Part shown: piece by piece, positions 1 to 60,315 of the stretch
Layout: each line of letters opens with the position of its first letter
Numbering within the stretch: the first letter of the stretch is position 1
Assembly (NCBI GenBank): GCA_031257565.1
Contig: JAIROL010000177.1
Span: forward strand, 1 to 60,315
Direction of reading: 5' to 3'
From: Tannerella sp.
GTDB lineage: Bacteria > Bacteroidota > Bacteroidia > Bacteroidales > Tannerellaceae
Length of the DNA stretch: 60,315 bases
Notes under the pieces: generated by a model
Database searches by the model: none
The model's input: the letters and a program-made list of their open reading frames with translations, nothing else
What the model was told of the DNA's origin: nothing
Made by a program: the position numbers and the translations under genes

Positions 1-240
1 TTATCGCAACTTCAGATTGACTATTCCGATTTTAAATTCAGTAAAGATATGCTTGACCCCCAAAGCCGGAAATTTTCATTCTATTCGTATGTGAACGGGT
101 TTTGTATGATGGATTCGTCGAGTGTTTTTTTGTATGATAATAATCAACAGCGAGTACTTGAACAAACCGGCGACCCGGATATGGAAAAAGAGGCGAAATC
201 TTTTTTCCAGATGATGTATATTGATTTGGGAAATCGGTGA
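1..240 (+). CDS. C-terminal end of an LTA synthase-like (sulfatase-fold) membrane protein, partial
   Basis: The reading frame is open from base 1 and ends with TGA at 238-240, so the gene enters from outside the window and only about 79 residues are visible. The tail carries FYSYVNGFCMMDSSSVFLYD followed by a basic/acidic segment (QQRVLEQTGDPD) and a helix. This resembles the extreme C-terminus of Bacteroidales LTA synthase family proteins, where a 'YNNGFGW..P..YVYD..R..VIEQ.GD' pattern closes the extracellular phosphatase/sulfatase fold. Such proteins transfer phosphoglycerol-type groups at the outer face of the inner membrane. No catalytic residue is in the visible part, so the call rests on the tail pattern only. 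A stem-loop about 110 bases downstream probably ends its transcript. Confidence 0.55.
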   Translation, partial: LSQLQIDYSDFKFSKDMLDPQSRKFSFYSYVNGFCMMDSSSVFLYDNNQQRVLEQTGDPDMEKEAKSFFQMMYIDLGNR

Positions 241-348
241 GGTCGGAATATCATTTGAAACTTTAATCCCCGAAAGCCGGCCGCAGATAATCTGTCGGTT
301 TCAGGTAACTTTGAAAGGCATTAAGTAAATAGGGATTCGTAAAAAATA

Positions 349-386
349 AAAAGGGGATTGCCTGATTTCCCGGACAACCCCTTTTG
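349..386 (+). terminator. Stem-loop terminator downstream of the partial first gene
   Basis: AAAAGGGG at 349-356 pairs with CCCCTTTT at 378-385, and GATTG/CAAC pairs extend the stem inward. The paired U-rich end on either strand makes it a plausible terminator for the incoming plus-strand gene. It sits directly against repeat copy 1. Confidence 0.6.
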
Positions 387-390
387 CTTT

Positions 391-489
391 CATGTGTACA
401 TTATTTAAATTTTAACGCTAAGGTAACATAGAACTCACAGCATGTTCATAACTCTTTGGCGCAAGCCGTTGGTTCATGTTCGTTTCATG
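391..489 (-). repeat. Dispersed repeat, copy 1 (short form, 99 bp)
   Basis: This stretch shares long blocks with 15189-15313, 38174-38270 and 56753-56877: a TGTACATT-like start, TTTTAACGCTAAGGTAACAT, AGAACTCACAGCATGTTCAT, CTTTGGCGCAAGCCGTT and a GTTCGTTTCATG end (plus-strand reading). It lacks the roughly 26-bp AACGCTTCGCTAAAAGACC block of copies 2 and 4. The loss lies between two CCGTT words, as expected from recombination between short direct repeats. It lies in the gap between two convergent genes. The rest of the 241-607 gap holds only the two terminators. Confidence 0.85.
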
Positions 490-551
490 TTTGTTTTTGA
501 TTCAAGTACAAAAGTCGGCATTATTTTTTATAAAACCAAATAGCAAAGAAT

Positions 552-600
552 AAAAAAATCGGGTTATGTAGCGAGCGGCATACATAACCCGAAAAAAAAA
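552..600 (-). terminator. Bidirectional terminator after the decarboxylase operon
   Basis: A perfect 11-bp inverted repeat (CGGGTTATGTA at 560-570, TACATAACCCG at 581-591) has a 10-base loop. It is flanked by seven A on the left and nine A on the right, giving a U tract for minus-strand transcripts and an A/U-flanked stem on the other strand. It lies 8 bases past the stop codon of the Na+-pump beta subunit gene, so it should end that operon. Confidence 0.9.
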
Positions 601-607
601 CGAATAT

Positions 608-1768
608 TTATCCCAGGAAGCCTAACAGGATACCGGCCGCTACTGCAGAGCCGATAACGCCCGCTACATTCGGTCCCATAGCATGCATTAGCAGATAGTT
701 TCTCGGATCATATTTCAGGCCTTCAACCTGCGATATACGAGCAGAATCGGGAACTGCCGATACTCCGGCATTTCCGATAAGCGGATTGATTTTGTTGCCT
801 TTTTTCAAAAATAAGTTGAAGAATTTCACAAACAGCACTCCTGCACATGTGGCTATAATGAAAGACAACGCTCCTAAACCGAATATTTTGATAGAATCGA
901 AAGTCAGGAATTGCGTAGCTTGCGTGGAGGCTCCGACTGTTATACCAAGGAGAATAGTTACTATATCGATCATTGGCCCGCGGGCCGTTTCTGCCAGACG
1001 GCGCGTAACGCCGCTTTCTTTAATCAGATTTCCGAAGAAAAGCATCCCTAACAACGGCAAACCTGAAGGTACCAGAAAGCAGGTCAGTAATAATCCGATT
1101 ATAGGAAAAATGATTTTCTCCGTAGAAGAAACAACGCGCGGCGGCTTCATACGTATTACACGCTCTTTCTTCGTTGTCAGCAAACGCATAAACGGAGGCT
1201 GTATAATAGGTACCAGCGCCATATAAGAATAGGCGGACACCGCGATAGCTCCCATTAAGTTCGGCGCCAGTTTGGATGACAGGAATATCGCCGTTGGACC
1301 GTCAGCGCCGCCGATAATACCGATCGCTCCTGCCTGATTCGGCTCGAATCCCATTTGCAAAGCGATAATATATGCTCCGAAGATACCGAATTGAGCAGCT
1401 GCTCCGATAAGCATTAATTTCGGATTTGAAATAAGGGCGGAAAAATCAGTCATGGCGCCAATACCCAAAAATATAAGCGGAGGATACCACCCTTTTACTA
1501 CGCCCTGATAGAGAATGTTTAAAACAGACCCTTCTTCATATATACCAATTTGCAGTCCGGCGTCTTTAAATGGAATATTACCGATCAGCATACCGAAGCC
1601 GATTGGAATCAAAAGCATGGGTTCAAATTCGTATCTTATTGCCAGAAATACAAAGAAAAGCCCTATGAATATCATCGCTACATGTCCCCATGTGGCATTT
1701 GCAAACCCTGTATACGACAGGAATGTTTGCAAATTATCTCCCAAAAACGTTAAAAAACTTTCTTGCAT
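608..1768 (-). CDS. mmdB: Na+-translocating decarboxylase beta subunit (methylmalonyl-CoA decarboxylase type)
   Basis: This 386-residue, very hydrophobic protein belongs to the OadB/GcdB/MmdB family, the membrane subunit that couples decarboxylation of carboxybiotin to Na+ export. Visible family signatures are GVVKGWYPPLIFLGIGAMTD near residue 90, GIIGGADGPTAIFLSSKLAP near 150, the GNLIKESGVTRRLAETARGP segment, and GNAGVSAVPDSAR followed by LLMHAMGPNVAGVIGSAVAAG near the C-terminus. Length matches the family. It is the last gene of a minus-strand operon with the biotin carrier, OadG-like protein, carboxyltransferase and epimerase. That context favours methylmalonyl-CoA rather than oxaloacetate as substrate. 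A strong terminator follows. Confidence 0.93.
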   Translation of the reverse strand: MQESFLTFLGDNLQTFLSYTGFANATWGHVAMIFIGLFFVFLAIRYEFEPMLLIPIGFGMLIGNIPFKDAGLQIGIYEEGSVLNILYQGVVKGWYPPLIFLGIGAMTDFSALISNPKLMLIGAAAQFGIFGAYIIALQMGFEPNQAGAIGIIGGADGPTAIFLSSKLAPNLMGAIAVSAYSYMALVPIIQPPFMRLLTTKKERVIRMKPPRVVSSTEKIIFPIIGLLLTCFLVPSGLPLLGMLFFGNLIKESGVTRRLAETARGPMIDIVTILLGITVGASTQATQFLTFDSIKIFGLGALSFIIATCAGVLFVKFFNLFLKKGNKINPLIGNAGVSAVPDSARISQVEGLKYDPRNYLLMHAMGPNVAGVIGSAVAAGILLGFLG

Positions 1769-1776
1769 AACATGGC

Positions 1777-2208
1777 TTATTTAATGATTACCAAATCGGC
1801 TCCTTCCAGTACGGAATCACCCTTATTTACTTTAATTTCAGCCACAACGCCTTCACGATCCGAAGAAATCGTATTCTCCATTTTCATTGCTTCGAGAACA
1901 AGAAGTTTTTGACCTTTTTTAACGGCGTCGCCAACTTTGCAGTCTATGGAGAGAATTACGCCTGGCAGCGGCGATTTAACGGCGCCGCCTCCGCCTGTAT
2001 TAACAGGGCGTGAAACAACCGGCGCTCCGGATGTAGTAGTCGGCGCCTGTACCGGGCGTTTAACCGTTATCACCTGTTTTTTTACCGGCTTATCCATCAA
2101 TACTTTATATGGAGTTCCGTTTACTTCAACTTCGGCGGTAGTATCTTCCACTTTGTTTACCGTAACATTGTAAACATTACCGTTAATTGTATATTTAAAT
2201 TGTTTCAT
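1777..2208 (-). CDS. mmdC: Biotin carboxyl carrier subunit of the decarboxylase
   Basis: The protein has 143 residues. Its C-terminal half is a biotinyl domain with the classic LEAMKMENTI motif, whose Lys is the biotin attachment site, preceded by GAVKSPLPGVILSIDCKVGD. The N-terminal part is a small beta domain (MKQFKYTINGNVYNVTVNKV) and the middle is a flexible Pro/Thr/Gly-rich linker ending in a poly-Gly stretch. It carries the carboxyl group from the carboxyltransferase subunit to the membrane beta subunit. Only eight bases separate its stop from the beta subunit start, indicating tight co-transcription. The domain is shared with oxaloacetate and glutaconyl-CoA decarboxylases, so the exact enzyme comes from context. 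Confidence 0.92.
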   Translation of the reverse strand: MKQFKYTINGNVYNVTVNKVEDTTAEVEVNGTPYKVLMDKPVKKQVITVKRPVQAPTTTSGAPVVSRPVNTGGGGAVKSPLPGVILSIDCKVGDAVKKGQKLLVLEAMKMENTISSDREGVVAEIKVNKGDSVLEGADLVIIK

Positions 2209-2236
2209 AATATTTATCGGAAAATTATTTGTTTGA

Positions 2237-3121
2237 TTATTTTTTAGAAAATTCTCTCATGTTGTATATTTTGGAATTCCATGGCGAATATCGACGCGTA
2301 ACTTTATGGATTGTAAGCACGGTATTTTCCATGTCATGAACATCTTCTGTCACTTCGTAAAGCGCGGTAGCAATAGCTGCAAATATGGCGCCCTCTTCAG
2401 TATGGCCTTTGGCCGGGATATTTTCCACTCCGGCTTTCCTGGCTCTGCGATTACTCATTTTGATAGCGGATTTTCCTACAAACTTAAATACGACATAAAG
2501 TAGAATGAGCCCTAAAAATACTACCAACATCGCCGTAATTGTCATTCCGAGACCTATTGCGTCATTCTTTTGGAAGTTTTCTATCTTTTCGTTAGAGTCT
2601 AATGTCAGATTGTTGGTGCTGGGAGTTACTTTTGGAAGTGTAGTCCATTCTTGCAGTCCGTCAACCTTACGTCCATAACTGACGTCCGGTTTTTGTCCGG
2701 CAGGGATTCTAATCTCGTCAACTAACGTTTTACCATCCGCATCGTATAAGGCGATGTAGTTCTCCCTCGCCGGATCTAATTTGAAGTTGAGATGAAAAGT
2801 GCCACGGCTTGCATTTCCGTCAGCCCAGAATAGGATATGTTGCCCCGGAGGTATTTTTGTCAGCACGTCTCCTTTAGGAATCGGATATTTACGCGGATTA
2901 TTGGGGTCGTCCGTAAGGAAACATCCACTGATATTTACGGTACCGGCAGAACTGTTGAATAATTCAATCCAACCGCTTCGCTTTCCGTAATCGTCAACGA
3001 AATTGTCTTCATTGATAACAAGTACTTCATTAATGCGCATATACGCAACTCGTTGCGCTGATGCGCTCACTACAAAAAGCAGCGTTAACGACAGAATTAC
3101 GCCTATCTTATTTTTTATCAT
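2237..3121 (-). CDS. OadG-like decarboxylase subunit fused to an exported lamin-tail-type domain
   Basis: This 294-residue protein starts with a signal peptide (residues 1-22, cleavage near SASAQ). A roughly 150-residue beta-rich domain follows with lamin-tail-like features (INEVLVINEDNFVDDYGKRS, GWIELFN, ISGCFLTDDPNNPRKY, LFWADG, FKLDP...IALYDADG). A single transmembrane helix lies near residues 190-215 (LGMTITAMLVVFLGLILLYV), then a basic cytoplasmic tail in the style of OadG/MmdD small subunits. Classical OadG proteins are only about 80-100 residues and lack the exported part. Its place between carboxyltransferase and biotin carrier genes supports the role of anchoring or assembling the Na+-pumping decarboxylase. 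The job of the exported domain is unknown. Confidence 0.85.
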   Translation of the reverse strand: MIKNKIGVILSLTLLFVVSASAQRVAYMRINEVLVINEDNFVDDYGKRSGWIELFNSSAGTVNISGCFLTDDPNNPRKYPIPKGDVLTKIPPGQHILFWADGNASRGTFHLNFKLDPARENYIALYDADGKTLVDEIRIPAGQKPDVSYGRKVDGLQEWTTLPKVTPSTNNLTLDSNEKIENFQKNDAIGLGMTITAMLVVFLGLILLYVVFKFVGKSAIKMSNRRARKAGVENIPAKGHTEEGAIFAAIATALYEVTEDVHDMENTVLTIHKVTRRYSPWNSKIYNMREFSKK

Positions 3122-3142
3122 AATTTATTGATGTTTTTAAGA

Positions 3143-4696
3143 TTATAAAGGAATATTTCCGTGTTTCTTGACCGGATTAATGAGTTTTTTTGTCTGCAAT
3201 TGTTGCAATGCGCGTATTACGCGGAAACGCGTATTACGTGGTTCTATTACATCGTCAATATAACCGTATTTTGCCGCATTGTACGGATTGGCAAAAAGTT
3301 TGTTGTATTCCTCCACTTTTTCGTTCATCATGGCTACAGGGTCAGTCGCTTCTTGCAGTTCTTTTGCATATAATACTTCTGCTGCGCCCAAGCCTCCCAT
3401 CACTGCGATTTCCGCCGTTGGCCATGCATAATTGATATCTCCTCGTAATTGCTTACAACTCATTACGATGTGGGAACCTCCGTAAGATTTACGTAATGTA
3501 ACGGTTACTTTGGGAACAGTCGCTTCGCCATAAGCATAAAGCAATTTTGCTCCGTGCAGGATAACGCCGTTGTATTCCTGTCCTGTTCCCGGAAGGAAGC
3601 CAGGGACGTCTACAAGAGTAACGAGCGGAATATTAAAAGCGTCGCAGAAACGAACGAACCTGGCTCCTTTGCGCGAGGCATTACTGTCGAGAACTCCTGC
3701 AAGGTATTTAGGCTGGTTTGCAACGATACCGACGGATTGTCCGTTAAAACGTGCAAAACCGATGATAATATTTTTTGCGTAATGCGGTTGTATTTCGAAA
3801 AATTCGTTATTATCGACGATTGTAGTAATCACTTCATTTATATCATATGCCTGGGTTGCGCTGTCGGGGATGATTTCATTCAAATTGTCGTCCAGACGAT
3901 CTATGTGGTCATTACATTCTACATAAGGAGGTTCTTCCAGGTTATTTTGGGGGATATAGCTAAGCAGTTTACGGATCATCGCTAACCCCTCTTCTTCCGT
4001 GGGAGTAGTCAGATGTGTCACTCCGGATTTAGTTGAATGAACGCTTGCGCCTCCCAAATCTTCCTGGGAAACATCTTCCCCTGTAACTGTTTTTACAACT
4101 TTGGGGCCTGTAAGGAACATGTAGGATGTACCTTCCGTCATCAGCGTGAAGTCCGTAAGGGCCGGAGAGTATACCGCGCCACCCGCGCATGGACCGAAGA
4201 TACCCGAGATCTGAGGTATTACTCCGGACGCCATGATATTACGCTGGAAAATTTCCGCATATCCGGCAAGCGCATTGATGCCTTCCTGAATGCGTGCGCC
4301 TCCCGAGTCGTTAATGCCGATACATGGCGCGCCCATTTTCATGGCCATATCCATCACTTTGCAGATCTTCAGAGACATCGTTTCGGACAAAGAACCGCCG
4401 AATACGGTAAAGTCCTGTGCAAACACATAAACCAGACGTCCGTCGATGGTACCACAACCGGTGACGACGCCGTCGCCCAGGATTTTCTTTTTATCTTGTC
4501 CGAAGTTTACGCAACGATGTTCTACGAACATGTCCATTTCTTCGAAGCTACCTTCGTCCAAGAGCATGGCAATGCGTTCGCGGGCTGTGTATTTTCCTCT
4601 CTGATGCTGTTTTTCTATCGCTTTTTCTCCACCTCCGAGACGTGCTTTTTCACGTAGAGCGATTAACTCTTTTACTTTTTCAAGTTGATTTCCCAT
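3143..4696 (-). CDS. mmdA: Acyl-CoA carboxyltransferase subunit (methylmalonyl-CoA decarboxylase alpha / PCC beta type)
   Basis: The 517-residue protein is a crotonase-fold carboxyltransferase of the PccB/MmdA family. Visible hallmarks are [20 protein letters not shown], the first oxyanion region [13 protein letters not shown] with [16 protein letters not shown], and the second half with [24 protein letters not shown] and the [15 protein letters not shown] segment. Length is standard. In the decarboxylase complex it moves CO2 from methylmalonyl-CoA to biotin, giving propionyl-CoA. The same family works in reverse in propionyl-CoA carboxylase. No biotin carboxylase gene is present here, while Na+-pump and epimerase genes flank it, which favours the decarboxylase assignment. 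Confidence 0.92.
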
Positions 4697-4743
4697 TATG
4701 TTAATTGTTTAGTATTAAAAAAAATGAATCTCTCTATATAATG

Positions 4744-4789
4744 TAAAAACTTTCCCTGTAAGAGCTATATATGCAGCTGTCCGGGAAAG
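4744..4789 (-). terminator. Stem-loop between mce and mmdA (terminator or attenuator)
   Basis: Read on the minus strand, CTTTCCC and GGGAAAG (plus coordinates 4783-4789 and 4750-4756) form a stem. An inner AGCT pair is possible, and a run of T follows (plus-strand AAAAA at 4745-4749). It lies between the epimerase stop and the carboxyltransferase start, so it could partly separate mce transcription from the downstream genes. Confidence 0.55.
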
Positions 4790-4832
4790 CGACTTCTTAA
4801 ACTTTTTAACCTGTAAAATATCTTTAATATGA

Positions 4833-5234
4833 TTAGTCCATACAGAGTTCCGTCAATACGCCATGAGTAGATTTCGGGTGTAAAAATGCAATTTTGAGGC
4901 CTTCTGCTCCTCCGCGAGGCGCTTTGTCGATAAGCTGAACGCCTTTTGCTTCAACTTCATTGAGCGCGCTTTGTACGTCGGGCACTGCAAATGCGATATG
5001 ATGAATACCTTCTCCGCGTTTTTCAATGAATTTGGCTATCGTACTGTCTTCACTTGTCGGTTCCAGTAATTCTATCTTTGTTTGTCCGATTTTGAAAAAA
5101 GCAGTTTTTACCTTCTGATCGGTTACTTCTTCGATATTGTAACACTTAACGCCTAATATCTGTTCATAGTATGGCAGTTGTTCCTCAATACTTTTTACGG
5201 CAATGCCGAGATGCTCGATATGTGAAATTTCCAT
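4833..5234 (-). CDS. mce: Methylmalonyl-CoA epimerase
   Basis: The 133-residue protein has the VOC (glyoxalase/bleomycin-resistance) fold. It begins [20 protein letters not shown], has IELLEP and [18 protein letters not shown], and ends with GVLTELC. The metal-binding His near residue 7, the His in IHHIAF and the Glu in LTELC match the family layout. It converts (R)- and (S)-methylmalonyl-CoA, linking the B12-dependent mutase product to the decarboxylase encoded just downstream. It is the first gene of the operon and has its own -7 box about 38 bases before the start. Confidence 0.95.
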
Positions 5235-5271
5235 TATAATAATGTATTAAGTAATTAATGAAATTTTTCCG

Positions 5272-5279
5272 CAAAGATA
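5272..5279 (-). promoter_or_regulatory. -7 box for the mce-decarboxylase operon
   Basis: CAAAGATA on the plus strand reads TATCTTTG on the minus strand, a perfect match to the Bacteroidota TAnnTTTG box. It lies 38 bases upstream of the mce start codon. Confidence 0.7.
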
Positions 5280-5463
5280 TGAAAAAAATCCAAATACATT
5301 CTTTTCTAAGCAAATAAAAAGTCAAAAATGTTACATTTTCACAAATGCGTCGTCATATAAAAAAGAAAGTGCAACAGGCAAAGGCGCAAAATAATTGATG
5401 TTAAACAGGATACAATATAATAAAAAAAACTCATAGATTAAAATGGTTTATCAATTTTTTTTG

Positions 5464-5471
5464 TACCTTTG
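5464..5471 (+). promoter_or_regulatory. -7 box upstream of rplY
   Basis: TACCTTTG matches TAnnTTTG and lies 82 bases before the chosen rplY start at 5553. The rest of the gap 5235-5552 is AT-rich and shows no other gene. Confidence 0.7.
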
Positions 5472-5552
5472 CCGCGCTTTTTGGGCCTGTCGTAGTGTGA
5501 TGGGGAATTAGGAAGCAAAGAACTAATTTTGAGTAACACAGATTTTAACAAG

Positions 5553-6206
5553 ATGAAAACATTTAAACTGGAAGCGACGCCGAGAGAAGTTATCGGCAGA
5601 AAAGCTTCAAAACAATTACGTAAGCAAAGCTTAATCCCTGCAGTACTGTATGGTCGGGAACCGGTAGAGTTACCTTACAAAGGTATGCTTAACGCCGGAG
5701 AAAAGATAGTAGAGATAGGTGATAACAAAGGCGTTATTGTGACGGATTTTACAGTGTCGCTTGATGGCGTGCGCAAACTGATCTATACCCCTGAAATACA
5801 CCTTGTCGATATCGCGATTAAAGGTGGTAAATCGGTAAAAGCCATACTTAAAGATTCTCAGTATCATCCGGTTTCTGATGATATTCTTCATATTGATTTT
5901 CTTGAAGTATTTGAAAACAAACCGATTGTTATGGAGGTTCCTGTTATATTGGAGGGGCACTCTGTCGGCGTGAAAGCCGGCGGTAAGCTTAATCAATCCA
6001 TGCGTAAGCTGAAAGTGAAAGGTTTGGCAAATAATATACCGGAGATATTAACAATTAATGTTGAACATCTTGAATTAGGTAAGGTTATTAAGGTAGGAGA
6101 ACTTGGCTTTGATAATATTGAGCTTGTTAATCCTAAGAATGCTGTGGTATGTATCGTTAAGATGACGCGCGCTTCTCAAAGCGCTGCCGCTACCGCCGGA
6201 AAATAA
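5553..6206 (+). CDS. rplY: Large-subunit ribosomal protein L25/Ctc
   Basis: The 217-residue protein is of the long Ctc/TL5 form of L25, which binds 5S rRNA. It starts MKTFKLEATPREVIGRKASK and contains QLRKQSLIPAVLYGRE and HPVSDDILHIDFLEVFENKP, then the C-terminal beta domain (GGKLNQSMRKLKVKGLANNI, PEILTINVEHLELGKVIKVG). A TTG 24 bases further upstream is also in frame, but the ATG at 5553 matches family N-termini. The end is Ala-rich. It is followed by a terminator and then pth, the usual rplY-pth-S4 order of Bacteroidota. Confidence 0.95.
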   Translation: MKTFKLEATPREVIGRKASKQLRKQSLIPAVLYGREPVELPYKGMLNAGEKIVEIGDNKGVIVTDFTVSLDGVRKLIYTPEIHLVDIAIKGGKSVKAILKDSQYHPVSDDILHIDFLEVFENKPIVMEVPVILEGHSVGVKAGGKLNQSMRKLKVKGLANNIPEILTINVEHLELGKVIKVGELGFDNIELVNPKNAVVCIVKMTRASQSAAATAGK

Positions 6207-6241
6207 CAGGAAAAATAACGAATACTTTCAATAGAGGAGGA

Positions 6242-6271
6242 GGGAGGATGTTTTACACATTCTCCCTTTTT
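6242..6271 (+). terminator. Intrinsic terminator between rplY and pth
   Basis: GGGAGGATG (6242-6250) pairs with CATTCTCCC (6258-6266) through nine pairs including one G-U, with a 7-base loop, followed by five T. It lies about 35 bases after the rplY stop. Confidence 0.75.
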
Positions 6272-6287
6272 AACTAAAAATGCAGGA

Positions 6288-6851
6288 ATGAAATATCTTA
6301 TTGTCGGTTTGGGTAATATAGGCGAGGAATATTGGGGAACGCGTCATAATATCGGATTCAGGGTCGTCAATGAATTAGCCGGTTCTGCGGATGTATTTTT
6401 CAGAGAAGAGAGGTATGGCGCTGTGGCCCGTATGCGTGTTAAAAATGCAGAGCTTGTCGTGTTGAAACCGAATACTTTTATGAATTTAAGCGGTAATGCC
6501 GTACGTTACTGGTTGCAGAAAGAAGATATGCCTTTATCACAGCTGCTCGTTGTGGCCGATGATTTGTCGCTCCCATTCGGAAGCCTGCGGATGAAGCCAA
6601 AGGGAAGTCATGGCGGTCATAACGGATTGCGGAACATTGAAGAAATTCTGGAGACGGCAGAATATCCTCGCCTGAGGTTTGGGATTGGCGACGATTTTTT
6701 CCGTGGAAGACAGGTTGATTTTGTGTTAAGCAAATTTACCGCAGAGGAGATGGAAAAAATGCCGGAACGCGTTAAACAGTCTATCGAAATGATAAAGAGC
6801 TTTTGTCTTGCAGGAATAGGTATTACAATGAATCAGTTTAATCATAAATGA
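6288..6851 (+). CDS. pth: Peptidyl-tRNA hydrolase
   Basis: This 187-residue cytoplasmic enzyme releases stalled peptides from peptidyl-tRNA. Family motifs are all visible: [20 protein letters not shown] with the active-site His, [47 protein letters not shown] and RLRFGIGDD. Length is standard. It follows rplY directly and precedes the S4-domain gene with a 21-base gap, a conserved translation-related group. Confidence 0.96.
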
Positions 6852-6872
6852 GCAGGAGCAGGTAATGTTTTA

Positions 6873-7313
6873 ATGAATGAAGTAAGGATTGATAAATGGA
6901 TGTGGGCGACGCGTGTCTTTAAGACGCGTACGATTGCTGCTGAAGCATGTAAGAAAAGCCGCGTACTGGTGGGAGGCGTCAATGTTAAGCCTTCGAGAAT
7001 GATCAGGGCCGGCGATGTTGTGTCTGTTCGCAAGCCTCCTGTTACGTATTCGTTTCGCGTACTTGATGTGACGGAAAAACGAATAGGTGCAAAACTTGTC
7101 CCTCTGTATCTTGAAAACGTCACTTCTCCCGAAGAATATGAAATTCTTGAAATGAATAAGATTTCCGGATTTGTCAATCGCGCAAAAGGATTGGGGCGTC
7201 CTACCAAGAAAGAACGGCGTGAGCTGGATGGCTTTACCGATACGGAAACGGATAGTCCGGTATTGAGCTTTGATTGGGACGAATACTGGAATGAAGATAC
7301 AAATGGCGAATAA
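6873..7313 (+). CDS. S4-domain RNA-binding protein (Hsp15/HslR type)
   Basis: The 146-residue protein opens with an S4 domain (MNEVRIDKWMWATRVFKTRT, CKKSRVLVGGVNVKPSRMIR, AGDVVSVRK), which binds structured RNA. The rest is a basic and then acidic tail containing FVNRAKGLGRPTKKERRELD. In Hsp15 the S4 domain recognises stalled 50S subunits carrying peptidyl-tRNA, which fits its place next to pth. The exact role in Bacteroidota is inferred from family. Confidence 0.9.
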   Translation: MNEVRIDKWMWATRVFKTRTIAAEACKKSRVLVGGVNVKPSRMIRAGDVVSVRKPPVTYSFRVLDVTEKRIGAKLVPLYLENVTSPEEYEILEMNKISGFVNRAKGLGRPTKKERRELDGFTDTETDSPVLSFDWDEYWNEDTNGE

Positions 7314-7340
7314 CCGGCTATAAAAAACAGGTTTGTCCGA

Positions 7341-7700
7341 ATGAGATTTTTTTTGATTATAGCCGGTACGATTAGCCTGGCGTTGGGTATTATCGGTATT
7401 TTCGTACCTTTACTACCGACAACCCCTTTTTTGCTACTTTCTGCCGCCGCCTATTTTAAGGGTTCTCCACGTTTGTATAACCGGCTGATTAATCACAGGC
7501 GCCTGGGTCCCTACATCCGTAACTTCAGAGAGAATAAAGCGATACCTGTGCGGGTGAAGATTGTTTCCGTAACATTGTTATGGGGTACAATCGGTTATTG
7601 TATTCTCTGTTTAGGTTTGCCTCTTTGGATTAGAATTATGCTTGGATGCGTCGTTGTTGGCGTAACGTGGCATATATTATCGTTCAGGACACTGAAATGA
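7341..7700 (+). CDS. DUF454 (YbaN-type) inner-membrane protein
   Basis: The 119-residue membrane protein has three or four predicted helices. It starts FFLIIAGTISLALGIIGIFV and contains the family signature PLLPTTPFLLLSAAAYFKGS, followed by SPRLYNRLINHRRLGPYIRN. This is the YbaN/DUF454 pattern; the function of the family is not established. It lies 27 bases after the S4 gene on the same strand and may be co-transcribed with it. The short gap to the convergent ABC-F gene holds no clear terminator. Confidence 0.88.
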   Translation: MRFFLIIAGTISLALGIIGIFVPLLPTTPFLLLSAAAYFKGSPRLYNRLINHRRLGPYIRNFRENKAIPVRVKIVSVTLLWGTIGYCILCLGLPLWIRIMLGCVVVGVTWHILSFRTLK

Positions 7701-7780
7701 TTATTATAAGTTCTGAACGCTTATTCCATACGATCTATATAGCCGCCATGACAGGAGCCAAGCGTAGACGTCACAGGAAA

Positions 7781-9670
7781 TTACTCGCTTAATTCAAGCC
7801 ATCTCATTGTCTTTTCCTCAATTTCATTTATGAGGTCGCCGATACGTGCAGATTTCTCATTTAGTTCATCAATTGATAATGTGCCGCCGCTAAGAGCTTC
7901 TTCAATTATTTTCTTTTCTTTTTCAAGTTCAGGGATTTCCATATCCAGGGACTCCAGCTCTTTTTGCTCTTTATAGGTTAATTTCTTTTTATCGGAAGAT
8001 TGCCGGCAGTTTTGCTTACCGGAGGAGAGATACTGATTATCAGGGCCCGACGCCGGGCCGTTTCCGGTCTTAATGCTTTCTTCCTTTTCACGTTGCGTTT
8101 TCCGGAGGCGGTATTCCGTATAGTTTCCGGGATAATCCCGAATGTCCGCATTGCCGTGGAAGACGAATAGATGGTCGACCACTTTGTCCATAAAATAACG
8201 GTCGTGCGAAACAATGATCACGCATCCTTTAAAATCTGCCAGATATTCTTCGAGCACATTCAATGTTGCAATATCCAGATCGTTGGTAGGCTCGTCAAGA
8301 ATAAGAAAGTTCGGATTATTCATTAATACGGTACATAAATAAAGCCGTCTCTGTTCGCCTCCGCTTAGCTTATAAACATAGCTGTGCTGTTTTTCGGGAG
8401 TAAAAAGAAAATGGTTCAGAAATTGTGAAACGCTCAGCGACTTACCGTTACCCAGTGTGACATATTCGGCAATCTCCTGAACGACGTCGATAACTTTCAT
8501 TTTTTCATCGAACTGCAATCCATTCTGACTGTAGTATCCGAAGCAGACTGTTTCGCCGATGTTAAAGCGACCGCTATCCGGCTGTATTTCACCTGTCAGC
8601 ATTTTTATGAAAGTCGATTTACCGGTACCGTTATCGCCTACAATGCCAAGTTTCTCATATCGTGCGAACGTATAATTGAAATCTTCTACTATTTTGAGAT
8701 CGCCGAAGCTTTTGCTAACATGTTCCGCATCGAAGATTTTTGACCCGATATAGGGCTCTTTTACATTCAGAGAAACGTTTTTGTCATCCTTCTTCTGTTT
8801 TGCTTTTTTTTCAAGTTCGTAAAAGGCGTCAATTCTGTATTTTGCTTTTGTTGCGCGCGCCTGCGGTTGACGGCGCATCCAGTCCAGTTCCTTTCGATAC
8901 AGATTGCTTGCGTGATCGATAGCGGCCTGTGCGGCCTCCATGCGTTCGGCGCGTTTATCTAAATAGTAGCTGTAATTTCCTTTATATGAATAAATTTGTT
9001 TGTTGTCGATTTCAATAATCTCATTACAAACTTCATCCAGAAAATACCGGTCGTGAGTGACCATCAGCAGGCTTATCGTCGAACGTTTCAGGTAATCCTC
9101 CAGCCATTCGATCATCTCCAGATCCAGATGATTGGTAGGCTCGTCCAGCAAAATAAGTTCCGGTTCGAGTATCAGTATATTGGCAAGCGCAACGCGTTTT
9201 AGTTGCCCTCCGGAGAGTGTTCCGACCTTTTGTCCGAAATCCGTTATTTTCAGCTGTGAAAGAATCTGTTTGGCTTTACGTTCATAATCCCATGCCTTTT
9301 CATGTTCCATCCGGGGAAGGAGTCTTTCAAGAACTTCAGTCTCGTTTGATAATAGAGCCGCCTCGTACTCTGCAATGAGGCGTACCATTTCATTTTGCGA
9401 ATAAAAACAGGCTTGTAAAACGGTTAAATCTTCAGGGTAGGACGGCGATTGTTCCAGATAACCGACACGCAGGTCGCCGCGGAAAGTAATGTTTCCCTCT
9501 TCTGCGCTTTCTTTGCCGCTTATGATGTTCAATAAGGTGGTCTTTCCCGCGCCGTTCCGGGCGATAAGCCCTATTTTTTGTCCCTGGGCTACGCCAAGAG
9601 AGATGCTCTCATAAAGAACAAGATCGCCAAATCGCTTCGTCAGGTTATCTATTTGTAAAAAACTTACCAC
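7781..9670 (-). CDS. ABC-F family ATPase (translation factor type)
   Basis: This 629-residue soluble protein has two tandem ATP-binding domains and no membrane segments. The first has GLIARNGAGKTTLLNIISGK, LSGGQLKRVALANIL and LLDEPTNHLDLEMIEWLEDY. The second has GIVGDNGTGKSTFIKMLTGE, LSGGEQRRLYL and LILDEPTNDLDIATL. Between them is the linker typical of ABC-F proteins (MRRQPQARATKAKYRIDAFY). A charged coiled-coil C-terminal extension (roughly residues 560-629) resembles Uup. ABC-F members act at the ribosome, in resistance or in relief of stalling. Translation starts at GTG, as no in-frame ATG lies nearby. The gene lies 36 bases after guaB and is probably co-transcribed. Confidence 0.93.
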   Translation of the reverse strand: MVSFLQIDNLTKRFGDLVLYESISLGVAQGQKIGLIARNGAGKTTLLNIISGKESAEEGNITFRGDLRVGYLEQSPSYPEDLTVLQACFYSQNEMVRLIAEYEAALLSNETEVLERLLPRMEHEKAWDYERKAKQILSQLKITDFGQKVGTLSGGQLKRVALANILILEPELILLDEPTNHLDLEMIEWLEDYLKRSTISLLMVTHDRYFLDEVCNEIIEIDNKQIYSYKGNYSYYLDKRAERMEAAQAAIDHASNLYRKELDWMRRQPQARATKAKYRIDAFYELEKKAKQKKDDKNVSLNVKEPYIGSKIFDAEHVSKSFGDLKIVEDFNYTFARYEKLGIVGDNGTGKSTFIKMLTGEIQPDSGRFNIGETVCFGYYSQNGLQFDEKMKVIDVVQEIAEYVTLGNGKSLSVSQFLNHFLFTPEKQHSYVYKLSGGEQRRLYLCTVLMNNPNFLILDEPTNDLDIATLNVLEEYLADFKGCVIIVSHDRYFMDKVVDHLFVFHGNADIRDYPGNYTEYRLRKTQREKEESIKTGNGPASGPDNQYLSSGKQNCRQSSDKKKLTYKEQKELESLDMEIPELEKEKKIIEEALSGGTLSIDELNEKSARIGDLINEIEEKTMRWLELSE

Positions 9671-9706
9671 GCTCCGGTCTTACTACTAATTACCCATCGC
9701 TACGAA

Positions 9707-11203
9707 CTATCCCTGATCTTTCAGGATAACGTCGTGTGCGCCTCCCTCGACGATACTTGTCGACGATACGAGGGTTATTTTGGCATTATTCTGCAATTCT
9801 TCAATGCTCGTGGCGCCGCAACTGCACATGGTCGCTTTTATTTTTCCGAGTGTTATGTCCAGGTTGTCTTTCATATTTCCCGCATATGGAACATAGCTGT
9901 CAACACCTTCTTCAAATCTGAGCGACTCATTACCTCCAATGTCGTAACGCTGCCAGTTTTGAGCGCGGTTTGAACCTTCGCCCCAGTACTCTTTAACGTA
10001 ATTACTGCCTACGCGTAATGTTTTGGTCGGCGATTCGTCGAAGCGTGCAAAATAACGTCCCATCATAAGAAAGTCTGCACCCATAGCTAAAGCCAGAACC
10101 ATGTGATAATCATGAACAAGCCCGCCGTCGCTGCATATCGGAATATAGACCCCTGTTTTTTTTAAATATTCGTCACGGATTCTCGCAACATCGATCAGGG
10201 CTGTAGCCTGTCCTCTTCCGATGCCCTTTTGTTCGCGTGTGATACAGATAGAGCCGCCTCCTATACCGACTTTGATGAAATCTGCGCCTGCGTCGACCAG
10301 ATAATGGAATCCTTCTCCATCGACAATATTTCCGGCGCCCACGGGTATTTTATTTCCGTAATTGGTTTTTATCCATTTAAGCGTTTCCTGCTGCCATTCC
10401 GAATATCCGTCGGAAGAGTCTATGCACAATACGTCAACGCCTGCCTCTATCAAGGCCGGTACTCGTTCTTTGTAGTCGCGTGTGTTAATTCCGGCTCCGA
10501 CAAGCAGTTTTTTATTTGTGGCGTCAGAAAGTTCGCTTGGATTTTCGCGATGACTGTCATAATCTTTGCGGAAAACAAAATATGCCAGATTTTGTTTTTC
10601 ATCTATGACAGGCAGCGAGTTGAGCTTATTTTCCCATAATATCTGATTTGCTTCGCTCAGGCTCATACCGGATTTTCCGACAATCAGTTTTTCAAATGGC
10701 GTCATGAAATCTTTCACTTTCATCTTGTGATCATCTTTTTCCATACGGTAATCCCGGCTCGTTACAAGACCTGATAATTTCCCGTTGGATGTGCCGTCGT
10801 CTGTTATTCCGATTGTTGAATGTCCTGTTTTTTTGACTATTTGTATAACGTCATGAAGGGTATTTTCCGGAGTAAGATTTGAATCGCTGACAACAAATCC
10901 GGCTTTGAATTTTTTTACTTTACGCACCATTTCCGCCTGGCTTTTTATCGGTTGCGATCCGAATATAAAAGACAGGCCTCCGTTGCGCGCCAGTTCAATG
11001 GCCAATTCCGGCCCTGAAACCGCTTGCATGATTGCGGATACAAACGGAATGTTAAGATGAATGGCCGGGGACGCGCCTTTATTAAATTTGACAAGAGGAG
11101 TTTTCAACGATACATTCGTCGGGATACATTGTTTTGTTGTCAGGCCGGGGATCAGCAAATATTCCCCGAAAGTTCTGGATACATCATTTAAATAATTGGC
11201 CAT
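9707..11203 (-). CDS. guaB: IMP dehydrogenase
   Basis: The 498-residue enzyme oxidises IMP to XMP in guanine nucleotide synthesis. Its core barrel has [36 protein letters not shown], the catalytic-loop motif [20 protein letters not shown] with the active-site Cys, and [20 protein letters not shown]. Two CBS-type segments lie between roughly residues 95 and 220 ([29 protein letters not shown]). It resembles the GGGSIC-type IMPDH variant rather than the common PGSICTT form. A TATCTTTG -7 box lies about 32 bases upstream, and the ABC-F gene follows. Confidence 0.94.
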
Positions 11204-11234
11204 AGCTTATCTTTTTTTCGGAAATAATTGCGTG

Positions 11235-11242
11235 CAAAGATA
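11235..11242 (-). promoter_or_regulatory. -7 box for guaB
   Basis: CAAAGATA on the plus strand reads TATCTTTG on the minus strand, matching TAnnTTTG, 32 bases upstream of the guaB ATG. Confidence 0.7.
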
Positions 11243-11442
11243 CTTGAAATAATTGAAATTAGTAGCGAACAAAATCATAATTATTTTGACGTATTTTTGA
11301 TACTGTTGATTTTTAGAGTATTATGATGTCGCCTGAATATTTTATCGGATGATCATGCAACGAAATGAAAATTTCTGCATCTATATAAGTGAGTGAGAAT
11401 TTAAGAAAATAATAAATATTTGTTTATAAGGAGTTTTTTAGA

Positions 11443-12225
11443 ATGAAAGGGAATGTTTTGAATTTAGGTCTCGGACTACTGTCTGCTTTTTTGTTTTTCT
11501 CATGTCTTAGTGACGACGATGACGATGTTTACGTATCTTATGGCGTCATACAGAACGTCCACTCTGCCGGTAATTACGAAATACTTACGGATAAAGGGAA
11601 CACTTTGGTCGTAACCAAAACTTATACGACAGAAACGATAGAGGAGGATAAGCGTGTTCTTGTCAATTATGAGATACTGTCGGATAAGGATAAGAGCAGA
11701 AATATTTATGAAGTGCGCGTAAACGGTTTTTATAATTTACTGTCGAAACCGCTGGTAAACGAATCATTTATTCTTCAGGATGAAGAAGCTCGTCGAGACA
11801 GCATCGGGAATGATCCTTTTAGCCACATATATGCAGTATTCGGAGGCAATTTTATCAATATTGATTTCGAAGTATGGCATTTACAGAGTTCGAATGAAAA
11901 ACATATGATCAATCTCGTTTATGATGATACGCGCGCCGGTGCGGATACGATTTATCTTACATTATATCATAATGCATATGGCGAAGTTCCCGGAAAAGTC
12001 CTGTCATTATACAGGGGAACCGGAAGAAGCTCATTTAAAATATCGGACCTGCTTCCGGAAGGAGTTTCTGCAAAGCCTGTCAAACTTACATGGACTCAAT
12101 ACGGGTCTAATTATGAACCTCAGGTTTATTCGGACTCCGGTACGTTTAAATTAGGTAATGCATCGGATACCAATGAAAGTTTGTTGAGAAATATCGGATT
12201 AGACTCTTCTATAGAAGTAAAATAA
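11443..12225 (+). CDS. NigD-like lipoprotein
   Basis: The 260-residue protein has a lipoprotein signal peptide ending LLSAFLFFSCLSDDDDD, so the mature protein begins at Cys followed by an acidic stretch typical of surface or outer-membrane lipoproteins in this phylum. The body (GVIQNVHSAGNYEILTDKGN, DKRVLVNYEIL) matches the NigD-like family: an N-terminal OB-like domain and a C-terminal beta domain. The biochemical role is unknown. Translation is preceded by AAGGAG at a good distance, unusual in a phylum that mostly lacks strong Shine-Dalgarno sites. It ends at a clear terminator. Confidence 0.85.
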   Translation: MKGNVLNLGLGLLSAFLFFSCLSDDDDDVYVSYGVIQNVHSAGNYEILTDKGNTLVVTKTYTTETIEEDKRVLVNYEILSDKDKSRNIYEVRVNGFYNLLSKPLVNESFILQDEEARRDSIGNDPFSHIYAVFGGNFINIDFEVWHLQSSNEKHMINLVYDDTRAGADTIYLTLYHNAYGEVPGKVLSLYRGTGRSSFKISDLLPEGVSAKPVKLTWTQYGSNYEPQVYSDSGTFKLGNASDTNESLLRNIGLDSSIEVK

Positions 12226-12258
12226 ACATTTAGTAAACATTTTTAATTGGGGTGTTTT

Positions 12259-12299
12259 ATCCGGGTTTGGCTGTAGAGACTTTCCCGGATATTTTTTTT
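12259..12299 (+). terminator. Intrinsic terminator after the NigD-like gene
   Basis: ATCCGGG (12259-12265) and CCCGGAT (12284-12290) form a 7-bp GC-rich stem with an 18-base loop, followed by eight T (12292-12299). Confidence 0.85.
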
Positions 12300-12302
12300 G
12301 TG

Positions 12303-12310
12303 TAATTTTG
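12303..12310 (+). promoter_or_regulatory. -7 box for the glycosyltransferase gene
   Basis: TAATTTTG matches TAnnTTTG. It overlaps an in-frame TTG at 12308, ruling that codon out as the translation start and pointing to ATG 12329 or 12344. Confidence 0.7.
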
Positions 12311-12343
12311 CGTTTTTGTTTGTTCTATATGCAAAGAAACAGT

Positions 12344-13570
12344 ATGAATTTTGCCGCTCATTATTTTGCACGTTATAAATCGCTTCCCTCTTTTTTCTGT
12401 GAAAAGCCGGATGAAGAACCGGATATAATCGTTATTATACCATGCCTTGATGATGAATTTATATTCAACACATTAGACTCATTGGAGCATACGAATCATG
12501 TTCCCGTAAAGATCGAAGTGATCGTAAATGTAAATTCAGGGGAAAGAACGCTTCCGGAAATTGTCGAAAGAAACAGGATTATATTTGACGGGCTGAAGCA
12601 AAAAGCAGAAACAGGTTTTTATAGAAAATTCAGATTGATTCCCATCCTTGTCGAAGGTACGGCGAAGAAAAAGAACGGCGTGGGTTTTGCCCGAAAAACG
12701 GCAATGGATGAAGCTGTGAGGAGATTTGCCTCAATTAATAAACCGGATGGCCTGATCGTTTCCTTAGATGCGGATTCGCTTGTTGCGAAAAGTTATTTTC
12801 AGGAAATAGCGAAAGCGATGGAACACCGGTCGGCCGAATGCTTTACATTCCAGTTTCAGCATAATTATGATATTTCTGTTTATCCGGAAAATGTGATGGC
12901 TGCATGCCGGTTGTATGAAATTTATCTCCGTTACTACCGTCTTGCTTTGAAGACGTTTGGATTTCCGTTTGCTATTCATACGATCGGATCCTGTTTCGCT
13001 ATACGTGCCGAGGCGTATACCAAACTCGGCGGAATGCCTCCAAAGCAGGGCGGGGAGGATTTTTATTTCCTGCAGAAGGCAGTAAAAATGCATCCGGTGT
13101 ACGAAGTCCGGAATCCGATCGTATTTCCGTCTCCACGCGTTTCGAACCGTGTACCTTTCGGCACCGGACCCTCTGTACGGAACATTCTTGAAAAAGGGGA
13201 GTATTTGGTCTATAACTTTGATCTGTTTGGTCGGCTAAAAGTTTTTTATGAACTTTTTCCGGCAATGGAACGTAAAGATGTGAAAGAGCAGATTCCTTCT
13301 GTTATATCAGATTACCTCGGCGCCGATACTTTTGATGCGATACTTTCCGAATGTAGAAAATACTCGTCCTCATCCAAAGCTTTTATAAAGCGCATGTATG
13401 ATAATTTTGACGCTTTTTTTATCGTAAAGTTTCTGAATACATTTAATAACAGCGACATTTATCCTCCGGTTGACGTCCATGAAGCAGGCCGTATATTGTT
13501 GAATTATTATGGCATAAAAGCGCCGGGCGATATTTATGAAGAACTGATGTCGCTGGATATTAACAGTTAA
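12344..13570 (+). CDS. Family 2-type glycosyltransferase
   Basis: A protein of about 408 residues with a GT-A fold. After a short N-terminal segment (MNFAAHYFARYKSLPSFFCE) it shows DIIVIIPCLDDEFIFNTLDS as the nucleotide-sugar binding strand, GLIVSLDADSLVAKSYF with the DxD metal motif, and GGEDFYFLQKAV as the ED acceptor-side motif. No membrane segments are visible, so it is probably cytoplasmic or peripheral. Donor and acceptor cannot be told. Because the promoter box ends at 12310, the ATG at 12344 is preferred; 12329 is the alternative. It stands alone, convergent with the next gene. Confidence 0.85.
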   Translation: MNFAAHYFARYKSLPSFFCEKPDEEPDIIVIIPCLDDEFIFNTLDSLEHTNHVPVKIEVIVNVNSGERTLPEIVERNRIIFDGLKQKAETGFYRKFRLIPILVEGTAKKKNGVGFARKTAMDEAVRRFASINKPDGLIVSLDADSLVAKSYFQEIAKAMEHRSAECFTFQFQHNYDISVYPENVMAACRLYEIYLRYYRLALKTFGFPFAIHTIGSCFAIRAEAYTKLGGMPPKQGGEDFYFLQKAVKMHPVYEVRNPIVFPSPRVSNRVPFGTGPSVRNILEKGEYLVYNFDLFGRLKVFYELFPAMERKDVKEQIPSVISDYLGADTFDAILSECRKYSSSSKAFIKRMYDNFDAFFIVKFLNTFNNSDIYPPVDVHEAGRILLNYYGIKAPGDIYEELMSLDINS

Positions 13571-13607
13571 GAGAGCTTCGGTCATTGCTAATTAAATTAT
13601 ATTTGTA

Positions 13608-15122
13608 TCATTGCCGAAAAAACCGGCTCTGCAACACTTCCGACAGGGATATCCTGCAAACTTTCGATTCTATCCACGCCGTAAAATCGAAGGATTTGAG
13701 TATTTGGTTTTCAAATACCTGGTTACGAATATCCGTCAGTTCCGGTTCTATTTTCAACCATAATTTTGCCCTGCTATTGCTGCTTTGCAATTCGTATTTG
13801 TTTTTGTTCATCAGGTTAATAATCAGGCGTTCCGAGCGATATGCCTTTTTCTGCATGGATATTTCCCGCTTGATGGAGCGACTTTCCGTACGGACGTATT
13901 CCATGTTGTCGAGTTCGTAATGGATAATCAGATTGATTAAGCGAATGGTGCGATATAATGGAAAAGTATGGATACTTTCATGACGAACAAGTTCGTTTAT
14001 CAGCATTTTCTGAGCTTTTTTGTAGTCGATTAATCCTATGTAAATCAAAGCCATGCATAGCGATATTTCTGTTTGACGGAGTATGCTTATCTGATTTGAC
14101 TTCGATAAAACCGCGTTACCGTGTTTCTCCGACAGTTGCTTTGCTGCGACGAAATCGCCCCTGTCGAGCAAGGGATACAGTTCGTAAAGAAAAATAATAG
14201 CCGCCACATGGAGTTGGAATCCGGCGGAAGGATGTTGTATTTTTCGTAAGCGTTCGAGGAAATAAGGCATTTCGCCGTAATTTTTCATGCTCCGCAAGTT
14301 GTCGAGGACGCCTTCGAGAACCGCTACATAATAGAGAGGCGGATTAGCCCAAAACTGCGGATTATTTTCAAAAAGGCGGTTTAATTCCCTGAACGATTGA
14401 AGCGCCGACTTTTTGTCGCCTATATTGATAAGGTAGTTGGATTGGAATAACTGATGCAGCTTTTTGGCTTCAAAACTGTCCTTGCTTGTCGTAGTAAAGC
14501 TCATTTCGGCAAAAACCAAATCGTTCAGCAAATCTATCTGCTTTTGAGAATAGACATTTCCCTTGTAAATTCTCCTGTGTTTCAATAATTCGTACAACGA
14601 CGACTGTTCGTTTATTATTCGTATTTTCTTCAACAACTCGCCGATTTGAAAATGCTTTTTTATCAATTCCGTTTCCGACATGTCGGGAAAATTCAGGAAC
14701 AACATATATTCCAGTTCCATGCGGGAAGCATAAAGCGATACGAGGTGATTTTCATATCGGGCGGCTTCCTTCTTTATTTTATCAAGCATGTCGAGGGCGT
14801 CGGTAAATAGTGATTTTTCAAACAAAATCCTCGCTTTCATTATTTTATTGAACAGTTTGTAATAACTATCCTGATTCTCGCGAAAAGTCAATAAACTATC
14901 TAATATTATTTTATAAAGATAGGACGCTGTAACATTGAAATTGGAATTCTTTCGCTTCTTTCCGTACAGTAATTTCAATTCATGCGAAGATATGATTCCC
15001 GACTCTTCGATAATTTTGAACAAAACCGCATAATCAGTCGATTTTCTGTTTGTCATGAATGTCCGCTTCTCATTTTTCGAGAGCGAATGAACTAATAATA
15101 CAAGTGAATCTGCCTGTGTCAT
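13608..15122 (-). CDS. Large all-helical protein of unknown function (TPR-like)
   Basis: The protein has about 504 residues and no signal peptide or membrane segment. It is rich in amphipathic helices with alternating hydrophobic and basic residues, as in TPR/SEL1-type solenoids (for example KARILFEKSLFTDALDMLDK and DYKKAQKMLINELVRHES). The first 60 residues (ADSLVLLVHSLSKNEKRTFM, STDYAVLFKIIEE) look like a distinct small helical domain. It resembles conserved Bacteroidota hypothetical proteins. The computed GTG at 15140 abuts a TATATTTG box at 15142-15149 and would fall before or at the transcript start, so ATG 15122 is the better start. Function not recognised. Confidence 0.75.
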   Translation of the reverse strand: MTQADSLVLLVHSLSKNEKRTFMTNRKSTDYAVLFKIIEESGIISSHELKLLYGKKRKNSNFNVTASYLYKIILDSLLTFRENQDSYYKLFNKIMKARILFEKSLFTDALDMLDKIKKEAARYENHLVSLYASRMELEYMLFLNFPDMSETELIKKHFQIGELLKKIRIINEQSSLYELLKHRRIYKGNVYSQKQIDLLNDLVFAEMSFTTTSKDSFEAKKLHQLFQSNYLINIGDKKSALQSFRELNRLFENNPQFWANPPLYYVAVLEGVLDNLRSMKNYGEMPYFLERLRKIQHPSAGFQLHVAAIIFLYELYPLLDRGDFVAAKQLSEKHGNAVLSKSNQISILRQTEISLCMALIYIGLIDYKKAQKMLINELVRHESIHTFPLYRTIRLINLIIHYELDNMEYVRTESRSIKREISMQKKAYRSERLIINLMNKNKYELQSSNSRAKLWLKIEPELTDIRNQVFENQILKSFDFTAWIESKVCRISLSEVLQSRFFRQ

Positions 15123-15141
15123 GAGTTTGATTTTTTTCACG

Positions 15142-15149
15142 CAAATATA
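15142..15149 (-). promoter_or_regulatory. -7 box for the large helical protein
   Basis: CAAATATA reads TATATTTG on the minus strand, a perfect TAnnTTTG match, 20 bases before the ATG at 15122. Repeat copy 2 begins about 40 bases further upstream. Confidence 0.7.
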
Positions 15150-15188
15150 CTTGAAATTATTTTTTTATGTAATTTTTTATTTATTTTT

Positions 15189-15313
15189 ATGTGTACATTA
15201 TTTAAATATTAACATTAAGGAAACATAGAACTCATAATGTTCATCAATCTTTGGCGCAAGCAGTTTTTTTTTAAACGCTTTGCTAAAAGACCGTCGGTTT
15301 ATGTTCGTTTCAT
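15189..15313 (-). repeat. Dispersed repeat, copy 2 (long form, 125 bp)
   Basis: It shares the TGTACATTATTTAAAT block, TAACATTAAGGAAACATAG, AACTCATAATGTTCATCAA, CTTTGGCGCAAGC, the AACGCTTTGCTAAAAGACCG block and the ATGTTCGTTTCAT end with the other copies. It is more diverged than copies 1 and 4. On the minus strand it contains an open frame that runs through the whole element, but the frame is not kept in the other copies. It lies between two divergently transcribed genes. Confidence 0.85.
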
Positions 15314-15369
15314 ATTTTGAATTATTATTTTTGTTGTTTTTTTGTAATAAAAATGTAATAAAACTAATG

Positions 15370-15377
15370 TAATTTTG
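15370..15377 (+). promoter_or_regulatory. -7 box for rbsK and possibly the downstream locus
   Basis: TAATTTTG matches TAnnTTTG and lies 15 bases before the ATG at 15393. A TTTG word lies upstream, but at 25 bases the spacing is longer than usual. Confidence 0.65.
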
Positions 15378-15392
15378 TATGTCCAAAAAGTT

Positions 15393-16304
15393 ATGATGAA
15401 AAAAATCGTAGTTATAGGTAGTTCAAATACCGACATGATCATTAAGAGCGATCGGCTTCCCGTGCCGGGACAAATTGTTGCCGGCAGACAGTTTATGGTG
15501 AATTCGGGCGGGAAAGGCGCTAATCAAGCAGTTGCTATCGCCCGTATGGGAGGGAACGTAACGCTTATTACCAAGACAGGAAATGACCTTTTTGGAAAAC
15601 GGTCGTTGGAACTGTATAAATCCGAAGGCATTGTAACCGATTATATTTTTTCCGATCCCGATAATCCTTCGGGGATTGCGTTGATTTTGATGGATACTTC
15701 GGGTGAAAAGTATATTTCAATAGTACAAGGAGCCATCAAAACCCTGTCGATAAAAGATATTGAAAAAGTGCGCACTGTGATAGAAGATGCAGGTATCTTG
15801 TTGATGGAATTGGAGATTCCTATGGAAACGGCAGAATATGTCGCTAAAATTGCATTGAAAAAAGGAATAAAAATAGTACTCAATCCTTCGCCCATACAAG
15901 TAATTTCCAAGGAATTGCTACAATCGGTACAGATTATAATTCCAAACAAAACCGAAGCGGAATGGCTGACCGGCATTAATGTGTACAATTGGGACTCGGC
16001 GCGAAAGGCAGCCGATTGCATCCATGAAAAAGGCGTGGAAACAGTCATCATCACGCTGGGTTCCAAAGGAGCGCTTGTCAGGGAAAACGGCCGATACTAT
16101 GAAGTAGCGGCTGAAAAAGTAAAGGCAGTCGATACTACCGCTGCAGGCGATACCTTTTGCGGTGTTTTTTGCGTTGGCTTAACAGAAAACATGAGCACAG
16201 TCGACGCAGCGAAAATGGCGTGTAAAGCCGCTGCTATAGCAGTAACCCGCAGTGGAATGCAACAGTCCATACCTTACCGGGAGGAATTGTCGTTCGAGTA
16301 TTAA
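15393..16304 (+). CDS. rbsK: Ribokinase-like PfkB family kinase
   Basis: A cytoplasmic kinase of about 303 residues, matching ribokinase in length and motifs: VVIGSSNTDMIIKSDRLPVP, NSGGKGANQAVAIARMGG (substrate-binding GG motif), IIPNKTEAEWLTGI, and the anion-hole/catalytic-base motif DTTAAGDTFCGVF. It phosphorylates D-ribose or a related pentose. The start at 15393 is chosen because the in-frame TTG at 15375 lies inside the promoter box; ATG 15396 is equally possible. It is the first plus-strand gene of the locus and ends 47 bases before susC, so it may be part of the same transcript. Confidence 0.88.
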   Translation: MMKKIVVIGSSNTDMIIKSDRLPVPGQIVAGRQFMVNSGGKGANQAVAIARMGGNVTLITKTGNDLFGKRSLELYKSEGIVTDYIFSDPDNPSGIALILMDTSGEKYISIVQGAIKTLSIKDIEKVRTVIEDAGILLMELEIPMETAEYVAKIALKKGIKIVLNPSPIQVISKELLQSVQIIIPNKTEAEWLTGINVYNWDSARKAADCIHEKGVETVIITLGSKGALVRENGRYYEVAAEKVKAVDTTAAGDTFCGVFCVGLTENMSTVDAAKMACKAAAIAVTRSGMQQSIPYREELSFEY

Positions 16305-16351
16305 CTTCAGATTAGATAAATAACAATGTTAATCTTTTTAAAATTTGATTT

Positions 16352-19300
16352 ATGAGGAAAAGAAAGTTTATTTTAGGGATACTATGTGTCCTGATGAGTT
16401 CCTTTACAGTCTTTGCACAGCAAAAGTTGACGGGAACAGTTATTGACGCCAATAGCGAGCCGATTATCGGCGTTAGCGTGATTGAAAAAGGAACAACCAA
16501 CGGCGTAGCGACGGACGTCGATGGAAAATTCTCAATCTCTGTTTCTAAAGGAGCCGTATTACAAATATCGTATATCGGTTATATGACGCAGGAAATTACA
16601 GTTGGAGAGAGAAGCCATTGGGACGTCGTCCTGGAGGAAGATACAAAGGCTTTGGACGAGGTGGTGGTAATTGGTTACGGAACGATTAAGAAAGTCGATT
16701 TAACCGGCGCTGTTGCCAGTGTCGGCGGCAAACAACTTGCTGAGGCTCGGGCGACAACCCTGTCGCAAGCCTTGCAGGGAACCATGCCGGGTGTATTGGT
16801 TACACGTTCCGGTTCTACGCCCGGAGCAACCGCAACTGTCCGTATACGCGGTATTACCACTATCGGAAACTCTGAGCCCCTGGTGCTGGTGGATGGCACA
16901 GAAGGAAGTTTGCATCATGTTGATCCCGAAGACGTCGAGAGTATCTCTGTCTTGAAAGACGCCGCTTCGGCTTCTATCTATGGGGCAAGGGCGGCTGCGG
17001 GCGTCATTTTGATAACAACCAAACGCGCCAAAGACGGACAGTTGAGTATTGATTATTCCGGTACGCTGGGCGTTATGAAAGCGACGGCTTTCCCCGGCGT
17101 AGTCGATTACAAACGTTATATGGAAATGAACAACGAAGTGGCCTGGAACGATGGGGAAAATGTCCCGGGAAACGAATATTTCGTTTACGGTAAGGACTAC
17201 ATCGAAAGTTACGCCGAAAACAACCGCCTTGACCCCGATCGTTATCCTATTACCGACTGGAAGTCGTACCTCATCAACAATTCCGCTCCAAGGCAAAAGC
17301 ATGGCCTTTCGGTTACTTACGGCAATAAGGTAATAAAAACGAAAGCGTCCATTAGCTACGAAAAGACGGACGCACTTTACAACCGCCGCTCGTATGCCAC
17401 CATTAATGCTCGCTTCAATAACAGCGTTACAATCAACAAATATTTGTCGGCAACGGTCGACGGCTCCTACCGTCAAGCTGTTTCTGAAGCGCCATTAGTC
17501 AATCCGATGGAAGCGGCATACGTTTATGGGCCATTGTGGACGCCTGCATATTCGGACGGCCGTATATCCGGGGGTAGAAACGGAACAAACACATACGCCA
17601 GGTTGAACTACGGGGGATTTTCCAATGAGGAGGTCAATTATGTTAACGCACGTATTGCATTGAATTTCACGCCTGTTAAAGGGCTTACCGTTACCGGCGT
17701 TTGGGCGCCCCGTGTTGGATACGGTATAACTAAGACCTTTGTGAAACAAGTTCCTTACTACGATCTGGATGATCCTACTCTTTTTGCCGGGTATATAAAC
17801 GGATGCGTGGAGAACAGTTTGACCGAAGGCAGAAACCATCTCTTCTCGACTACCAAACAGTTGTTAGCCAATTATGCGGTAACATTCGGCAAAGCGCACG
17901 AGCTGTCGCTGTTGGCCGGTTATGAAGATTACCATTATTTTATCGAAAATCTGACAGCTTCCAGTAATGTGATGGAATTGGTGAATTTCCCTTATTTAGA
18001 CAGAGGTAATAAGAATTATTTAGCCAATAGCGGTAGCGCCAACGAGAATGCTTATCGTTCTTATTTTGGGCGAATTAACTATAGTTATGGCGACCGCTAC
18101 CTGTTTCAAGCCAATATTCGTACAGACCAATCGTCACGGTTCCATCGCGATTACCGTACCGGCTATTTCCCTTCTGTTTCGGTTGGTTGGGTAGTAACAG
18201 AGGAACCGTTTTTGAAAAACAAGCTCGGGCCGTTATCTTTCCTTAAATTAAGAGGCTCGTGGGGTAATTTGGGAAACGAACGCGTAGGTAATTACCCCTA
18301 TCAGGCTATTATGGCTTTTTCGACGGCGCTTATGGTTAATGGTTCGAACGCTGTTCAAAGCGTAACAACCGCCGGCCAGCAGACGTTGAATGTAGAAGAC
18401 ATCACATGGGAACGAACAGAAGCGCTTGACGTAGGCGTGGACGCTTATTTTCTTAAAAATCGTTTGTCGTTGACATTCGACTACTATAAAAAGACCACCC
18501 ACGATATGTTGCTGTCACTTGAAGTTCCTGATTTTATGGGCTATAATAATCCGCAGCAAAATGCGGGCGTCATGAATACCAAGGGTTGGGACTTGCAGGT
18601 GGAATGGAAAGATAAAATAGGCGATTTCAGGTATTCCATAAGCGCCAATCTGTCGGATTACCGTTCGGTGATGGGTAACTTGGAGGGCACTGTATTTGAC
18701 GGTAATACCATCATAAAAGAAGGCAGCGAATATGCCGAATATTATGGTTACGTGTCGGATGGCCTGTTTTTGACCCAGGCCGACTTGGACGCCTCTGCCA
18801 AGTTGAGTTCGGCTGTTCGGGTAGGGGATATAAAGTTTACGGATATAAGCGGTCCCGACGGCGTTCCGGACGGTATCATCAGCCCCGATTATGACCGGGT
18901 ATTATTGGGCGGTTCACTGCCGAGATACACTTACGGAGGCGCCATCAATGCCGGCTATAAAGACTTTGATTTGTCAATAACCTTTAATGGCGTCGGCAAG
19001 CAAAAGCGGCTTTTAAGCGTGAATCAGGTATATCAGACTGCACAGTGGTACACTTTTCCCGATTTTATCGATGGCAATTATTTTAGCCATTACAATACCG
19101 ACGAACAGAATGCTAAAGCCACATACCCCCGTCTTTCACAAGTAGGATATAATGGAAATAACTATAAGATGTCTGATTACTGGCTGATTGACGGCTCTTA
19201 TTTTCGCTTGAAAAACATTGTTTTGGGCTATACGCTGCCTAAAGCAATTGTCAGGAAAGTTCAATTATCCAATGTGCGTGTGTGGGCTGGAATTACCGAC

Positions 19301-19402
19301 TTGTTCTCCATAGACAACCAACCCAAAGGATGGGATCCTGAAGCCGGACTAAGCGCATATATTGCCAAAACGTTCAATTTTGGCATACAAGTTAAATTTT
19401 AA
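16352..19402 (+). CDS. SusC/RagA-type TonB-dependent outer-membrane transporter
   Basis: This 1016-residue protein has a signal peptide (1-22, SSFTVFAQQ) and a CarboxypepD_reg-like domain (about 25-110: LTGTVIDANSEPIIGVSVIE). A TonB-box-like segment DEVVVIGYGTIKKVDLTGAV follows, then a plug domain (about 120-230: LSQALQGTMPGVLVT; VLKDAASASIYGARAAAGVI) and a C-terminal beta barrel ending in aromatic FNFGIQVKF. With SusD it imports large or complex ligands across the outer membrane, powered by TonB. The ligand cannot be read from sequence. SusD follows after 14 bases. No HTCS, anti-sigma or ECF regulator gene is adjacent. Confidence 0.96.
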   Translation: MRKRKFILGILCVLMSSFTVFAQQKLTGTVIDANSEPIIGVSVIEKGTTNGVATDVDGKFSISVSKGAVLQISYIGYMTQEITVGERSHWDVVLEEDTKALDEVVVIGYGTIKKVDLTGAVASVGGKQLAEARATTLSQALQGTMPGVLVTRSGSTPGATATVRIRGITTIGNSEPLVLVDGTEGSLHHVDPEDVESISVLKDAASASIYGARAAAGVILITTKRAKDGQLSIDYSGTLGVMKATAFPGVVDYKRYMEMNNEVAWNDGENVPGNEYFVYGKDYIESYAENNRLDPDRYPITDWKSYLINNSAPRQKHGLSVTYGNKVIKTKASISYEKTDALYNRRSYATINARFNNSVTINKYLSATVDGSYRQAVSEAPLVNPMEAAYVYGPLWTPAYSDGRISGGRNGTNTYARLNYGGFSNEEVNYVNARIALNFTPVKGLTVTGVWAPRVGYGITKTFVKQVPYYDLDDPTLFAGYINGCVENSLTEGRNHLFSTTKQLLANYAVTFGKAHELSLLAGYEDYHYFIENLTASSNVMELVNFPYLDRGNKNYLANSGSANENAYRSYFGRINYSYGDRYLFQANIRTDQSSRFHRDYRTGYFPSVSVGWVVTEEPFLKNKLGPLSFLKLRGSWGNLGNERVGNYPYQAIMAFSTALMVNGSNAVQSVTTAGQQTLNVEDITWERTEALDVGVDAYFLKNRLSLTFDYYKKTTHDMLLSLEVPDFMGYNNPQQNAGVMNTKGWDLQVEWKDKIGDFRYSISANLSDYRSVMGNLEGTVFDGNTIIKEGSEYAEYYGYVSDGLFLTQADLDASAKLSSAVRVGDIKFTDISGPDGVPDGIISPDYDRVLLGGSLPRYTYGGAINAGYKDFDLSITFNGVGKQKRLLSVNQVYQTAQWYTFPDFIDGNYFSHYNTDEQNAKATYPRLSQVGYNGNNYKMSDYWLIDGSYFRLKNIVLGYTLPKAIVRKVQLSNVRVWAGITDLFSIDNQPKGWDPEAGLSAYIAKTFNFGIQVKF

Positions 19403-19416
19403 AATGTAAAATTAAT

Positions 19417-21120
19417 ATGAAAAAAATAATATTATCGACAATAATGACGGTCCTGTTGTTCTTTGCAGGCTGTCAAAACTTGGATTTGAATCCGCTTACG
19501 GAGGGTTCAACGGAAAACTGGTACAGTAATGAACAGGAGTTAACGATGGCGCTTAACGACTTATATCGCGGGGCGTTGTGGTATTGGGAGTGCAATCGTC
19601 TGTTCCATACCGACCGTTATAGCGACGACTGGAGTCAGCGCGATTATATCTATGACTGGATAAAAGACGGATATAACGGCGAAACCGGTTATGTGGAAAG
19701 TATGTGGTTGAATTCCTATAAAGCCATATCCAGAGCTAATACCATACTTGACCATCTGGATAATGCAGAAGGCAATTTATCCGACGAGTTGATCACACAG
19801 TTTAAGGGAGAAGCCTCGTTTTTCCGTGCTGTATTTTATTCGTACCTGGTATTCCTGTGGGGTGATGTTCCCTTTTTTACCGGTTACCTCTCCATTGACG
19901 AATCTTACGAATTAGCACGTACAGATAAAAATGTTGTTTTGCAGCAGATCTATGCGGATTTCGATGAGGCTGCCGCTGACCTGCCGAATTCTTATGGCGA
20001 TCTGAAACGTGTAACCAAAGGGGCAGCGTATGCATTCAAGGCCAGAGCCGCTATCTGGATGTTGGATTGGGAGACAGCCGCCGCTGCCGCCAAAAGTTGT
20101 ATGGATTTGGGCGTATATTCGCTCCATTCCGATTTCGGCAACCTTTTCCTGACCAGTACAAGAAATTCTCCCGAATATATCTTTACCATCCCACGTTCAA
20201 AGGAGTTGTTGGATAATTCCGAAACTGTAAGCAATATGTATCCGCGTAATCAAGGTGGAACAGCTGGCGCTCAACCTTCGTGGGATTTGTTCTGTTCGTT
20301 CCTGTGTACCGACGGATTGCCCATCGACAAATCGCCGTTGTATAACCCGAAAGAGCCATTCGAGAACCGCGACCCTCGTTGTACTTATACGATTGTTAAG
20401 CCCGGAACGGCGCACCTCGGATTCATTTACGATCCAAGCCCTGCAGCCAAAACCGTGCAGAATACGACTACAGGCGCAATGGTTACCAATAAAGATTCAC
20501 AAATTAACGACCAGTATGCTGCATACAATGGTTTATGCCTGAAAAAGGGTGCAGACGAGGAATGGACGGACGATAAGGCTACAGAAAAAAGTTCGGTTAT
20601 TATGCGTTATGCCGATGTGTTGTTGATGTATGCCGAGGCTAAAATGGAGTTAAATGAAATTGACGCTTCGGTTTTTGACGCCATCAACCAGGTACGCGCC
20701 CGCGCCTACAAGTGCGGGATGGCGGAAACAACCAAATATCCGGCTGTCTCTGAAACCAGTCAGGCTAAGCTGCGGACAATTATCCGTACCGAACGCCACA
20801 TGGAATTGGCTTGGGAAAACCGGCGGTGGTTCGACATTATTCGTTGGCGGTTAATCGAAACCGTGATGAACCGGCCGCTGTATGTATGGCCGCCAAAAGC
20901 TCAGATATTAGCCTATTACAACAATGGCGACTATTTCTTCCCCAGTGTATTGCCGGTTATAGATGAAAACGGATGCCCCGACTTTGCGCCGGTGGCGGCT
21001 ACCGGAAAAATCAGGAAGATTATCGACAGAACCGTTGCAACAAGACAATACCTGTTGCCGATCCCGTCCAAAGAACTTGCGATAAATGAGAATCTGAAGC
21101 CGCAAAATCCGGGGTATTAA
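19417..21120 (+). CDS. SusD/RagB-type surface ligand-binding lipoprotein
   Basis: This 567-residue lipoprotein has signal peptide MKKIILSTIMTVLLFFAGC (lipid-modified Cys19) followed by QNLDLNPLTEGS. Helical TPR-like SusD features are visible (RANTILDHLDNAEG, FKGEASFFRAVFYSYLVFLW, GAAYAFKARAAIWML). The C-terminal SusD signature is present: MRYADVLLMYAEAKMELNEI, INQVRARAY, RTERHMELAWENRRWFDIIR, ending LLPIPSKELAINENLKPQNP. It forms the lid of the SusC pore and captures the substrate. It sits between susC and the Ig/FGE-like gene on one strand. Confidence 0.96.
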   Translation: MKKIILSTIMTVLLFFAGCQNLDLNPLTEGSTENWYSNEQELTMALNDLYRGALWYWECNRLFHTDRYSDDWSQRDYIYDWIKDGYNGETGYVESMWLNSYKAISRANTILDHLDNAEGNLSDELITQFKGEASFFRAVFYSYLVFLWGDVPFFTGYLSIDESYELARTDKNVVLQQIYADFDEAAADLPNSYGDLKRVTKGAAYAFKARAAIWMLDWETAAAAAKSCMDLGVYSLHSDFGNLFLTSTRNSPEYIFTIPRSKELLDNSETVSNMYPRNQGGTAGAQPSWDLFCSFLCTDGLPIDKSPLYNPKEPFENRDPRCTYTIVKPGTAHLGFIYDPSPAAKTVQNTTTGAMVTNKDSQINDQYAAYNGLCLKKGADEEWTDDKATEKSSVIMRYADVLLMYAEAKMELNEIDASVFDAINQVRARAYKCGMAETTKYPAVSETSQAKLRTIIRTERHMELAWENRRWFDIIRWRLIETVMNRPLYVWPPKAQILAYYNNGDYFFPSVLPVIDENGCPDFAPVAATGKIRKIIDRTVATRQYLLPIPSKELAINENLKPQNPGY

Positions 21121-21157
21121 TATTAAAATGATTATGAATAAAATAATTTTAAACAAC

Positions 21158-22735
21158 ATGAAAAAGCATATTATACTTGTAGCTACCGGTATGATAATGA
21201 TGGCCTGTAGCAAAGACGACGAAGTGGCGGTCACGAAAGTAGAGATTGAGCCATCGTCAGTCCGCATAGAAGTGGGTGAAAATTTTACGTTCACGGCAAC
21301 AGTATCACCCGACAATGCCACCAATAAAACGGTAACATGGAGTTGTGACAATCCGGATATTGCGACGATAGATGAAAGTGGTACAGTCGTTGGCGTGTCG
21401 GTAGGCAATGCGCTCATTACGGCCATAGCCGGCGTAAAGAAATGGGTGTCAGAGGTAACAGTTGTTGCCGCTACGGTTCGCGTGACGGGGGTAACGATTG
21501 ACCCACCGACACTCTTGTTAAACACGAGCGACGAGGTTACGCTCACGGCAGTGATATCGCCTCCCAACGCCACCAATCAGGCTGTGTCATGGGAAAGCAA
21601 CAATACGGCTGTGGCCACTGTAAACAGCAGTAGCGGCAAGGTGACAGGCGTAACCATGGGTACAGCGACAATCACGGTGACGACAATCGACGGCGGGAAG
21701 ACGGCTACTTGCCCGGTAACGGTAGAAGTTGCGACTATCCCTGTAACAGGCGTAACAATTAGTCCTCCGGCGCTCAGCTTGGGAACAGGCGGAAAATCCA
21801 TGCTCACGGCAGTGATATCGCCTGCCAACGCTACCAATCAGGCTGTGTCATGGACAAGCGATAACACGGCTGTGGCCACTGTAAACAGCAGTAGCGGCGA
21901 GGTAACAGGCGTAACCGCAGGTCCAGCGACGATCACGGTGACAACGGCCGACGGCGGTAAAACGGCTACTTGTCCAGTAACGGTAACTGCCTTTGCTGAT
22001 TTCACCGACCAGTGGGCGGGCAACATGGTTGCCGTAGCAGGCGGCACAATGACCATGCCTATAGGCGGAACAACAGTTGTTAACATCAATAGTTTCTATA
22101 TGGGAAAATACGAGGTTACGCAAAAGATATGGGAAACTGTAGTGAAAACGCTTCCCCAATACGCCGCGAACCCCTGGCCGAATAGCGCAGGGCCAAACGA
22201 CACGTATGGCAGGGGCGATGATTATCCGGCCCAGTTTATTTCACACGATAATATCATGAATATCTTCCTGCCGGCGCTCAACGCGTTGACGGGCAAAAAC
22301 TATCGTTTGCCCACCGAAGCGGAATGGGAATATGCGGCGCGTGGCGGTCAGCAATCGCAAGGTTTCACAAAGTACAGCGGCAGCGATGATATTACAGCGG
22401 TAGCGTGGTTTGGCCCCGGTGGTTCTGGATGTTCTGGCAATAACTCCGGCGGTAAATCTCACCCGGTGGGTCTGTTGGCAGGGAATGAACTGGGTCTTCA
22501 CGACATGACCGGTAACCTGTGGGAGTGGTGCTACGATTGGTATGATGCTACGACCTACCCAAGCGGAACCGATAATCCAACCGGTCCGACCACAGGCACC
22601 AGACGTGTGCTCAAGGGCGGTAGCTGGCAAAATAACTGCACCACTACCATCCAGTTACCTTATCGCAACAATGCTGCCCCCAATACTGTCGATGGAACTG
22701 GCCGGCATGGTTTCCGCCTCGCGCTTGATAAATGA
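21158..22735 (+). CDS. Lipoprotein with three bacterial Ig-like (BIG2) domains and an FGE/sulfatase-modifying-factor fold domain
   Basis: A protein of about 525 residues. Signal peptide MKKHIILVATGMIMMAC gives lipid-modified Cys17. Three BIG2-type repeats follow (about 25-105, 105-190, 190-275), the last two nearly identical (SPPNATNQAVSW, TAVATVNSSSG, GGKTATCPVTV). The C-terminal 240 residues have the FGE/PvdO fold: MGKYEVTQKIWE, YRLPTEAEWEYAARGGQQ, LGLHDMTGNLWEWCYDWYD, VLKGGSW, HGFRLAL. Where real FGE has two catalytic Cys (RGGSFLC....C), this one has GGSWQNNCTTTIQLPYRNN with one Cys. Formylglycine formation is therefore unlikely, and it may act as a binding or structural domain. The start at 21158 is chosen for the signal peptide. 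Confidence 0.88.
   Translation: MKKHIILVATGMIMMACSKDDEVAVTKVEIEPSSVRIEVGENFTFTATVSPDNATNKTVTWSCDNPDIATIDESGTVVGVSVGNALITAIAGVKKWVSEVTVVAATVRVTGVTIDPPTLLLNTSDEVTLTAVISPPNATNQAVSWESNNTAVATVNSSSGKVTGVTMGTATITVTTIDGGKTATCPVTVEVATIPVTGVTISPPALSLGTGGKSMLTAVISPANATNQAVSWTSDNTAVATVNSSSGEVTGVTAGPATITVTTADGGKTATCPVTVTAFADFTDQWAGNMVAVAGGTMTMPIGGTTVVNINSFYMGKYEVTQKIWETVVKTLPQYAANPWPNSAGPNDTYGRGDDYPAQFISHDNIMNIFLPALNALTGKNYRLPTEAEWEYAARGGQQSQGFTKYSGSDDITAVAWFGPGGSGCSGNNSGGKSHPVGLLAGNELGLHDMTGNLWEWCYDWYDATTYPSGTDNPTGPTTGTRRVLKGGSWQNNCTTTIQLPYRNNAAPNTVDGTGRHGFRLALDK
21480..21990 (+). repeat. Tandem DNA duplication of the BIG2-coding unit (about 255 bp, two copies)
   Basis: The units at about 21480-21735 and 21737-21990 share long identical runs, for example CTCACGGCAGTGATATCGCC and CTGTGGCCACTGTAAACAGC. 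This shows a recent duplication of one Ig-like domain. The first Ig domain (21230-21470) is clearly more diverged. Confidence 0.85.
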
Positions 22736-22749
22736 TAAAAACAATTGAT

Positions 22750-24066
22750 ATGGACAAACGTAATTTTATTAAAACCACTGTATATGCCGGTCTGGGGCTG
22801 CTGGGCGGCGTTCCCTTAATAAGATGTTCAAAAGGCGGTGACGATAATGGGGAAGAAAACAATAACAGTGGAAAAGGAAATAGCAGCAAGACTACTGTAA
22901 AAGTCGGCGAGGTATTGCCCGACTGGGAGGAGGGTTATCTCGACATCCATGCCATCAGTACGGGACGGGGTGAATCTACGCTATATATCTTTCCCGACGG
23001 CACCACGCTGATGGTGGATGCAGCCGGTTCACTCCTTTCAATGACTGATCCTATTCCCCCGACACCCCATAAGCCCAATAGTAATATTACATCGGGGCAG
23101 GTGATAGTTGATTACGCCAATCACTTCATCCGGCCGGCAAACAGCAAACTCAACTACCTCATGTTGACGCACTGGGATCCTGACCACATGGGAAGTTATT
23201 CTACAAGCACGCCATTGGATGCGTCGGGAACATTCCGTCTCACCGGCGTCACCGAAGTGGGGGCAAAAATCCGCTTTGACAAGATGATCGACCGCGACTA
23301 TCCCAACTACAGCTATCCTACCACCTTCGATGCAAACAGGAGGAATAACTATCTGAAATTCCTTGATTGGGCAAAGACAAACTATGGTGCAACGGTCGAA
23401 CAATTCGACGTCGGCAGCGCCAGCCAGATTATTTTGAAACAGAATCCGTCAAAATATGGCAATTTTCAGGTGCGCAATCTTATAGGTAACGGCTGGATGT
23501 GGACAGGTAGCGGAACCGGCAAAGTAAACCTCCTGCCCGGCAACGTGGCCGAAGTGGTAGCCGCCGACCCCGCCGAGAATGTATTTAGCTGCGCTTTTCA
23601 TTTGCAGTATGGCAAGTTTAATTATTTTGCCGGTGGCGACCTGCAATTCAACGGACGATCCACGTATCCCTGGAAAGATGTGGAAGCGCCGCTTATCAAC
23701 ATCGTGACGGGGGTTGATGTGATGAAAGCCAATCACCATGGAACATCCAATACCAACAGCCAGGAACTTCTGAACAAGTTGAGACCATCGACGGTATTGA
23801 TTCATCCATGGCGCGATGTACAGCCCAATCCCGATACCATCGGACGGTTTTTAACGGCTAACAGCAGTTGCCGGATATTCAATACGGGCATAACAACTGC
23901 CAACGAAACAAGGTTGAGCGCTCACCTTTCCAAATTGTACAGTACGCACGGCCATATTGTGGTGCGGGTAGAACCGCAAGGCGCGAAATACAGCGTCTAT
24001 GTGCTGGATGATTCCAATCAGGATTTTAAGGTGAAGAAGATATCCGGGCCGTACGAAAGTAATTGA
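22750..24066 (+). CDS. Exported metallo-beta-lactamase-fold hydrolase (ComEC/Rec2-like)
   Basis: A protein of about 438 residues. The N-terminus MDKRNFIKTTVYAGLGLLGG has a KR-type Tat-like or Sec signal with Cys26 (PLIRC) as a weak lipidation site, then a Gly/Asn/Ser-rich linker. The hydrolase core has LDIHAISTGRGESTLYIFPD, TTLMVDAAG, the metal motif LTHWDPDHMGS (His141, Asp143, Asp145, His146) and MKANHHGTSNTN (His329-His330), as in ComEC C-terminal domains that hydrolyse phosphodiesters. It therefore probably acts as a periplasmic metal-dependent phosphodiesterase, though the substrate is unknown. The frame overlaps the preceding stop, but ATG 22750 fits the signal peptide better than 22732. 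Confidence 0.82.
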   Translation: MDKRNFIKTTVYAGLGLLGGVPLIRCSKGGDDNGEENNNSGKGNSSKTTVKVGEVLPDWEEGYLDIHAISTGRGESTLYIFPDGTTLMVDAAGSLLSMTDPIPPTPHKPNSNITSGQVIVDYANHFIRPANSKLNYLMLTHWDPDHMGSYSTSTPLDASGTFRLTGVTEVGAKIRFDKMIDRDYPNYSYPTTFDANRRNNYLKFLDWAKTNYGATVEQFDVGSASQIILKQNPSKYGNFQVRNLIGNGWMWTGSGTGKVNLLPGNVAEVVAADPAENVFSCAFHLQYGKFNYFAGGDLQFNGRSTYPWKDVEAPLINIVTGVDVMKANHHGTSNTNSQELLNKLRPSTVLIHPWRDVQPNPDTIGRFLTANSSCRIFNTGITTANETRLSAHLSKLYSTHGHIVVRVEPQGAKYSVYVLDDSNQDFKVKKISGPYESN

Positions 24067-24068
24067 AT

Positions 24069-24962
24069 ATGATAAATAGTAGAATGATAAATAGTATTTT
24101 AATTGCATTCCTTACCTGTACGCTACATGGACAGCCGGATAGTAATACGAACTACCTCTCATTTTCCGATCATGAAGCGCTGTTTCATTACTATCGCTAT
24201 GATAAAAACAGCGCTCCGATTGTGCAAGGGCATCGAGGTACGCGCGAAGACGGGTTGCCCGAAAATTCCATTGCGGCTATGGAGCATGTCTTGAAACATT
24301 TTCCGGCCGTGTTTGAAATTGACCCGCGTTTGACAAAAGACAGTGTTATCGTTGTCTTTCATGATGACAGGCTGGAACGGACAAGTACCGGTACCGGAAG
24401 AGTTATCGACTATACTTGGCGCGAGTTGCAACAATTGCATTTGAAAAATGCCAAAGGAGAGATAACCGAATATAAGATAAATACTCTGGCTGAAGCGCTG
24501 GAATGGGCGCGAGGTAAAACGGTATTGGTACTCGACAAAAAAGATGTTCCGCTAAAGATGATTGCCGATATTATACGCAAGTATAATGCGAATAATTATG
24601 TTATCAATATGGTGCGTTCAACGGAAGATGCCCTGTTCTACTACCGGGATGATCCTCGCAGGATGTTTTCCGTATCTATTCGCAAGCCGGAAGTATTCTA
24701 CGAATATATGAAAGCAGGTATTCCCAAAACACAGATGTTTGCATGTATCGGCGTAGAAATCAATGACGATACGGAAAATCTTTGCAGGTTAATGCGTGAA
24801 AACGGTATCCGGTGCTTGATGGCGATGGCTCCGGTTTACGACCGGTTAAAAACGCCTGACGAAAGGGCGCAAGCTTACCGGAAAGTTGTTGGAATGGGGG
24901 TTACCATGTTGGAATCGGATTATCCGATAGCGACAGGAGTGGCAATAAAGGGTGAACGGTGA
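24069..24962 (+). CDS. Exported glycerophosphodiester phosphodiesterase family protein
   Basis: A protein of about 297 residues with an N-terminal signal peptide (INSILIAFLTCTLHGQ). GDPD family motifs are in order: VQGHRGTREDGLPENSIAAM (catalytic HR and the metal-binding EN), FEIDPRLTKD (metal-binding E.D), VVFHDDRLERTSTGTGRV (catalytic His-Asp), KTVLVLDKKD and MLESDYPI. These Mg/Ca-dependent TIM-barrel enzymes hydrolyse glycerophosphodiesters and related polyol-phosphate diesters. Translation starts at ATG 24069, or 24084 as an alternative; the upstream TTG at 24063 overlaps the previous gene. A decayed second copy lies at 30081-30245. Confidence 0.9.
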   Translation: MINSRMINSILIAFLTCTLHGQPDSNTNYLSFSDHEALFHYYRYDKNSAPIVQGHRGTREDGLPENSIAAMEHVLKHFPAVFEIDPRLTKDSVIVVFHDDRLERTSTGTGRVIDYTWRELQQLHLKNAKGEITEYKINTLAEALEWARGKTVLVLDKKDVPLKMIADIIRKYNANNYVINMVRSTEDALFYYRDDPRRMFSVSIRKPEVFYEYMKAGIPKTQMFACIGVEINDDTENLCRLMRENGIRCLMAMAPVYDRLKTPDERAQAYRKVVGMGVTMLESDYPIATGVAIKGER

Positions 24963-24981
24963 GAAGTAAAGGTAAGTAAAA

Positions 24982-26748
24982 ATGACAAGAATTGATTACA
25001 TAATAATTTTAATGTACTTTATCGGGTTGCTGGCGCTTGGCGGTACGATTGGCCGGAAAATCAAGAGTTCCAAGGACATGTTTATCGCCGGCAGAAATTC
25101 TTCCTGGTGGCTGTCGGGTCTATCTACTTATATGACCATTTTTTCCGCAAGCACTTTTGTTGTATGGGGCGGCGTCGCTTTCCGTTCAGGGGTGGTGGCC
25201 ATTGTAGTCGGCTTAATGCTGGGAATTGCCTCCATCCTTGTCGGCTTGTTTGTTGCAGGCAAATGGTCGCGACTTAAGATTAACTCGCCTGCCGAATACA
25301 TCAGTATCCGTTTCGGGAAACAGGCTACTCGTTTTTATACCATAGTCGGCATTATCGGACGTGGCGTGCATATAGCTGTGGCGCTTTACGCGATCGCTAT
25401 TATGGCAGTGGCTTTGATCCCTTTGCCGGCAGGACATTTTCTGGCTAATCCGGAAACAGGACATTTGTCGGTTACATACACCGTGCTGTTGCTGGGCGCT
25501 ATCACTTTCGTCTATACGGCGCTGGGAGGATACCTTGCGGTGTTGATGACCGATCTGGTTCAGTTTGCGGTATTAATAGCCATGATTTTGATCATGATAC
25601 CCCTATCTTTCAATAGTGTAGGAGGCGTAGATACTTTTATTGCTAACGCGCCGGAAGGTTATTTTTCCCTGTTCAGCAGCGAATACTCCTGGGTGTGGAT
25701 GGTTTTGTGGCTTTTCCTGAACGTTTTCATGATTGGCGGCGATTGGCCTTTTGTACAGCGTTACATCAGCGTTCCAACGGAGAAAGATGCGAAAAAGAGC
25801 GCCTGGCTCGTAGGCGTCCTTTATCTGGTAACTCCTTTGGTATGGTACATTCCCTCTTTGGTTTACCGGACCATCCATCCGGACGCCAATCCGGAGCAAT
25901 CTTATATGTTAATGAGCCGGCAGGCGCTGGGTCCGGGTATGTTGGGATTGATGCTGGCGGCGATGATTTCCGCTACTTTAAGTCTGGTTTCGGGTACGCT
26001 CAATGTTTTTGCGAATGTTTTTACTTTCGATATTTATAAGACATTCCGTCCGGCAGCATCCGAAAAACGCCTGATGAATGTCGGCCGTTTATTTACTTAC
26101 GTTTACGGGACGATTGTTACCCTGATAGCCGTACTGATTCCTGTATTGGGAGGCGCGGAGCGGGTGGTTGTTTCTATTCTTACCTTAGTGATATCGCCTC
26201 TTTTTATTCCTTCTCTCTGGGGATTATTTTCCAAACGTATCGGACAAAAATCGGTCTGGATATCGATGGGAATTACCTACGCGATCGCCCTTATTATCAA
26301 ATTCGGCTTCACTACAGATGGCTTGTTAACACATGGCGAATCGGGTAACTCAATCTATACGTATATTCAACAACACGTCCGGTTTGTCGATGCGTTTGTC
26401 GGTTTGATTACTCCCGTTACACTCTTGGCGCTGATAGAATTATTCTTGTGGAAAAAGGAAAAAGACGCCGGATGGAATCGGGTTTCTCATCTCTTCCGGA
26501 AAAATAAGCTATTAACGGAAAAAGAACGGGAGATGGCAAGAATCTCCGGTTCCATGTATTCCTCCCTGGCGTTCAAAATCCTGTTTGGAACGTATGCCGC
26601 CATTGGCGTCACTATGGGATTGATCGCTTTCGGAGGCGGCGAGTGGGAAAGACAGACATTCTATTTTGCCGTCATCTTCCTGGGGGTTTCCGCTGCCGCG
26701 TTCCTGATCAATTACTGGATGAAGAAACGGAACAGTCAAAAGAAATAA
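24982..26748 (+). CDS. Sodium:solute symporter (SSS family)
   Basis: This 588-residue inner-membrane protein has about 13-14 transmembrane helices. SSS features are IDYIIILMYFIGLLALGGTI, FIAGRNSSWWLSGLSTYMTI, the FTALGG-like motif VYTALGGYLAVLMTDLVQ, GGDWPFVQRYISVPTEKDAK and MISATLSLVSGTLNVFANVF. It imports a small solute with Na+. Family sequence alone does not give the solute, but its place between an exported GDPD and a polyol dehydrogenase suggests a sugar, polyol or related product. The gene follows GDPD by 19 bases in the same orientation. Confidence 0.93.
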   Translation: MTRIDYIIILMYFIGLLALGGTIGRKIKSSKDMFIAGRNSSWWLSGLSTYMTIFSASTFVVWGGVAFRSGVVAIVVGLMLGIASILVGLFVAGKWSRLKINSPAEYISIRFGKQATRFYTIVGIIGRGVHIAVALYAIAIMAVALIPLPAGHFLANPETGHLSVTYTVLLLGAITFVYTALGGYLAVLMTDLVQFAVLIAMILIMIPLSFNSVGGVDTFIANAPEGYFSLFSSEYSWVWMVLWLFLNVFMIGGDWPFVQRYISVPTEKDAKKSAWLVGVLYLVTPLVWYIPSLVYRTIHPDANPEQSYMLMSRQALGPGMLGLMLAAMISATLSLVSGTLNVFANVFTFDIYKTFRPAASEKRLMNVGRLFTYVYGTIVTLIAVLIPVLGGAERVVVSILTLVISPLFIPSLWGLFSKRIGQKSVWISMGITYAIALIIKFGFTTDGLLTHGESGNSIYTYIQQHVRFVDAFVGLITPVTLLALIELFLWKKEKDAGWNRVSHLFRKNKLLTEKEREMARISGSMYSSLAFKILFGTYAAIGVTMGLIAFGGGEWERQTFYFAVIFLGVSAAAFLINYWMKKRNSQKK

Positions 26749-26779
26749 ATAGAATAATATAGATAATATAGAATACAAG

Positions 26780-27211
26780 ATGGAACAAATGTATTTATCA
26801 AGGTTTCAACCGCTCAAAAACGTGCTAATCCACGACGTATTCACACAGGATATAACGGTTGGATGGAAAGGTTGGGACTTGCAGGAGCAGGGCAATCGCT
26901 ATCACGTCGGCGTGCGGTATCTCAACTCGGTGGACGGACAACTGCAAAAGAAATGGCAAATAACCTGTCCTTCGGCTAAAGACGACAAAAATTGGGCTTA
27001 CGGTACCGAAGGGGACTGGTGCACCAAGGGAATCGGTCTTTTCCGGTTCGGTCGCCGTTATCCCGACGGTCGCCGTTATCCCGATGGTCGGCACGACGGC
27101 TCCAAGGATATTCGCAACGGGCTTCAGTCGCTGTGTTACAACGAAACCGACTGCAAAATCAATTGGCAATACCTGCGGTTGTTGATAGATAGGGAGGCGT
27201 TTATAATTTGA
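26780..27211 (+). CDS. Small protein of unknown function with an RRYPDGR repeat
   Basis: A 143-residue frame in the operon between symporter and dehydrogenase, 31 bases from the first and 13 bases from the second. It is Trp- and Tyr-rich (VGWKGWDLQEQGNRYHVGVR, WAYGTEGDWCTKGIGLFRFG) and lacks a signal peptide or membrane segment. An 18-bp tandem duplication at 27050-27085 gives GRRYPDGRRYPDGR. I do not recognise the family. The position, ATG start and clean open frame argue for a real gene, but a fragment of a larger protein cannot be excluded. Confidence 0.5.
   Translation: MEQMYLSRFQPLKNVLIHDVFTQDITVGWKGWDLQEQGNRYHVGVRYLNSVDGQLQKKWQITCPSAKDDKNWAYGTEGDWCTKGIGLFRFGRRYPDGRRYPDGRHDGSKDIRNGLQSLCYNETDCKINWQYLRLLIDREAFII
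27050..27085 (+). repeat. 18-bp tandem repeat, two units
   Basis: GGTCGCCGTTATCCCGAC at 27050-27067 is followed by the same word with one change (final C to T) at 27068-27085, inside the small unknown gene and in frame. Confidence 0.9.
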
Positions 27212-27224
27212 AAACGATATACAA

Positions 27225-28688
27225 ATGCGATTGAATCAGGATAACTTAAAGTTACTGCCGTCGGGCGTGTCGGTCCCCTTGTATAAGCGTGATAAGCAAA
27301 AGCCGTCTATTGTCCACATAGGCGTAGGCGGCTTCCATCGCTCGCACCAGGCTTTTTATCTGGACGAACTGCTGAACAAAGGCCTTGCCGACTGGACGAT
27401 CTGCGGAATGGGCGTCAAGCCGGAAGACGAACGGATATACAAGGCGTTGAAGGAACAGGATTACTTATATACCTTGATGGTTAAACATTCCGACGGCGCC
27501 ATCCGTCCGCGGGTCATCGGCTCGATAGTGGATTATGTTTTTGTTCCGGATAATCATGTTGCAGCCATCGAAAAACTGGCTGATCCGCAGGTTCGGATTG
27601 TTTCGCTGACCGTCACGGAAGGCGGTTATAACTTCGATTCGAACGGTAATTTTATTATCGGCAATCCCGACATTCAGTGGGATATTCATCATCCTGAAAG
27701 GCCGGGAACCATTTTCGGATTGCTTGCCGCTGCGCTTAAAATGAGGAAGAAAAGAAACATTCCGGCCTTTACCGTCCTCTCCTGCGACAATATCCAGCAC
27801 AACGGCGATGCGGTCAAAAAGATGCTGCTGAGTTTCACCGATGCTATCGATAAGGTTTTATCGGAATGGATACAGGCAAATGTTTGTTTCCCAAACAGTA
27901 TGGTAGACCGCATTACCCCCGTTACGACCGGGAGCGATATCGAACTTTTACACAAACGCTACGGCATAGAAGACGTCTGTCCGGTCGCCTGCGAGCCTTT
28001 TATCCAATGGGCGCTCGAAGATCATTTTCCGAACGGCCGCCCGGCATGGGAAAAGGTCGGCGTCCGGTTCGCGTCGAATATCGATCCGTTTGAAAAAATG
28101 AAGATCAGGCTCTTAAATGCGGGACATTCTTTCCTGGGAATGACCGGTTCGTTGGCAGGATACGATACCATCGACGAATCCGTTAACGATCCGCTGCTGC
28201 AAAAATCGCTCCGCATGTTCATGGACGAAGAGGTGACGCCGCTCCTGGATGAAGTCGAAGGAATCAATCTGACGGGATATAAGGATAGCTTGATCCGGCG
28301 GTTTAAAAATTCGAACATCAAAGACCATCTTACCCGAATCTGTTCGGAAAACTCTGCCAAGCTGCCTAAATTCCTTATTCCTACGATAAAGGAACAGTTG
28401 GAAAAAAACGGTCCGATCAAATATGGAGCCTTTATACTAGCCGCCTGGTGCCATACGCTGGCGCTGTATGCCAAAAACAGATACCACTATTCAATTCGGG
28501 ACGCGATGCTGGACGAATTGACACAGGCTGCGCTCTACGCCTCCGAACACGAACCCTTGGCCTTTCTGCGCGAGCGTGCCGTCTTCGACGATCTGGCAAA
28601 ACAACCGCGACTGGCTAATGAGTTTACCAAAAGTTTTAATGCAATTCATTCACTCGGAATCAAGACGAGTTTAAAGAAATTAACTTAA
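27225..28688 (+). CDS. Polyol-specific long-chain dehydrogenase (mannitol 2-dehydrogenase / fructuronate reductase family)
   Basis: This 487-residue cytoplasmic NAD(P)-dependent dehydrogenase matches the family in length. The N-terminal nucleotide-binding part has IVHIGVGGFHRSHQAFYLDE. The middle has LSCDNIQHNGDAVK and NSMVDRITPVT. The catalytic KxxxxNxxH signature appears as KIRLLNAGHSFLG. It interconverts polyols and ketoses, such as mannitol and fructose, or uronate-derived pairs such as mannonate and fructuronate. Next to a sodium symporter and a fructokinase-like gene, polyol oxidation followed by sugar phosphorylation is plausible. The precise substrate is inferred. Confidence 0.9.
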   Translation: MRLNQDNLKLLPSGVSVPLYKRDKQKPSIVHIGVGGFHRSHQAFYLDELLNKGLADWTICGMGVKPEDERIYKALKEQDYLYTLMVKHSDGAIRPRVIGSIVDYVFVPDNHVAAIEKLADPQVRIVSLTVTEGGYNFDSNGNFIIGNPDIQWDIHHPERPGTIFGLLAAALKMRKKRNIPAFTVLSCDNIQHNGDAVKKMLLSFTDAIDKVLSEWIQANVCFPNSMVDRITPVTTGSDIELLHKRYGIEDVCPVACEPFIQWALEDHFPNGRPAWEKVGVRFASNIDPFEKMKIRLLNAGHSFLGMTGSLAGYDTIDESVNDPLLQKSLRMFMDEEVTPLLDEVEGINLTGYKDSLIRRFKNSNIKDHLTRICSENSAKLPKFLIPTIKEQLEKNGPIKYGAFILAAWCHTLALYAKNRYHYSIRDAMLDELTQAALYASEHEPLAFLRERAVFDDLAKQPRLANEFTKSFNAIHSLGIKTSLKKLT

Positions 28689-28701
28689 CGGCTTATACGA
28701 T

Positions 28702-30003
28702 ATGGAATCAATCACGCAAGTAAAAAACGTCCCGGTAATCGCACAATACGATATAGTGGTCTGCGGCGGCGGTCCGGCCGGATTTATAGCGGCAATAGCG
28801 GCAGCCCGCGGCGGCGCCCGCACGGCATTGATCGAACGCTACGGCTTTTTGGGCGGAATGGCGACGGCCGGGCTGGTCGCTCCCATCAGCGTCTTCAATT
28901 ACAACGGGAAACGGATGATTGGCGGTATCCCCTGGGAATTTATCGAACGACTGATCGGAATCGAAGGCGCTCGTGAAGAAAAGCCGCTCGGCAACATTAC
29001 TTTCTCACCGGAAAAATACAAGATTATCGCCCAGCGAATGGCGCTCGAGGCCGGCGTGTCGCTCTATTTTCATTCCTACCTGAGCGGTTGTAAAAAATTG
29101 GGCGACAGCTTGTCTCATATCGTTATCGAAAATAAAAACGGGACGGAAGCTATTGCCGCCAAATATTTTATTGATTCTACGGGCGACGCCGATTTGGCGT
29201 TTATGTCCGGAGTCCCGATGCAGCCCGTTGGCGCAACACTCCAGCCGGCTTCCCTGATTTTCATGCTGGGCGGCGTGGATGCCGATGCCTTGCCGATGAT
29301 AAGGCACAGCCGGCAAGGGGTTAATTATCACGATTTAACTATCCGGCAGGTTCTTGAAGAATCAGGTAAGACCGAAGCAATTCCCCTGTTCGGCGGCCCG
29401 TGGTATTGTGGCGTATTGGCCGAAGGCATGGTTTTATTAAACATGACGCGGACATACGCAGACATGGCCGATAACCGCCAGGCGACTGATACCGAATGTC
29501 GCCTCCGGGAAGATGTGTTTACTTTCCTGAAGATTCTCAGGGAAAATGTTCCCGCCTTCCGGAACGCTTATTTAGCCGTAACGGCAACGCAAACCGGCGT
29601 CCGTGAAACCCGTCGTATTAAAGGCGTTCACACACTTACCGGCGAGGAATACGTCAATGCCCGCGACTTCCCCGATGCGATTTCCAGGGGATGCCACCCG
29701 GTGGATATACATGCTTCCGAGACCAATAAACAACGGTGCGAATTTCTGAAAGATGCGGCATTTATCCCGTATCGCTGTTTGATTGCGTCCGGTTTTCCGA
29801 ATCTTCTGGTGGCCGGCAGGTCTTTTTCGGCCGACGAGGCGGCTTCCGCTTCCGTCCGCGTACAGGCGTCGGTCATGGGATTGGGACAGGCTGCCGGTGT
29901 GGCTGCCGCTTTGTGCGTTCCCGGAGGAATTGATGTCGGCCAGGTCGATATTGCCCGACTCCGGGAAATCCTGACCGGATATGGCGCCAATCTATCTCAA
30001 TAA
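28702..30003 (+). CDS. FAD-dependent oxidoreductase (FAD_oxidored family)
   Basis: This 433-residue flavoprotein begins with a dinucleotide-binding fold YDIVVCGGGPAGFIAAIAAA, then ALIERYGFLGGMATAGLVAP, a pattern seen in the FAD_oxidored family. FIDSTGDADLAFMSGVP and NLLVAGRSFSADEAASASVR also match, with a C-terminal VMGLGQAAGVAAALC. No signal peptide is seen, so it is probably cytoplasmic. These proteins are common in Bacteroidota sugar loci, but their reactions are largely uncharacterised. The gene starts 13 bases after the polyol dehydrogenase, suggesting it works in the same pathway. Confidence 0.88.
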   Translation: MESITQVKNVPVIAQYDIVVCGGGPAGFIAAIAAARGGARTALIERYGFLGGMATAGLVAPISVFNYNGKRMIGGIPWEFIERLIGIEGAREEKPLGNITFSPEKYKIIAQRMALEAGVSLYFHSYLSGCKKLGDSLSHIVIENKNGTEAIAAKYFIDSTGDADLAFMSGVPMQPVGATLQPASLIFMLGGVDADALPMIRHSRQGVNYHDLTIRQVLEESGKTEAIPLFGGPWYCGVLAEGMVLLNMTRTYADMADNRQATDTECRLREDVFTFLKILRENVPAFRNAYLAVTATQTGVRETRRIKGVHTLTGEEYVNARDFPDAISRGCHPVDIHASETNKQRCEFLKDAAFIPYRCLIASGFPNLLVAGRSFSADEAASASVRVQASVMGLGQAAGVAAALCVPGGIDVGQVDIARLREILTGYGANLSQ

Positions 30004-30080
30004 GTATGGCAAGAAACAATGCATTTATTTATCGAATATAAAAACAGTACTTTGTGATTTATTGACAATTTAATTTATTG

Positions 30081-30245
30081 ATGTGTATGAAAAAAGGCTT
30101 TACAATGATCAGTTTTTTACTGATTTCGGTTGTGCTGATAGCGCAGCGTCCAAGTGGTACGAATAATGAAACAAGCTCAAGCGATCAAAGCGGGTTTCCC
30201 GAAAATTCGATTGTCGCCGTCGAACATGTTCTGTCGCAGGAGTAA
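30081..30245 (+). pseudogene. Remnant of a second exported GDPD gene
   Basis: A 54-codon frame starts MCMKKGFTMISFLLISVVLI with a full signal peptide (…AQ). After about 17 polar residues it reads GFPENSIVAVEHVLSQE and stops. That segment matches GLPENSIAAMEHVL around the metal-binding EN of the intact GDPD at 24069, and the DNA there is also close (20 of 23 bases in the PENSI region). The HR motif before it and the whole catalytic body after it are missing. It is best read as an internally deleted, truncated paralog, though a short secreted peptide cannot be excluded. The rest of the gap 30004-30298 shows nothing else. Confidence 0.75.
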
Positions 30246-30298
30246 ATCGGGTTATCACTTGGAAGCGGCGAAAGCGCTAATATTTTAAAAATCAAGCA

Positions 30299-31186
30299 AT
30301 GAAAGAAAAAAAGAACTTTATAATCGTTGGTATCGGCGAACTGTTGTGGGACTGCCTTCCGGATGGAAAAGTATTGGGAGGCGCTCCCGCTAATTTCGCT
30401 TATCATGCAGCGCAGTTCGGTTTAGAGAGTTATGCCGTCAGCGCTATCGGAAAGGATTCTCATGGCAGGGAAATTTTGGATGTGCTGGCGGAAAAACGCC
30501 TGAATCATTTGGTTGAAAGCGTTGACTATCCTACCGGAACGGTGCAGGTAACGTTAGATAACAACGGCATTCCGGCATACGAAATCTGTGAAAACACGGC
30601 CTGGGACAATATTCCATTTACTGCTCAAATAAAGGAACTTGCAAAAACTTGTAAGGCCGTTTGTTTCGGTTCGTTAGCGCAACGGAGCAAAGTTTCAAGG
30701 GAAACAATCCTGCATTTTTTGGAATACGTTCCCAACGATTCCCTGAAGATTTTCGATGTTAACCTGCGGCAACATTTCTATTCAAAGGAAATAATCCATC
30801 ATTCGTTATCCAGGTGCAATATCCTTAAAATCAACGACGAGGAAGTAATAATTGTAGCGCGCCTGTTCGGTGAAACCATTCAATATCCCGAAATTTTTGA
30901 ACAGGATTTTTGCAGGAAACTTCTTAAAGCGTATGGTTTGAAAATAGTTATCGAAACAAAAGGCGCCGCCGGGAGTTATGTTTTCACAGCCAATGAAACT
31001 TCGTACATTGATACGCCCAAAGTGCAGGTAGTCGATACAGTTGGGGCGGGAGATTCGTTTACCGGCGCTTTTACTGCGGCTTTATTGCAGGGAAAAACCA
31101 TCAGGGAAGCTCACCGGCTTGCTGTGGATGTTTCTGCATACGTTTGTACGCAACAAGGCGCTATGCCCGGGACAACCGCATTATAA
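30299..31186 (+). CDS. PfkB family sugar kinase (fructokinase-like)
   Basis: The 295-residue kinase shows VGIGELLWDCLPDGKVLGGA and PANFAYHAAQFG (substrate-binding region typical of fructokinases) and IFDVNLRQHFYSKEII. It also has ILKINDEEV and the catalytic/anion-hole motif VDTVGAGDSFTGAF. It is expected to phosphorylate fructose or a similar sugar in the cytoplasm. It is the last gene of the plus-strand locus. Together with the dehydrogenase at 27225 it would route a polyol-derived ketose to glycolysis. The following 176 bases hold no gene I can support. Confidence 0.9.
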   Translation: MKEKKNFIIVGIGELLWDCLPDGKVLGGAPANFAYHAAQFGLESYAVSAIGKDSHGREILDVLAEKRLNHLVESVDYPTGTVQVTLDNNGIPAYEICENTAWDNIPFTAQIKELAKTCKAVCFGSLAQRSKVSRETILHFLEYVPNDSLKIFDVNLRQHFYSKEIIHHSLSRCNILKINDEEVIIVARLFGETIQYPEIFEQDFCRKLLKAYGLKIVIETKGAAGSYVFTANETSYIDTPKVQVVDTVGAGDSFTGAFTAALLQGKTIREAHRLAVDVSAYVCTQQGAMPGTTAL

Positions 31187-31362
31187 AAAACATTACCTTT
31201 TGACTGCAAACGCATGGAAAGTCCCATCAGTTATTTCAGTAAAAATGCACCTGATAATTTTGTATATTAACGAATAATGTATCATGGAAGGAACCAATAT
31301 ATTAGTAGTTATTCCTGTTGATCATTAATGCGATGGCAGTGACGTTTTTTTATATGGATGGA

Positions 31363-32715
31363 TTAGTCGTTCTGATTTTTTGAATTACTGTCGGTATGGA
31401 TGAAACTTGAAGGCCTATCTGTATACCAGCTATATCCGTTACGGCGTTCATATCCGATTTCCGCCATGGAATACCGCTTAATACCATCACGATCACAGAA
31501 AAAGGGTCTGTTATCATCCGGTTCGTAAAAACGCGCCCACAGAGGAGGGGCGCCGGGAGATTGTACTACGCGACGATCTCTTAGCCCTTTATCATTTATA
31601 TAGGTTTCAATTTTAATTCCATCTATACGTACTTTTTGAAACCATTTTTTTGCAGCTTCTATCGAGTGTTTTACCTCCGGGGAAGGGTCTTTAATACTCT
31701 GCAGCAACAAAACGATTTCAGCTGATTCCGAACCGCTCAGGGAAGGTAGTTCATATGCGCGCGCCTTGGCCGGTTCCAATGTTTTTGCATCGTGTTGTGC
31801 GCACCATACGGTAAGTTTGCCGTTTTGTTTGTATTGCGTTTTTAGAATGCAGTCTATTCCGCGCTCGAACGCATTCGCACATTTCGAAGGATCGTCTTTA
31901 CGAACGAAATCATAGGCCGGATCTTTATCGGCAACGCTTTTAAGAAGCCGCATCACATTCGCCATCGCATTATCATTATATGTGATACAGGAGTAGTATC
32001 CTTTTCTTAACGGGTAGAATTGTGGCCATCCGCCATTATCATATTGCGCTTCATATAAATAATCGAGCCCTTTCAGAAAAGCTTCTTTATAGGCGGGGAC
32101 ATTCGTTTCTTTATAAACTTTGGCGAGATAGATCATTTCCAAAACCGTCGCGTCATTATCGATTGTGCTATCGTCGATATGATTTTTTTCTTCCGTAATC
32201 TTCTTCTTGAACGAATCGCTCATCATGTGATGTATTTCTACGTTTTTAGGCCATCCGCCGGTATTGCGCTGGTACAATAATACATTTTCCGCAATGGAAA
32301 TAGCCTGTTCGCTGCCATACCATTTGTCAGGCATGCTATGTGCAATCTGTTTCCATCTTAGCGAGCTTATGTTCGCTAAGGAATATTCGGATTTATCCTG
32401 CTTTAATACTTTATCGAGAAAACCGGTCATATAGTTGATTGTTGTTTCAAACCATGGATGAAACAACCGGAATGTGTGCGGGGTACTGTCAATGGCGCGT
32501 ATTTCCGAGTATATACCCGGTACGTCCATTTTCGCTACCTGCCGGTCGCGTCCTTCGTGAAAACTACGACGTTCTTTGATAAAGGTCCGGTATGTCGTAT
32601 AGGATGTGTCACGCGGAATCTCCGCTGAAACTTCCTGTGACGATCCTGTATATATAGCGGTAAATGCGCCTGTCGAAAAGTATATTACTCTTGCTATGAA
32701 ATGTTTTGTATGCAT
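31363..32715 (-). CDS. Pectate lyase, PL10 family (PelA type)
   Basis: This 450-residue exported enzyme has N-terminal hydrophobic segment FIARVIYFSTGAFTAIYTGS. The catalytic region carries PL10 signatures: QRNTGGWPKNVEIHHMM, DDSTIDNDATVLEMIYLAKV, EAQYDNGGWPQFYPLRKGYY, YNDNAMANVMRLL, LTVWCAQHD, and PLWARFYEPDDNRPFFCDRD followed by YERRNGYSWY. It cleaves polygalacturonan by beta-elimination in a (alpha/alpha) toroid. It is separately transcribed from a TACCTTTG box and lies divergent from a TetR regulator. It is a pectin enzyme some 14 kb from the rhamnogalacturonan genes at the right end. Confidence 0.92.
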   Translation of the reverse strand: MHTKHFIARVIYFSTGAFTAIYTGSSQEVSAEIPRDTSYTTYRTFIKERRSFHEGRDRQVAKMDVPGIYSEIRAIDSTPHTFRLFHPWFETTINYMTGFLDKVLKQDKSEYSLANISSLRWKQIAHSMPDKWYGSEQAISIAENVLLYQRNTGGWPKNVEIHHMMSDSFKKKITEEKNHIDDSTIDNDATVLEMIYLAKVYKETNVPAYKEAFLKGLDYLYEAQYDNGGWPQFYPLRKGYYSCITYNDNAMANVMRLLKSVADKDPAYDFVRKDDPSKCANAFERGIDCILKTQYKQNGKLTVWCAQHDAKTLEPAKARAYELPSLSGSESAEIVLLLQSIKDPSPEVKHSIEAAKKWFQKVRIDGIKIETYINDKGLRDRRVVQSPGAPPLWARFYEPDDNRPFFCDRDGIKRYSMAEIGYERRNGYSWYTDRPSSFIHTDSNSKNQND

Positions 32716-32771
32716 GGCTTTATTGAAAAGATAAACAGTTTTTGAATGTTATTAATTGTTATTTAAGAAGA

Positions 32772-32779
32772 CAAAGGTA
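32772..32779 (-). promoter_or_regulatory. -7 box for the pectate lyase gene
   Basis: CAAAGGTA reads TACCTTTG on the minus strand, a perfect TAnnTTTG match, 57 bases upstream of the PL10 start. Confidence 0.65.
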
Positions 32780-32870
32780 CTATTTTTTTGCATTTTTCTT
32801 AAATTTGAAAGTTTATGTTTGAACTAAAAGAAATAATCTTATTTTCAGATATTTTTTTGAATAAAAGTTA

Positions 32871-32878
32871 TATATTTG
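32871..32878 (+). promoter_or_regulatory. -7 box for the first TetR gene
   Basis: TATATTTG lies 26 bases before the ATG at 32904, and a purine-rich AAAAAGGAGGAAAAG Shine-Dalgarno-like stretch precedes the start. The divergent PL10 box lies about 90 bases away, so a regulator bound here could affect both. Confidence 0.7.
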
Positions 32879-32903
32879 CATTAAAAATAAAAAGGAGGAA
32901 AAG

Positions 32904-33491
32904 ATGAAACTGGATACAAAAGATTTTATACTAAAGGAGTCATTTAAATTATTTGCCTGGAAAAGATATGAACAGGTAACGGTAACGGATCTGGAACGTG
33001 TGACTAAACTGACGCGCGGGTCCATCTTTTATTATCTGAAGAACAAAGAGCATTTATTTAAGAAAACGCTGGATAAGTATGTATTTAATCAGGATCTGAT
33101 TCTTAATTGCGATAGACAGAGCCTTTCTGTCTTTATCGATAGTTTTGTCGCACAAATAAAGCTGTATAAGGAGCGGATGTCTTCACTGGGTATTAAGAAT
33201 GCGGACTTCGCGTACATTAATATAGTTAACCAGGCTATTTATTATTATCCGGAGTATATAAAAATAGCAATCGAAAAAGGAGAGAAAGAATTAACAATCT
33301 GGAAAGAGGTGGCAGGTGGCGCCATTTTGTCAGGTGAAATTTCTGATACGATAGATGCAGATACTTTAGCCAATGTATTTCATAAGTTGTATTCCGGTTT
33401 TTCTTATAACGGCATATTTTTGCCGGATGGTATTGAAGTCGAAAAAATTCAGATAGCGTTTGATCGTATTTATCGAATGATTAAAAAGTAA
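32904..33491 (+). CDS. TetR family transcriptional regulator
   Basis: The 195-residue protein has an N-terminal TetR HTH: FILKESFKLFAWKRYEQVTV, TDLERVTKLTRGSIFYYLKN, KEHLFKKTLDKYVFNQ. The remainder is an all-helical ligand-binding domain of no recognised specificity. Genes of this kind usually repress neighbouring genes. Here the divergent neighbour is the PL10 lyase and the following two genes are also regulators. Base composition is AT-richer than the SusCD locus to the left. Confidence 0.88.
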   Translation: MKLDTKDFILKESFKLFAWKRYEQVTVTDLERVTKLTRGSIFYYLKNKEHLFKKTLDKYVFNQDLILNCDRQSLSVFIDSFVAQIKLYKERMSSLGIKNADFAYINIVNQAIYYYPEYIKIAIEKGEKELTIWKEVAGGAILSGEISDTIDADTLANVFHKLYSGFSYNGIFLPDGIEVEKIQIAFDRIYRMIKK

Positions 33492-33496
33492 TTTTG
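33489..33496 (+). promoter_or_regulatory. -7 box overlapping the stop of the first TetR gene
   Basis: TAATTTTG starts at the TAA stop codon of the TetR gene and matches TAnnTTTG. A second match, TATATTTG, lies at 33543-33550. Either could serve the next reading frame. Confidence 0.45.
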
Positions 33497-33522
33497 CGGA
33501 TTAAAGATCAAAAAACAGCGCG

Positions 33523-33945
33523 TTGTTGTGCGAATCATGGCGTATATTTGTTTTGTTAAGAAAAAGGGTTATCGAAGAACCGGAATTAACGAAGAAAATC
33601 GCCTATATACATGCAACGGATTCGAATAAAGCGAAAAAAGTAATAACGGAATATGATAAACTCTTTAATAAGAATCTGGAGAATGCGTTGGATTGGGAAA
33701 ATCTGTACCGGTTGATTGATGAATTGTATCCCGGTTTTAGAATGAAACCGGATAAATGTTATCCGAATTTATTAGAGAAAGAAAAGCAGATGTGTTATTT
33801 GACAAAGGCCGGTTTCAAAACGAATAAAATTGCTTATTTGTTGGGATATAGCCGTGAATCGGCCGATACGATGAAGTGTAAGTTAAGAAGGAAATCCGGA
33901 TTCGGCTCCATGGCTAAATTCACGGATTTTTTAAATAAATTATAA
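33523..33945 (+). pseudogene. C-terminal fragment of a Bacteroidota HTH regulator
   Basis: This 140-codon frame has only TTG/GTG starts. The readable part from about residue 15 on (EPELTKKIAYIHATDSNKAK, NALDWENLYRLIDELYPGFR, NLLEKEKQMCYLTKAGFKTN, KIAYLLGYSRESADTMKCKL) matches the C-terminal end of large Bacteroidota regulators. In those, a helical sensor and coiled coil end in a LuxR-like HTH. The upstream sensor part is absent, since a TetR gene ends just 31 bases before. It is most likely a truncated remnant, although a small stand-alone HTH protein translated from TTG is possible. Confidence 0.55.
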
Positions 33946-33973
33946 TGCAAATAAAAAAGAAAGGAAATTTATT

Positions 33974-34717
33974 ATGAGTAAGGTCGATTTGGATTTAGAT
34001 TTGGAAGCTAATAAAGAAAAACGCTACCGGCGAACAAATGTAGAAATTAAGAAGAGCATATTTGATGCGATTCTTCAGATTGTAAAAGAAAAAGGATTTA
34101 CTAATTTATCCATTAATCTGATTTCCGAATATTCGGGAATTAATCCTTTGACTATAAATAAGCGATTTAAAGATATTGACGACGTAATCGAGCAGTTCCT
34201 GCGCCGTTATGATTATTGGATGGAAATATTTTCTGATAGTAAAGACGATGCAACCAAAGAATCATATCAGGAAACGCTTGAGTTTGTTCTGGATGTTGTA
34301 TGGAAAAAGAAAGCGATTCAGCAGATTCTTGCATGGCAGATCACAGAAGAATCTGCGTTTTCCGATTCTATGGCAAAGGACCTGGGGGATGCGGTTAATT
34401 CCTTAACCGATCGTTATACGGAAAGGTTCAGGGAATCTCCTTATGACATACGTTTGGTAACTGCAATTTTACTTGCTGCCGTATTTTATATATCGGCATA
34501 TAAAAAGAAAGTTTCTTTTTGCGGCATAGATCTGATGGGCCATATGGGAAACTACAAATTGCTTGAGGGGATCAATCAGATTTCGGATCTGGTTTTTGAA
34601 AAAGTTGATAAGACAAAGGAAAAAAAAGTTGCCGGAAAACTCCTGAAATATGGCGATAGCATTGAAAAGGTAATGGATGTATCCGGTCTCAGCAAGGAGG
34701 AAATCGAAAACCTGTAA
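33974..34717 (+). CDS. TetR-like transcriptional regulator
   Basis: This 247-residue protein has an acidic N-terminus (DLDLDLEANKEKRYRRTN), then a TetR-type HTH (SIFDAILQIVKEKGFTNLSI, NLISEYSGINPLTINKRFKD, IDDVIEQFLRRYDYWMEIF) and a long helical effector domain. The end (VAGKLLKYGDSIEKVMDVSG, LSKEEIENL) resembles the degenerate HTH-like tails of proteins with 'GxSxEEI' repeats. It is the second TetR gene of the cluster and ends at a very strong bidirectional terminator. The target is unknown. Confidence 0.8.
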   Translation: MSKVDLDLDLEANKEKRYRRTNVEIKKSIFDAILQIVKEKGFTNLSINLISEYSGINPLTINKRFKDIDDVIEQFLRRYDYWMEIFSDSKDDATKESYQETLEFVLDVVWKKKAIQQILAWQITEESAFSDSMAKDLGDAVNSLTDRYTERFRESPYDIRLVTAILLAAVFYISAYKKKVSFCGIDLMGHMGNYKLLEGINQISDLVFEKVDKTKEKKVAGKLLKYGDSIEKVMDVSGLSKEEIENL

Positions 34718-34720
34718 GAA

Positions 34721-34785
34721 AAGAAACGTCTTTTAAATAAGAGGGCTATCAAAACGATAGCCCTCTTATTTAAAAGACGTTTCTT
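34721..34785. terminator. Perfect 30-bp inverted repeat, bidirectional terminator
   Basis: The 30-base arm at 34721-34750 is exactly complementary to 34756-34785, with a 5-base loop AAAAC. The inner part (GAGGGCTATC/GATAGCCCTC) is a usual GC-rich terminator stem and the outer part (TTTAAATAA/TTATTTAAA) supplies the A/U tracts for both strands. It starts 4 bases after the TetR stop and lies 65 bases before the end of the convergent kinase gene. The stem is far longer than needed for termination. Confidence 0.9.
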
Positions 34786-34849
34786 CTTTGCCGTTTTTAC
34801 GGCATTGCGGGAAGACAGACTTATAATCCTCTACGGGATAGCGACTTAA

Positions 34850-35665
34850 TCATCCCATTGGATAACATTCTTTTTTCTTTTTGAATGATAATTTTCGTAA
34901 AAAAGTTTTTCTTTTTCGCCACTGTTCATCATGGCGGTTTTTCTGCTTGATGGCAGCTTTTACCGTTTCTTCGACATTCCAGCCTCGCTCTTGCGCGTAA
35001 TGACGTAATACGAATTCGAACAAATCCATTCTGCCTGTAAAACGGGTTAGATTTTCAAAGCGCTTTTTTTTAGATATCAGGTTGCCGCCGGAATAAAAAT
35101 CCATTCGATTGATATCGATCACCGAAAATTTATAGCGTCCTTCGTAAGGATGATACAATACATTTGTGGAATTGAGATCGTGGTGTAATATGCCCTTTTC
35201 ATGTAACTTGACGACAAAAGCGGCAAAATCCCTAGCCATTGTTTGGTCGAAATCTTCTAATTCAATAAGTTTTTCTCTAATAGGCGGAGCGTCATCGCTA
35301 TCCGATATGTAATATCCATACAGAAAAAGTCCGTTTTTCCATTGCTCTATATGCGCTATTTCTTTGGGCGTATCGATCTCTCTTTTTCGAAGTTCGGTCG
35401 CATTATTGAAAGCTCGTTCGGCTTTACTGCTGCGGAAGAAACTATATGCGATACGCTGAATCAAATTAGGCGATTTGTATCTTTTTACAACGACCTTATT
35501 TAGTGGTATATCCGTATTATCCAATACATAGCTTTTGATAATATTTCGCTCGTTATATAGTATTGTCCCTTCTTTTTCAAAAGTATGCGCCAATTCACAA
35601 ACAAAATCGTTTACAACTTCATTTTTCTTGTAATCAGGGCTAATTGTGATCTTTATTCTTTCCAT
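34850..35665 (-). CDS. Lipopolysaccharide-kinase-like (WaaP/RIO fold) protein
   Basis: A protein of about 271 residues with a protein-kinase-like fold of the Kdo/WaaP family. It has a Lys-bearing strand (NKVVVKRYKSPNLIQRIAYS), the catalytic-loop motif LHEKGILHHDLNSTNVLYHP and the metal motif VIDINRMDFYSGG. The C-terminus is very basic (KRKTFLRKLSFKKKK), fitting membrane or lipid association. WaaP-type enzymes phosphorylate core sugars of LPS. The start at 35665 gives a normal N-terminus (MERIKITISPDYKKNEVVND); a longer frame starts at 35722 inside the upstream gene. It overlaps the glycosyltransferase stop by 13 bases, implying translational coupling. Confidence 0.85.
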   Translation of the reverse strand: MERIKITISPDYKKNEVVNDFVCELAHTFEKEGTILYNERNIIKSYVLDNTDIPLNKVVVKRYKSPNLIQRIAYSFFRSSKAERAFNNATELRKREIDTPKEIAHIEQWKNGLFLYGYYISDSDDAPPIREKLIELEDFDQTMARDFAAFVVKLHEKGILHHDLNSTNVLYHPYEGRYKFSVIDINRMDFYSGGNLISKKKRFENLTRFTGRMDLFEFVLRHYAQERGWNVEETVKAAIKQKNRHDEQWRKRKTFLRKLSFKKKKECYPMG

Positions 35666-36666
35666 CTTTGCCTGGATAAAGGAGATGGAGCGCCAAACAG
35701 ACCTTTTATTTTCTGTTTCCATTTGAAAAGATTACGACTTGCCGTATAATTATAGAGGTTATGCCAATTTTGCATTGTATGGCAAGGTTTCAATGTGACC
35801 GTTTTTTTTCCCAGCGCAGGGTTTAACAGATCGCATAATGAAGCGACATAATTAAACATATTATATTCCTCAAGGACTTTCAATTTGCATTCATGCAACA
35901 CCTTTCTCTGTTTTTCACAGGCGTCATTTGCAATAATACGGTCTATAATTTCTATTGATCTTTCGAAATTGTATATGTCTATTGGCTGAAACGAATCCTG
36001 AGGAAAATACTCGTCTAAATTGGTGCAGCCATAATAGAATGGAAAACTTTCAGCTAAAAAACAATCTGCTATTTTCTCTGTCCAATAATATCGTTGTGAT
36101 GAATTTTCTATCGAAATATGATATTTATAAGGCGCCAGAACATCCCATTTATCGGCAAAATCGTTATATCCCCGGCCGAATACGTCTATTTTATCTCCAT
36201 AATAACTCTTTAGCTTCTCCACGAATTTGATACGGTCAAGATGACCTTGCGTGAAAGCCTTGTTGCTGGTAATTACAGATATATGCTTTGTTTTTGCGGG
36301 AGGAGGCGATTGAATTAAGGCGTCATAATCTAATGTGTACAAACATGATTTATCCGTATTTTCCGTATACCCGACAAACCAGGGTAAAATGGCCGGGCCC
36401 AATACGAGATTTGGATGTTTGGTTTTCTCCTGACATGAACAAACAAGTCCGAATTGTTTGATATAAGGTTGTGGGTATACAAGTACGGAGCGAGGCTCGG
36501 TCGTTAGCAGAATTGTATTTTGTGGTGCGACAAAGCAACTTTCAGCTTGTCGTATTCCCTTTCCTTGCACAACCCAAAAATCCGGATTGTTTATTTCTTC
36601 GTTTATATAAAACCGATAACGTCCATCAGAGGATAGACCTTTTCTCCCTTTCGTTTGGCGTAACAT
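35653..36666 (-). CDS. GT10-type glycosyltransferase (alpha-1,3-fucosyltransferase-like)
   Basis: A protein of about 337 residues. The C-terminal half has the GT10 donor-binding signature YKYHISIENSSQRYYWTEKI followed by ADCFLAESFPFYYGCTNLDE and YFPQDSFQPIDI, as in fucosyltransferases that use GDP-fucose. It also has SVITSNKAFTQGHLDRIKFV and DVFGRGYNDF. The computed frame begins at 36861, inside the tRNA-Lys gene, so its first 65 codons are not credible in full. ATG 36666 is used here, and a non-ATG start slightly upstream is possible. It is paired with the WaaP-like kinase, suggesting an LPS or surface-glycan modification pair. Confidence 0.85.
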   Translation of the reverse strand: MLRQTKGRKGLSSDGRYRFYINEEINNPDFWVVQGKGIRQAESCFVAPQNTILLTTEPRSVLVYPQPYIKQFGLVCSCQEKTKHPNLVLGPAILPWFVGYTENTDKSCLYTLDYDALIQSPPPAKTKHISVITSNKAFTQGHLDRIKFVEKLKSYYGDKIDVFGRGYNDFADKWDVLAPYKYHISIENSSQRYYWTEKIADCFLAESFPFYYGCTNLDEYFPQDSFQPIDIYNFERSIEIIDRIIANDACEKQRKVLHECKLKVLEEYNMFNYVASLCDLLNPALGKKTVTLKPCHTMQNWHNLYNYTASRNLFKWKQKIKGLFGAPSPLSRQRWKE

Positions 36667-36803
36667 GATTTCGCCTAATTTTTTCCGATAGGGAGTAAAT
36701 TTAACTTTATAAGGTTCTTTCCGGGTCAAAGCTGTTTTTTTCGGATCGTGGCGATTTAAATATTTAATTCTCAGGAGTTGCCGATTTTTGCGGTAATTTT
36801 TAG

Positions 36804-36876
36804 TGACCCCGGAGAGGCTCGAACTCTCGACCCAATGATTAAGAGTCATTTGCTCTACCAACTGAGCTACGGAGTC
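36804..36876 (-). tRNA. tRNA-Lys, anticodon CTT
   Basis: On the minus strand the 73-base sequence folds as a standard tRNA. Acceptor GACTCCG pairs with CGGGGTC (one G-U), D arm GCTC-AGTTGGTA-GAGC, anticodon arm AATGA-CTCTTAA-TCATT with anticodon CTT, variable GGGTC, and T arm GAGAG-TTCGAGC-CTCTC. CCA is not encoded. A CTTG-N20-TAATTTTG promoter-like arrangement lies just upstream. Confidence 0.96.
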
Positions 36877-36898
36877 TTTTCTTAATCAATTGCGGGTG

Positions 36899-36906
36899 CA
36901 AAATTA
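36899..36906 (-). promoter_or_regulatory. -7 box for tRNA-Lys
   Basis: CAAAATTA reads TAATTTTG on the minus strand, matching TAnnTTTG, with a CTTG word 20 bases further upstream as a -33 candidate. It lies 23 bases before the tRNA 5' end. Confidence 0.65.
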
Positions 36907-36946
36907 GTTTTTTATTTTTTTTTATGCAAGCATTTATCCGTTTTTT

Positions 36947-38176
36947 TTATACCAGATCAGACTGCATAATATTTGCCGGAGGTCTTTGGTTCTGTAATTC
37001 TTCTGCCATGAATTTCATGTAAGGATATACATGCTCAAAGTATAATTTTAATCCCGGACATAGATAATTCAGGCCGTATTCGCCGTCGGATGTTGTCGTT
37101 ATTCGATTTTTCGGACATTCTCCGTTGCAGAGGTTAAGAAACTTGCAATCCTGACACTGTAGAGGTAAACAGTCGCGTTTATTGTTGCCAAAACGTTTTT
37201 GATCTCCGGAAAGCGTAATGCCGACAAGCGAATCATGCATTATATTTCCCCGCAAATGCTCCGGATATACGAAATGGTCGCATGCGTAAACATCCCCGTT
37301 ATGTTCCATGGCCAGCGCATGTCCGCATGTTTTTGCATAGATACATACGCCGGGTTGTTCCCCAACCATACAGGCCAGCGTGGCGTCAAATAATTGTATG
37401 TAATATTTGCCTACGTCCTGACGTACCCATTCGTCGAACATACGGATGTAAAAATTTCCATAAGCCAGAGGGGGGACCGACCAGGATGCGATTTCCATGT
37501 CTTCAGGGTTATCCGCTGCCGTAAGCAGTTCGAGCCCGTCGTCGCGCGAGCCGAGACGTTCCACAATCGGTGAAAATTGCATATACCGGCTTCCGATTTC
37601 TTTGAAGAAACGATATATTTCCACAGGATAACCTGCATTGTAGTTATTTATAACGGATAGCGTGTTGAATTCGACGCCGTGTTTTTGCATCAACTCAATG
37701 CCTCGCATGACGCGTTTGAATGTGCCACGTCCACCGCAGTCCTTGCGGTAATGGTCATGGACTCTTTCCGGTCCGTCGATGGATATACCGACCAGAAAAT
37801 GGTTGTCTTTAAAAAAACGACACCATTCGTCGTTCAGCAACAGGCCGTTTGTTTGTATGCAGTTGGAAATCTCGCGTCCGCGTCCGTATTGTTGCTGCAG
37901 GCGTACTGCTTTGCGGTAAAAGTCTATGCCCCGGAGAAGGGCTTCGCCTCCATGCCATGTGAATTGTACGAACGGCGACGTTTGACAGTTAATATATTCA
38001 TCCGTAAAACGTTCAAGGAGTTCTTCCGGCATTTTATATCCTTTTCGTCCTGCAAATAATTCACTTTTTTCCAGATAATAGCAGTATTCGCAATCCATGT
38101 TACACATAGGACCGACAGGCTTTGTCATTACATAAAGCGGGAAAGATAAAGGACTGAAATATAACGTTTCTTTCAT
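36947..38176 (-). CDS. Anaerobic sulfatase-maturase-like radical SAM/SPASM enzyme
   Basis: The 409-residue protein has the radical SAM cluster motif CxxxCxxC as MCNMDCEYCYYLEKSELFAG (Cys25, 29, 32), then QFTWHGGEALLRGIDFYRKA, NCIQTNGLLLNDEWC and FLVGISIDGPERVHDHYRKD. The C-terminal SPASM region has many Cys (CIYAKTCGHALAMEHNGDVY, ACDHFVYPE, CLPLQCQDCKFLNLCNGECP). This is the anSME pattern, which converts Cys or Ser of sulfatases to formylglycine without oxygen. No sulfatase gene is in the window. Its ATG is the last element of repeat copy 3. Confidence 0.92.
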   Translation of the reverse strand: MKETLYFSPLSFPLYVMTKPVGPMCNMDCEYCYYLEKSELFAGRKGYKMPEELLERFTDEYINCQTSPFVQFTWHGGEALLRGIDFYRKAVRLQQQYGRGREISNCIQTNGLLLNDEWCRFFKDNHFLVGISIDGPERVHDHYRKDCGGRGTFKRVMRGIELMQKHGVEFNTLSVINNYNAGYPVEIYRFFKEIGSRYMQFSPIVERLGSRDDGLELLTAADNPEDMEIASWSVPPLAYGNFYIRMFDEWVRQDVGKYYIQLFDATLACMVGEQPGVCIYAKTCGHALAMEHNGDVYACDHFVYPEHLRGNIMHDSLVGITLSGDQKRFGNNKRDCLPLQCQDCKFLNLCNGECPKNRITTTSDGEYGLNYLCPGLKLYFEHVYPYMKFMAEELQNQRPPANIMQSDLV

Positions 38177-38270
38177 GTGTACTTTTTTTATTTTTTAACA
38201 TTTCGGTAACATAGAACTCACAGCATGTTCATAACTCTTTGGCGTTAGCCGTTTTGCATGTTCGTTTCAT
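38174..38270 (-). repeat. Dispersed repeat, copy 3 (short form, 97 bp)
   Basis: It shares GGTAACATAGAACTCACAGC, ATGTTCATAACTCTTTGGCG, AGCCGTT and the CATGTTCGTTTCAT end with copy 1, while its AT-rich left part is more diverged. On the minus strand it fills the gap between the OmpA-like gene and the radical SAM gene, and its GTACACATGAAA end contains the radical SAM start codon. Confidence 0.85.
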
Positions 38271-38285
38271 AGTTGTTTTTGAGGA

Positions 38286-40259
38286 TTAATAAAGGTTGTA
38301 ATTTGTTCCGGTTACTTTGAATTCCGTGCGACGGTTATACTGGTCTGCAATCTCTTGTTGCTCAGGCGTGAGCGTCAATATGTATTCCTCGGTAAGGACC
38401 GCGCCTTCTTCCAGAAATTCGTATTTTTCCGCCATTTTTTTGGAGACTGTTTTGGGTTCGGACTTTCCGTATCCTTTGGCTGTCAGGCGGTCGGATGGTA
38501 TTCCGGCTTCGACGAGGTAGTCTACGACCGATTGTGCGCGTCGTTGTGCAAGCCCTTCGTTGTAGTTGTCGGAACCTTTGCGGTCGGTATGCGCTCCCAT
38601 TTCGATCATTACATTCGGATTTTCATTCAGCGCTTTTATAATTTCATCGAGCGCTTCTTTTGATTCGGGACGAAGCGTCGCCGAATCGAAAGCGTAAAAG
38701 ATATTTTCTACAACCGTTGGTTTATGGATGGGAGAGAGATAGAAGTCCACATAATAGGTTTCGTTTTTTTCATCCGGATCCGTCGTGAGTTCAAAATGCT
38801 GATTGAGGTAGTCCGTCGCGCCGGCCATCATCACATAACTTATATCGCGTTCGAGTTCCACTTTGTAAGAACCGTCCGGTTTGGCGAAGACTTTCTCATT
38901 AAGTCCGTCTTTTCCTACGATGCGGACGATAGCGTTTTCAATGGGATTTTCTTCGGCGTCGGATACGTATCCTTCGATAAAGATCGTGACGGTCGGACGT
39001 TCGAACGAAAAGAGATGGTCGTATCCTCGCGCATCGTTACGATTGGAAGAAAAGAAACCTTTTTCCCTGTTTCCTTCGAATGTAATACCAAAATCGTCGC
39101 CCATTGAATTGATGGGCGCGCCCATGTTCTCCACATGCCATACGCCCATACTATCCATTGTCGCTTTGAACAAATCGAGTCCCCCCATTCCGGGATGTCC
39201 GTTTGATGCGAAATAGATGGTTACAGAGTCGCGTACATAAGGAAACATCTCATCTCCTTCCGTATTTATTTGAGAGCCAAGATTTTCTATTCCCGCAAAG
39301 TCATTCATGCCGACTAAGCGAGCCCGGAAAATATCTTTTCCCCCGTAACTGCTGACGTCCGACACGAAATAAAGGTATTTACCGTCCGGCGATAGGGCCG
39401 GGTGACCGACATTTGTTATGGAATCTTTAATGAGGTTTACGCGGGATCCGATACCCCACGACGCTCCGCTTCGGGTAGATGTGTATATTTTCGCAGTCCG
39501 GGAGCTTATCGGGTCGCTTTCGCAACAGGTATAGTACATTGTATTTCCGTCGGCAGAGATAGACGGCGTACCTTCGTCATATAGCGTATTTATGGCGTCT
39601 TCGAGTTCTACCGGTTTTTTCCAGTTCCCTTTTTCATCTTTTTCGGCAAGGAAAAAATTATTCGTAAGTTGCCCCGTAATAGAACTGATAGAGTCTCTGT
39701 TTACGCTTTTTGCACGTGATGAAGCGAAATATAGTTTTTCATAACTATCTCCTGCAAGCATCGGACTGAACTCCCCGTAGCGGGAATTGAAAATATCCAT
39801 TTTACGAACCTGGTGCAATGTCGTGTTTTCTTTCGTTTCTGCTGCAAGTTCACAGCCTTTAAGGCCGTTTTTAGCAATTGTACTTTCCGGATTTTGTTCC
39901 AGAAACTTGTTATAGTAGTCGATGGCGTCATTGTATCTTCCTCCTTGATGACAGGTCTGGGCCAGACGCAGATTTAGCAGGCTATCCGGATAATTATAAC
40001 GCAGGGCGTTCATATATGCGCTTGTAGCGCGTGAAATATTATTGATTTTCTGGTAGCAGATCCCCATCCGGTAAGAAACATACGCCCGCATATCGCGTTG
40101 CGAAGGTTTTGCTTTGGCATATAATTTACGGTACATATTAGCGGCTTCATAATATTCGCCAATGCTTTGCCTTTCTTCGGCAACGCTGAGTTTAACGGTT
40201 TTACATGAGAATAGCAGTATTCCCATTAATATAATCCCTATGTAATGAATGAAGCGCAT
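38286..40259 (-). CDS. PorE-like OmpA-family lipoprotein (TPR, beta-propeller, CarboxypepD-like, OmpA)
   Basis: This 657-residue lipoprotein has signal peptide MRFIHYIGIILMGILLFSC (Cys19). Domain order is TPR-like repeats (about 30-150: YEAANMYRKLYAKAKPSQRD, AIDYYNKFLEQNPES), PD40/WD40-like propeller strands (about 160-420: LSPDGKYLYFVSDVSSYGGK, IYFASNGHPGMGGLDLFKAT), a carboxypeptidase-regulatory-like domain (about 430-510: IFIEGYVSDAEENPIENAIV) and a C-terminal OmpA peptidoglycan-binding domain (FYAFDSATLRPESKEALDEI, GAHTDRKGSDNYNEGLAQRR). This order matches PorE of the type IX secretion apparatus and related outer-membrane proteins. No other T9SS gene is in view. Confidence 0.87.
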   Translation of the reverse strand: MRFIHYIGIILMGILLFSCKTVKLSVAEERQSIGEYYEAANMYRKLYAKAKPSQRDMRAYVSYRMGICYQKINNISRATSAYMNALRYNYPDSLLNLRLAQTCHQGGRYNDAIDYYNKFLEQNPESTIAKNGLKGCELAAETKENTTLHQVRKMDIFNSRYGEFSPMLAGDSYEKLYFASSRAKSVNRDSISSITGQLTNNFFLAEKDEKGNWKKPVELEDAINTLYDEGTPSISADGNTMYYTCCESDPISSRTAKIYTSTRSGASWGIGSRVNLIKDSITNVGHPALSPDGKYLYFVSDVSSYGGKDIFRARLVGMNDFAGIENLGSQINTEGDEMFPYVRDSVTIYFASNGHPGMGGLDLFKATMDSMGVWHVENMGAPINSMGDDFGITFEGNREKGFFSSNRNDARGYDHLFSFERPTVTIFIEGYVSDAEENPIENAIVRIVGKDGLNEKVFAKPDGSYKVELERDISYVMMAGATDYLNQHFELTTDPDEKNETYYVDFYLSPIHKPTVVENIFYAFDSATLRPESKEALDEIIKALNENPNVMIEMGAHTDRKGSDNYNEGLAQRRAQSVVDYLVEAGIPSDRLTAKGYGKSEPKTVSKKMAEKYEFLEEGAVLTEEYILTLTPEQQEIADQYNRRTEFKVTGTNYNLY

Positions 40260-40388
40260 AATATTTGAAAACGATAAAAATGTTATTTTATTGTTGCAGG
40301 CGGATATTGGCTAATGCGATTCGCTTTTCGCTTCACTGCGGGTTCAAACAGCATGGATTCTTTACGCCCTCCTGCGCTACTTAACGGT

Positions 40389-41663
40389 TTACCGCACGAG
40401 ATCGGTAAGTTTACCGGTTTGATTTATTAAAAGTGAACTGTCGCCGTAGCTTAGGAATCTGAAATCGTGTGTGAGCGCGTAGTCGTAGATTTTTTTCCAG
40501 TTATCTTTTACAAATGCGGAAACAAGCAGTAATAATGTACTTTTAGGTTGATGAAAATTTGTTATCATATTGTTTACGATATGAAATTCATATCCCGGAG
40601 CAATCATGATCTGTGTAGATGTAATCAATTTATCAAGATTGTTTTTATCCAGATACTTTAAAATGTTTTGTATTGCTTTTTCCGTAGTAATTTGCGGCAA
40701 TTTGTTTTCGTATGGCGTCCACTGTTTTACGGCGAGCCTGTCCGGAGTTGCGTCGGGGTTGTGCGCGAGAAATGCGCCGATGTAATACAAACTTTCGAGG
40801 GTGCGCGCAGATGTGGTTCCTATTGCGACAATATGTCCTGTATTTTCAAGAATGTTGGCAATCGCAGAGCGGTTTACCGATATAAATTCGGTATGCATTT
40901 CATGTCCTCCGATCGTTTCCGTTTGTACGGGTTTGAATGTGCCTGCCCCGACATGCAGCGTTAGTTCCTCTCGCTTGAATCCTTTGCTTTCCAGTTTCGT
41001 CAGTACTTCCGGCGTAAAGTGTAATCCTGCCGTAGGCGCGGCAACGGAACCGTTTATTTTGGAATAAACGGTCTGGTATGTCTGCAAATCGGATGTTTCC
41101 GCGTCTCTGTGCAGGTAGGGAGGGATCGGCAACACGCCGGCTGCATCAAGGACGTCGGCGAAAGTAGATGAAGGGTTGTCCCATTTGAACAGAATGAGAT
41201 GTGTTTGTCCGTTCGTTAGGATACGTTCTGCCGTCAATGTAACATCTTTATTTTCAATGATAAGTGTGCGTTTTAACGGACCTTCTTTCCATCGTTTTGA
41301 ATTGCCGACGAGGCATGTCCAACGGCATTGCTCATGCGATTGAAAGTTCATTGCATAATCATGCGGATTTTCCGGTTCAAGGCAGAATATTTCTATTTGT
41401 GCTCCTGCGTTTTTTGAAAAGAGGAGCCTGGCCCGGATTACGCGGGTATTGTTGAAGATAATCAATGATTTTTCCGGTAGCAGATCCGGTAATCTGTCGA
41501 ATATGCTTTCGCTTACTTCTCCGTTGCGGTAAAGCAAAAGTTTTGATTTGTCTCGCTCTTGCAACGGAAACTTGGCAATCTGTTCATCTGATAACGGGTA
41601 ATCGTATTCTTCTATATTTATTTGTTGTATGGAGGACAGGTCGTCTGTTTTTTTTTCAGCCAT
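40389..41663 (-). CDS. queA: S-adenosylmethionine:tRNA ribosyltransferase-isomerase
   Basis: A protein of about 424 residues. It makes epoxyqueuosine at the wobble base of tRNAs with GUN anticodons. QueA signatures are YDYPLSDEQIAKFPLQERDK, KSLIIFNNTRVIRARLLFSK, SVAAPTAGLHFTPEVLTKLE, ELTLHVGAGTFKPVQTETI, HEMHTEFISV, IVAIGTTSARTLESL and MITNFHQPKSTLLLLVSAF. The longer frame starting at 41708 would begin upstream of the promoter box at 41684-41691, so ATG 41663 is used. Its promoter is back to back with that of the Smr gene. Confidence 0.95.
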   Translation of the reverse strand: MAEKKTDDLSSIQQINIEEYDYPLSDEQIAKFPLQERDKSKLLLYRNGEVSESIFDRLPDLLPEKSLIIFNNTRVIRARLLFSKNAGAQIEIFCLEPENPHDYAMNFQSHEQCRWTCLVGNSKRWKEGPLKRTLIIENKDVTLTAERILTNGQTHLILFKWDNPSSTFADVLDAAGVLPIPPYLHRDAETSDLQTYQTVYSKINGSVAAPTAGLHFTPEVLTKLESKGFKREELTLHVGAGTFKPVQTETIGGHEMHTEFISVNRSAIANILENTGHIVAIGTTSARTLESLYYIGAFLAHNPDATPDRLAVKQWTPYENKLPQITTEKAIQNILKYLDKNNLDKLITSTQIMIAPGYEFHIVNNMITNFHQPKSTLLLLVSAFVKDNWKKIYDYALTHDFRFLSYGDSSLLINQTGKLTDLVR

Positions 41664-41683
41664 GTTTATGTTTATTTTATGCG

Positions 41684-41700
41684 CAAAAATACTAACTTTG
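41684..41700. promoter_or_regulatory. Back-to-back -7 boxes for queA and the Smr gene
   Basis: CAAAAATA at 41684-41691 reads TATTTTTG on the minus strand (queA). TAACTTTG at 41693-41700 is the plus-strand box for the gene at 41719. The two boxes are separated by one base, so RNA polymerase cannot occupy both at once. Confidence 0.7.
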
Positions 41701-41718
41701 CTCCACAAAAAAAATAAG

Positions 41719-42846
41719 ATGAAAAAAGAAGATTTTTACGATGCTTCTTCGTTGCAAAAAAAGAAATTGAATATAGGCGATAAAGTGCGTTTTTTGAATA
41801 GCGTGGGGGGAGGCAGGATCACTGCTTTTCATGGAAAAGACCAGGTCCTGGTTGAGGATGAAAACGGATTTGACGTACCGGTTCTTATTTCCGAATGCGT
41901 AGTGGTTGGCGAGGCTGACCGTCGTATGGAAAGTAAAGAGCCGGAGCCTTATGTGCCGCCGGTGAAAACGATTCCTAAGGACGTGGCTGTACAGCAGGAG
42001 ATCAAGACTCCGAAGCCGGCGGATTATACATTTCAGGAAACGCCACAGGGCGAGCGGCTGAATGTTAATCTGGTCTTCTTGCCTGTAGAACCGCAGGCTT
42101 TTATGCAAACGCCTTTTGAAACTTATCTTGTCAATGAGAGTAATTATTTTTTGTTTGTCAATTATATGAGTTGCAAGAATAACAGCTGGACCAGTCGTTA
42201 TCATGGAATTATAGAACCGGACACGAAGATTTTTATAGAAGAATTTGAGAAATCCGATCTGAGCGAACTCGAACATATTTGCGTACAGATGATTGCATTC
42301 AAAGACGGGAAATCATATTCCCTGAAAAACGCATTGTCTGTAGAATTGCGTCTTGATACGGTAAAGTTTTATAAATTACATTGCTTTACTAAAAATAACT
42401 TTTTTGATGAAGACGCGCTGGTTATGCCTCTTGTGGCGAATGATACGCCTGAAAAGCAAATGCTGGTTTCTGCAACGGATATTCAGGAAGCAATGTATGG
42501 GCGGAAAAAAGAAGTGCGTCGTATGCCGCAACCGGCGGTTAAAGCGCCGAAACAGGGAAATAATATTATTGAAATTGACCTGCACATCAATCAGTTGATG
42601 GAAACGACCTCGGGAATGAATAATGCCGATATGCTGAATTACCAGATATCAAAATTCCATGAGGTAATGAAGGCTAATTCCGGAAAGAAGGGACAAAAAA
42701 TCGTATTTATTCACGGAAAAGGAGAAGGCGTGTTGCGTACGGCGCTGGAAAAAGAATTGAAAACAACGTATAAACGTCAATGCCGCTTTCAGGACGCTTC
42801 GTTTCGTGAATACGGTTACGGCGCGACAATGGTGGTAATCAATTGA
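41719..42846 (+). CDS. DUF2027/Smr-domain protein
   Basis: A protein of about 375 residues. The N-terminus (MKKEDFYDASSLQKKKLNIG, DKVRFLNSVGGGRITAFHGK, DQVLVEDENGFDVPVLISEC) is an SH3-like small beta domain. The middle (LNVNLVFLPVEPQAF) resembles DUF2027. The C-terminus is an Smr domain with EIDLHINQLME, KGQKIVFIHGKGEGVLRTAL and CRFQDASFREYGYGATMVVI, which carries the family's nucleic-acid-binding/nuclease HGxG motif. Its cellular role is unknown. ATG 41719 is chosen because the promoter box lies at 41693-41700. Confidence 0.88.
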   Translation: MKKEDFYDASSLQKKKLNIGDKVRFLNSVGGGRITAFHGKDQVLVEDENGFDVPVLISECVVVGEADRRMESKEPEPYVPPVKTIPKDVAVQQEIKTPKPADYTFQETPQGERLNVNLVFLPVEPQAFMQTPFETYLVNESNYFLFVNYMSCKNNSWTSRYHGIIEPDTKIFIEEFEKSDLSELEHICVQMIAFKDGKSYSLKNALSVELRLDTVKFYKLHCFTKNNFFDEDALVMPLVANDTPEKQMLVSATDIQEAMYGRKKEVRRMPQPAVKAPKQGNNIIEIDLHINQLMETTSGMNNADMLNYQISKFHEVMKANSGKKGQKIVFIHGKGEGVLRTALEKELKTTYKRQCRFQDASFREYGYGATMVVIN

Positions 42847-42892
42847 CCGTTCAATCGACTGTTCAATCGACTGTTCAATCGACTGTTGACAA
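42845..42892 (+). repeat. 12-bp tandem repeat across the Smr gene stop codon
   Basis: GACCGTTCAATC, GACTGTTCAATC, GACTGTTCAATC and GACTGTTGACAA follow each other. The first unit overlaps the TGA stop (42844-42846). Directly after it, GCGACC-GGA-GGTCGC (42897-42911) forms a short stem and GCGAAGCGACC recurs at 42924-42934. Confidence 0.9.
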
Positions 42893-42944
42893 CGAAGCGA
42901 CCGGAGGTCGCTAAAATGATGATGCGAAGCGACCATAATAGCAA

Positions 42945-43409
42945 ATGGAGATAGAACGTAAATTTCTGGTTAAAGATAATTCTTTTATCGATGAGGCGTT
43001 TAAGAAACGTCGTATCGTTCAGGGATATCTATGCTCGGATGCGGAGCGTACCGTTCGCGTACGTATTCGTGAGGAAGAGGGCTTTTTGACAATTAAGAGC
43101 GCAACGAACGAACGGGGGTGGAGTCGTTATGAATTTGAACAGCCGGTATCGCTGGAAGATGCTGAAGAATTGATCAAACTTTGTCTGCCGGGTCTGATAG
43201 ATAAGGTCCGTCATTATGTGAAAGTTGGAGATCATATATGGGAGGTAGACGTTTTTCATGGCGAAAATGAAGGACTTGTTGTGGCCGAGATTGAACTTGA
43301 ATCGGAAAAGGATACATTTGAAATACCTTTGTGGGTGGGACAGGAGGTAAGCAGGGATGCCAGGTATTACAACTCCATGCTGGCGAAACGCCCCTATTTA
43401 CATTGGTAA
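42945..43409 (+). CDS. CYTH-domain protein (triphosphate tunnel metalloenzyme)
   Basis: The 154-residue protein has the defining MEIERKFLV (ExExK) N-terminus, then IVQGYLCSDAERTVRVRIRE with paired Arg, FLTIKSATNERGWSRYEFEQ, DKVRHYVKVGDHIWEVDVFH and LVVAEIELESE. It lines a tunnel with basic and acidic residues that binds triphosphate and metal. The bacterial members act as tripolyphosphatases or related enzymes, and adenylate cyclase activity is known only for some. It follows the Smr gene on the same strand after a repeat-bearing gap. Confidence 0.93.
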   Translation: MEIERKFLVKDNSFIDEAFKKRRIVQGYLCSDAERTVRVRIREEEGFLTIKSATNERGWSRYEFEQPVSLEDAEELIKLCLPGLIDKVRHYVKVGDHIWEVDVFHGENEGLVVAEIELESEKDTFEIPLWVGQEVSRDARYYNSMLAKRPYLHW

Positions 43410-43624
43410 ATAATTGAATGAACCATGTTTTATCAGGTAAGCGACCTGGCATGTTAGGAGTGAAATAATGGAGATTGTCTTTTGGAAATAGAACTTATTT
43501 TGTCATTATCAATTGTTAATATTTTTTTCTGAACAAAAAAAATCTCATAAAAGTGTAACCTGTTGTTGTGTTTTTTAGTCATATAGCCGAAAACGAATTA
43601 ATAACAATTTAAATAGAAAAATTT

Positions 43625-44005
43625 ATGGAATCATTTATGACATTTTTAATACCTATACTTGCAATAATATGTACAGTTGGTTTGCCGATTATTTTGGGAG
43701 CGTATGTATTGGTGAAACTTATTTCTTCCAATAGCAAAGAGAGACTGGAACTGGCCCGACACGGAATCGTTCCTCCGGTAAGATCGAAACCGTCGCCGAA
43801 CAAATACCGGTCATTACGAAATGGAGTCCTTTGTATTGGTATAGCGATCGGACTTACCGCAGGTATAATGTTCACACTGGGTAAAGCTTATGAGTATTAT
43901 ATAGAGTTTCTTATTATCTGTTCATTGACAATTTTTTGTCTAGGCTTATCGTACATTGTGTTCTTTCTGCTCGTGAAGAATAAGAACATGGAAAACGAAG
44001 AATAA
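43625..44005 (+). CDS. Small membrane protein of the ECF sigma operon (DUF6249-like)
   Basis: The 126-residue protein has a first transmembrane helix at residues 5-32 (TFLIPILAIICTVGLPIILG), a cytoplasmic segment with KERLELARHGIVPPVRSKPS, then two further helices (LRNGVLCIGIAIGLTAGIMF and LIICSLTIFCLGLSYIVFFL). The 'RLELARHG' type segment recurs in small membrane proteins encoded next to sigma factors in Bacteroidota. Its stop overlaps the sigma factor start by one base (TAATG), so they are translationally coupled. Function unknown. Confidence 0.8.
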   Translation: MESFMTFLIPILAIICTVGLPIILGAYVLVKLISSNSKERLELARHGIVPPVRSKPSPNKYRSLRNGVLCIGIAIGLTAGIMFTLGKAYEYYIEFLIICSLTIFCLGLSYIVFFLLVKNKNMENEE

Positions 44006-44553
44006 TGGATGAGAAACTGCAAATACGAAAACTGCTGAAGGGGGATACCTCCGCCTTCGGCTATTTTGTTGATACATACCAGGATATGGCTATGACGATA
44101 GCGTATCGTGTTTGCGGTAATATGCAGGACGCCGAAGATATCGTGCAGGATTCATTTGTGAAAGCATTTCATAATCTTCATACGTTTAAGTCGGATAGTA
44201 AGTTTTCTACATGGTTTTACCGGATTGTATATAATACGGCAGTGACGGAAATCAGAAGTTCTTCGTATAATGTACAGTATACGGATTATGAACAAATGGA
44301 TACATCGGAGATGTATTCCGATTTTGACACGATGGGCCAAATAGAAGAGGAGGAAAGAAAGGCAATGCTGCATAAGGCATTGGAAATGCTGCCCCATGAT
44401 GAAGGATTGATACTCAGTCTTTTTTATCTGGAGGACAATTCCATTAAGGACATTGCAAAGATAACAGGTCTTACGGAATCCAATATTAAAGTTAAATTAC
44501 ACCGCGCACGAAAGCGAATGTATAATATAATGACAAATCTGATGAAGCAATAA
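44005..44553 (+). CDS. ECF-type RNA polymerase sigma factor
   Basis: The 182-residue protein has region 2 (FGYFVDTYQDMAMTIAYRVC, GNMQDAEDIVQDSFVKAFHN, FSTWFYRIVYNTAVTEIRSS) and region 4 (ALEMLPHDEGLILSLFYLED, NSIKDIAKITGLTESNIKVK, LHRARKRMYNIM), with no region 1 or 3. Such factors direct RNA polymerase to a small regulon upon a signal. The flanking membrane proteins suggest membrane-linked control. It is coupled to the gene before it and lies 18 bases before the next. Confidence 0.95.
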   Translation: MDEKLQIRKLLKGDTSAFGYFVDTYQDMAMTIAYRVCGNMQDAEDIVQDSFVKAFHNLHTFKSDSKFSTWFYRIVYNTAVTEIRSSSYNVQYTDYEQMDTSEMYSDFDTMGQIEEEERKAMLHKALEMLPHDEGLILSLFYLEDNSIKDIAKITGLTESNIKVKLHRARKRMYNIMTNLMKQ

Positions 44554-44571
44554 ACATTAATTTATATATAT

Positions 44572-44943
44572 ATGGATGGAAAAGAAATGAAAATACAGGA
44601 CGATACGATCAGGAAGCTTTTTTCCGGAACGAAAATAAAAGCCGGTGGAAATCTGAAATATCGTATTATGCAGCAGATAGAAACAGAAAGCGCTCTTTCC
44701 ATAAAGAAATCGAAGAGTAAAAGCCTGTTTCCTTTGATTGGAAATATGTTATCTGTTTTTGGCGTGATGTATGCCCTTATCGCGTTGGCGGCTATGGGTA
44801 TTATTCTGATGGGCGGAATAGAAACCTTGCAGTCGTTGACTTTCTTTGTGCCTGTAACAATGATCGCTTCTGTGTGCGGGTTGTTTTTGATGATTTCTAT
44901 TTACGATGATAAAAGAAGATGGAAGCATTTTAAAGAGAACTGA
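44572..44943 (+). CDS. Small membrane protein, probable anti-sigma partner
   Basis: The 123-residue protein has a basic cytoplasmic N-terminus (IRKLFSGTKIKAGGNLKYRI, MQQIETE) followed by two transmembrane helices (IGNMLSVFGVMYALIALAAM and SLTFFVPVTMIASVCGLFLM) and a short charged tail. Immediately downstream of an ECF sigma gene, this layout fits an anti-sigma factor or a related regulator, though no zinc-binding anti-sigma motif is visible. The role is inferred from place only. Confidence 0.65.
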   Translation: MDGKEMKIQDDTIRKLFSGTKIKAGGNLKYRIMQQIETESALSIKKSKSKSLFPLIGNMLSVFGVMYALIALAAMGIILMGGIETLQSLTFFVPVTMIASVCGLFLMISIYDDKRRWKHFKEN

Positions 44944-45050
44944 TCCAAATGATGCTGTTTTGTCCTGTGAATGGAACCCCCAAAGCGGGATAAAAACTTT
45001 TGAGGTTCGGTTTAGTTATACTTCACGCGGCATGGTTTTGTGATATGTCG

Positions 45051-45159
45051 GCAGAAAGCAGAAAGCAGGAAGCAGAAAGCAGGAAAGCAGGAAGCCGTCG
45101 GAAGATGGCGTTACAAACCGCCCTGTGGTTCTTATCTGCGTTCTGCTTTCTGCTTTTTA
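45051..45159 (+). repeat. GCAGAAA/GCAGGAA purine repeat with distal inverted match
   Basis: About six irregular units of AGAAAGC/AGGAAGC fill 45051-45095. GCAGAAAGCAGAA at 45051-45063 is exactly complementary to TTCTGCTTTCTGC at 45141-45153, which is followed by TTTTT. It lies in the convergent gap (44944-45198) after the sigma operon and may form its terminator; no gene is visible in the gap. Confidence 0.75.
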
Positions 45160-45198
45160 TCTCGCAAGTTTATCCCGAGCAAAGTATAATATGTCCGA

Positions 45199-46074
45199 TC
45201 AGTCCAGAAATCTTTTGGTCAGTTCTCCGAATGCATCAATACGGCGATCTCTCAGGAACGGCCACCAGCGTCGTACCTGTTCGCCGCGTTTCAGATCAAT
45301 GTCCGTTACCGTGATCTTTTCTTCGTCGTCGGGTAGTTGTGAAATAATTTCACCTTGCGGACCACAAATAAAGCTATGTCCCCAGAATTGAATGCCGTTT
45401 GTTTGTCCGGACGGATCCGGTTCATGCCCGACGCGGTTCACCGTTATGACATGCAGCTCGTTTGCAACCGCATGCCCGCGCTGAACAGTTTGCCAGGCGT
45501 CTTGTTGCCGTTGTTTTTCGTCGTTGGCGTCGCTACTTTCCCATCCGATGGCGGTAGGATACAAAAGTAAATCGGCCCCTTTCAATGTCATTAAGCGTGC
45601 CGCTTCCGGGAACCACTGGTCCCAGCAGATCAGAACGCCTAAATTCCCGACTGATGTTTTTATTGGTTCGAAGCCAAGGTCTCCCGGCGTAAAATAAAAT
45701 TTTTCATAATACGCGGGGTCGTCGGGAATATGCATTTTCCGGTATTTTCCGGCAATAGAACCGTCTTTTTCAAGCGCTACGGCCGTATTATGATATAAGC
45801 CCGGCGCACGTTTTTCAAACAGGGAGGTTACAATCACAACCCCGCATTCTTTTGCTAAGGCGCCAAAGCGTTCTGTGGATGATCCGGGAATAGGCTCTGC
45901 CATACTGAACAGGTCCGTATTTTCTGTCTGACAAAAATATAATCCGTTGTGTAGTTCCTGAAGTACAATTAGTTGCGCCCCTTTACCGGTGCAATCCCGG
46001 ACGCTTTCTTCCAGTCGCTTTATGTTATCGTCGATGTTCGCCGTATTATGTTGTTGAATTAATCCGATCTTCAT
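45199..46074 (-). CDS. aguB: N-carbamoylputrescine amidase
   Basis: The 291-residue nitrilase-superfamily enzyme shows the Glu-Lys-Cys triad in LIVLQELHNGLYFCQTENTD, IAGKYRKMHIPDDPAYYEKF and LGVLICWDQWFPEAARLMTL. The later blocks LLYPTAIGWESSDANDEKQR, WQTVQRGHAVANELHVITVN and FWGHSFICGPQGEIISQL are typical of AguB. It hydrolyses N-carbamoylputrescine to putrescine in the agmatine route. Agmatine deiminase is usually next to it but is not seen in this window. A TATCTTTA near-match to the -7 box lies about 27 bases upstream. Confidence 0.93.
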   Translation of the reverse strand: MKIGLIQQHNTANIDDNIKRLEESVRDCTGKGAQLIVLQELHNGLYFCQTENTDLFSMAEPIPGSSTERFGALAKECGVVIVTSLFEKRAPGLYHNTAVALEKDGSIAGKYRKMHIPDDPAYYEKFYFTPGDLGFEPIKTSVGNLGVLICWDQWFPEAARLMTLKGADLLLYPTAIGWESSDANDEKQRQQDAWQTVQRGHAVANELHVITVNRVGHEPDPSGQTNGIQFWGHSFICGPQGEIISQLPDDEEKITVTDIDLKRGEQVRRWWPFLRDRRIDAFGELTKRFLD

Positions 46075-46221
46075 TTTCTATCCCTATATGATTCAGGGCG
46101 TAAAGATAATGCAAGCCGGGAGAAATGCAAAACAAATTTATTTGTTCTCATTACCGAGGCGCCGCCTGTCTTCATGATTTGAATAAAGTTACTATGTTTG
46201 TAACGTAAAAACAAATTTATA

Positions 46222-46457
46222 TGTTAGGGGGAAGTTGGAGCGAAAAAGAGGGGAAGTTGAAAAATCTTAGGTTGCAGATTAACAGCAATTTAGAATTTGA
46301 TGATTTTCAAAAGGGGGGAAGTTGAACAGAAAAAGGGGGGGAAGTTGATGTCAAAACGGGCAGTCAATATTCTTCAACTTCTACTTATTGCTTTATGTCC
46401 TAAAAATGCCGCTGAAATTCAAGAAATTACAGGATTTTCAGATAGAGAATTTGTCGT
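46222..46457 (+). pseudogene. Decayed C-terminal HTH region with poly-G tracts
   Basis: Between aguB and crcB, four words of the form G(4-7)AAGTTG occur at about 46227, 46250, 46313 and 46335. In different frames they read GKLERKRG, KGGKLNRKRGG and GGKLMSKRAVNILQLL, followed by CPKNAAEIQEITGFSDREF and a stop. This looks like the repetitive basic linker plus winged-helix end of AlbA_2/ATP-binding or Fic-type proteins, cut off on the left and shifted between frames at the G runs. One extra G in the G7 run (46335-46341) would join two of the pieces. No catalytic domain remains. This fills most of the 46075-46508 gap. Confidence 0.5.
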
Positions 46458-46480
46458 TTGAAAAAATATCCGTATATTTG
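46450..46480 (+). promoter_or_regulatory. Full consensus promoter of crcB
   Basis: TTTG at 46450-46453 and TATATTTG at 46473-46480 are separated by 19 bases, a complete match to the Bacteroidota -33/-7 promoter. The crcB start lies 29 bases downstream. No fluoride riboswitch pattern was recognised in the short leader. Confidence 0.85.
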
Positions 46481-46508
46481 GTTCGCAAAAATAGTAAGCA
46501 TTTGCATT

Positions 46509-46880
46509 ATGGTAAAAGAATTGTTTTTAGTCGGATTAGGTGGCGGGATAGGAAGTATGCTGCGTTATTTGAGCGTTTTTCTTGGCAATAAATTGTTTCC
46601 GATTGCTTTTCCGGCAGGCACTTTTTTTGTGAATGTACTCGGATGCCTGATTTTAGGATTACTGATCGGACTTATTGAACATCGACAAATATTGAGTGTA
46701 AGTCACAGATTTCTGTTTATAACCGGATTTTGCGGAGGATTTACTACCTTTTCAGCCTTTTCGGCAGAAAGCCTGCGTATGTTTGAGAACGGAAATGCGC
46801 CGTTGGGAATAACCTATATCGGAGTAAGTATACTGGCCGGATTACTTGCGGTCCGGCTGGGTATTTATTTATTAAAATGA
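46509..46880 (+). CDS. crcB: CrcB/Fluc fluoride channel
   Basis: This small protein of about 123 residues has four transmembrane helices. Family motifs are visible: LFLVGLGGGIGSMLRYLSVF, FPAGTFFVNVLGCLILGLLI, and the key FITGFCGGFTTFSAFSAESL with the fluoride-path Phe and Thr/Ser residues, then ITYIGVSILAGLLAVRLGIY. It forms dual-topology dimers that export fluoride. The longer frame from 46458 overlaps the promoter box, so ATG 46509 is used. Confidence 0.95.
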   Translation: MVKELFLVGLGGGIGSMLRYLSVFLGNKLFPIAFPAGTFFVNVLGCLILGLLIGLIEHRQILSVSHRFLFITGFCGGFTTFSAFSAESLRMFENGNAPLGITYIGVSILAGLLAVRLGIYLLK

Positions 46881-46959
46881 ATCGTCCGACTATTTCATAA
46901 ACGGCGTCTCTGAACGTTGCTTTGTCGGATGGCGGCGTCATATCCGGAATCCGATGGGA

Positions 46960-49779
46960 TTATTGCGGATTTATTCTGTTCGCCGGTATCAGTTTTACCG
47001 TGCTGTTCAGTCCCGAAGGCATCGTCTCCCAATGTCCGTATCCTGTTTGCCGGTAGCTTAGGTCGACGAGATTTATCTCTTTAAAAATACGCCAGTTGAC
47101 TCCGCGACGTTCAAAGTCTGCAATGCGGTTTGCCGGCAGATTCGTGACTTCAATTTCGATGAGATTTGTTCCTTCGTTAAGGTAATCGCCAACATGTATC
47201 CGGAAAGGTACGGCCCAACATGTACCGACGTATTGACCGTTAACTTTCACTTGCGCGCTTTCGCGTACGTCTCCGAGGTCAAGTATCCAATCGTCCGCTT
47301 TTGTCGGCGGAAGCGTTACGGAAACGGAATATAAGGCAGTTCCGTTATTGCGTTTGGCGTCCGGGTTATCAATTGTAGTCCATGATACGGGATGATCGAT
47401 CGCAAAAACGCCTTTGATTTCCGGTTCGCTTTCGATGAAGCGCAATGTCCATCCATGGTCCAACGAGAGGCTTACCGGTTGGTCCGTGTAATAGTTCCAT
47501 TCGGGGAAAATCGTGTTTTTATCGGCTTTTTCCGGCGTATTTTGTGCTGCGGCCGGTTCCTTGTATGTCTTTACTATCAGCGATTCTCCGGAGCGAAGTT
47601 GCAGGTAAACCTGTGTTTTTCCGTCTTTCTGCCTTGTCTGGGCCATACCGCTCGTTCCGGTTACAGGATCGTAGATTGCAGCTGACGTCGCCGGCGTTGA
47701 AAGGGTGATCCAGTCTTCCGTATTCTTGTTGTGAAGAGCGGCGATAAAGTAATGATATCCGTCATTGTCGGAGCGGCGTATGTATTGTAATCCGTGTTTT
47801 GTTTTCATTTCTTCCGGCACGGCTTTGCATTGCGCTAATGTTGCGGCATAGTCTTTCCCTGTAATGATGCGTCCTTTATGTATTGTCGTAGCTGTCGTTC
47901 GCTCAAAAGATACTTCCGGCAATTGTCCGGCCGCCTTTTTGAACGCCTGCCTTTTTTTATCCGAGTTTCCATATCCCGGAACGTCCTGCGGGTAATTTTC
48001 TGCGAAAACAATATCGGCGCCTTCTCCGGCAAGTTTCAGCAGATGATTTAATACATCCGCCGGCATGAGACGGGTCGCGGGGATAATCAGCGCTTTATAC
48101 CGCACTCCGCCGGAAGTGACTAATCGTCCGTCCTGACAGCGCGTAGAACGGATGAAATCATCGGAAATATAATCGACGTCATATCCGCTCTGCGTGATGT
48201 TGTTTACGACGTCAATAAATTTTGGAGCCCTTTCTTTCATCTTGTGAATATCGAACGCAAGAAAACGTCCCGGTTGTTCGTTCCAGATATCATAAATCGG
48301 AAGGTATAGCAGGAAATCGTTGTCGGGTTGTCCTTTTTGCAGGAATGACTGGCAACGTGTAATGTATTCGAAAAAGGCCGGAGCATCGCGCCAGATCGTA
48401 TTGGTCGGCGACATATTGACCGATGCGTAGAAAAGCCATCCGGGCCATTCGGCTTCGCGCGGAGAATAGGGCGTTCCGTGAAAGAACACATGGTTTACGC
48501 CGGAAACAAACAACAGGTCGATATCCGGTTTACATTGTGACAGGGACGTCCGGAAGTGTTCCGTGAGCCATGTGAAAGTCTCGGACGACGTATATGGTTT
48601 TCCCGATATATGCGCTGCAGACGATGCATATTTCAGCATGGACAGGTCGGAATCATTGTGGCGGGTCAGGGAATCTTTCCGCAGGCCGTCGATATGGAAT
48701 TCCGATAATCCGAAACCTTCGCATTCGGGAATATCTACGAGTGCATACAAGTCGATCAGGTTGCCCGGAGAGCCGTGCGCCTGGTTACGCGTTTTACTTC
48801 CGTGACGATGCGCCCATGCCGTCCATTTGCAGGTGAAATTTTCTTTCAGCAGGTCGGACAATGTTTCGCGGTAATCGGATATGATACGCGTTGTCGCTTC
48901 GGGACGTTTTCCGTCTATGTTTGTCGTATCCAGGAACAGGGGGAGATATTCTTCGAATTTGTATCCTCTGCGGCGGGCAAATTCTTCTAAGAATCCGGGC
49001 GTCCAGTCTGCGCCGTAGACCTCGTAGGAATCGTTAAAGAATGTATGGGGATAGGATGTGTTATTTGTTTTAAAAGATTTGTCGAAATTTGCCAGATAAT
49101 GATCTGTCGCTTTTGCCGAAAAATGATTCATCACATATCCTTCTCCGCCAGGAGCGGCGCGTTTGACCCTTTGAAATGTTTTGCCTTCAAACAAAGCGAT
49201 AAGGCGCCATTGTCCTTCGGGAGCGGTCCATTGTAGCGAGCCGTCTTTTGCCTTGTTTGTCAGATTCAGTATCTTTCCATCGGAAGAATAGGCCATCAGG
49301 CGTGATAGTTTTGCTACGGGACGTTGTTTTTCGTCTTCCGGTTCTATCCGTTCGGAAAGTTGTTGACCGCTCTGCAGGCTGTATTCCCGAAAAACAGCTT
49401 TTGTTGCAGCATCTTCGATGGATACATTCGGTCCGCCGAAAGGCCATCCGGTACCGGTATTCATGTCAACCCGGATATTCAGTCGTTTTCCTTCGTCGCG
49501 CGTATGTTGCAGCATCTGCATCCATTGCGGAGATAAGAATTGCAGATCATTAGCCTCATTGCCTTGTACGCCATATATGGGCGTTATTTCAACCCTTCCG
49601 ATACCGGCCTGTGAATACTTTTCAAGATTGTATGTAAGGTTGGCTTTGTCGACGGCGCTACCTAACCACCACCAACGCGTTGCAGGACGCGCATCCGGTT
49701 GTGCGGCAGGCCATTCCCGGGCGTTCACATAAACTCCGGACAGTAAAATTACGATGAAAGAAACGACTATTTTTTTCAT
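46960..49779 (-). CDS. GH106-like alpha-L-rhamnosidase
   Basis: The 939-residue exported protein has a signal peptide (IVVSFIVILLSGVYVNA). The N-terminal catalytic region begins EWPAAQPDARPATRWWWLGS, AGIGRVEITPIYGVQGNEAN and DMNTGTGWPFGGPNVS, matching GH106. Later come LPLFLDTTNIDGKRPEATTR, SSETFTWLTEHFRTSLSQCK and VNHVFFHGTPYSP. The C-terminal roughly 150 residues form a galactose-binding-like domain (WILDLGDVRESAQVKVNGQY, IEIEVTNLPANRIADFERRG). These enzymes release L-rhamnose from rhamnogalacturonans and related glycans. Rhamnose mutarotase and a GH105/acetylesterase encoded nearby support this. Confidence 0.9.
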   Translation of the reverse strand: MKKIVVSFIVILLSGVYVNAREWPAAQPDARPATRWWWLGSAVDKANLTYNLEKYSQAGIGRVEITPIYGVQGNEANDLQFLSPQWMQMLQHTRDEGKRLNIRVDMNTGTGWPFGGPNVSIEDAATKAVFREYSLQSGQQLSERIEPEDEKQRPVAKLSRLMAYSSDGKILNLTNKAKDGSLQWTAPEGQWRLIALFEGKTFQRVKRAAPGGEGYVMNHFSAKATDHYLANFDKSFKTNNTSYPHTFFNDSYEVYGADWTPGFLEEFARRRGYKFEEYLPLFLDTTNIDGKRPEATTRIISDYRETLSDLLKENFTCKWTAWAHRHGSKTRNQAHGSPGNLIDLYALVDIPECEGFGLSEFHIDGLRKDSLTRHNDSDLSMLKYASSAAHISGKPYTSSETFTWLTEHFRTSLSQCKPDIDLLFVSGVNHVFFHGTPYSPREAEWPGWLFYASVNMSPTNTIWRDAPAFFEYITRCQSFLQKGQPDNDFLLYLPIYDIWNEQPGRFLAFDIHKMKERAPKFIDVVNNITQSGYDVDYISDDFIRSTRCQDGRLVTSGGVRYKALIIPATRLMPADVLNHLLKLAGEGADIVFAENYPQDVPGYGNSDKKRQAFKKAAGQLPEVSFERTTATTIHKGRIITGKDYAATLAQCKAVPEEMKTKHGLQYIRRSDNDGYHYFIAALHNKNTEDWITLSTPATSAAIYDPVTGTSGMAQTRQKDGKTQVYLQLRSGESLIVKTYKEPAAAQNTPEKADKNTIFPEWNYYTDQPVSLSLDHGWTLRFIESEPEIKGVFAIDHPVSWTTIDNPDAKRNNGTALYSVSVTLPPTKADDWILDLGDVRESAQVKVNGQYVGTCWAVPFRIHVGDYLNEGTNLIEIEVTNLPANRIADFERRGVNWRIFKEINLVDLSYRQTGYGHWETMPSGLNSTVKLIPANRINPQ

Positions 49780-49851
49780 TATGATTATTTTATTGTTTTA
49801 TATGTTATAGTTTAATTCTTTTTCGCGTTATATGCTGTTTCGCGTTCGGTA

Positions 49852-52800
49852 TCAGGATGATTCATTCGTGTTTTCACCTTTCTGATATACCGACGGAGCG
49901 ACGCCAAACTGCATCTTAAAGCATTTGCTGAAGTAGAATGGATCGTTAATACCTACTTTGTATGACACTTCGGAGATTGTCAGTTCGCCTGATAGCAATA
50001 ACTCTGCAGCCTTTTTCATCCGGATGATACGTATATACTCATTGGGCGAGTAACCTGTAACTCCTTTTACCTTTTTATAGAATATGGTTCTTCCTATTTT
50101 CATCTGCCGGGCAAAGTCGTCTATGGAGAAATCTGCATTGAACATATTTTTCTCAAGTACCAAGTTCAATTTTTCCGAGAATTCTTTATCTTTATCATTT
50201 GTATAGATAGAAGCATGTAAGATACCGGGTTCGGAAGAATATTTTTTCCGTAACATTTCCCGTTGTTCCATCAGCTTGAATATGCGCGCGAGTAGCAGTT
50301 TTATCTTGAATGGTTTGGATATGTATGCATCTGCGCCGTGTTCGAATCCTTCAATCATATTTTCCTGCGTACTTAAGGCTGTGATTAGTATAATCGGGAT
50401 ATGACTTGTGTTAAAATTTGATTTGAGGCGTCTGGTGACTTCAAATCCGTTCATGTTCGGCATAAGGACGTCGCATACGATGAGGTCGTATTCATTTGCT
50501 TCTGTCCTTTCCAGACCGATTTTACCGTCTTCCGCCACGTCGATTTCAAAATAAACGCCAAGCTCTTCTTGCAGGAAACGGAGGACGTCGCTATCGTCTT
50601 CTATGAGAAGAATTTTATACTGATTTAAAGGGGTGACGATTTTTTCCTCTTTCGCCGATAATTGAATGTGCGGCGTATCCATATGTATAGCATTGGAAAC
50701 TTCTTTCATCAGGATATTATTGGGAATGAGGAAGTCGTTTTCTTTGTATTTTGATGTATCCAGAGGAAGCGTAACTGTAAATATGGAACCTTTATTGTCG
50801 TTTTCATGAAAGGAAATTGTCCCTTTGTGAACATTGACCAGTTCATACGTCAGATGAAGTCCGATGCCAATGCTTTCGGAGGAGAAGCTACTTTGCATGA
50901 AACGTTTGAACAATTCTCCCTGTTTCTCTTTCGGGATACCGACTCCATTGTCCGAAACCTGCATTCGCAGGCATTTGTCCGCGTGATCAATAGTTACGGT
51001 CAACGTGATTTTTCCTCCGGACGGAGTGTATTTAAATGCATTGGATAACAGGTTGTATGTTATTTTGTCCATTTTTTCCTTATCTATGTACATCTTATAG
51101 TTATCGGAAGAGGATATAAATCGGAAGTCCATATTTTTAGACTGCACCACATCTTTGAAACTATAGAATATTTCTTTCAGAAAAGCGATGACGTCTGTTT
51201 CCTCTAAAGACAACGTAAGCCTGTTATTCTGCATTTTACGGAACTCAAGTAGTTGATTAATAAGACGTAATAGTCTTTTTGTGCTTTTATCCATTACACG
51301 CAGAGGCGATAACAATTCCTTGGGAAGCAATTCCGCTTTTTGTTCCATTTTTTCCAATCCGCCTTGTATCAATGTCAGCGGAGTGCGGAATTCATGTGAT
51401 ATATTTGTAAAGAAAACAAGTTTATAATTTGTCAATTGCTCCTCCAGTTTAATTTTATTGTTAAGGCGCGCAAAATTGTGCGTAATGCGGTATGTGATGT
51501 ATAAAATACCGATAGCAAGAATGGCATACAGGAAATACGCATAAATCGTTTTCCAGAAAGGGGGGGTGATTATTATCTGCATTTTGGCTTCCCGCGAATC
51601 CCATACGCCCGTACTGTTGCTGGCTCTTACCCTCAGCATATACTTTCCCGGATGGATATTCTTATAGGAGGCTCTGTTTTCGGTTGCGGCAGTACTCCAT
51701 GTCTTATCGTAATTTTCGAGGATATAGGAGTATTTTGTCATATCATATTCCGCAAAATTGAATGTTGAAAAATCGATAGAGAACGTATTTTGCGTATGTT
51801 TTAATTTGATCTGATCGGAATGAGCTATGGAACGCGACATCGGCGCGTCTATGTCGCTGGCATTTGTTTCTATGCCGTTTACTGTAATGTTGGTAAAAAC
51901 AATGGGCGAAGAAAATGCCGTTTTTTTAAGTGTTGACGGATCGATAACAATCAGCCCGTGGTTGGAGCCGAATATTAATTCTCCGTAATCGTTCATACAG
52001 GCGCTGTTTTCGCAATATGCATTTCCCAAACCATAGATCGAGAAAGAGTAGTTTTCGAATGTATTATTCCGGGTATGTAAACGCGAAATGCCGTATTCGG
52101 TTGTTATCCAAATATTGTTGAAACGATCTTCCGTCAATGATTGTACCGTGTTGTTGACCAGTCCGTTTTCTGTTGTGAGACTTTGAAAAGAAAGCGATTC
52201 GTAATTGTTTTCCGGCTTACAGACGGCGAGTCCCGCACCTGCCGCGCCTATCCACATATTTCCTTTACTGTCGCAGAGCAAGGCTCGTATTTCATTGCTT
52301 TTCAGATGTCCGCCCTGATAATTGTAATGATAATATTTTGCCGGATCCTTAATAAGAGAATCGGGGTTAAAAACGAACAACCCGTCATCGCAACCACACC
52401 AGAGCATACCGTTTTTGTCTTCGTTTATGACGCGCATTTGTTTTACCGAATAATTGTGGTTGAAAAAATGACAGAAAGAAAAGTCGCCGTTGCTATCTTC
52501 AACAGCGAGGTCAAGTCCGCCGCCGAATGTTGCAATCCATACCCGTTTTTTCGAATCTTCGTATATGTGGAAAATATTATCATTGGCAAGCGAAGTTGCA
52601 TTTTCAGCATCTTTCCGGTACCATTTGTTATCTATACATAATCCGTTACCACGACTTCCCTGCCACGTTCTCCCTTTGTAGTCCGTTATTGTTTCGTAGA
52701 TGCTTGACGGATAGGAATGTTTTTGCAGAACTTCGGTCATCTGCGTATTATATTCATAGACCTGTCCTTTGCGCGTACCCACCAGAATATTTCCGTTTGG

Positions 52801-54132
52801 AGCTTTGCGTATCATACGTATCGTATTGGAGCGGTCCATCAGATGTTTGTCTTCGGGATAAATGCGTTTTACATCTTCGTCCATAACGGTGAGAACAGAT
52901 AATCCGGCATGATCGGTTCCCACCCAGATTGCTCCGGAGCGGTCTTCAAATACATTGTGCAGAAAATCCGCCCCTATCGGGCTGCTACCATCAACCGATG
53001 ATGAATAATGGTACATTTTTTCGGATGTGGTATGATATGCAAATAATCCGTTCCCGTAGGTCGATATCCAGATTATATTTCTTGAATCGTGAACGATGCT
53101 GTATCGTTCGTAATCGACATATCCGATCTTATCCGGCGGTATCAGGGTAAATACTTTTGACGTATTTTTGTCTTTGTTTATGTACCACAATTTGCCGCTG
53201 TGATTGTATATCCAGTCATTTCCCTTGTTATCGGTAATTACGGTTCCGTCTCCGGGTTCATCTTTCAGCAGTTTGTTACCCTGCGAAATCCGGTTGTTTC
53301 TGATATCATAAGTAAATACTCCGACTGTTGTGAGGATGATCAGTTCATTGTTATGATAGATGCATCCGGTGGGCGTATTGCCTTCTATTTCCGGTAAGCT
53401 GATTTTGTTTTCCTGTTTTTGTGACAGGATATTATAAGTTATTATATTGTTATCCTGAGTGATGAAGTATATATATTTTGTTTTGTCGCTAACGGCAAAG
53501 CGGTAATCGTTTTGAGTATCGGCATTATTCTGATTATTACCGGAAATAATGACAAGCCCTTTTCCCGTTCCTATCCAGATCGTATTTTTGGGGCTTTCCT
53601 GAATGAATGATACCCGATTGTCCGGCAGATTATTCTGTTCCTTTTTATATACTACGGAAGAAAAGGCTCCGTTTTGATATCGTACCAGACGCGCGCCGTT
53701 ACCATTTAAATGTCGTAACCATACATCGCCGTTATCTGCGAGAAACATATTTGTATACCGCTGATACAGGTCTTTGTTGCCGGTGTAATCGACGAAACGG
53801 TCATGTTTAAGATCGTAACAACTGTATAGCTCCGGAGTTGTGGCAATCCACAGGAAACCGTTTTTATCTTCATTTATAATGTTTGTGCGCTGATCGGTAA
53901 GCGATATATTCAGGTTGGGGTCAGGACGCAACGTAACAAATGAGTTCCCGTCGTAACGGCATAACCCATCGATGGTTGACATCCATATAAACCCTTTGCT
54001 GTCCTGATAGAAATAGCGGACCGTATTATTGGCCAGTCCGTTATCAGTAAGAATCTGGGTGGACCGAATCTCTATGTCCGCATGACACAGGTTTGACAGC
54101 AACAGGCATATTATGAAGATACAATTTTTCAT
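49852..54132 (-). CDS. Hybrid two-component system regulator (sensor kinase, receiver, AraC HTH in one protein)
   Basis: A protein of about 1426 residues. Signal peptide (MKNCIFIICLLLSNLCHA) is followed by a periplasmic sensor of repeated propeller strands (for example FIWMSTIDGLCRYDGNSFVT, GAIWVGTDHAGLSVL, MWIGAAGAGLAVC) and a Y_Y_Y domain (KYSYILENYDKTWSTAATEN). A TM helix (IYAYFLYAILAIGILYI) comes next, then HisKA with NISHEFRTPLTLIQGG (His about 913), HATPase (DNGVGIPKEKQGELFKRFM), a receiver (ILLIEDDSD, IVCDVLMPNMNGFEV, Asp about 1221) and a C-terminal AraC HTH (GYSPNEYIRIIRMKKAAELL). It senses an oligosaccharide and activates polysaccharide-use genes. ATG 54132 is used, since the TTG at 54153 touches the -7 box. 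Confidence 0.96.
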   Translation of the reverse strand: MKNCIFIICLLLSNLCHADIEIRSTQILTDNGLANNTVRYFYQDSKGFIWMSTIDGLCRYDGNSFVTLRPDPNLNISLTDQRTNIINEDKNGFLWIATTPELYSCYDLKHDRFVDYTGNKDLYQRYTNMFLADNGDVWLRHLNGNGARLVRYQNGAFSSVVYKKEQNNLPDNRVSFIQESPKNTIWIGTGKGLVIISGNNQNNADTQNDYRFAVSDKTKYIYFITQDNNIITYNILSQKQENKISLPEIEGNTPTGCIYHNNELIILTTVGVFTYDIRNNRISQGNKLLKDEPGDGTVITDNKGNDWIYNHSGKLWYINKDKNTSKVFTLIPPDKIGYVDYERYSIVHDSRNIIWISTYGNGLFAYHTTSEKMYHYSSSVDGSSPIGADFLHNVFEDRSGAIWVGTDHAGLSVLTVMDEDVKRIYPEDKHLMDRSNTIRMIRKAPNGNILVGTRKGQVYEYNTQMTEVLQKHSYPSSIYETITDYKGRTWQGSRGNGLCIDNKWYRKDAENATSLANDNIFHIYEDSKKRVWIATFGGGLDLAVEDSNGDFSFCHFFNHNYSVKQMRVINEDKNGMLWCGCDDGLFVFNPDSLIKDPAKYYHYNYQGGHLKSNEIRALLCDSKGNMWIGAAGAGLAVCKPENNYESLSFQSLTTENGLVNNTVQSLTEDRFNNIWITTEYGISRLHTRNNTFENYSFSIYGLGNAYCENSACMNDYGELIFGSNHGLIVIDPSTLKKTAFSSPIVFTNITVNGIETNASDIDAPMSRSIAHSDQIKLKHTQNTFSIDFSTFNFAEYDMTKYSYILENYDKTWSTAATENRASYKNIHPGKYMLRVRASNSTGVWDSREAKMQIIITPPFWKTIYAYFLYAILAIGILYITYRITHNFARLNNKIKLEEQLTNYKLVFFTNISHEFRTPLTLIQGGLEKMEQKAELLPKELLSPLRVMDKSTKRLLRLINQLLEFRKMQNNRLTLSLEETDVIAFLKEIFYSFKDVVQSKNMDFRFISSSDNYKMYIDKEKMDKITYNLLSNAFKYTPSGGKITLTVTIDHADKCLRMQVSDNGVGIPKEKQGELFKRFMQSSFSSESIGIGLHLTYELVNVHKGTISFHENDNKGSIFTVTLPLDTSKYKENDFLIPNNILMKEVSNAIHMDTPHIQLSAKEEKIVTPLNQYKILLIEDDSDVLRFLQEELGVYFEIDVAEDGKIGLERTEANEYDLIVCDVLMPNMNGFEVTRRLKSNFNTSHIPIILITALSTQENMIEGFEHGADAYISKPFKIKLLLARIFKLMEQREMLRKKYSSEPGILHASIYTNDKDKEFSEKLNLVLEKNMFNADFSIDDFARQMKIGRTIFYKKVKGVTGYSPNEYIRIIRMKKAAELLLSGELTISEVSYKVGINDPFYFSKCFKMQFGVAPSVYQKGENTNESS

Positions 54133-54155
54133 CTGCATATGTGTATTAGACAATG

Positions 54156-54163
54156 CAAATATA
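54156..54163 (-). promoter_or_regulatory. -7 box for the hybrid regulator gene
   Basis: CAAATATA reads TATATTTG on the minus strand, a perfect TAnnTTTG match 24 bases upstream of the ATG at 54132. Confidence 0.7.
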
Positions 54164-54189
54164 AGTAATTATCATTTACCGCCCAAGTA

Positions 54190-54504
54190 TTAATCCATAT
54201 GAAAAACCTCCGGTAGAGGAATGCTTACCGGCGAGTTATCCGGATTTACCTCCATAATATCAGCCATATAATCCCACCATTTCTGTACAATCGGGTTTGT
54301 TCCCATATCCTGTGATGATTCTTCGCCTTTTGTTTTCTGGCAGGCAAAAAGGATGTTGGTTTGTTTATCCCAATAAATTGAATAGTCGTAAACCCCGTTT
54401 TTGGACAGAAGTTCGCGTAGTTCCGGCCAGATTGCCGCATGACGTTTTTCGTACTCTTCCTCGAAACCTGGTTTGAGGAACATTTTAAAAGCTTCTCTTT
54501 TCAT
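54190..54504 (-). CDS. rhaM: L-rhamnose mutarotase
   Basis: The 104-residue protein has the compact RhaM fold: MKREAFKMFLKPGFEEEYEK with RHAAIWPELRELLSKNGVYD (His and Trp of the active site), YSIYWDKQTNILFACQKTKG and NPIVQKWWDYMADIMEVNPD. It interconverts alpha and beta L-rhamnose, speeding use of the sugar. It lies between the hybrid regulator and the GH105/esterase gene on the same strand, pointing to L-rhamnose as a product of this locus. Confidence 0.95.
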   Translation of the reverse strand: MKREAFKMFLKPGFEEEYEKRHAAIWPELRELLSKNGVYDYSIYWDKQTNILFACQKTKGEESSQDMGTNPIVQKWWDYMADIMEVNPDNSPVSIPLPEVFHMD

Positions 54505-54613
54505 GAATTATGTATTAAAGTTATAAATGGCCTGCCGAATCGATCTTCAATTCATAGCTATTATTTCAATGTAAATGATGTTTTATCGAATGTAATGTTT
54601 TCTTCCGTCACAT

Positions 54614-56755
54614 TTATTTCAAATATTGATTCAGCGTACAATCGGTTTTTCGTAAGCCTTCGACGACCGACTCCGCATTCATAATGGCTCCTTCTTTTGT
54701 ATTATGTACGCCGTCGACAAAATAGCCGTTTGTTTTTTCTTTTCCGTCGGTTTCGTATTTCTGTGCGGTTATTTCATTCAGGTCTATGTAATAGACGCCT
54801 TCCTGCTCTGCTACTTCTTTTGACCATTTACCGTAAGTTTCATTGCAACGTCTTACCTTTCCGTCATTCGTCCAGCGGTTTCCGGGGGTATGGGAAGTTA
54901 CGATTACGATAGCGCCTTTTGCTTTTGCCTGCCTGATATACAAACGCAGGTAGTGGCCGAATGTAAAAATTTCTTCTTTACCGCCGTTACGTTCCATTAC
55001 GACCGTTTCGCTTTCTTCGCCGACGCCGGGGAGAGAGGCTCTTGCCCGGCCTGTATTGAGCGGTCCTCCATCGTTATGTCCGAAATCGACGATCACAAAA
55101 TCGACGTTTTCTACCGCCGGAAGCACGTTATCCCAAAGCCCTTCCGTATAATAGGTGCGGCTGCTACGTCCGCCCAGCGCGTGGTTCTCCACCGTGATAC
55201 GCGTCGTATCGAAGAATTGTTCGAAGAAGCTGCCCCAGCCCCACATATTGTTTTCCCCTTGTCCGCCGCCGCATTTTACCGTGGAGTCGCCAATCGTGAA
55301 GATAACCGGTTTTTTCCCTTTGCGACTTGTTCCCGGCGCCCTGTTTGCCGGATTTCCGGAGCTTGCGAAAGCAAATATCGGGGCTTTTGTCGTTTGTATT
55401 TCTGCATAATATTGGACCGCGCTGTCATTCATTTTCGGGAAGTATGATTTCAGTAGTTTTATCATTTCTCCTCCGGCCATTAATACGGGACCGTATCCGT
55501 GTGCCGCATGTGCATTTACCGGACGGTAATAATAGAATGCCGCATCAAAAGCCATACCTGTCCCAACGCAGGTTCCTTCCACCTCTCCTTTTGCGTTTAT
55601 TTTTGTCGAAACGGCCTGCCAGCCGAGGGTTGCCACAGGTCCGTATGCAATCGGGTCTATCCATCCGTTATTGATAGCATGTGCGATACAATAGGTAAAG
55701 ATTGCGGTTGCCGACGTCTCATAATAAGAATCGTTACGGTTAAGTAACTGGCGCCAGAAACCATCGCCACTCTGATAAGACGTAACGTTTTCGATGTGCG
55801 TCCGCAATAATCGGACGATTTCGTCGCGTCCCGTATAATTAGAGGGTAAAGCGTCGAGCACATCGCATAAGGTAAGCATTGCCCAACCATTTGCACGCGC
55901 CCAGAAAAAGGAAGGGCGCTCTGATGAAGACTCGACCCATCCATGGCGGAACAGCCCTTTCTCCGGAACAAACATACGGTCGGAAAACTGTTTGATCTGC
56001 CTTATCGCTTCCTTATAATAGTTATTCTGATTATCGCCGGCATATCTTCCCATCCAGGCAATAGCAGGGATTCCCATATACATGTCGTCAAGCCACAATG
56101 TGTTTTTGTGCGGGCGGTTTCGCGCCAGCGTGCCGTCGCTTAGCCGGTGTTCTTTGTAAAGAATAAAATTCAGATAGTTCTCAATCATCTCTTTCAGATT
56201 GAGGTCTTTGTCTTTCAATTGCGCTTTGATCATGGCGGCGCATACGGCTCCGGCGTCGTCAAGCGCCTGGGGTTTCAATATTTTAATAAATTGTCCGTCT
56301 GTTGTTCCGTGTTCATAATAGGCCTTTTTGAAATGCGGGAATACCGTCGACAGGAAATTGAACCGTTCGCGTACATAATCAAGGTATCGTTTGTCGCCGG
56401 TTGCATCGGCTGCAATCTGCATGGCCGAATAGGTAACGCCCCATTCATAACCGGCCAGCCTGAATGTTCCACGTTTGAGCTGCGCTTCGGCCGGAAGGTT
56501 ATTATAATCCGAAATCGTCGCGTTTGTTCTTTTATCTACCACCTGCGCCGGAGTACATTGTTCCAGATAGGAGCATACGCGGTCCATATCTGCTTTTATT
56601 TTTTCCCCGGATGGAACCCCGTAAGGTATTTTGTACTCCGGTTGCATTAAATGAAGCGGAGTATTGGAGTCGTTTATTTCTGTTTTCCTGTTTTGGGCGA
56701 AACATTCGGAATACAATCCCGATATGAAGATAAAAATTAAAACCAATTGTTTCAT
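54614..56755 (-). CDS. GH105 unsaturated rhamnogalacturonyl hydrolase fused to rhamnogalacturonan acetylesterase (SGNH)
   Basis: This 713-residue exported protein has signal peptide QLVLIFIFISGLYSECFAQ. The N-terminal domain (about 35-450) is GH105: LAGYEWGVTYSAMQIAADAT, RNRPHKNTLWLDDMYMGIPA (Asp of the active site), RPSFFWARANGWAMLTLCDV, YYETSATAIFTYCIAHAINN. The C-terminal domain (about 475-710) is a GDSL/SGNH esterase of the CE12 type: IFTIGDSTVKCGGGQGENNM (Ser), HALGGRSSRTYY, VIVDFGHNDGGP and FVDGVHNTKEGA (Asp, His). The first removes unsaturated galacturonic acid from lyase products; the second deacetylates rhamnogalacturonan. Its ATG lies at the end of repeat copy 4. Confidence 0.93.
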   Translation of the reverse strand: MKQLVLIFIFISGLYSECFAQNRKTEINDSNTPLHLMQPEYKIPYGVPSGEKIKADMDRVCSYLEQCTPAQVVDKRTNATISDYNNLPAEAQLKRGTFRLAGYEWGVTYSAMQIAADATGDKRYLDYVRERFNFLSTVFPHFKKAYYEHGTTDGQFIKILKPQALDDAGAVCAAMIKAQLKDKDLNLKEMIENYLNFILYKEHRLSDGTLARNRPHKNTLWLDDMYMGIPAIAWMGRYAGDNQNNYYKEAIRQIKQFSDRMFVPEKGLFRHGWVESSSERPSFFWARANGWAMLTLCDVLDALPSNYTGRDEIVRLLRTHIENVTSYQSGDGFWRQLLNRNDSYYETSATAIFTYCIAHAINNGWIDPIAYGPVATLGWQAVSTKINAKGEVEGTCVGTGMAFDAAFYYYRPVNAHAAHGYGPVLMAGGEMIKLLKSYFPKMNDSAVQYYAEIQTTKAPIFAFASSGNPANRAPGTSRKGKKPVIFTIGDSTVKCGGGQGENNMWGWGSFFEQFFDTTRITVENHALGGRSSRTYYTEGLWDNVLPAVENVDFVIVDFGHNDGGPLNTGRARASLPGVGEESETVVMERNGGKEEIFTFGHYLRLYIRQAKAKGAIVIVTSHTPGNRWTNDGKVRRCNETYGKWSKEVAEQEGVYYIDLNEITAQKYETDGKEKTNGYFVDGVHNTKEGAIMNAESVVEGLRKTDCTLNQYLK

Positions 56756-56902
56756 GCGTACATTTTTTAAATTTTAACACTAAGGTAACATAGAACTCAC
56801 AAATGTTCATAAATCTCCGGCGCAAGCCGTTTTTTTAACGCTTCGCTAAAAGACCGTTGGTTCATGTTCGTTTCATGCGTACATTGTTTATTTTTTAACA
56901 CG
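56753..56902 (-). repeat. Dispersed repeat, copy 4 (long form) with terminal direct repeats
   Basis: The element spans 56753-56877 and carries all blocks of the family (TAAGGTAACATAGAACTCAC, AATGTTCATAAATC, GGCGCAAGCCGTT, AACGCTTCGCTAAAAGACCG, TTGGTTCATGTTCGTTTCAT). CATGCGTACATT...TTTTAACAC occurs at its left edge (56753-56780) and again at its right edge (56874-56902), so the element lies between near-identical copies of about 28 bp. The left one contains the start codon of the GH105/esterase gene on the minus strand. Confidence 0.9.
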
Positions 56903-56955
56903 AAGAAATGTAACGGCAAAGAAAATAATTGTAAATAAATCCGAACATATATTTG

Positions 56956-56981
56956 CGTACAATTATATGGATTATTGTACG
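56956..56981. promoter_or_regulatory. Dyad symmetry, possible operator
   Basis: CGTACAAT and ATTGTACG form perfect 8-bp arms around a 10-base spacer. It lies about 200 bases upstream of the GH105/esterase start, in a gap without genes, and directly after a plus-strand TATATTTG word (56948-56955). A binding site for a sugar-locus regulator is possible but not shown. Confidence 0.4.
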
Positions 56982-57030
56982 AAATCTATTGACATTGCCG
57001 TAAAACGGAAATATCAAACCGGAATTTACA

Positions 57031-57098
57031 ATCTTTATTCAGGAAATGAAGATAGGCTGCGCTATCTTTATTCAGGAAAATGAAGATAGGCTTGCGCT
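57031..57098 (-). repeat. Two tandem units (33 and 35 bp) forming stem-loops after the DUF4450-like gene
   Basis: ATCTTTATTCAGGAA(A)ATGAAGATAGGC(T)TGCGCT occurs twice, at 57031-57063 and 57064-57098. On the minus strand each unit gives AGATAG-(6-7 base loop)-CTATCT followed by a T-containing stretch, a terminator-like hairpin. The second unit overlaps the stop codon of the gene (TAG, 57097-57099). Confidence 0.8.
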
Positions 57099-60000
57099 AT
57101 CTCTGAAGTGTTATTCCCATTAATCCGATCACAATATCATTCGACAGGGTTTCTATTTGCATGAATTCCAGCGTTTTTTCCCTGTTGAGGGGCATATCCA
57201 GCAGTACGCCTGCGCCGCCTTCTATTGAGCGTCCGTAAACGCCTGCGATATTCAAATCTTTTTCCAGGTTGTCGCTTAATAACCCGGATTTAAGATGCAG
57301 ACGGTAAGGACGTGGCGATTTGAGCCGGAAAGCCTTTCCGTCCACAAAAAAGTCCTGTTCTATCGGGCACCAGTTTTCCGGATTGATAAGGTTGAGCGTA
57401 TCTGCGCTTCCGTCGTCGTATCCTGCAATGACAATTCCGTTTACAATATGGCACTGCATGTGATTTGTCGTACCGGCAAGAAGCAAGTATGCATCTGATG
57501 CTTTGCCCTGCAGAGGAATGCGCATCGAATCCGGGAAATTATCCCATATCGAGGTATAGGCGATATTATAACCTTCTTTGGGCATCCGTAATGGAATATT
57601 GTTGGACGTCGTGAATATCCCGTTTACGGAATTATTGCGCAGGCCGCTATCGTCGATATCTGCCGTAAGCAGCGGATGGCACCATTCGCCGATTCCTTGC
57701 GTCGGTATCTGTAAGGTGGTGGCGTACGGAGGACGCGGCGAGAAATAACGGTTCCGGAATGTATTGGTAACGCTGTCGTTGTAATAATTGTCTATATGGA
57801 CCGGTTCGCAAAGAGATACATTCAGATTTGCAAACGGTTCCGGCATGGGCGGAGATACTTTTTCGATTTCGACAGGAACCGGTTGTAGCCATACGGCTTT
57901 TCCCTGCGAACGTTTAACAAATAACGTACGATGTCCGGGCGTTCCGGTCAGGGTTCCGCTGATCGCTTTCATATCGGGTGAAGCGTTACTTTTATTTGTT
58001 TTGGATTGCTTTTCTTTTTTCCTGCCGGGTTGAACCGGTTCGGTCGACATACTTTTCCGTACATCCGACAGGATGTTTTGCGGGTCTTCGATAGCGCTGA
58101 TCTTTGCCGCTTTTATCTGCCATGTACTATGAAGCATTCCTTTTTCCGGAGCGTCGTATGAAAAATCAAGCGGATGGCCTTTCCATTTGATTTCAATGTT
58201 GTATTTATCCGTTTGAGGCAAGGTTATTATCAGCTTAGGATATTGAACTCCTTCTTCCCATACGGGATTCATATTTTTTCCATCTACCGTGACGACCGCA
58301 TCGTCATATAATGCGCGTATCTCCAGCTGTAATGCGGCAGGGCGTTGAAAGTGAAGCGATACGTCATAATGATCGGTTTTGCCCTGTCGCGTAAATGAAT
58401 AGTCGATATAGGGCGTTTTCAAAGAAGCGTATTCCCATTCGGCCGGAAATCCCGGAACTACGCGAACCGTCCCTTCCGGCAGATTCGGATAAATACCGTA
58501 AAGTCCTTGTATTAATGCGCGTGATGCTACCCCGATAGGATCCCCGAAATCACGGTAACATTCTCCCCGTGCAGCATCATAGAAGCTAACCTGCCCGAAA
58601 TTTCCGGGACTGCTGCCGAGGTACATTCCGTCTATAACAGAACTTTTGAGAAGTTTGAACGCTTCCTTACTGCGTCCGGCTTTCCAGTAAGCCAGCGACG
58701 TATGCATCACTTCGGCAAAGGCCACATTGTTGATACTCCATGAATAGGGTAGCCAGTTTGTGGTGGCTATTGTTTGCAGGTCTTTTTCTTTCAGATCATC
58801 CGAAACCACGTCTATATGCGGTATTTCCGTGTCGATATAACGCGTGGATTGATAGGCCTGCAGCGCGTTATCCACATCGGAGTCGATCGCATGATAGATC
58901 GTCCAGACGCCGGCATGTTCATACGTTCTCCGGCGCCCCATTAATTCCTGATATTCGGCCCAGCGCCCCTGATCGGATAACCATAATCTTTTGTTCATCG
59001 CCGATAAAATAAGCTCCGCCTCGTTTTCGTACGGTTTGCCGTCTATACCGATTATCCCCGCAAGGCGCGCCGCCATTCTGTTCGCCCGGTAATTATAAGC
59101 CGACGAATGGGTAACCCCTCCTCCGGTATAGTATAACGCATCACTAGCCCAAATGCAGCAATAAGCGTCATAGAGTCCGTCGTTATCCGGGTCGAAATTA
59201 CGTTTTTCCCATTCGAGATGTCTTTTGATAACAGGCCACATCGTTCGGATATACGCCGTATCTCCCGTCCACAGGAAATGCCACATCAACTCGTCGATGT
59301 AACAAAGGTTCATGTCATAATGGTGCATCTGATCATTGCGGTTCGGGTTGCGGCAGATGTAACCATTGCTGTACATCTGTGTGCCCCAGCGTTTTTCGGC
59401 TCGCGCCAGATTCAGGGCGGAATCTTGCGTGGGATGCGGGTATACGGGGGGTACGTTTGTTACTTGTGAAGCGGCATAGGCGTCGAAGTGCGTACGCGCT
59501 CTGTCATGCCATCCCATAATATCGCCTGTGTATGCCGCGCGCCATCCGCTGAGCGGCATTCGCCATCCCACCGCTCCGTGTTGCCAGACAACGCCGTCCC
59601 ATATACCGTCTGCAGCAACAGAAAGAGCGCCGCCTAACGTGTTGAAATAGGGATCGGGAGTGGTAATTATAATCCGTTCGGCCAGTTCTTTCCGGAAATC
59701 TTCCGCTTTCCGGTAGTATTGGGATCCTTTGTCTGCCGCTAATGTATTGACGTCGTCATCTGCAAATAACAGGTATCGGACCGTTCCGTCAAGCTGCATA
59801 TCGCAAATATGTAAAATTGTATCCGAAGGGTCAAAGCTGTCTGCCGGATCGACGCCCAGGTCTCCGTTCCTGTTCAGTTTCTGTATTTTGGCAGGGGATA
59901 AGAGCGCCCGTATAACAGCTGTCGTTGGCGTATCCGACGACTCGATTTTCCATATGGCCGCATCTTCGTCAGGGGATGCAAGGACCGAGATACGTATTTC

Positions 60001-60315
60001 TCCGTTTTTGAACAGATCATCCTTGATTATATAACTTCGCTTCCCCGGAGTATACCGGGCCTCGCAGAATCGGGCGGATTCCAGCGGTAAGGCGTCGTTG
60101 CCGGAAATATAGACAAACCGGATATTTTTATTCTTATTTTTTTCGAAGGCAGCGAATATCGGCCTGTCGCTTGTTTCTATACGAAATGCCGTATGGCTGC
60201 CGTATAAAGCGCGCGTATAACGGTTATTGCCGTTGATACAGACAAAATCCCTTTCATCGGGACGATATTGCAGATGGCGTTTAGCTCCGCGTTTATCGTC
60301 GTTGTATGAAGTTGA
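57097..60315 (-). CDS. DUF4450-like protein with six-hairpin glycosidase-type domain, 5' part outside the window
   Basis: The frame is open to the right edge, so at least 1072 residues are encoded and the start lies beyond base 60315. The N-terminal part (YRPDERDFVCINGNNRYTRA, LYGSHTAFRIETSDRPIFAA) and the following (alpha/alpha)6-like region match DUF4450-type Bacteroidota proteins. Visible segments are DGIWDGVVWQHGAVGWRMPL, SGWRAAYTGDIMGWHDRART, SAYNYRANRMAARLAGIIGI and TNWLPYSWSINNVAFAEVMH. A Ser/Lys-rich linker and a beta-rich C-terminal domain (from about 700 in the visible part) follow. Activity is not established for this family as far as I know; the locus suggests a role in rhamnogalacturonan breakdown. 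Confidence 0.82.
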   Translation of the reverse strand, partial: STSYNDDKRGAKRHLQYRPDERDFVCINGNNRYTRALYGSHTAFRIETSDRPIFAAFEKNKNKNIRFVYISGNDALPLESARFCEARYTPGKRSYIIKDDLFKNGEIRISVLASPDEDAAIWKIESSDTPTTAVIRALLSPAKIQKLNRNGDLGVDPADSFDPSDTILHICDMQLDGTVRYLLFADDDVNTLAADKGSQYYRKAEDFRKELAERIIITTPDPYFNTLGGALSVAADGIWDGVVWQHGAVGWRMPLSGWRAAYTGDIMGWHDRARTHFDAYAASQVTNVPPVYPHPTQDSALNLARAEKRWGTQMYSNGYICRNPNRNDQMHHYDMNLCYIDELMWHFLWTGDTAYIRTMWPVIKRHLEWEKRNFDPDNDGLYDAYCCIWASDALYYTGGGVTHSSAYNYRANRMAARLAGIIGIDGKPYENEAELILSAMNKRLWLSDQGRWAEYQELMGRRRTYEHAGVWTIYHAIDSDVDNALQAYQSTRYIDTEIPHIDVVSDDLKEKDLQTIATTNWLPYSWSINNVAFAEVMHTSLAYWKAGRSKEAFKLLKSSVIDGMYLGSSPGNFGQVSFYDAARGECYRDFGDPIGVASRALIQGLYGIYPNLPEGTVRVVPGFPAEWEYASLKTPYIDYSFTRQGKTDHYDVSLHFQRPAALQLEIRALYDDAVVTVDGKNMNPVWEEGVQYPKLIITLPQTDKYNIEIKWKGHPLDFSYDAPEKGMLHSTWQIKAAKISAIEDPQNILSDVRKSMSTEPVQPGRKKEKQSKTNKSNASPDMKAISGTLTGTPGHRTLFVKRSQGKAVWLQPVPVEIEKVSPPMPEPFANLNVSLCEPVHIDNYYNDSVTNTFRNRYFSPRPPYATTLQIPTQGIGEWCHPLLTADIDDSGLRNNSVNGIFTTSNNIPLRMPKEGYNIAYTSIWDNFPDSMRIPLQGKASDAYLLLAGTTNHMQCHIVNGIVIAGYDDGSADTLNLINPENWCPIEQDFFVDGKAFRLKSPRPYRLHLKSGLLSDNLEKDLNIAGVYGRSIEGGAGVLLDMPLNREKTLEFMQIETLSNDIVIGLMGITLQR

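Follow-up and report, generated by a model that had tools for sequence, protein, structure and literature searches.

The dispersed repeat found in this stretch of Tannerella DNA is very probably (roughly 85%) a mobile element that inserts at the start codons of genes beginning with ATGAA. Its placement at start codons, shared by relatives of the repeat in other families, points to a mobile element that spares genes. Stated more closely, and with an even chance of being right, the unit would be a non-autonomous mobile element that takes ATGAA start codons as its target and is copied in from the gene side. The sequence-only reading had suggested either a non-autonomous mobile element or a 5′-leader cassette that moves, a proposal now supported by about 190 units in the genome, an excess at the starts of open reading frames (ORFs), empty sites at orthologous genes and the copies in genome G388, from another Bacteroidales family.

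In the window, the whole 60,315-nucleotide stretch analysed, direct-repeat search and sequence inspection recovered all four copies described earlier as sharing the same ordered blocks; they form the top direct-repeat family, with ungapped identities of 66–87%. Their earlier locations stand, while the exact ends are revised to those given here. The meaningful strand for all of them is the minus strand, that of the adjoining gene, and copies 2 and 4 are longer than copies 1 and 3 by about 30 nt. Copy 1 (394–488) is one unit of 95 nt, followed in the gene-strand sense by ATGAAA at 393–388, which opens an ORF of only 30 codons. In our reading, this short ORF lies beside a terminator-like hairpin. 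Copy 2 (15191–15313) is of the long type, at 123 nt; behind it stands ATAAAA rather than ATGAAA, with no abutting ORF. Copy 3 (38177–38270), a short unit of 94 nt, abuts the ATG at 38176 of a minus-strand gene (36947–38176) encoding 409 amino acids with Radical_SAM and SPASM domains. Copy 4 (56756–56876), a long unit of 121 nt, abuts the ATG at 56755 of a minus-strand gene (54614–56755) encoding 713 amino acids with Glyco_hydro_88 and GDSL lipase domains; upstream of it lies a second, 5′-truncated minus-strand unit of which only the 25-nt 3′ end is left (56877–56901). The contact with minus-strand start codons noted earlier for copies 3 and 4 holds; copies 1 and 2 adjoin no evident gene start. 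The single orientation of the four copies, also noted earlier, is true of the window but carries little weight for only four copies, since units occur on both strands genome-wide (81 and 100); the fixed property is orientation relative to the gene. That no tRNA or known RNA accounts for the copies was borne out by Rfam, which gave the window one tRNA, away from every copy. In the window alone, the core pattern with three mismatches allowed gave 10 matches against 5.3 expected, not clearly above chance.

At the scale of the whole 4.47 Mb genome, three different segments of the unit were located at 181, 193 and 192 places, versus 8, 1 and 1 for the reversed-pattern controls, an excess that excludes chance for the repeat family. 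The resulting count of about 190 units agrees with the earlier prediction of hundreds of copies, and neither of the two outcomes named beforehand as speaking against a regulatory or mobile cassette, a total of only four copies and placement without any link to gene starts, was found when both were checked. The host is a gut bacterium; its genome is a 294-contig draft in which many contigs end within arrays. Units are single or lie in head-to-tail arrays, the 98 arrays in the fetched stretches comprising 63 single, 31 double, 3 triple and 1 six-fold. Among 42 unit spacings, 32 measure 93/94 nt and 8 measure 122/123 nt, with overall periods of 92–95 and 122/123 nt.

Read on the gene strand, the unit runs ATGAAACGAAC...AATGTACAC and ends directly at the start codon; it opens with ATGAAA and closes with an A/T-rich leader, TTAAAAAATAAATAATGTACAC, which runs into the ATGAA of the target. 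Its length is about 94 or about 123 nt in the Tannerella genome, about 92 nt in G474 and 128 nt in G388. Across 88 short units, 57 of 94 positions do not vary. Polymorphic sites are close to linkage equilibrium, and different unit types occur side by side within arrays. ATGAAA is present on both sides of the element, and the element's own side keeps it beside genes that start ATGAAT or ATGAAG. At unit–unit junctions we also read a dyad, ATGTTC...GTACAT, flanking the ATGAAA core. Like a MITE, the repeat is short, non-coding, dispersed and present in high copy number; terminal inverted repeats were not found, the unit ends ATGAAACGAAC and AATGTACAC not being inverted repeats.

The gene-proximal end is CAT (ATG on the gene strand) in 86 of the 98 arrays, and in 64 of these 86 this ATG opens an ORF of at least 60 amino acids; the remaining 22 include contig ends, and about one-fifth of arrays have no abutting ORF. 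Genes starting with ATGAA make up 67 of 69 element-bearing genes versus 190 of 557 element-free genes. For 13 genes, picked from 64 for conservation, ortholog starts in seven relatives are ATGAA in 58 of 69 readable cases, or 62 with GTGAA included, by our count, which points to ATGAA as the ancestral target. Target starts of the ATGAAT and ATGAAG type retain their own bases. The gene behind copy 3 starts ATGAAA while 9/9 of its closest relatives start ATGGGA, so the element there may have brought its own ATGAAA; were this the rule, the 67 of 69 would be no measure of which targets are chosen. The base preceding the element is mostly C in the Tannerella genome (C 34, T 11, A 2; n = 47), T in 9/9 cases in G388 and mixed in G474 (C 9, T 9, A 8, G 3). 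An excess of the element at gene starts relative to other non-coding ATGAAA sites came from one biased sample and is given no weight. The downstream genes, which include those for cytidylate kinase, PriA, topoisomerase, dUTPase, SusD-like and response-regulator-like proteins, share no visible theme in our reading, and an enrichment of ATGAAACG genes (6/59 versus 7/115) was unconvincing.

Judged from sequence motifs, the element probably belongs to the 5′ untranslated region (UTR) of the mRNA. The promoter motif TAnnTTTG occurs in 15 of 86 native flanks (4% in shuffles) and in 5 of 9 flanks in G388, and where seen it lies upstream of the element, which is what suggests the 5′-UTR position. Its occurrence in 0 of 131 units disfavours a promoter role for the unit itself. 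Predicted RNA folding of the Tannerella unit is weak, the short unit being no better than shuffled sequence (z +1.6). A relay of overlapping micro-ORFs linking the ATG of the element with that of the gene exists in 38 of 131 units, versus 9.6% with shuffled interiors, which exceeds chance but concerns a minority, and no claim is made for it; a conserved leader peptide was rejected, as we read the frame to be shifted by the insert of the long form. At one locus (L072), the upstream ATGAAA gives an apparent in-frame N-terminal extension.

Comparison with relatives bears on mobility. At 70 ortholog loci, no full unit adjoins the ATG; these loci include one at a contig edge, one with 7 nt upstream and one with masked bases, and a single exception (L221) holds a truncated remnant. 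In G388, identity extends over 128 nt in 7 of 9 full copies and over 117 nt in 13 of 15, with the copies standing in front of different genes, which implies recent mobility. Copies are carried by the Tannerella genome (G000) and by G021, G022, G055 and G047, with a clear full copy in G007 (L299). The same layout with a different sequence recurs in other Bacteroidales families, at 35 places in G474 and 19 in G388; diverged copies of this layout lie in separately assembled genomes, including G095 (9 contigs) and G474 (30 contigs). By our count, 28 of 32 array-terminal places in G474 open an ORF of at least 100 amino acids. An inverted repeat in G474 pairs the 5′ end with an internal block and not with the 3′ end, and a hairpin of the 5′ end and a TTCCAT block is predicted (z about −4 in two copies), with double changes in 3 of 9 pairs.

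At E 0.001, order-wide BLAST matched 18 of 393 genomes, many of them through short stretches rich in A/T, and a pattern search matched 37 of 393. Since about 21 genomes, by our count, had a reversed-control match, single pattern matches are meaningless; genomes with at least five matches were used, where overlapping matches may count twice, and G211 and G314 were left out of inspection. An extra 265-kb sample avoided contigs known to hold the core and so yields no copy density. Loci L130–L209 had the block at the ORF start in none, and a match in genome G028 (L032) appears to be due to chance. Among viral relatives, 8 contigs carried a 17-mer and none the rest of the unit; plasmid and phage BLAST gave no match to the repeat. 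Rfam 15 at gathering score returned nothing for five loci of G474, G388 and relatives, and weak matches under gathering scores were treated as chance.

Truncations reveal a polarity. By our reading, 17 of 78 arrays are distally truncated; a loose pattern had flagged 31, of which 14 were set aside as false flags, contig ends or units with mutated ends. Truncated copies standing alone occur at gene starts at L310, L313, L330 and L333, and 4 of 35 copies in G474 are distally truncated. Gene-proximal truncation was seen in 2 of 98 arrays and at L343 and L345. Most truncated copies have lost the end far from the gene and keep a constant 3′ end, as SINEs do; clean 5′ ends are nonetheless the commoner class. 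Units within an array agree above chance near the 3′ end only (observed/expected 0.87/0.48 at site −2, 0.96/0.78 at −3, 0.73/0.49 at −10, 0.69/0.50 at −25 and 0.50/0.52 at −27). The suffix shared by the native flank and the unit 3′ end is longer than that of shuffled pairs (1.49 versus 1.15, p 0.0002).

A copy-in mechanism can be proposed for these patterns. Insertion would occur at the start codon of genes beginning ATGAA, after which the gene would retain its frame, start codon and an A/T-rich leader, and the old promoter would be left upstream, so that the unit joins the mRNA 5′ UTR. We infer that copying starts at the gene side: the antisense strand, ending ...TTTCAT, would anneal to a donor copy, either RNA or DNA, at the ATGAAA of its 3′ end, and copying would proceed toward the donor's own 5′ end. 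Synthesis would normally be completed when the ATGAAA at the 5′ end of the donor allows re-pairing with the target, whereas an early stop would leave distally truncated copies and repetition would build tandem arrays. The polymerase could be a reverse transcriptase (RT) or the replication machinery. Only tentatively do we extend this to an order-wide class of bacterial SINE-like 5′-UTR elements that combine TTTCAT/ATGAAA start-codon homing with gene-side copy-in and keep their own upstream ATG hidden or bypassed.

Some of the same features might instead reflect site-specific recombination, in which a recombinase inserts excised units at the ATGAAA core in the style of integron cassettes or tyrosine recombinases, repeated insertion producing arrays. 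Bounding of units by ATGAAA on both sides, the predominance of clean ends, the junction dyad and the mixed unit types within arrays are consistent with this. It is nevertheless unlikely, given that distal truncations far outnumber proximal ones, that rare 3′ ends but not interiors are common to one array, and that ATGAAT and ATGAAG targets are left unaltered while the end of the element remains ATGAAA; moreover, a double-stranded circle of 94 bp is unlikely on physical grounds. Copying in from the gene side has a special case, SINE-like target-primed reverse transcription, with the RT of a group II intron or another RT acting in trans. Distal truncation with precise gene-side ends suits it, as do RT matches in each of five copy-bearing genomes (G000, G021, G022, G055 and G047). 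We consider it distinctly improbable, because RT matches occur in 16 of 41 genus genomes, most of them without the repeat, G007 (81% complete) has a full copy but no RT match, and the only complete RT gene found in the Tannerella genome is that of an ordinary group II intron, single-copy and maturase-like. Y1 transposase (PF01797) has no match in the Tannerella genome (94% complete) and is found in 17 of 41 genus genomes.

The repeat could also be a regulatory 5′-UTR module of a regulon, kept by selection and spread by ordinary gene conversion rather than selfishly. The many invariant positions, polymorphisms near linkage equilibrium and the predicted G474 hairpin with its double changes argue for such a module, but the downstream genes share no visible theme, the element is absent at orthologous genes in most relatives, the Tannerella short unit folds no better than shuffled sequence and the identical G388 copies look like a burst, leaving this quite unlikely. 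An artefact of short-read metagenome assembly, or contamination of an adapter-like kind, suggested by array-terminated contigs in a 294-contig draft, is barely credible in view of single units inside unique flanks and diverged copies of the same layout in independent assemblies.

A mobile element that picks start codons while sparing gene function would, if true, have a new route for spreading in a compact genome, with the 5′ UTRs of many genes rewritten at once. On the SINE-like reading, it would spread through coding genomes at almost no host cost, its sequence varying by species while its layout is kept. The repeat also provides a test case for the movement of short repeats that lack a transposase of their own, a question that arises for many bacterial repeats. 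ATGAAA copies upstream also present an annotation hazard, creating false upstream starts.

Searches in an open-access library turned up no description of the repeat. Several known systems resemble it. REP/RAYT and IS200/IS605-derived palindromes are likewise short, dispersed and extragenic with a preferred target, but the Tannerella genome shows no Y1 transposase match and no conserved end hairpins. Mobile promoters and leader cassettes similarly place a mobile segment in front of genes, whereas the present element keeps the native promoter and its unit lacks TAnnTTTG. The BrickBuilt MITE of Porphyromonas gingivalis, a related Bacteroidales host, is also high-copy, species-specific, non-coding and built of tandem units; it has terminal inverted repeats, sits 49–591 nt away from coding sequences and shows promoter activity, whereas the present element abuts start codons without terminal inverted repeats or a promoter motif (PMC4596501). 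TAACTGA heptamer repeats, which precede start codons in Beggiatoaceae, Cyanobacteria and Bacteroidetes, resemble it in their abundance, their position a few nucleotides upstream of start codons and the lack of a gene-function pattern, and their authors suggest a post-transcriptional role; they are 7-nt tandem repeats, whereas the unit described here spans 94–128 nt with defined ends and ATGAAA at both of them, and distal truncation and near-identical dispersed copies belong to the present element (PMC4679880).

All four dispersed copies that a sequence-only reading had claimed for the window were found there (394-488, 15191-15313, 38177-38270 and 56756-56876, all on the minus strand). Copies 3 and 4 directly adjoin the ATG of long minus-strand ORFs; copies 1 and 2 do not. 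The prediction of hundreds of copies genome-wide was borne out by three separate unit segments, which marked 181-193 places in this draft genome (294 contigs, 94% complete): the core AACATAGAACTCA, allowing at most one mismatch, at 181 (81 and 100 per strand; reversed control, 8), the 5' end ATGAAACGAACATG at 193 (control, 1), and the unit 3' end with ATGAA at 192 (control, 1). The start-codon repeat is a real high-copy element.

Head-to-tail arrays were drawn from 79 copy-bearing stretches plus the window, yielding 98 arrays, namely 63 single, 31 double, three triple and one six-fold. On the gene strand, the short unit reads ATGAAACGAACATG...GGCTTGCGCC...GTGAGTTCTATGTTACC...TGTTAAAAAWTAAATAATGTACAC, followed without a gap by the ATG of the gene. 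Units with both ends (n = 131) comprised 88 short, 41 long (~29 nt extra) and two longer forms; 121 were distinct sequences, and 57 of the 94 columns of the short form were invariant. Some units (loci L064, L080 and L336) carry an extra insert ahead of TTCTATG, and internally deleted mini units occur at L338 and, by reading of the sequence, at L045 and L055.

The gene-proximal triplet is CAT, a gene-strand ATG, in 86 of the 98 arrays. The proposed check for a tie to gene starts came out in its favor: in 64 of the 86, an ORF of at least 60 aa begins at this triplet; the remainder include contig ends and ORF-less places. Genes directly behind a unit 3' end start with ATGAA in 67 of 69 cases, versus 190 of 557 other predicted genes, and with ATGAAA in 59 versus 115. 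TAnnTTTG, the Bacteroidetes -7 promoter motif, occurs in the native flank of 15/86 arrays, mostly 20-55 nt upstream (shuffles, 4%), and inside none of the 131 units. Some insertions appear to lie within operons, since the L047 array is located between the end of a SusC-like gene, identified by reading, and a SusD-like gene. At L072 (contig C114), a 1078-aa ORF starts with MKRTCNQ, which looks like the 5' end of the element joined in frame ahead of a signal peptide.

The element is probably mobile, and mobility with start codons as the insertion place is well supported. Relatives found through the copy-3 gene (36947-38176) are Tannerella sp. metagenome assemblies, presumably of termite or cockroach gut origin judging from their labels, the closest being 85-89% identical. 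The suggested check of empty sites in related genomes revealed no full unit before the ATG at any ortholog locus: at copy 3, the nine closest relatives have the ATG behind a short leader, with the upstream gene also in place, and a joint search of seven relatives with 14 further genes, picked from 64 for conservation, yielded 70 loci for 13 genes, with a truncated remnant at one (L221). In the clearest empty/filled pair, ...CCTTACAATAATATTATT directly precedes ATGAAATATGTAATCGG in the relative (L263); here, the unit is preceded by ...GCTTTACAATGATATT (L114) and followed by ATGAAACTTGTAATCGG (L111), these lying on separate contigs joined by inference. Ortholog starts were ATGAA in 58 of 69 readable cases (hand count). 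The copy-3 gene starts with ATGGGA in 9/9 closest relatives versus ATGAAA here, which is evidence against a strict ATGAA target.

By reading, a distally truncated unit lies upstream of full units in 17 of 78 arrays, and solo truncated copies stand at gene starts at L310, L313, L330 and L333; the gene-proximal end is missing in only 2/98 arrays, plus two 5' fragments (L343 and L345). Within an array, units match one another more often than expected by chance near the 3' end but not deeper, switching at about -26 (52 pairs), and polymorphic sites are near linkage equilibrium, likewise in single-unit arrays with a few exceptions. Together, these features favor a copy-in mechanism, as we infer it, in which copying would begin at the gene side and unit interiors would be taken from a mixed pool. 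Regarding machinery, a Y1 transposase had no match in this genome and is matched in 17 of 41 genus genomes. One complete group II intron reverse transcriptase (RT) and one fragment were found here, and RT matches occur in 16/41 genus genomes; G007, a family genome, carries a full copy and has no RT match.

The element is widespread in parts of Bacteroidales. BLAST of seven genus genomes returned ten matches in G055, two in G022, one in G021 and none in the other four; of nine G055 array ends inspected, seven have a 43-nt distance between GAGTTC and the ATG, and eight open an ORF of at least 190 aa (hand count). Family-wide, matches at E 0.001 came from 11 of 123 genomes, and G007, G047 and G095 have the full layout. 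Outside the family, 35 places were located in G474 and 19 in G388; in G474, an ORF of at least 100 aa opens at 28 of 32 array-terminal places (hand count). Of the 15 copies inspected in G388, 13 share an identical 117-nt stretch and 13 precede an ORF of at least 100 aa, and 7/9 full copies are identical over 128 nt. A pattern for the shared 3' part also yields candidate places in G314 (36 hits), G211 (28), and G341, G424 and G457 (five each).

In the G474 unit, the 5' end is predicted to pair with a TTCCAT block, with the helix in 94.6% of cells, double changes in three of nine pairs (reached by 13/500 shuffles) and a fold z of about -4 in two copies; the predicted helix takes in the unit's own first AUG. 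Such pairing, predicted also in G388, the G007 copy (L299) and L120 but not for units of this genome, may be lineage-specific.

Other repeats were also observed. Tandem units of ~84-85 nt with an apparent dyad (GATAGCGCAAG...CTTATTTTTATTGCCGAGGCGC...) occur in this genome at L056:1415-1600, L066:1247, L093:6889-7150 and L102:5329, one 15-mer appearing nine times in the fetched stretches. A hairpin repeat, CCGTATAGTTTTGGCAATCAAAACTATACGG, followed by the promoter-like motif TATTTGCGG, lies at L054:5541, L056, L068:223 and L084:4032, just upstream of the start-codon repeat at L068 and L084; its 15-mer is common to seven places, four with the hairpin. Inverted arms of AAGCAGAAAGCAGAA characterize a longer repeat, found at window positions 45055-45156, L049:926, L085, L088 and L093 (eight places for one 15-mer in fetched stretches). 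Additionally, the window contains a perfect inverted repeat at an ORF end (34721-34785; 30-nt arms, 5-nt loop), a strong terminator-like hairpin, and two 184-nt direct repeats, 88% alike, within an ORF (21541-21985).

No published description of this start-codon element was found in the open-access papers searched, PMC2864571 among them. The nearest published systems there are the TAACTGA repeats (PMC4679880) and BrickBuilt (PMC4596501). In relatives, start codons at L255, L260 and L264 are immediately preceded by heptamer-like tandem repeats (CACTAAT or TTAGTGG type) that resemble the TAACTGA class.
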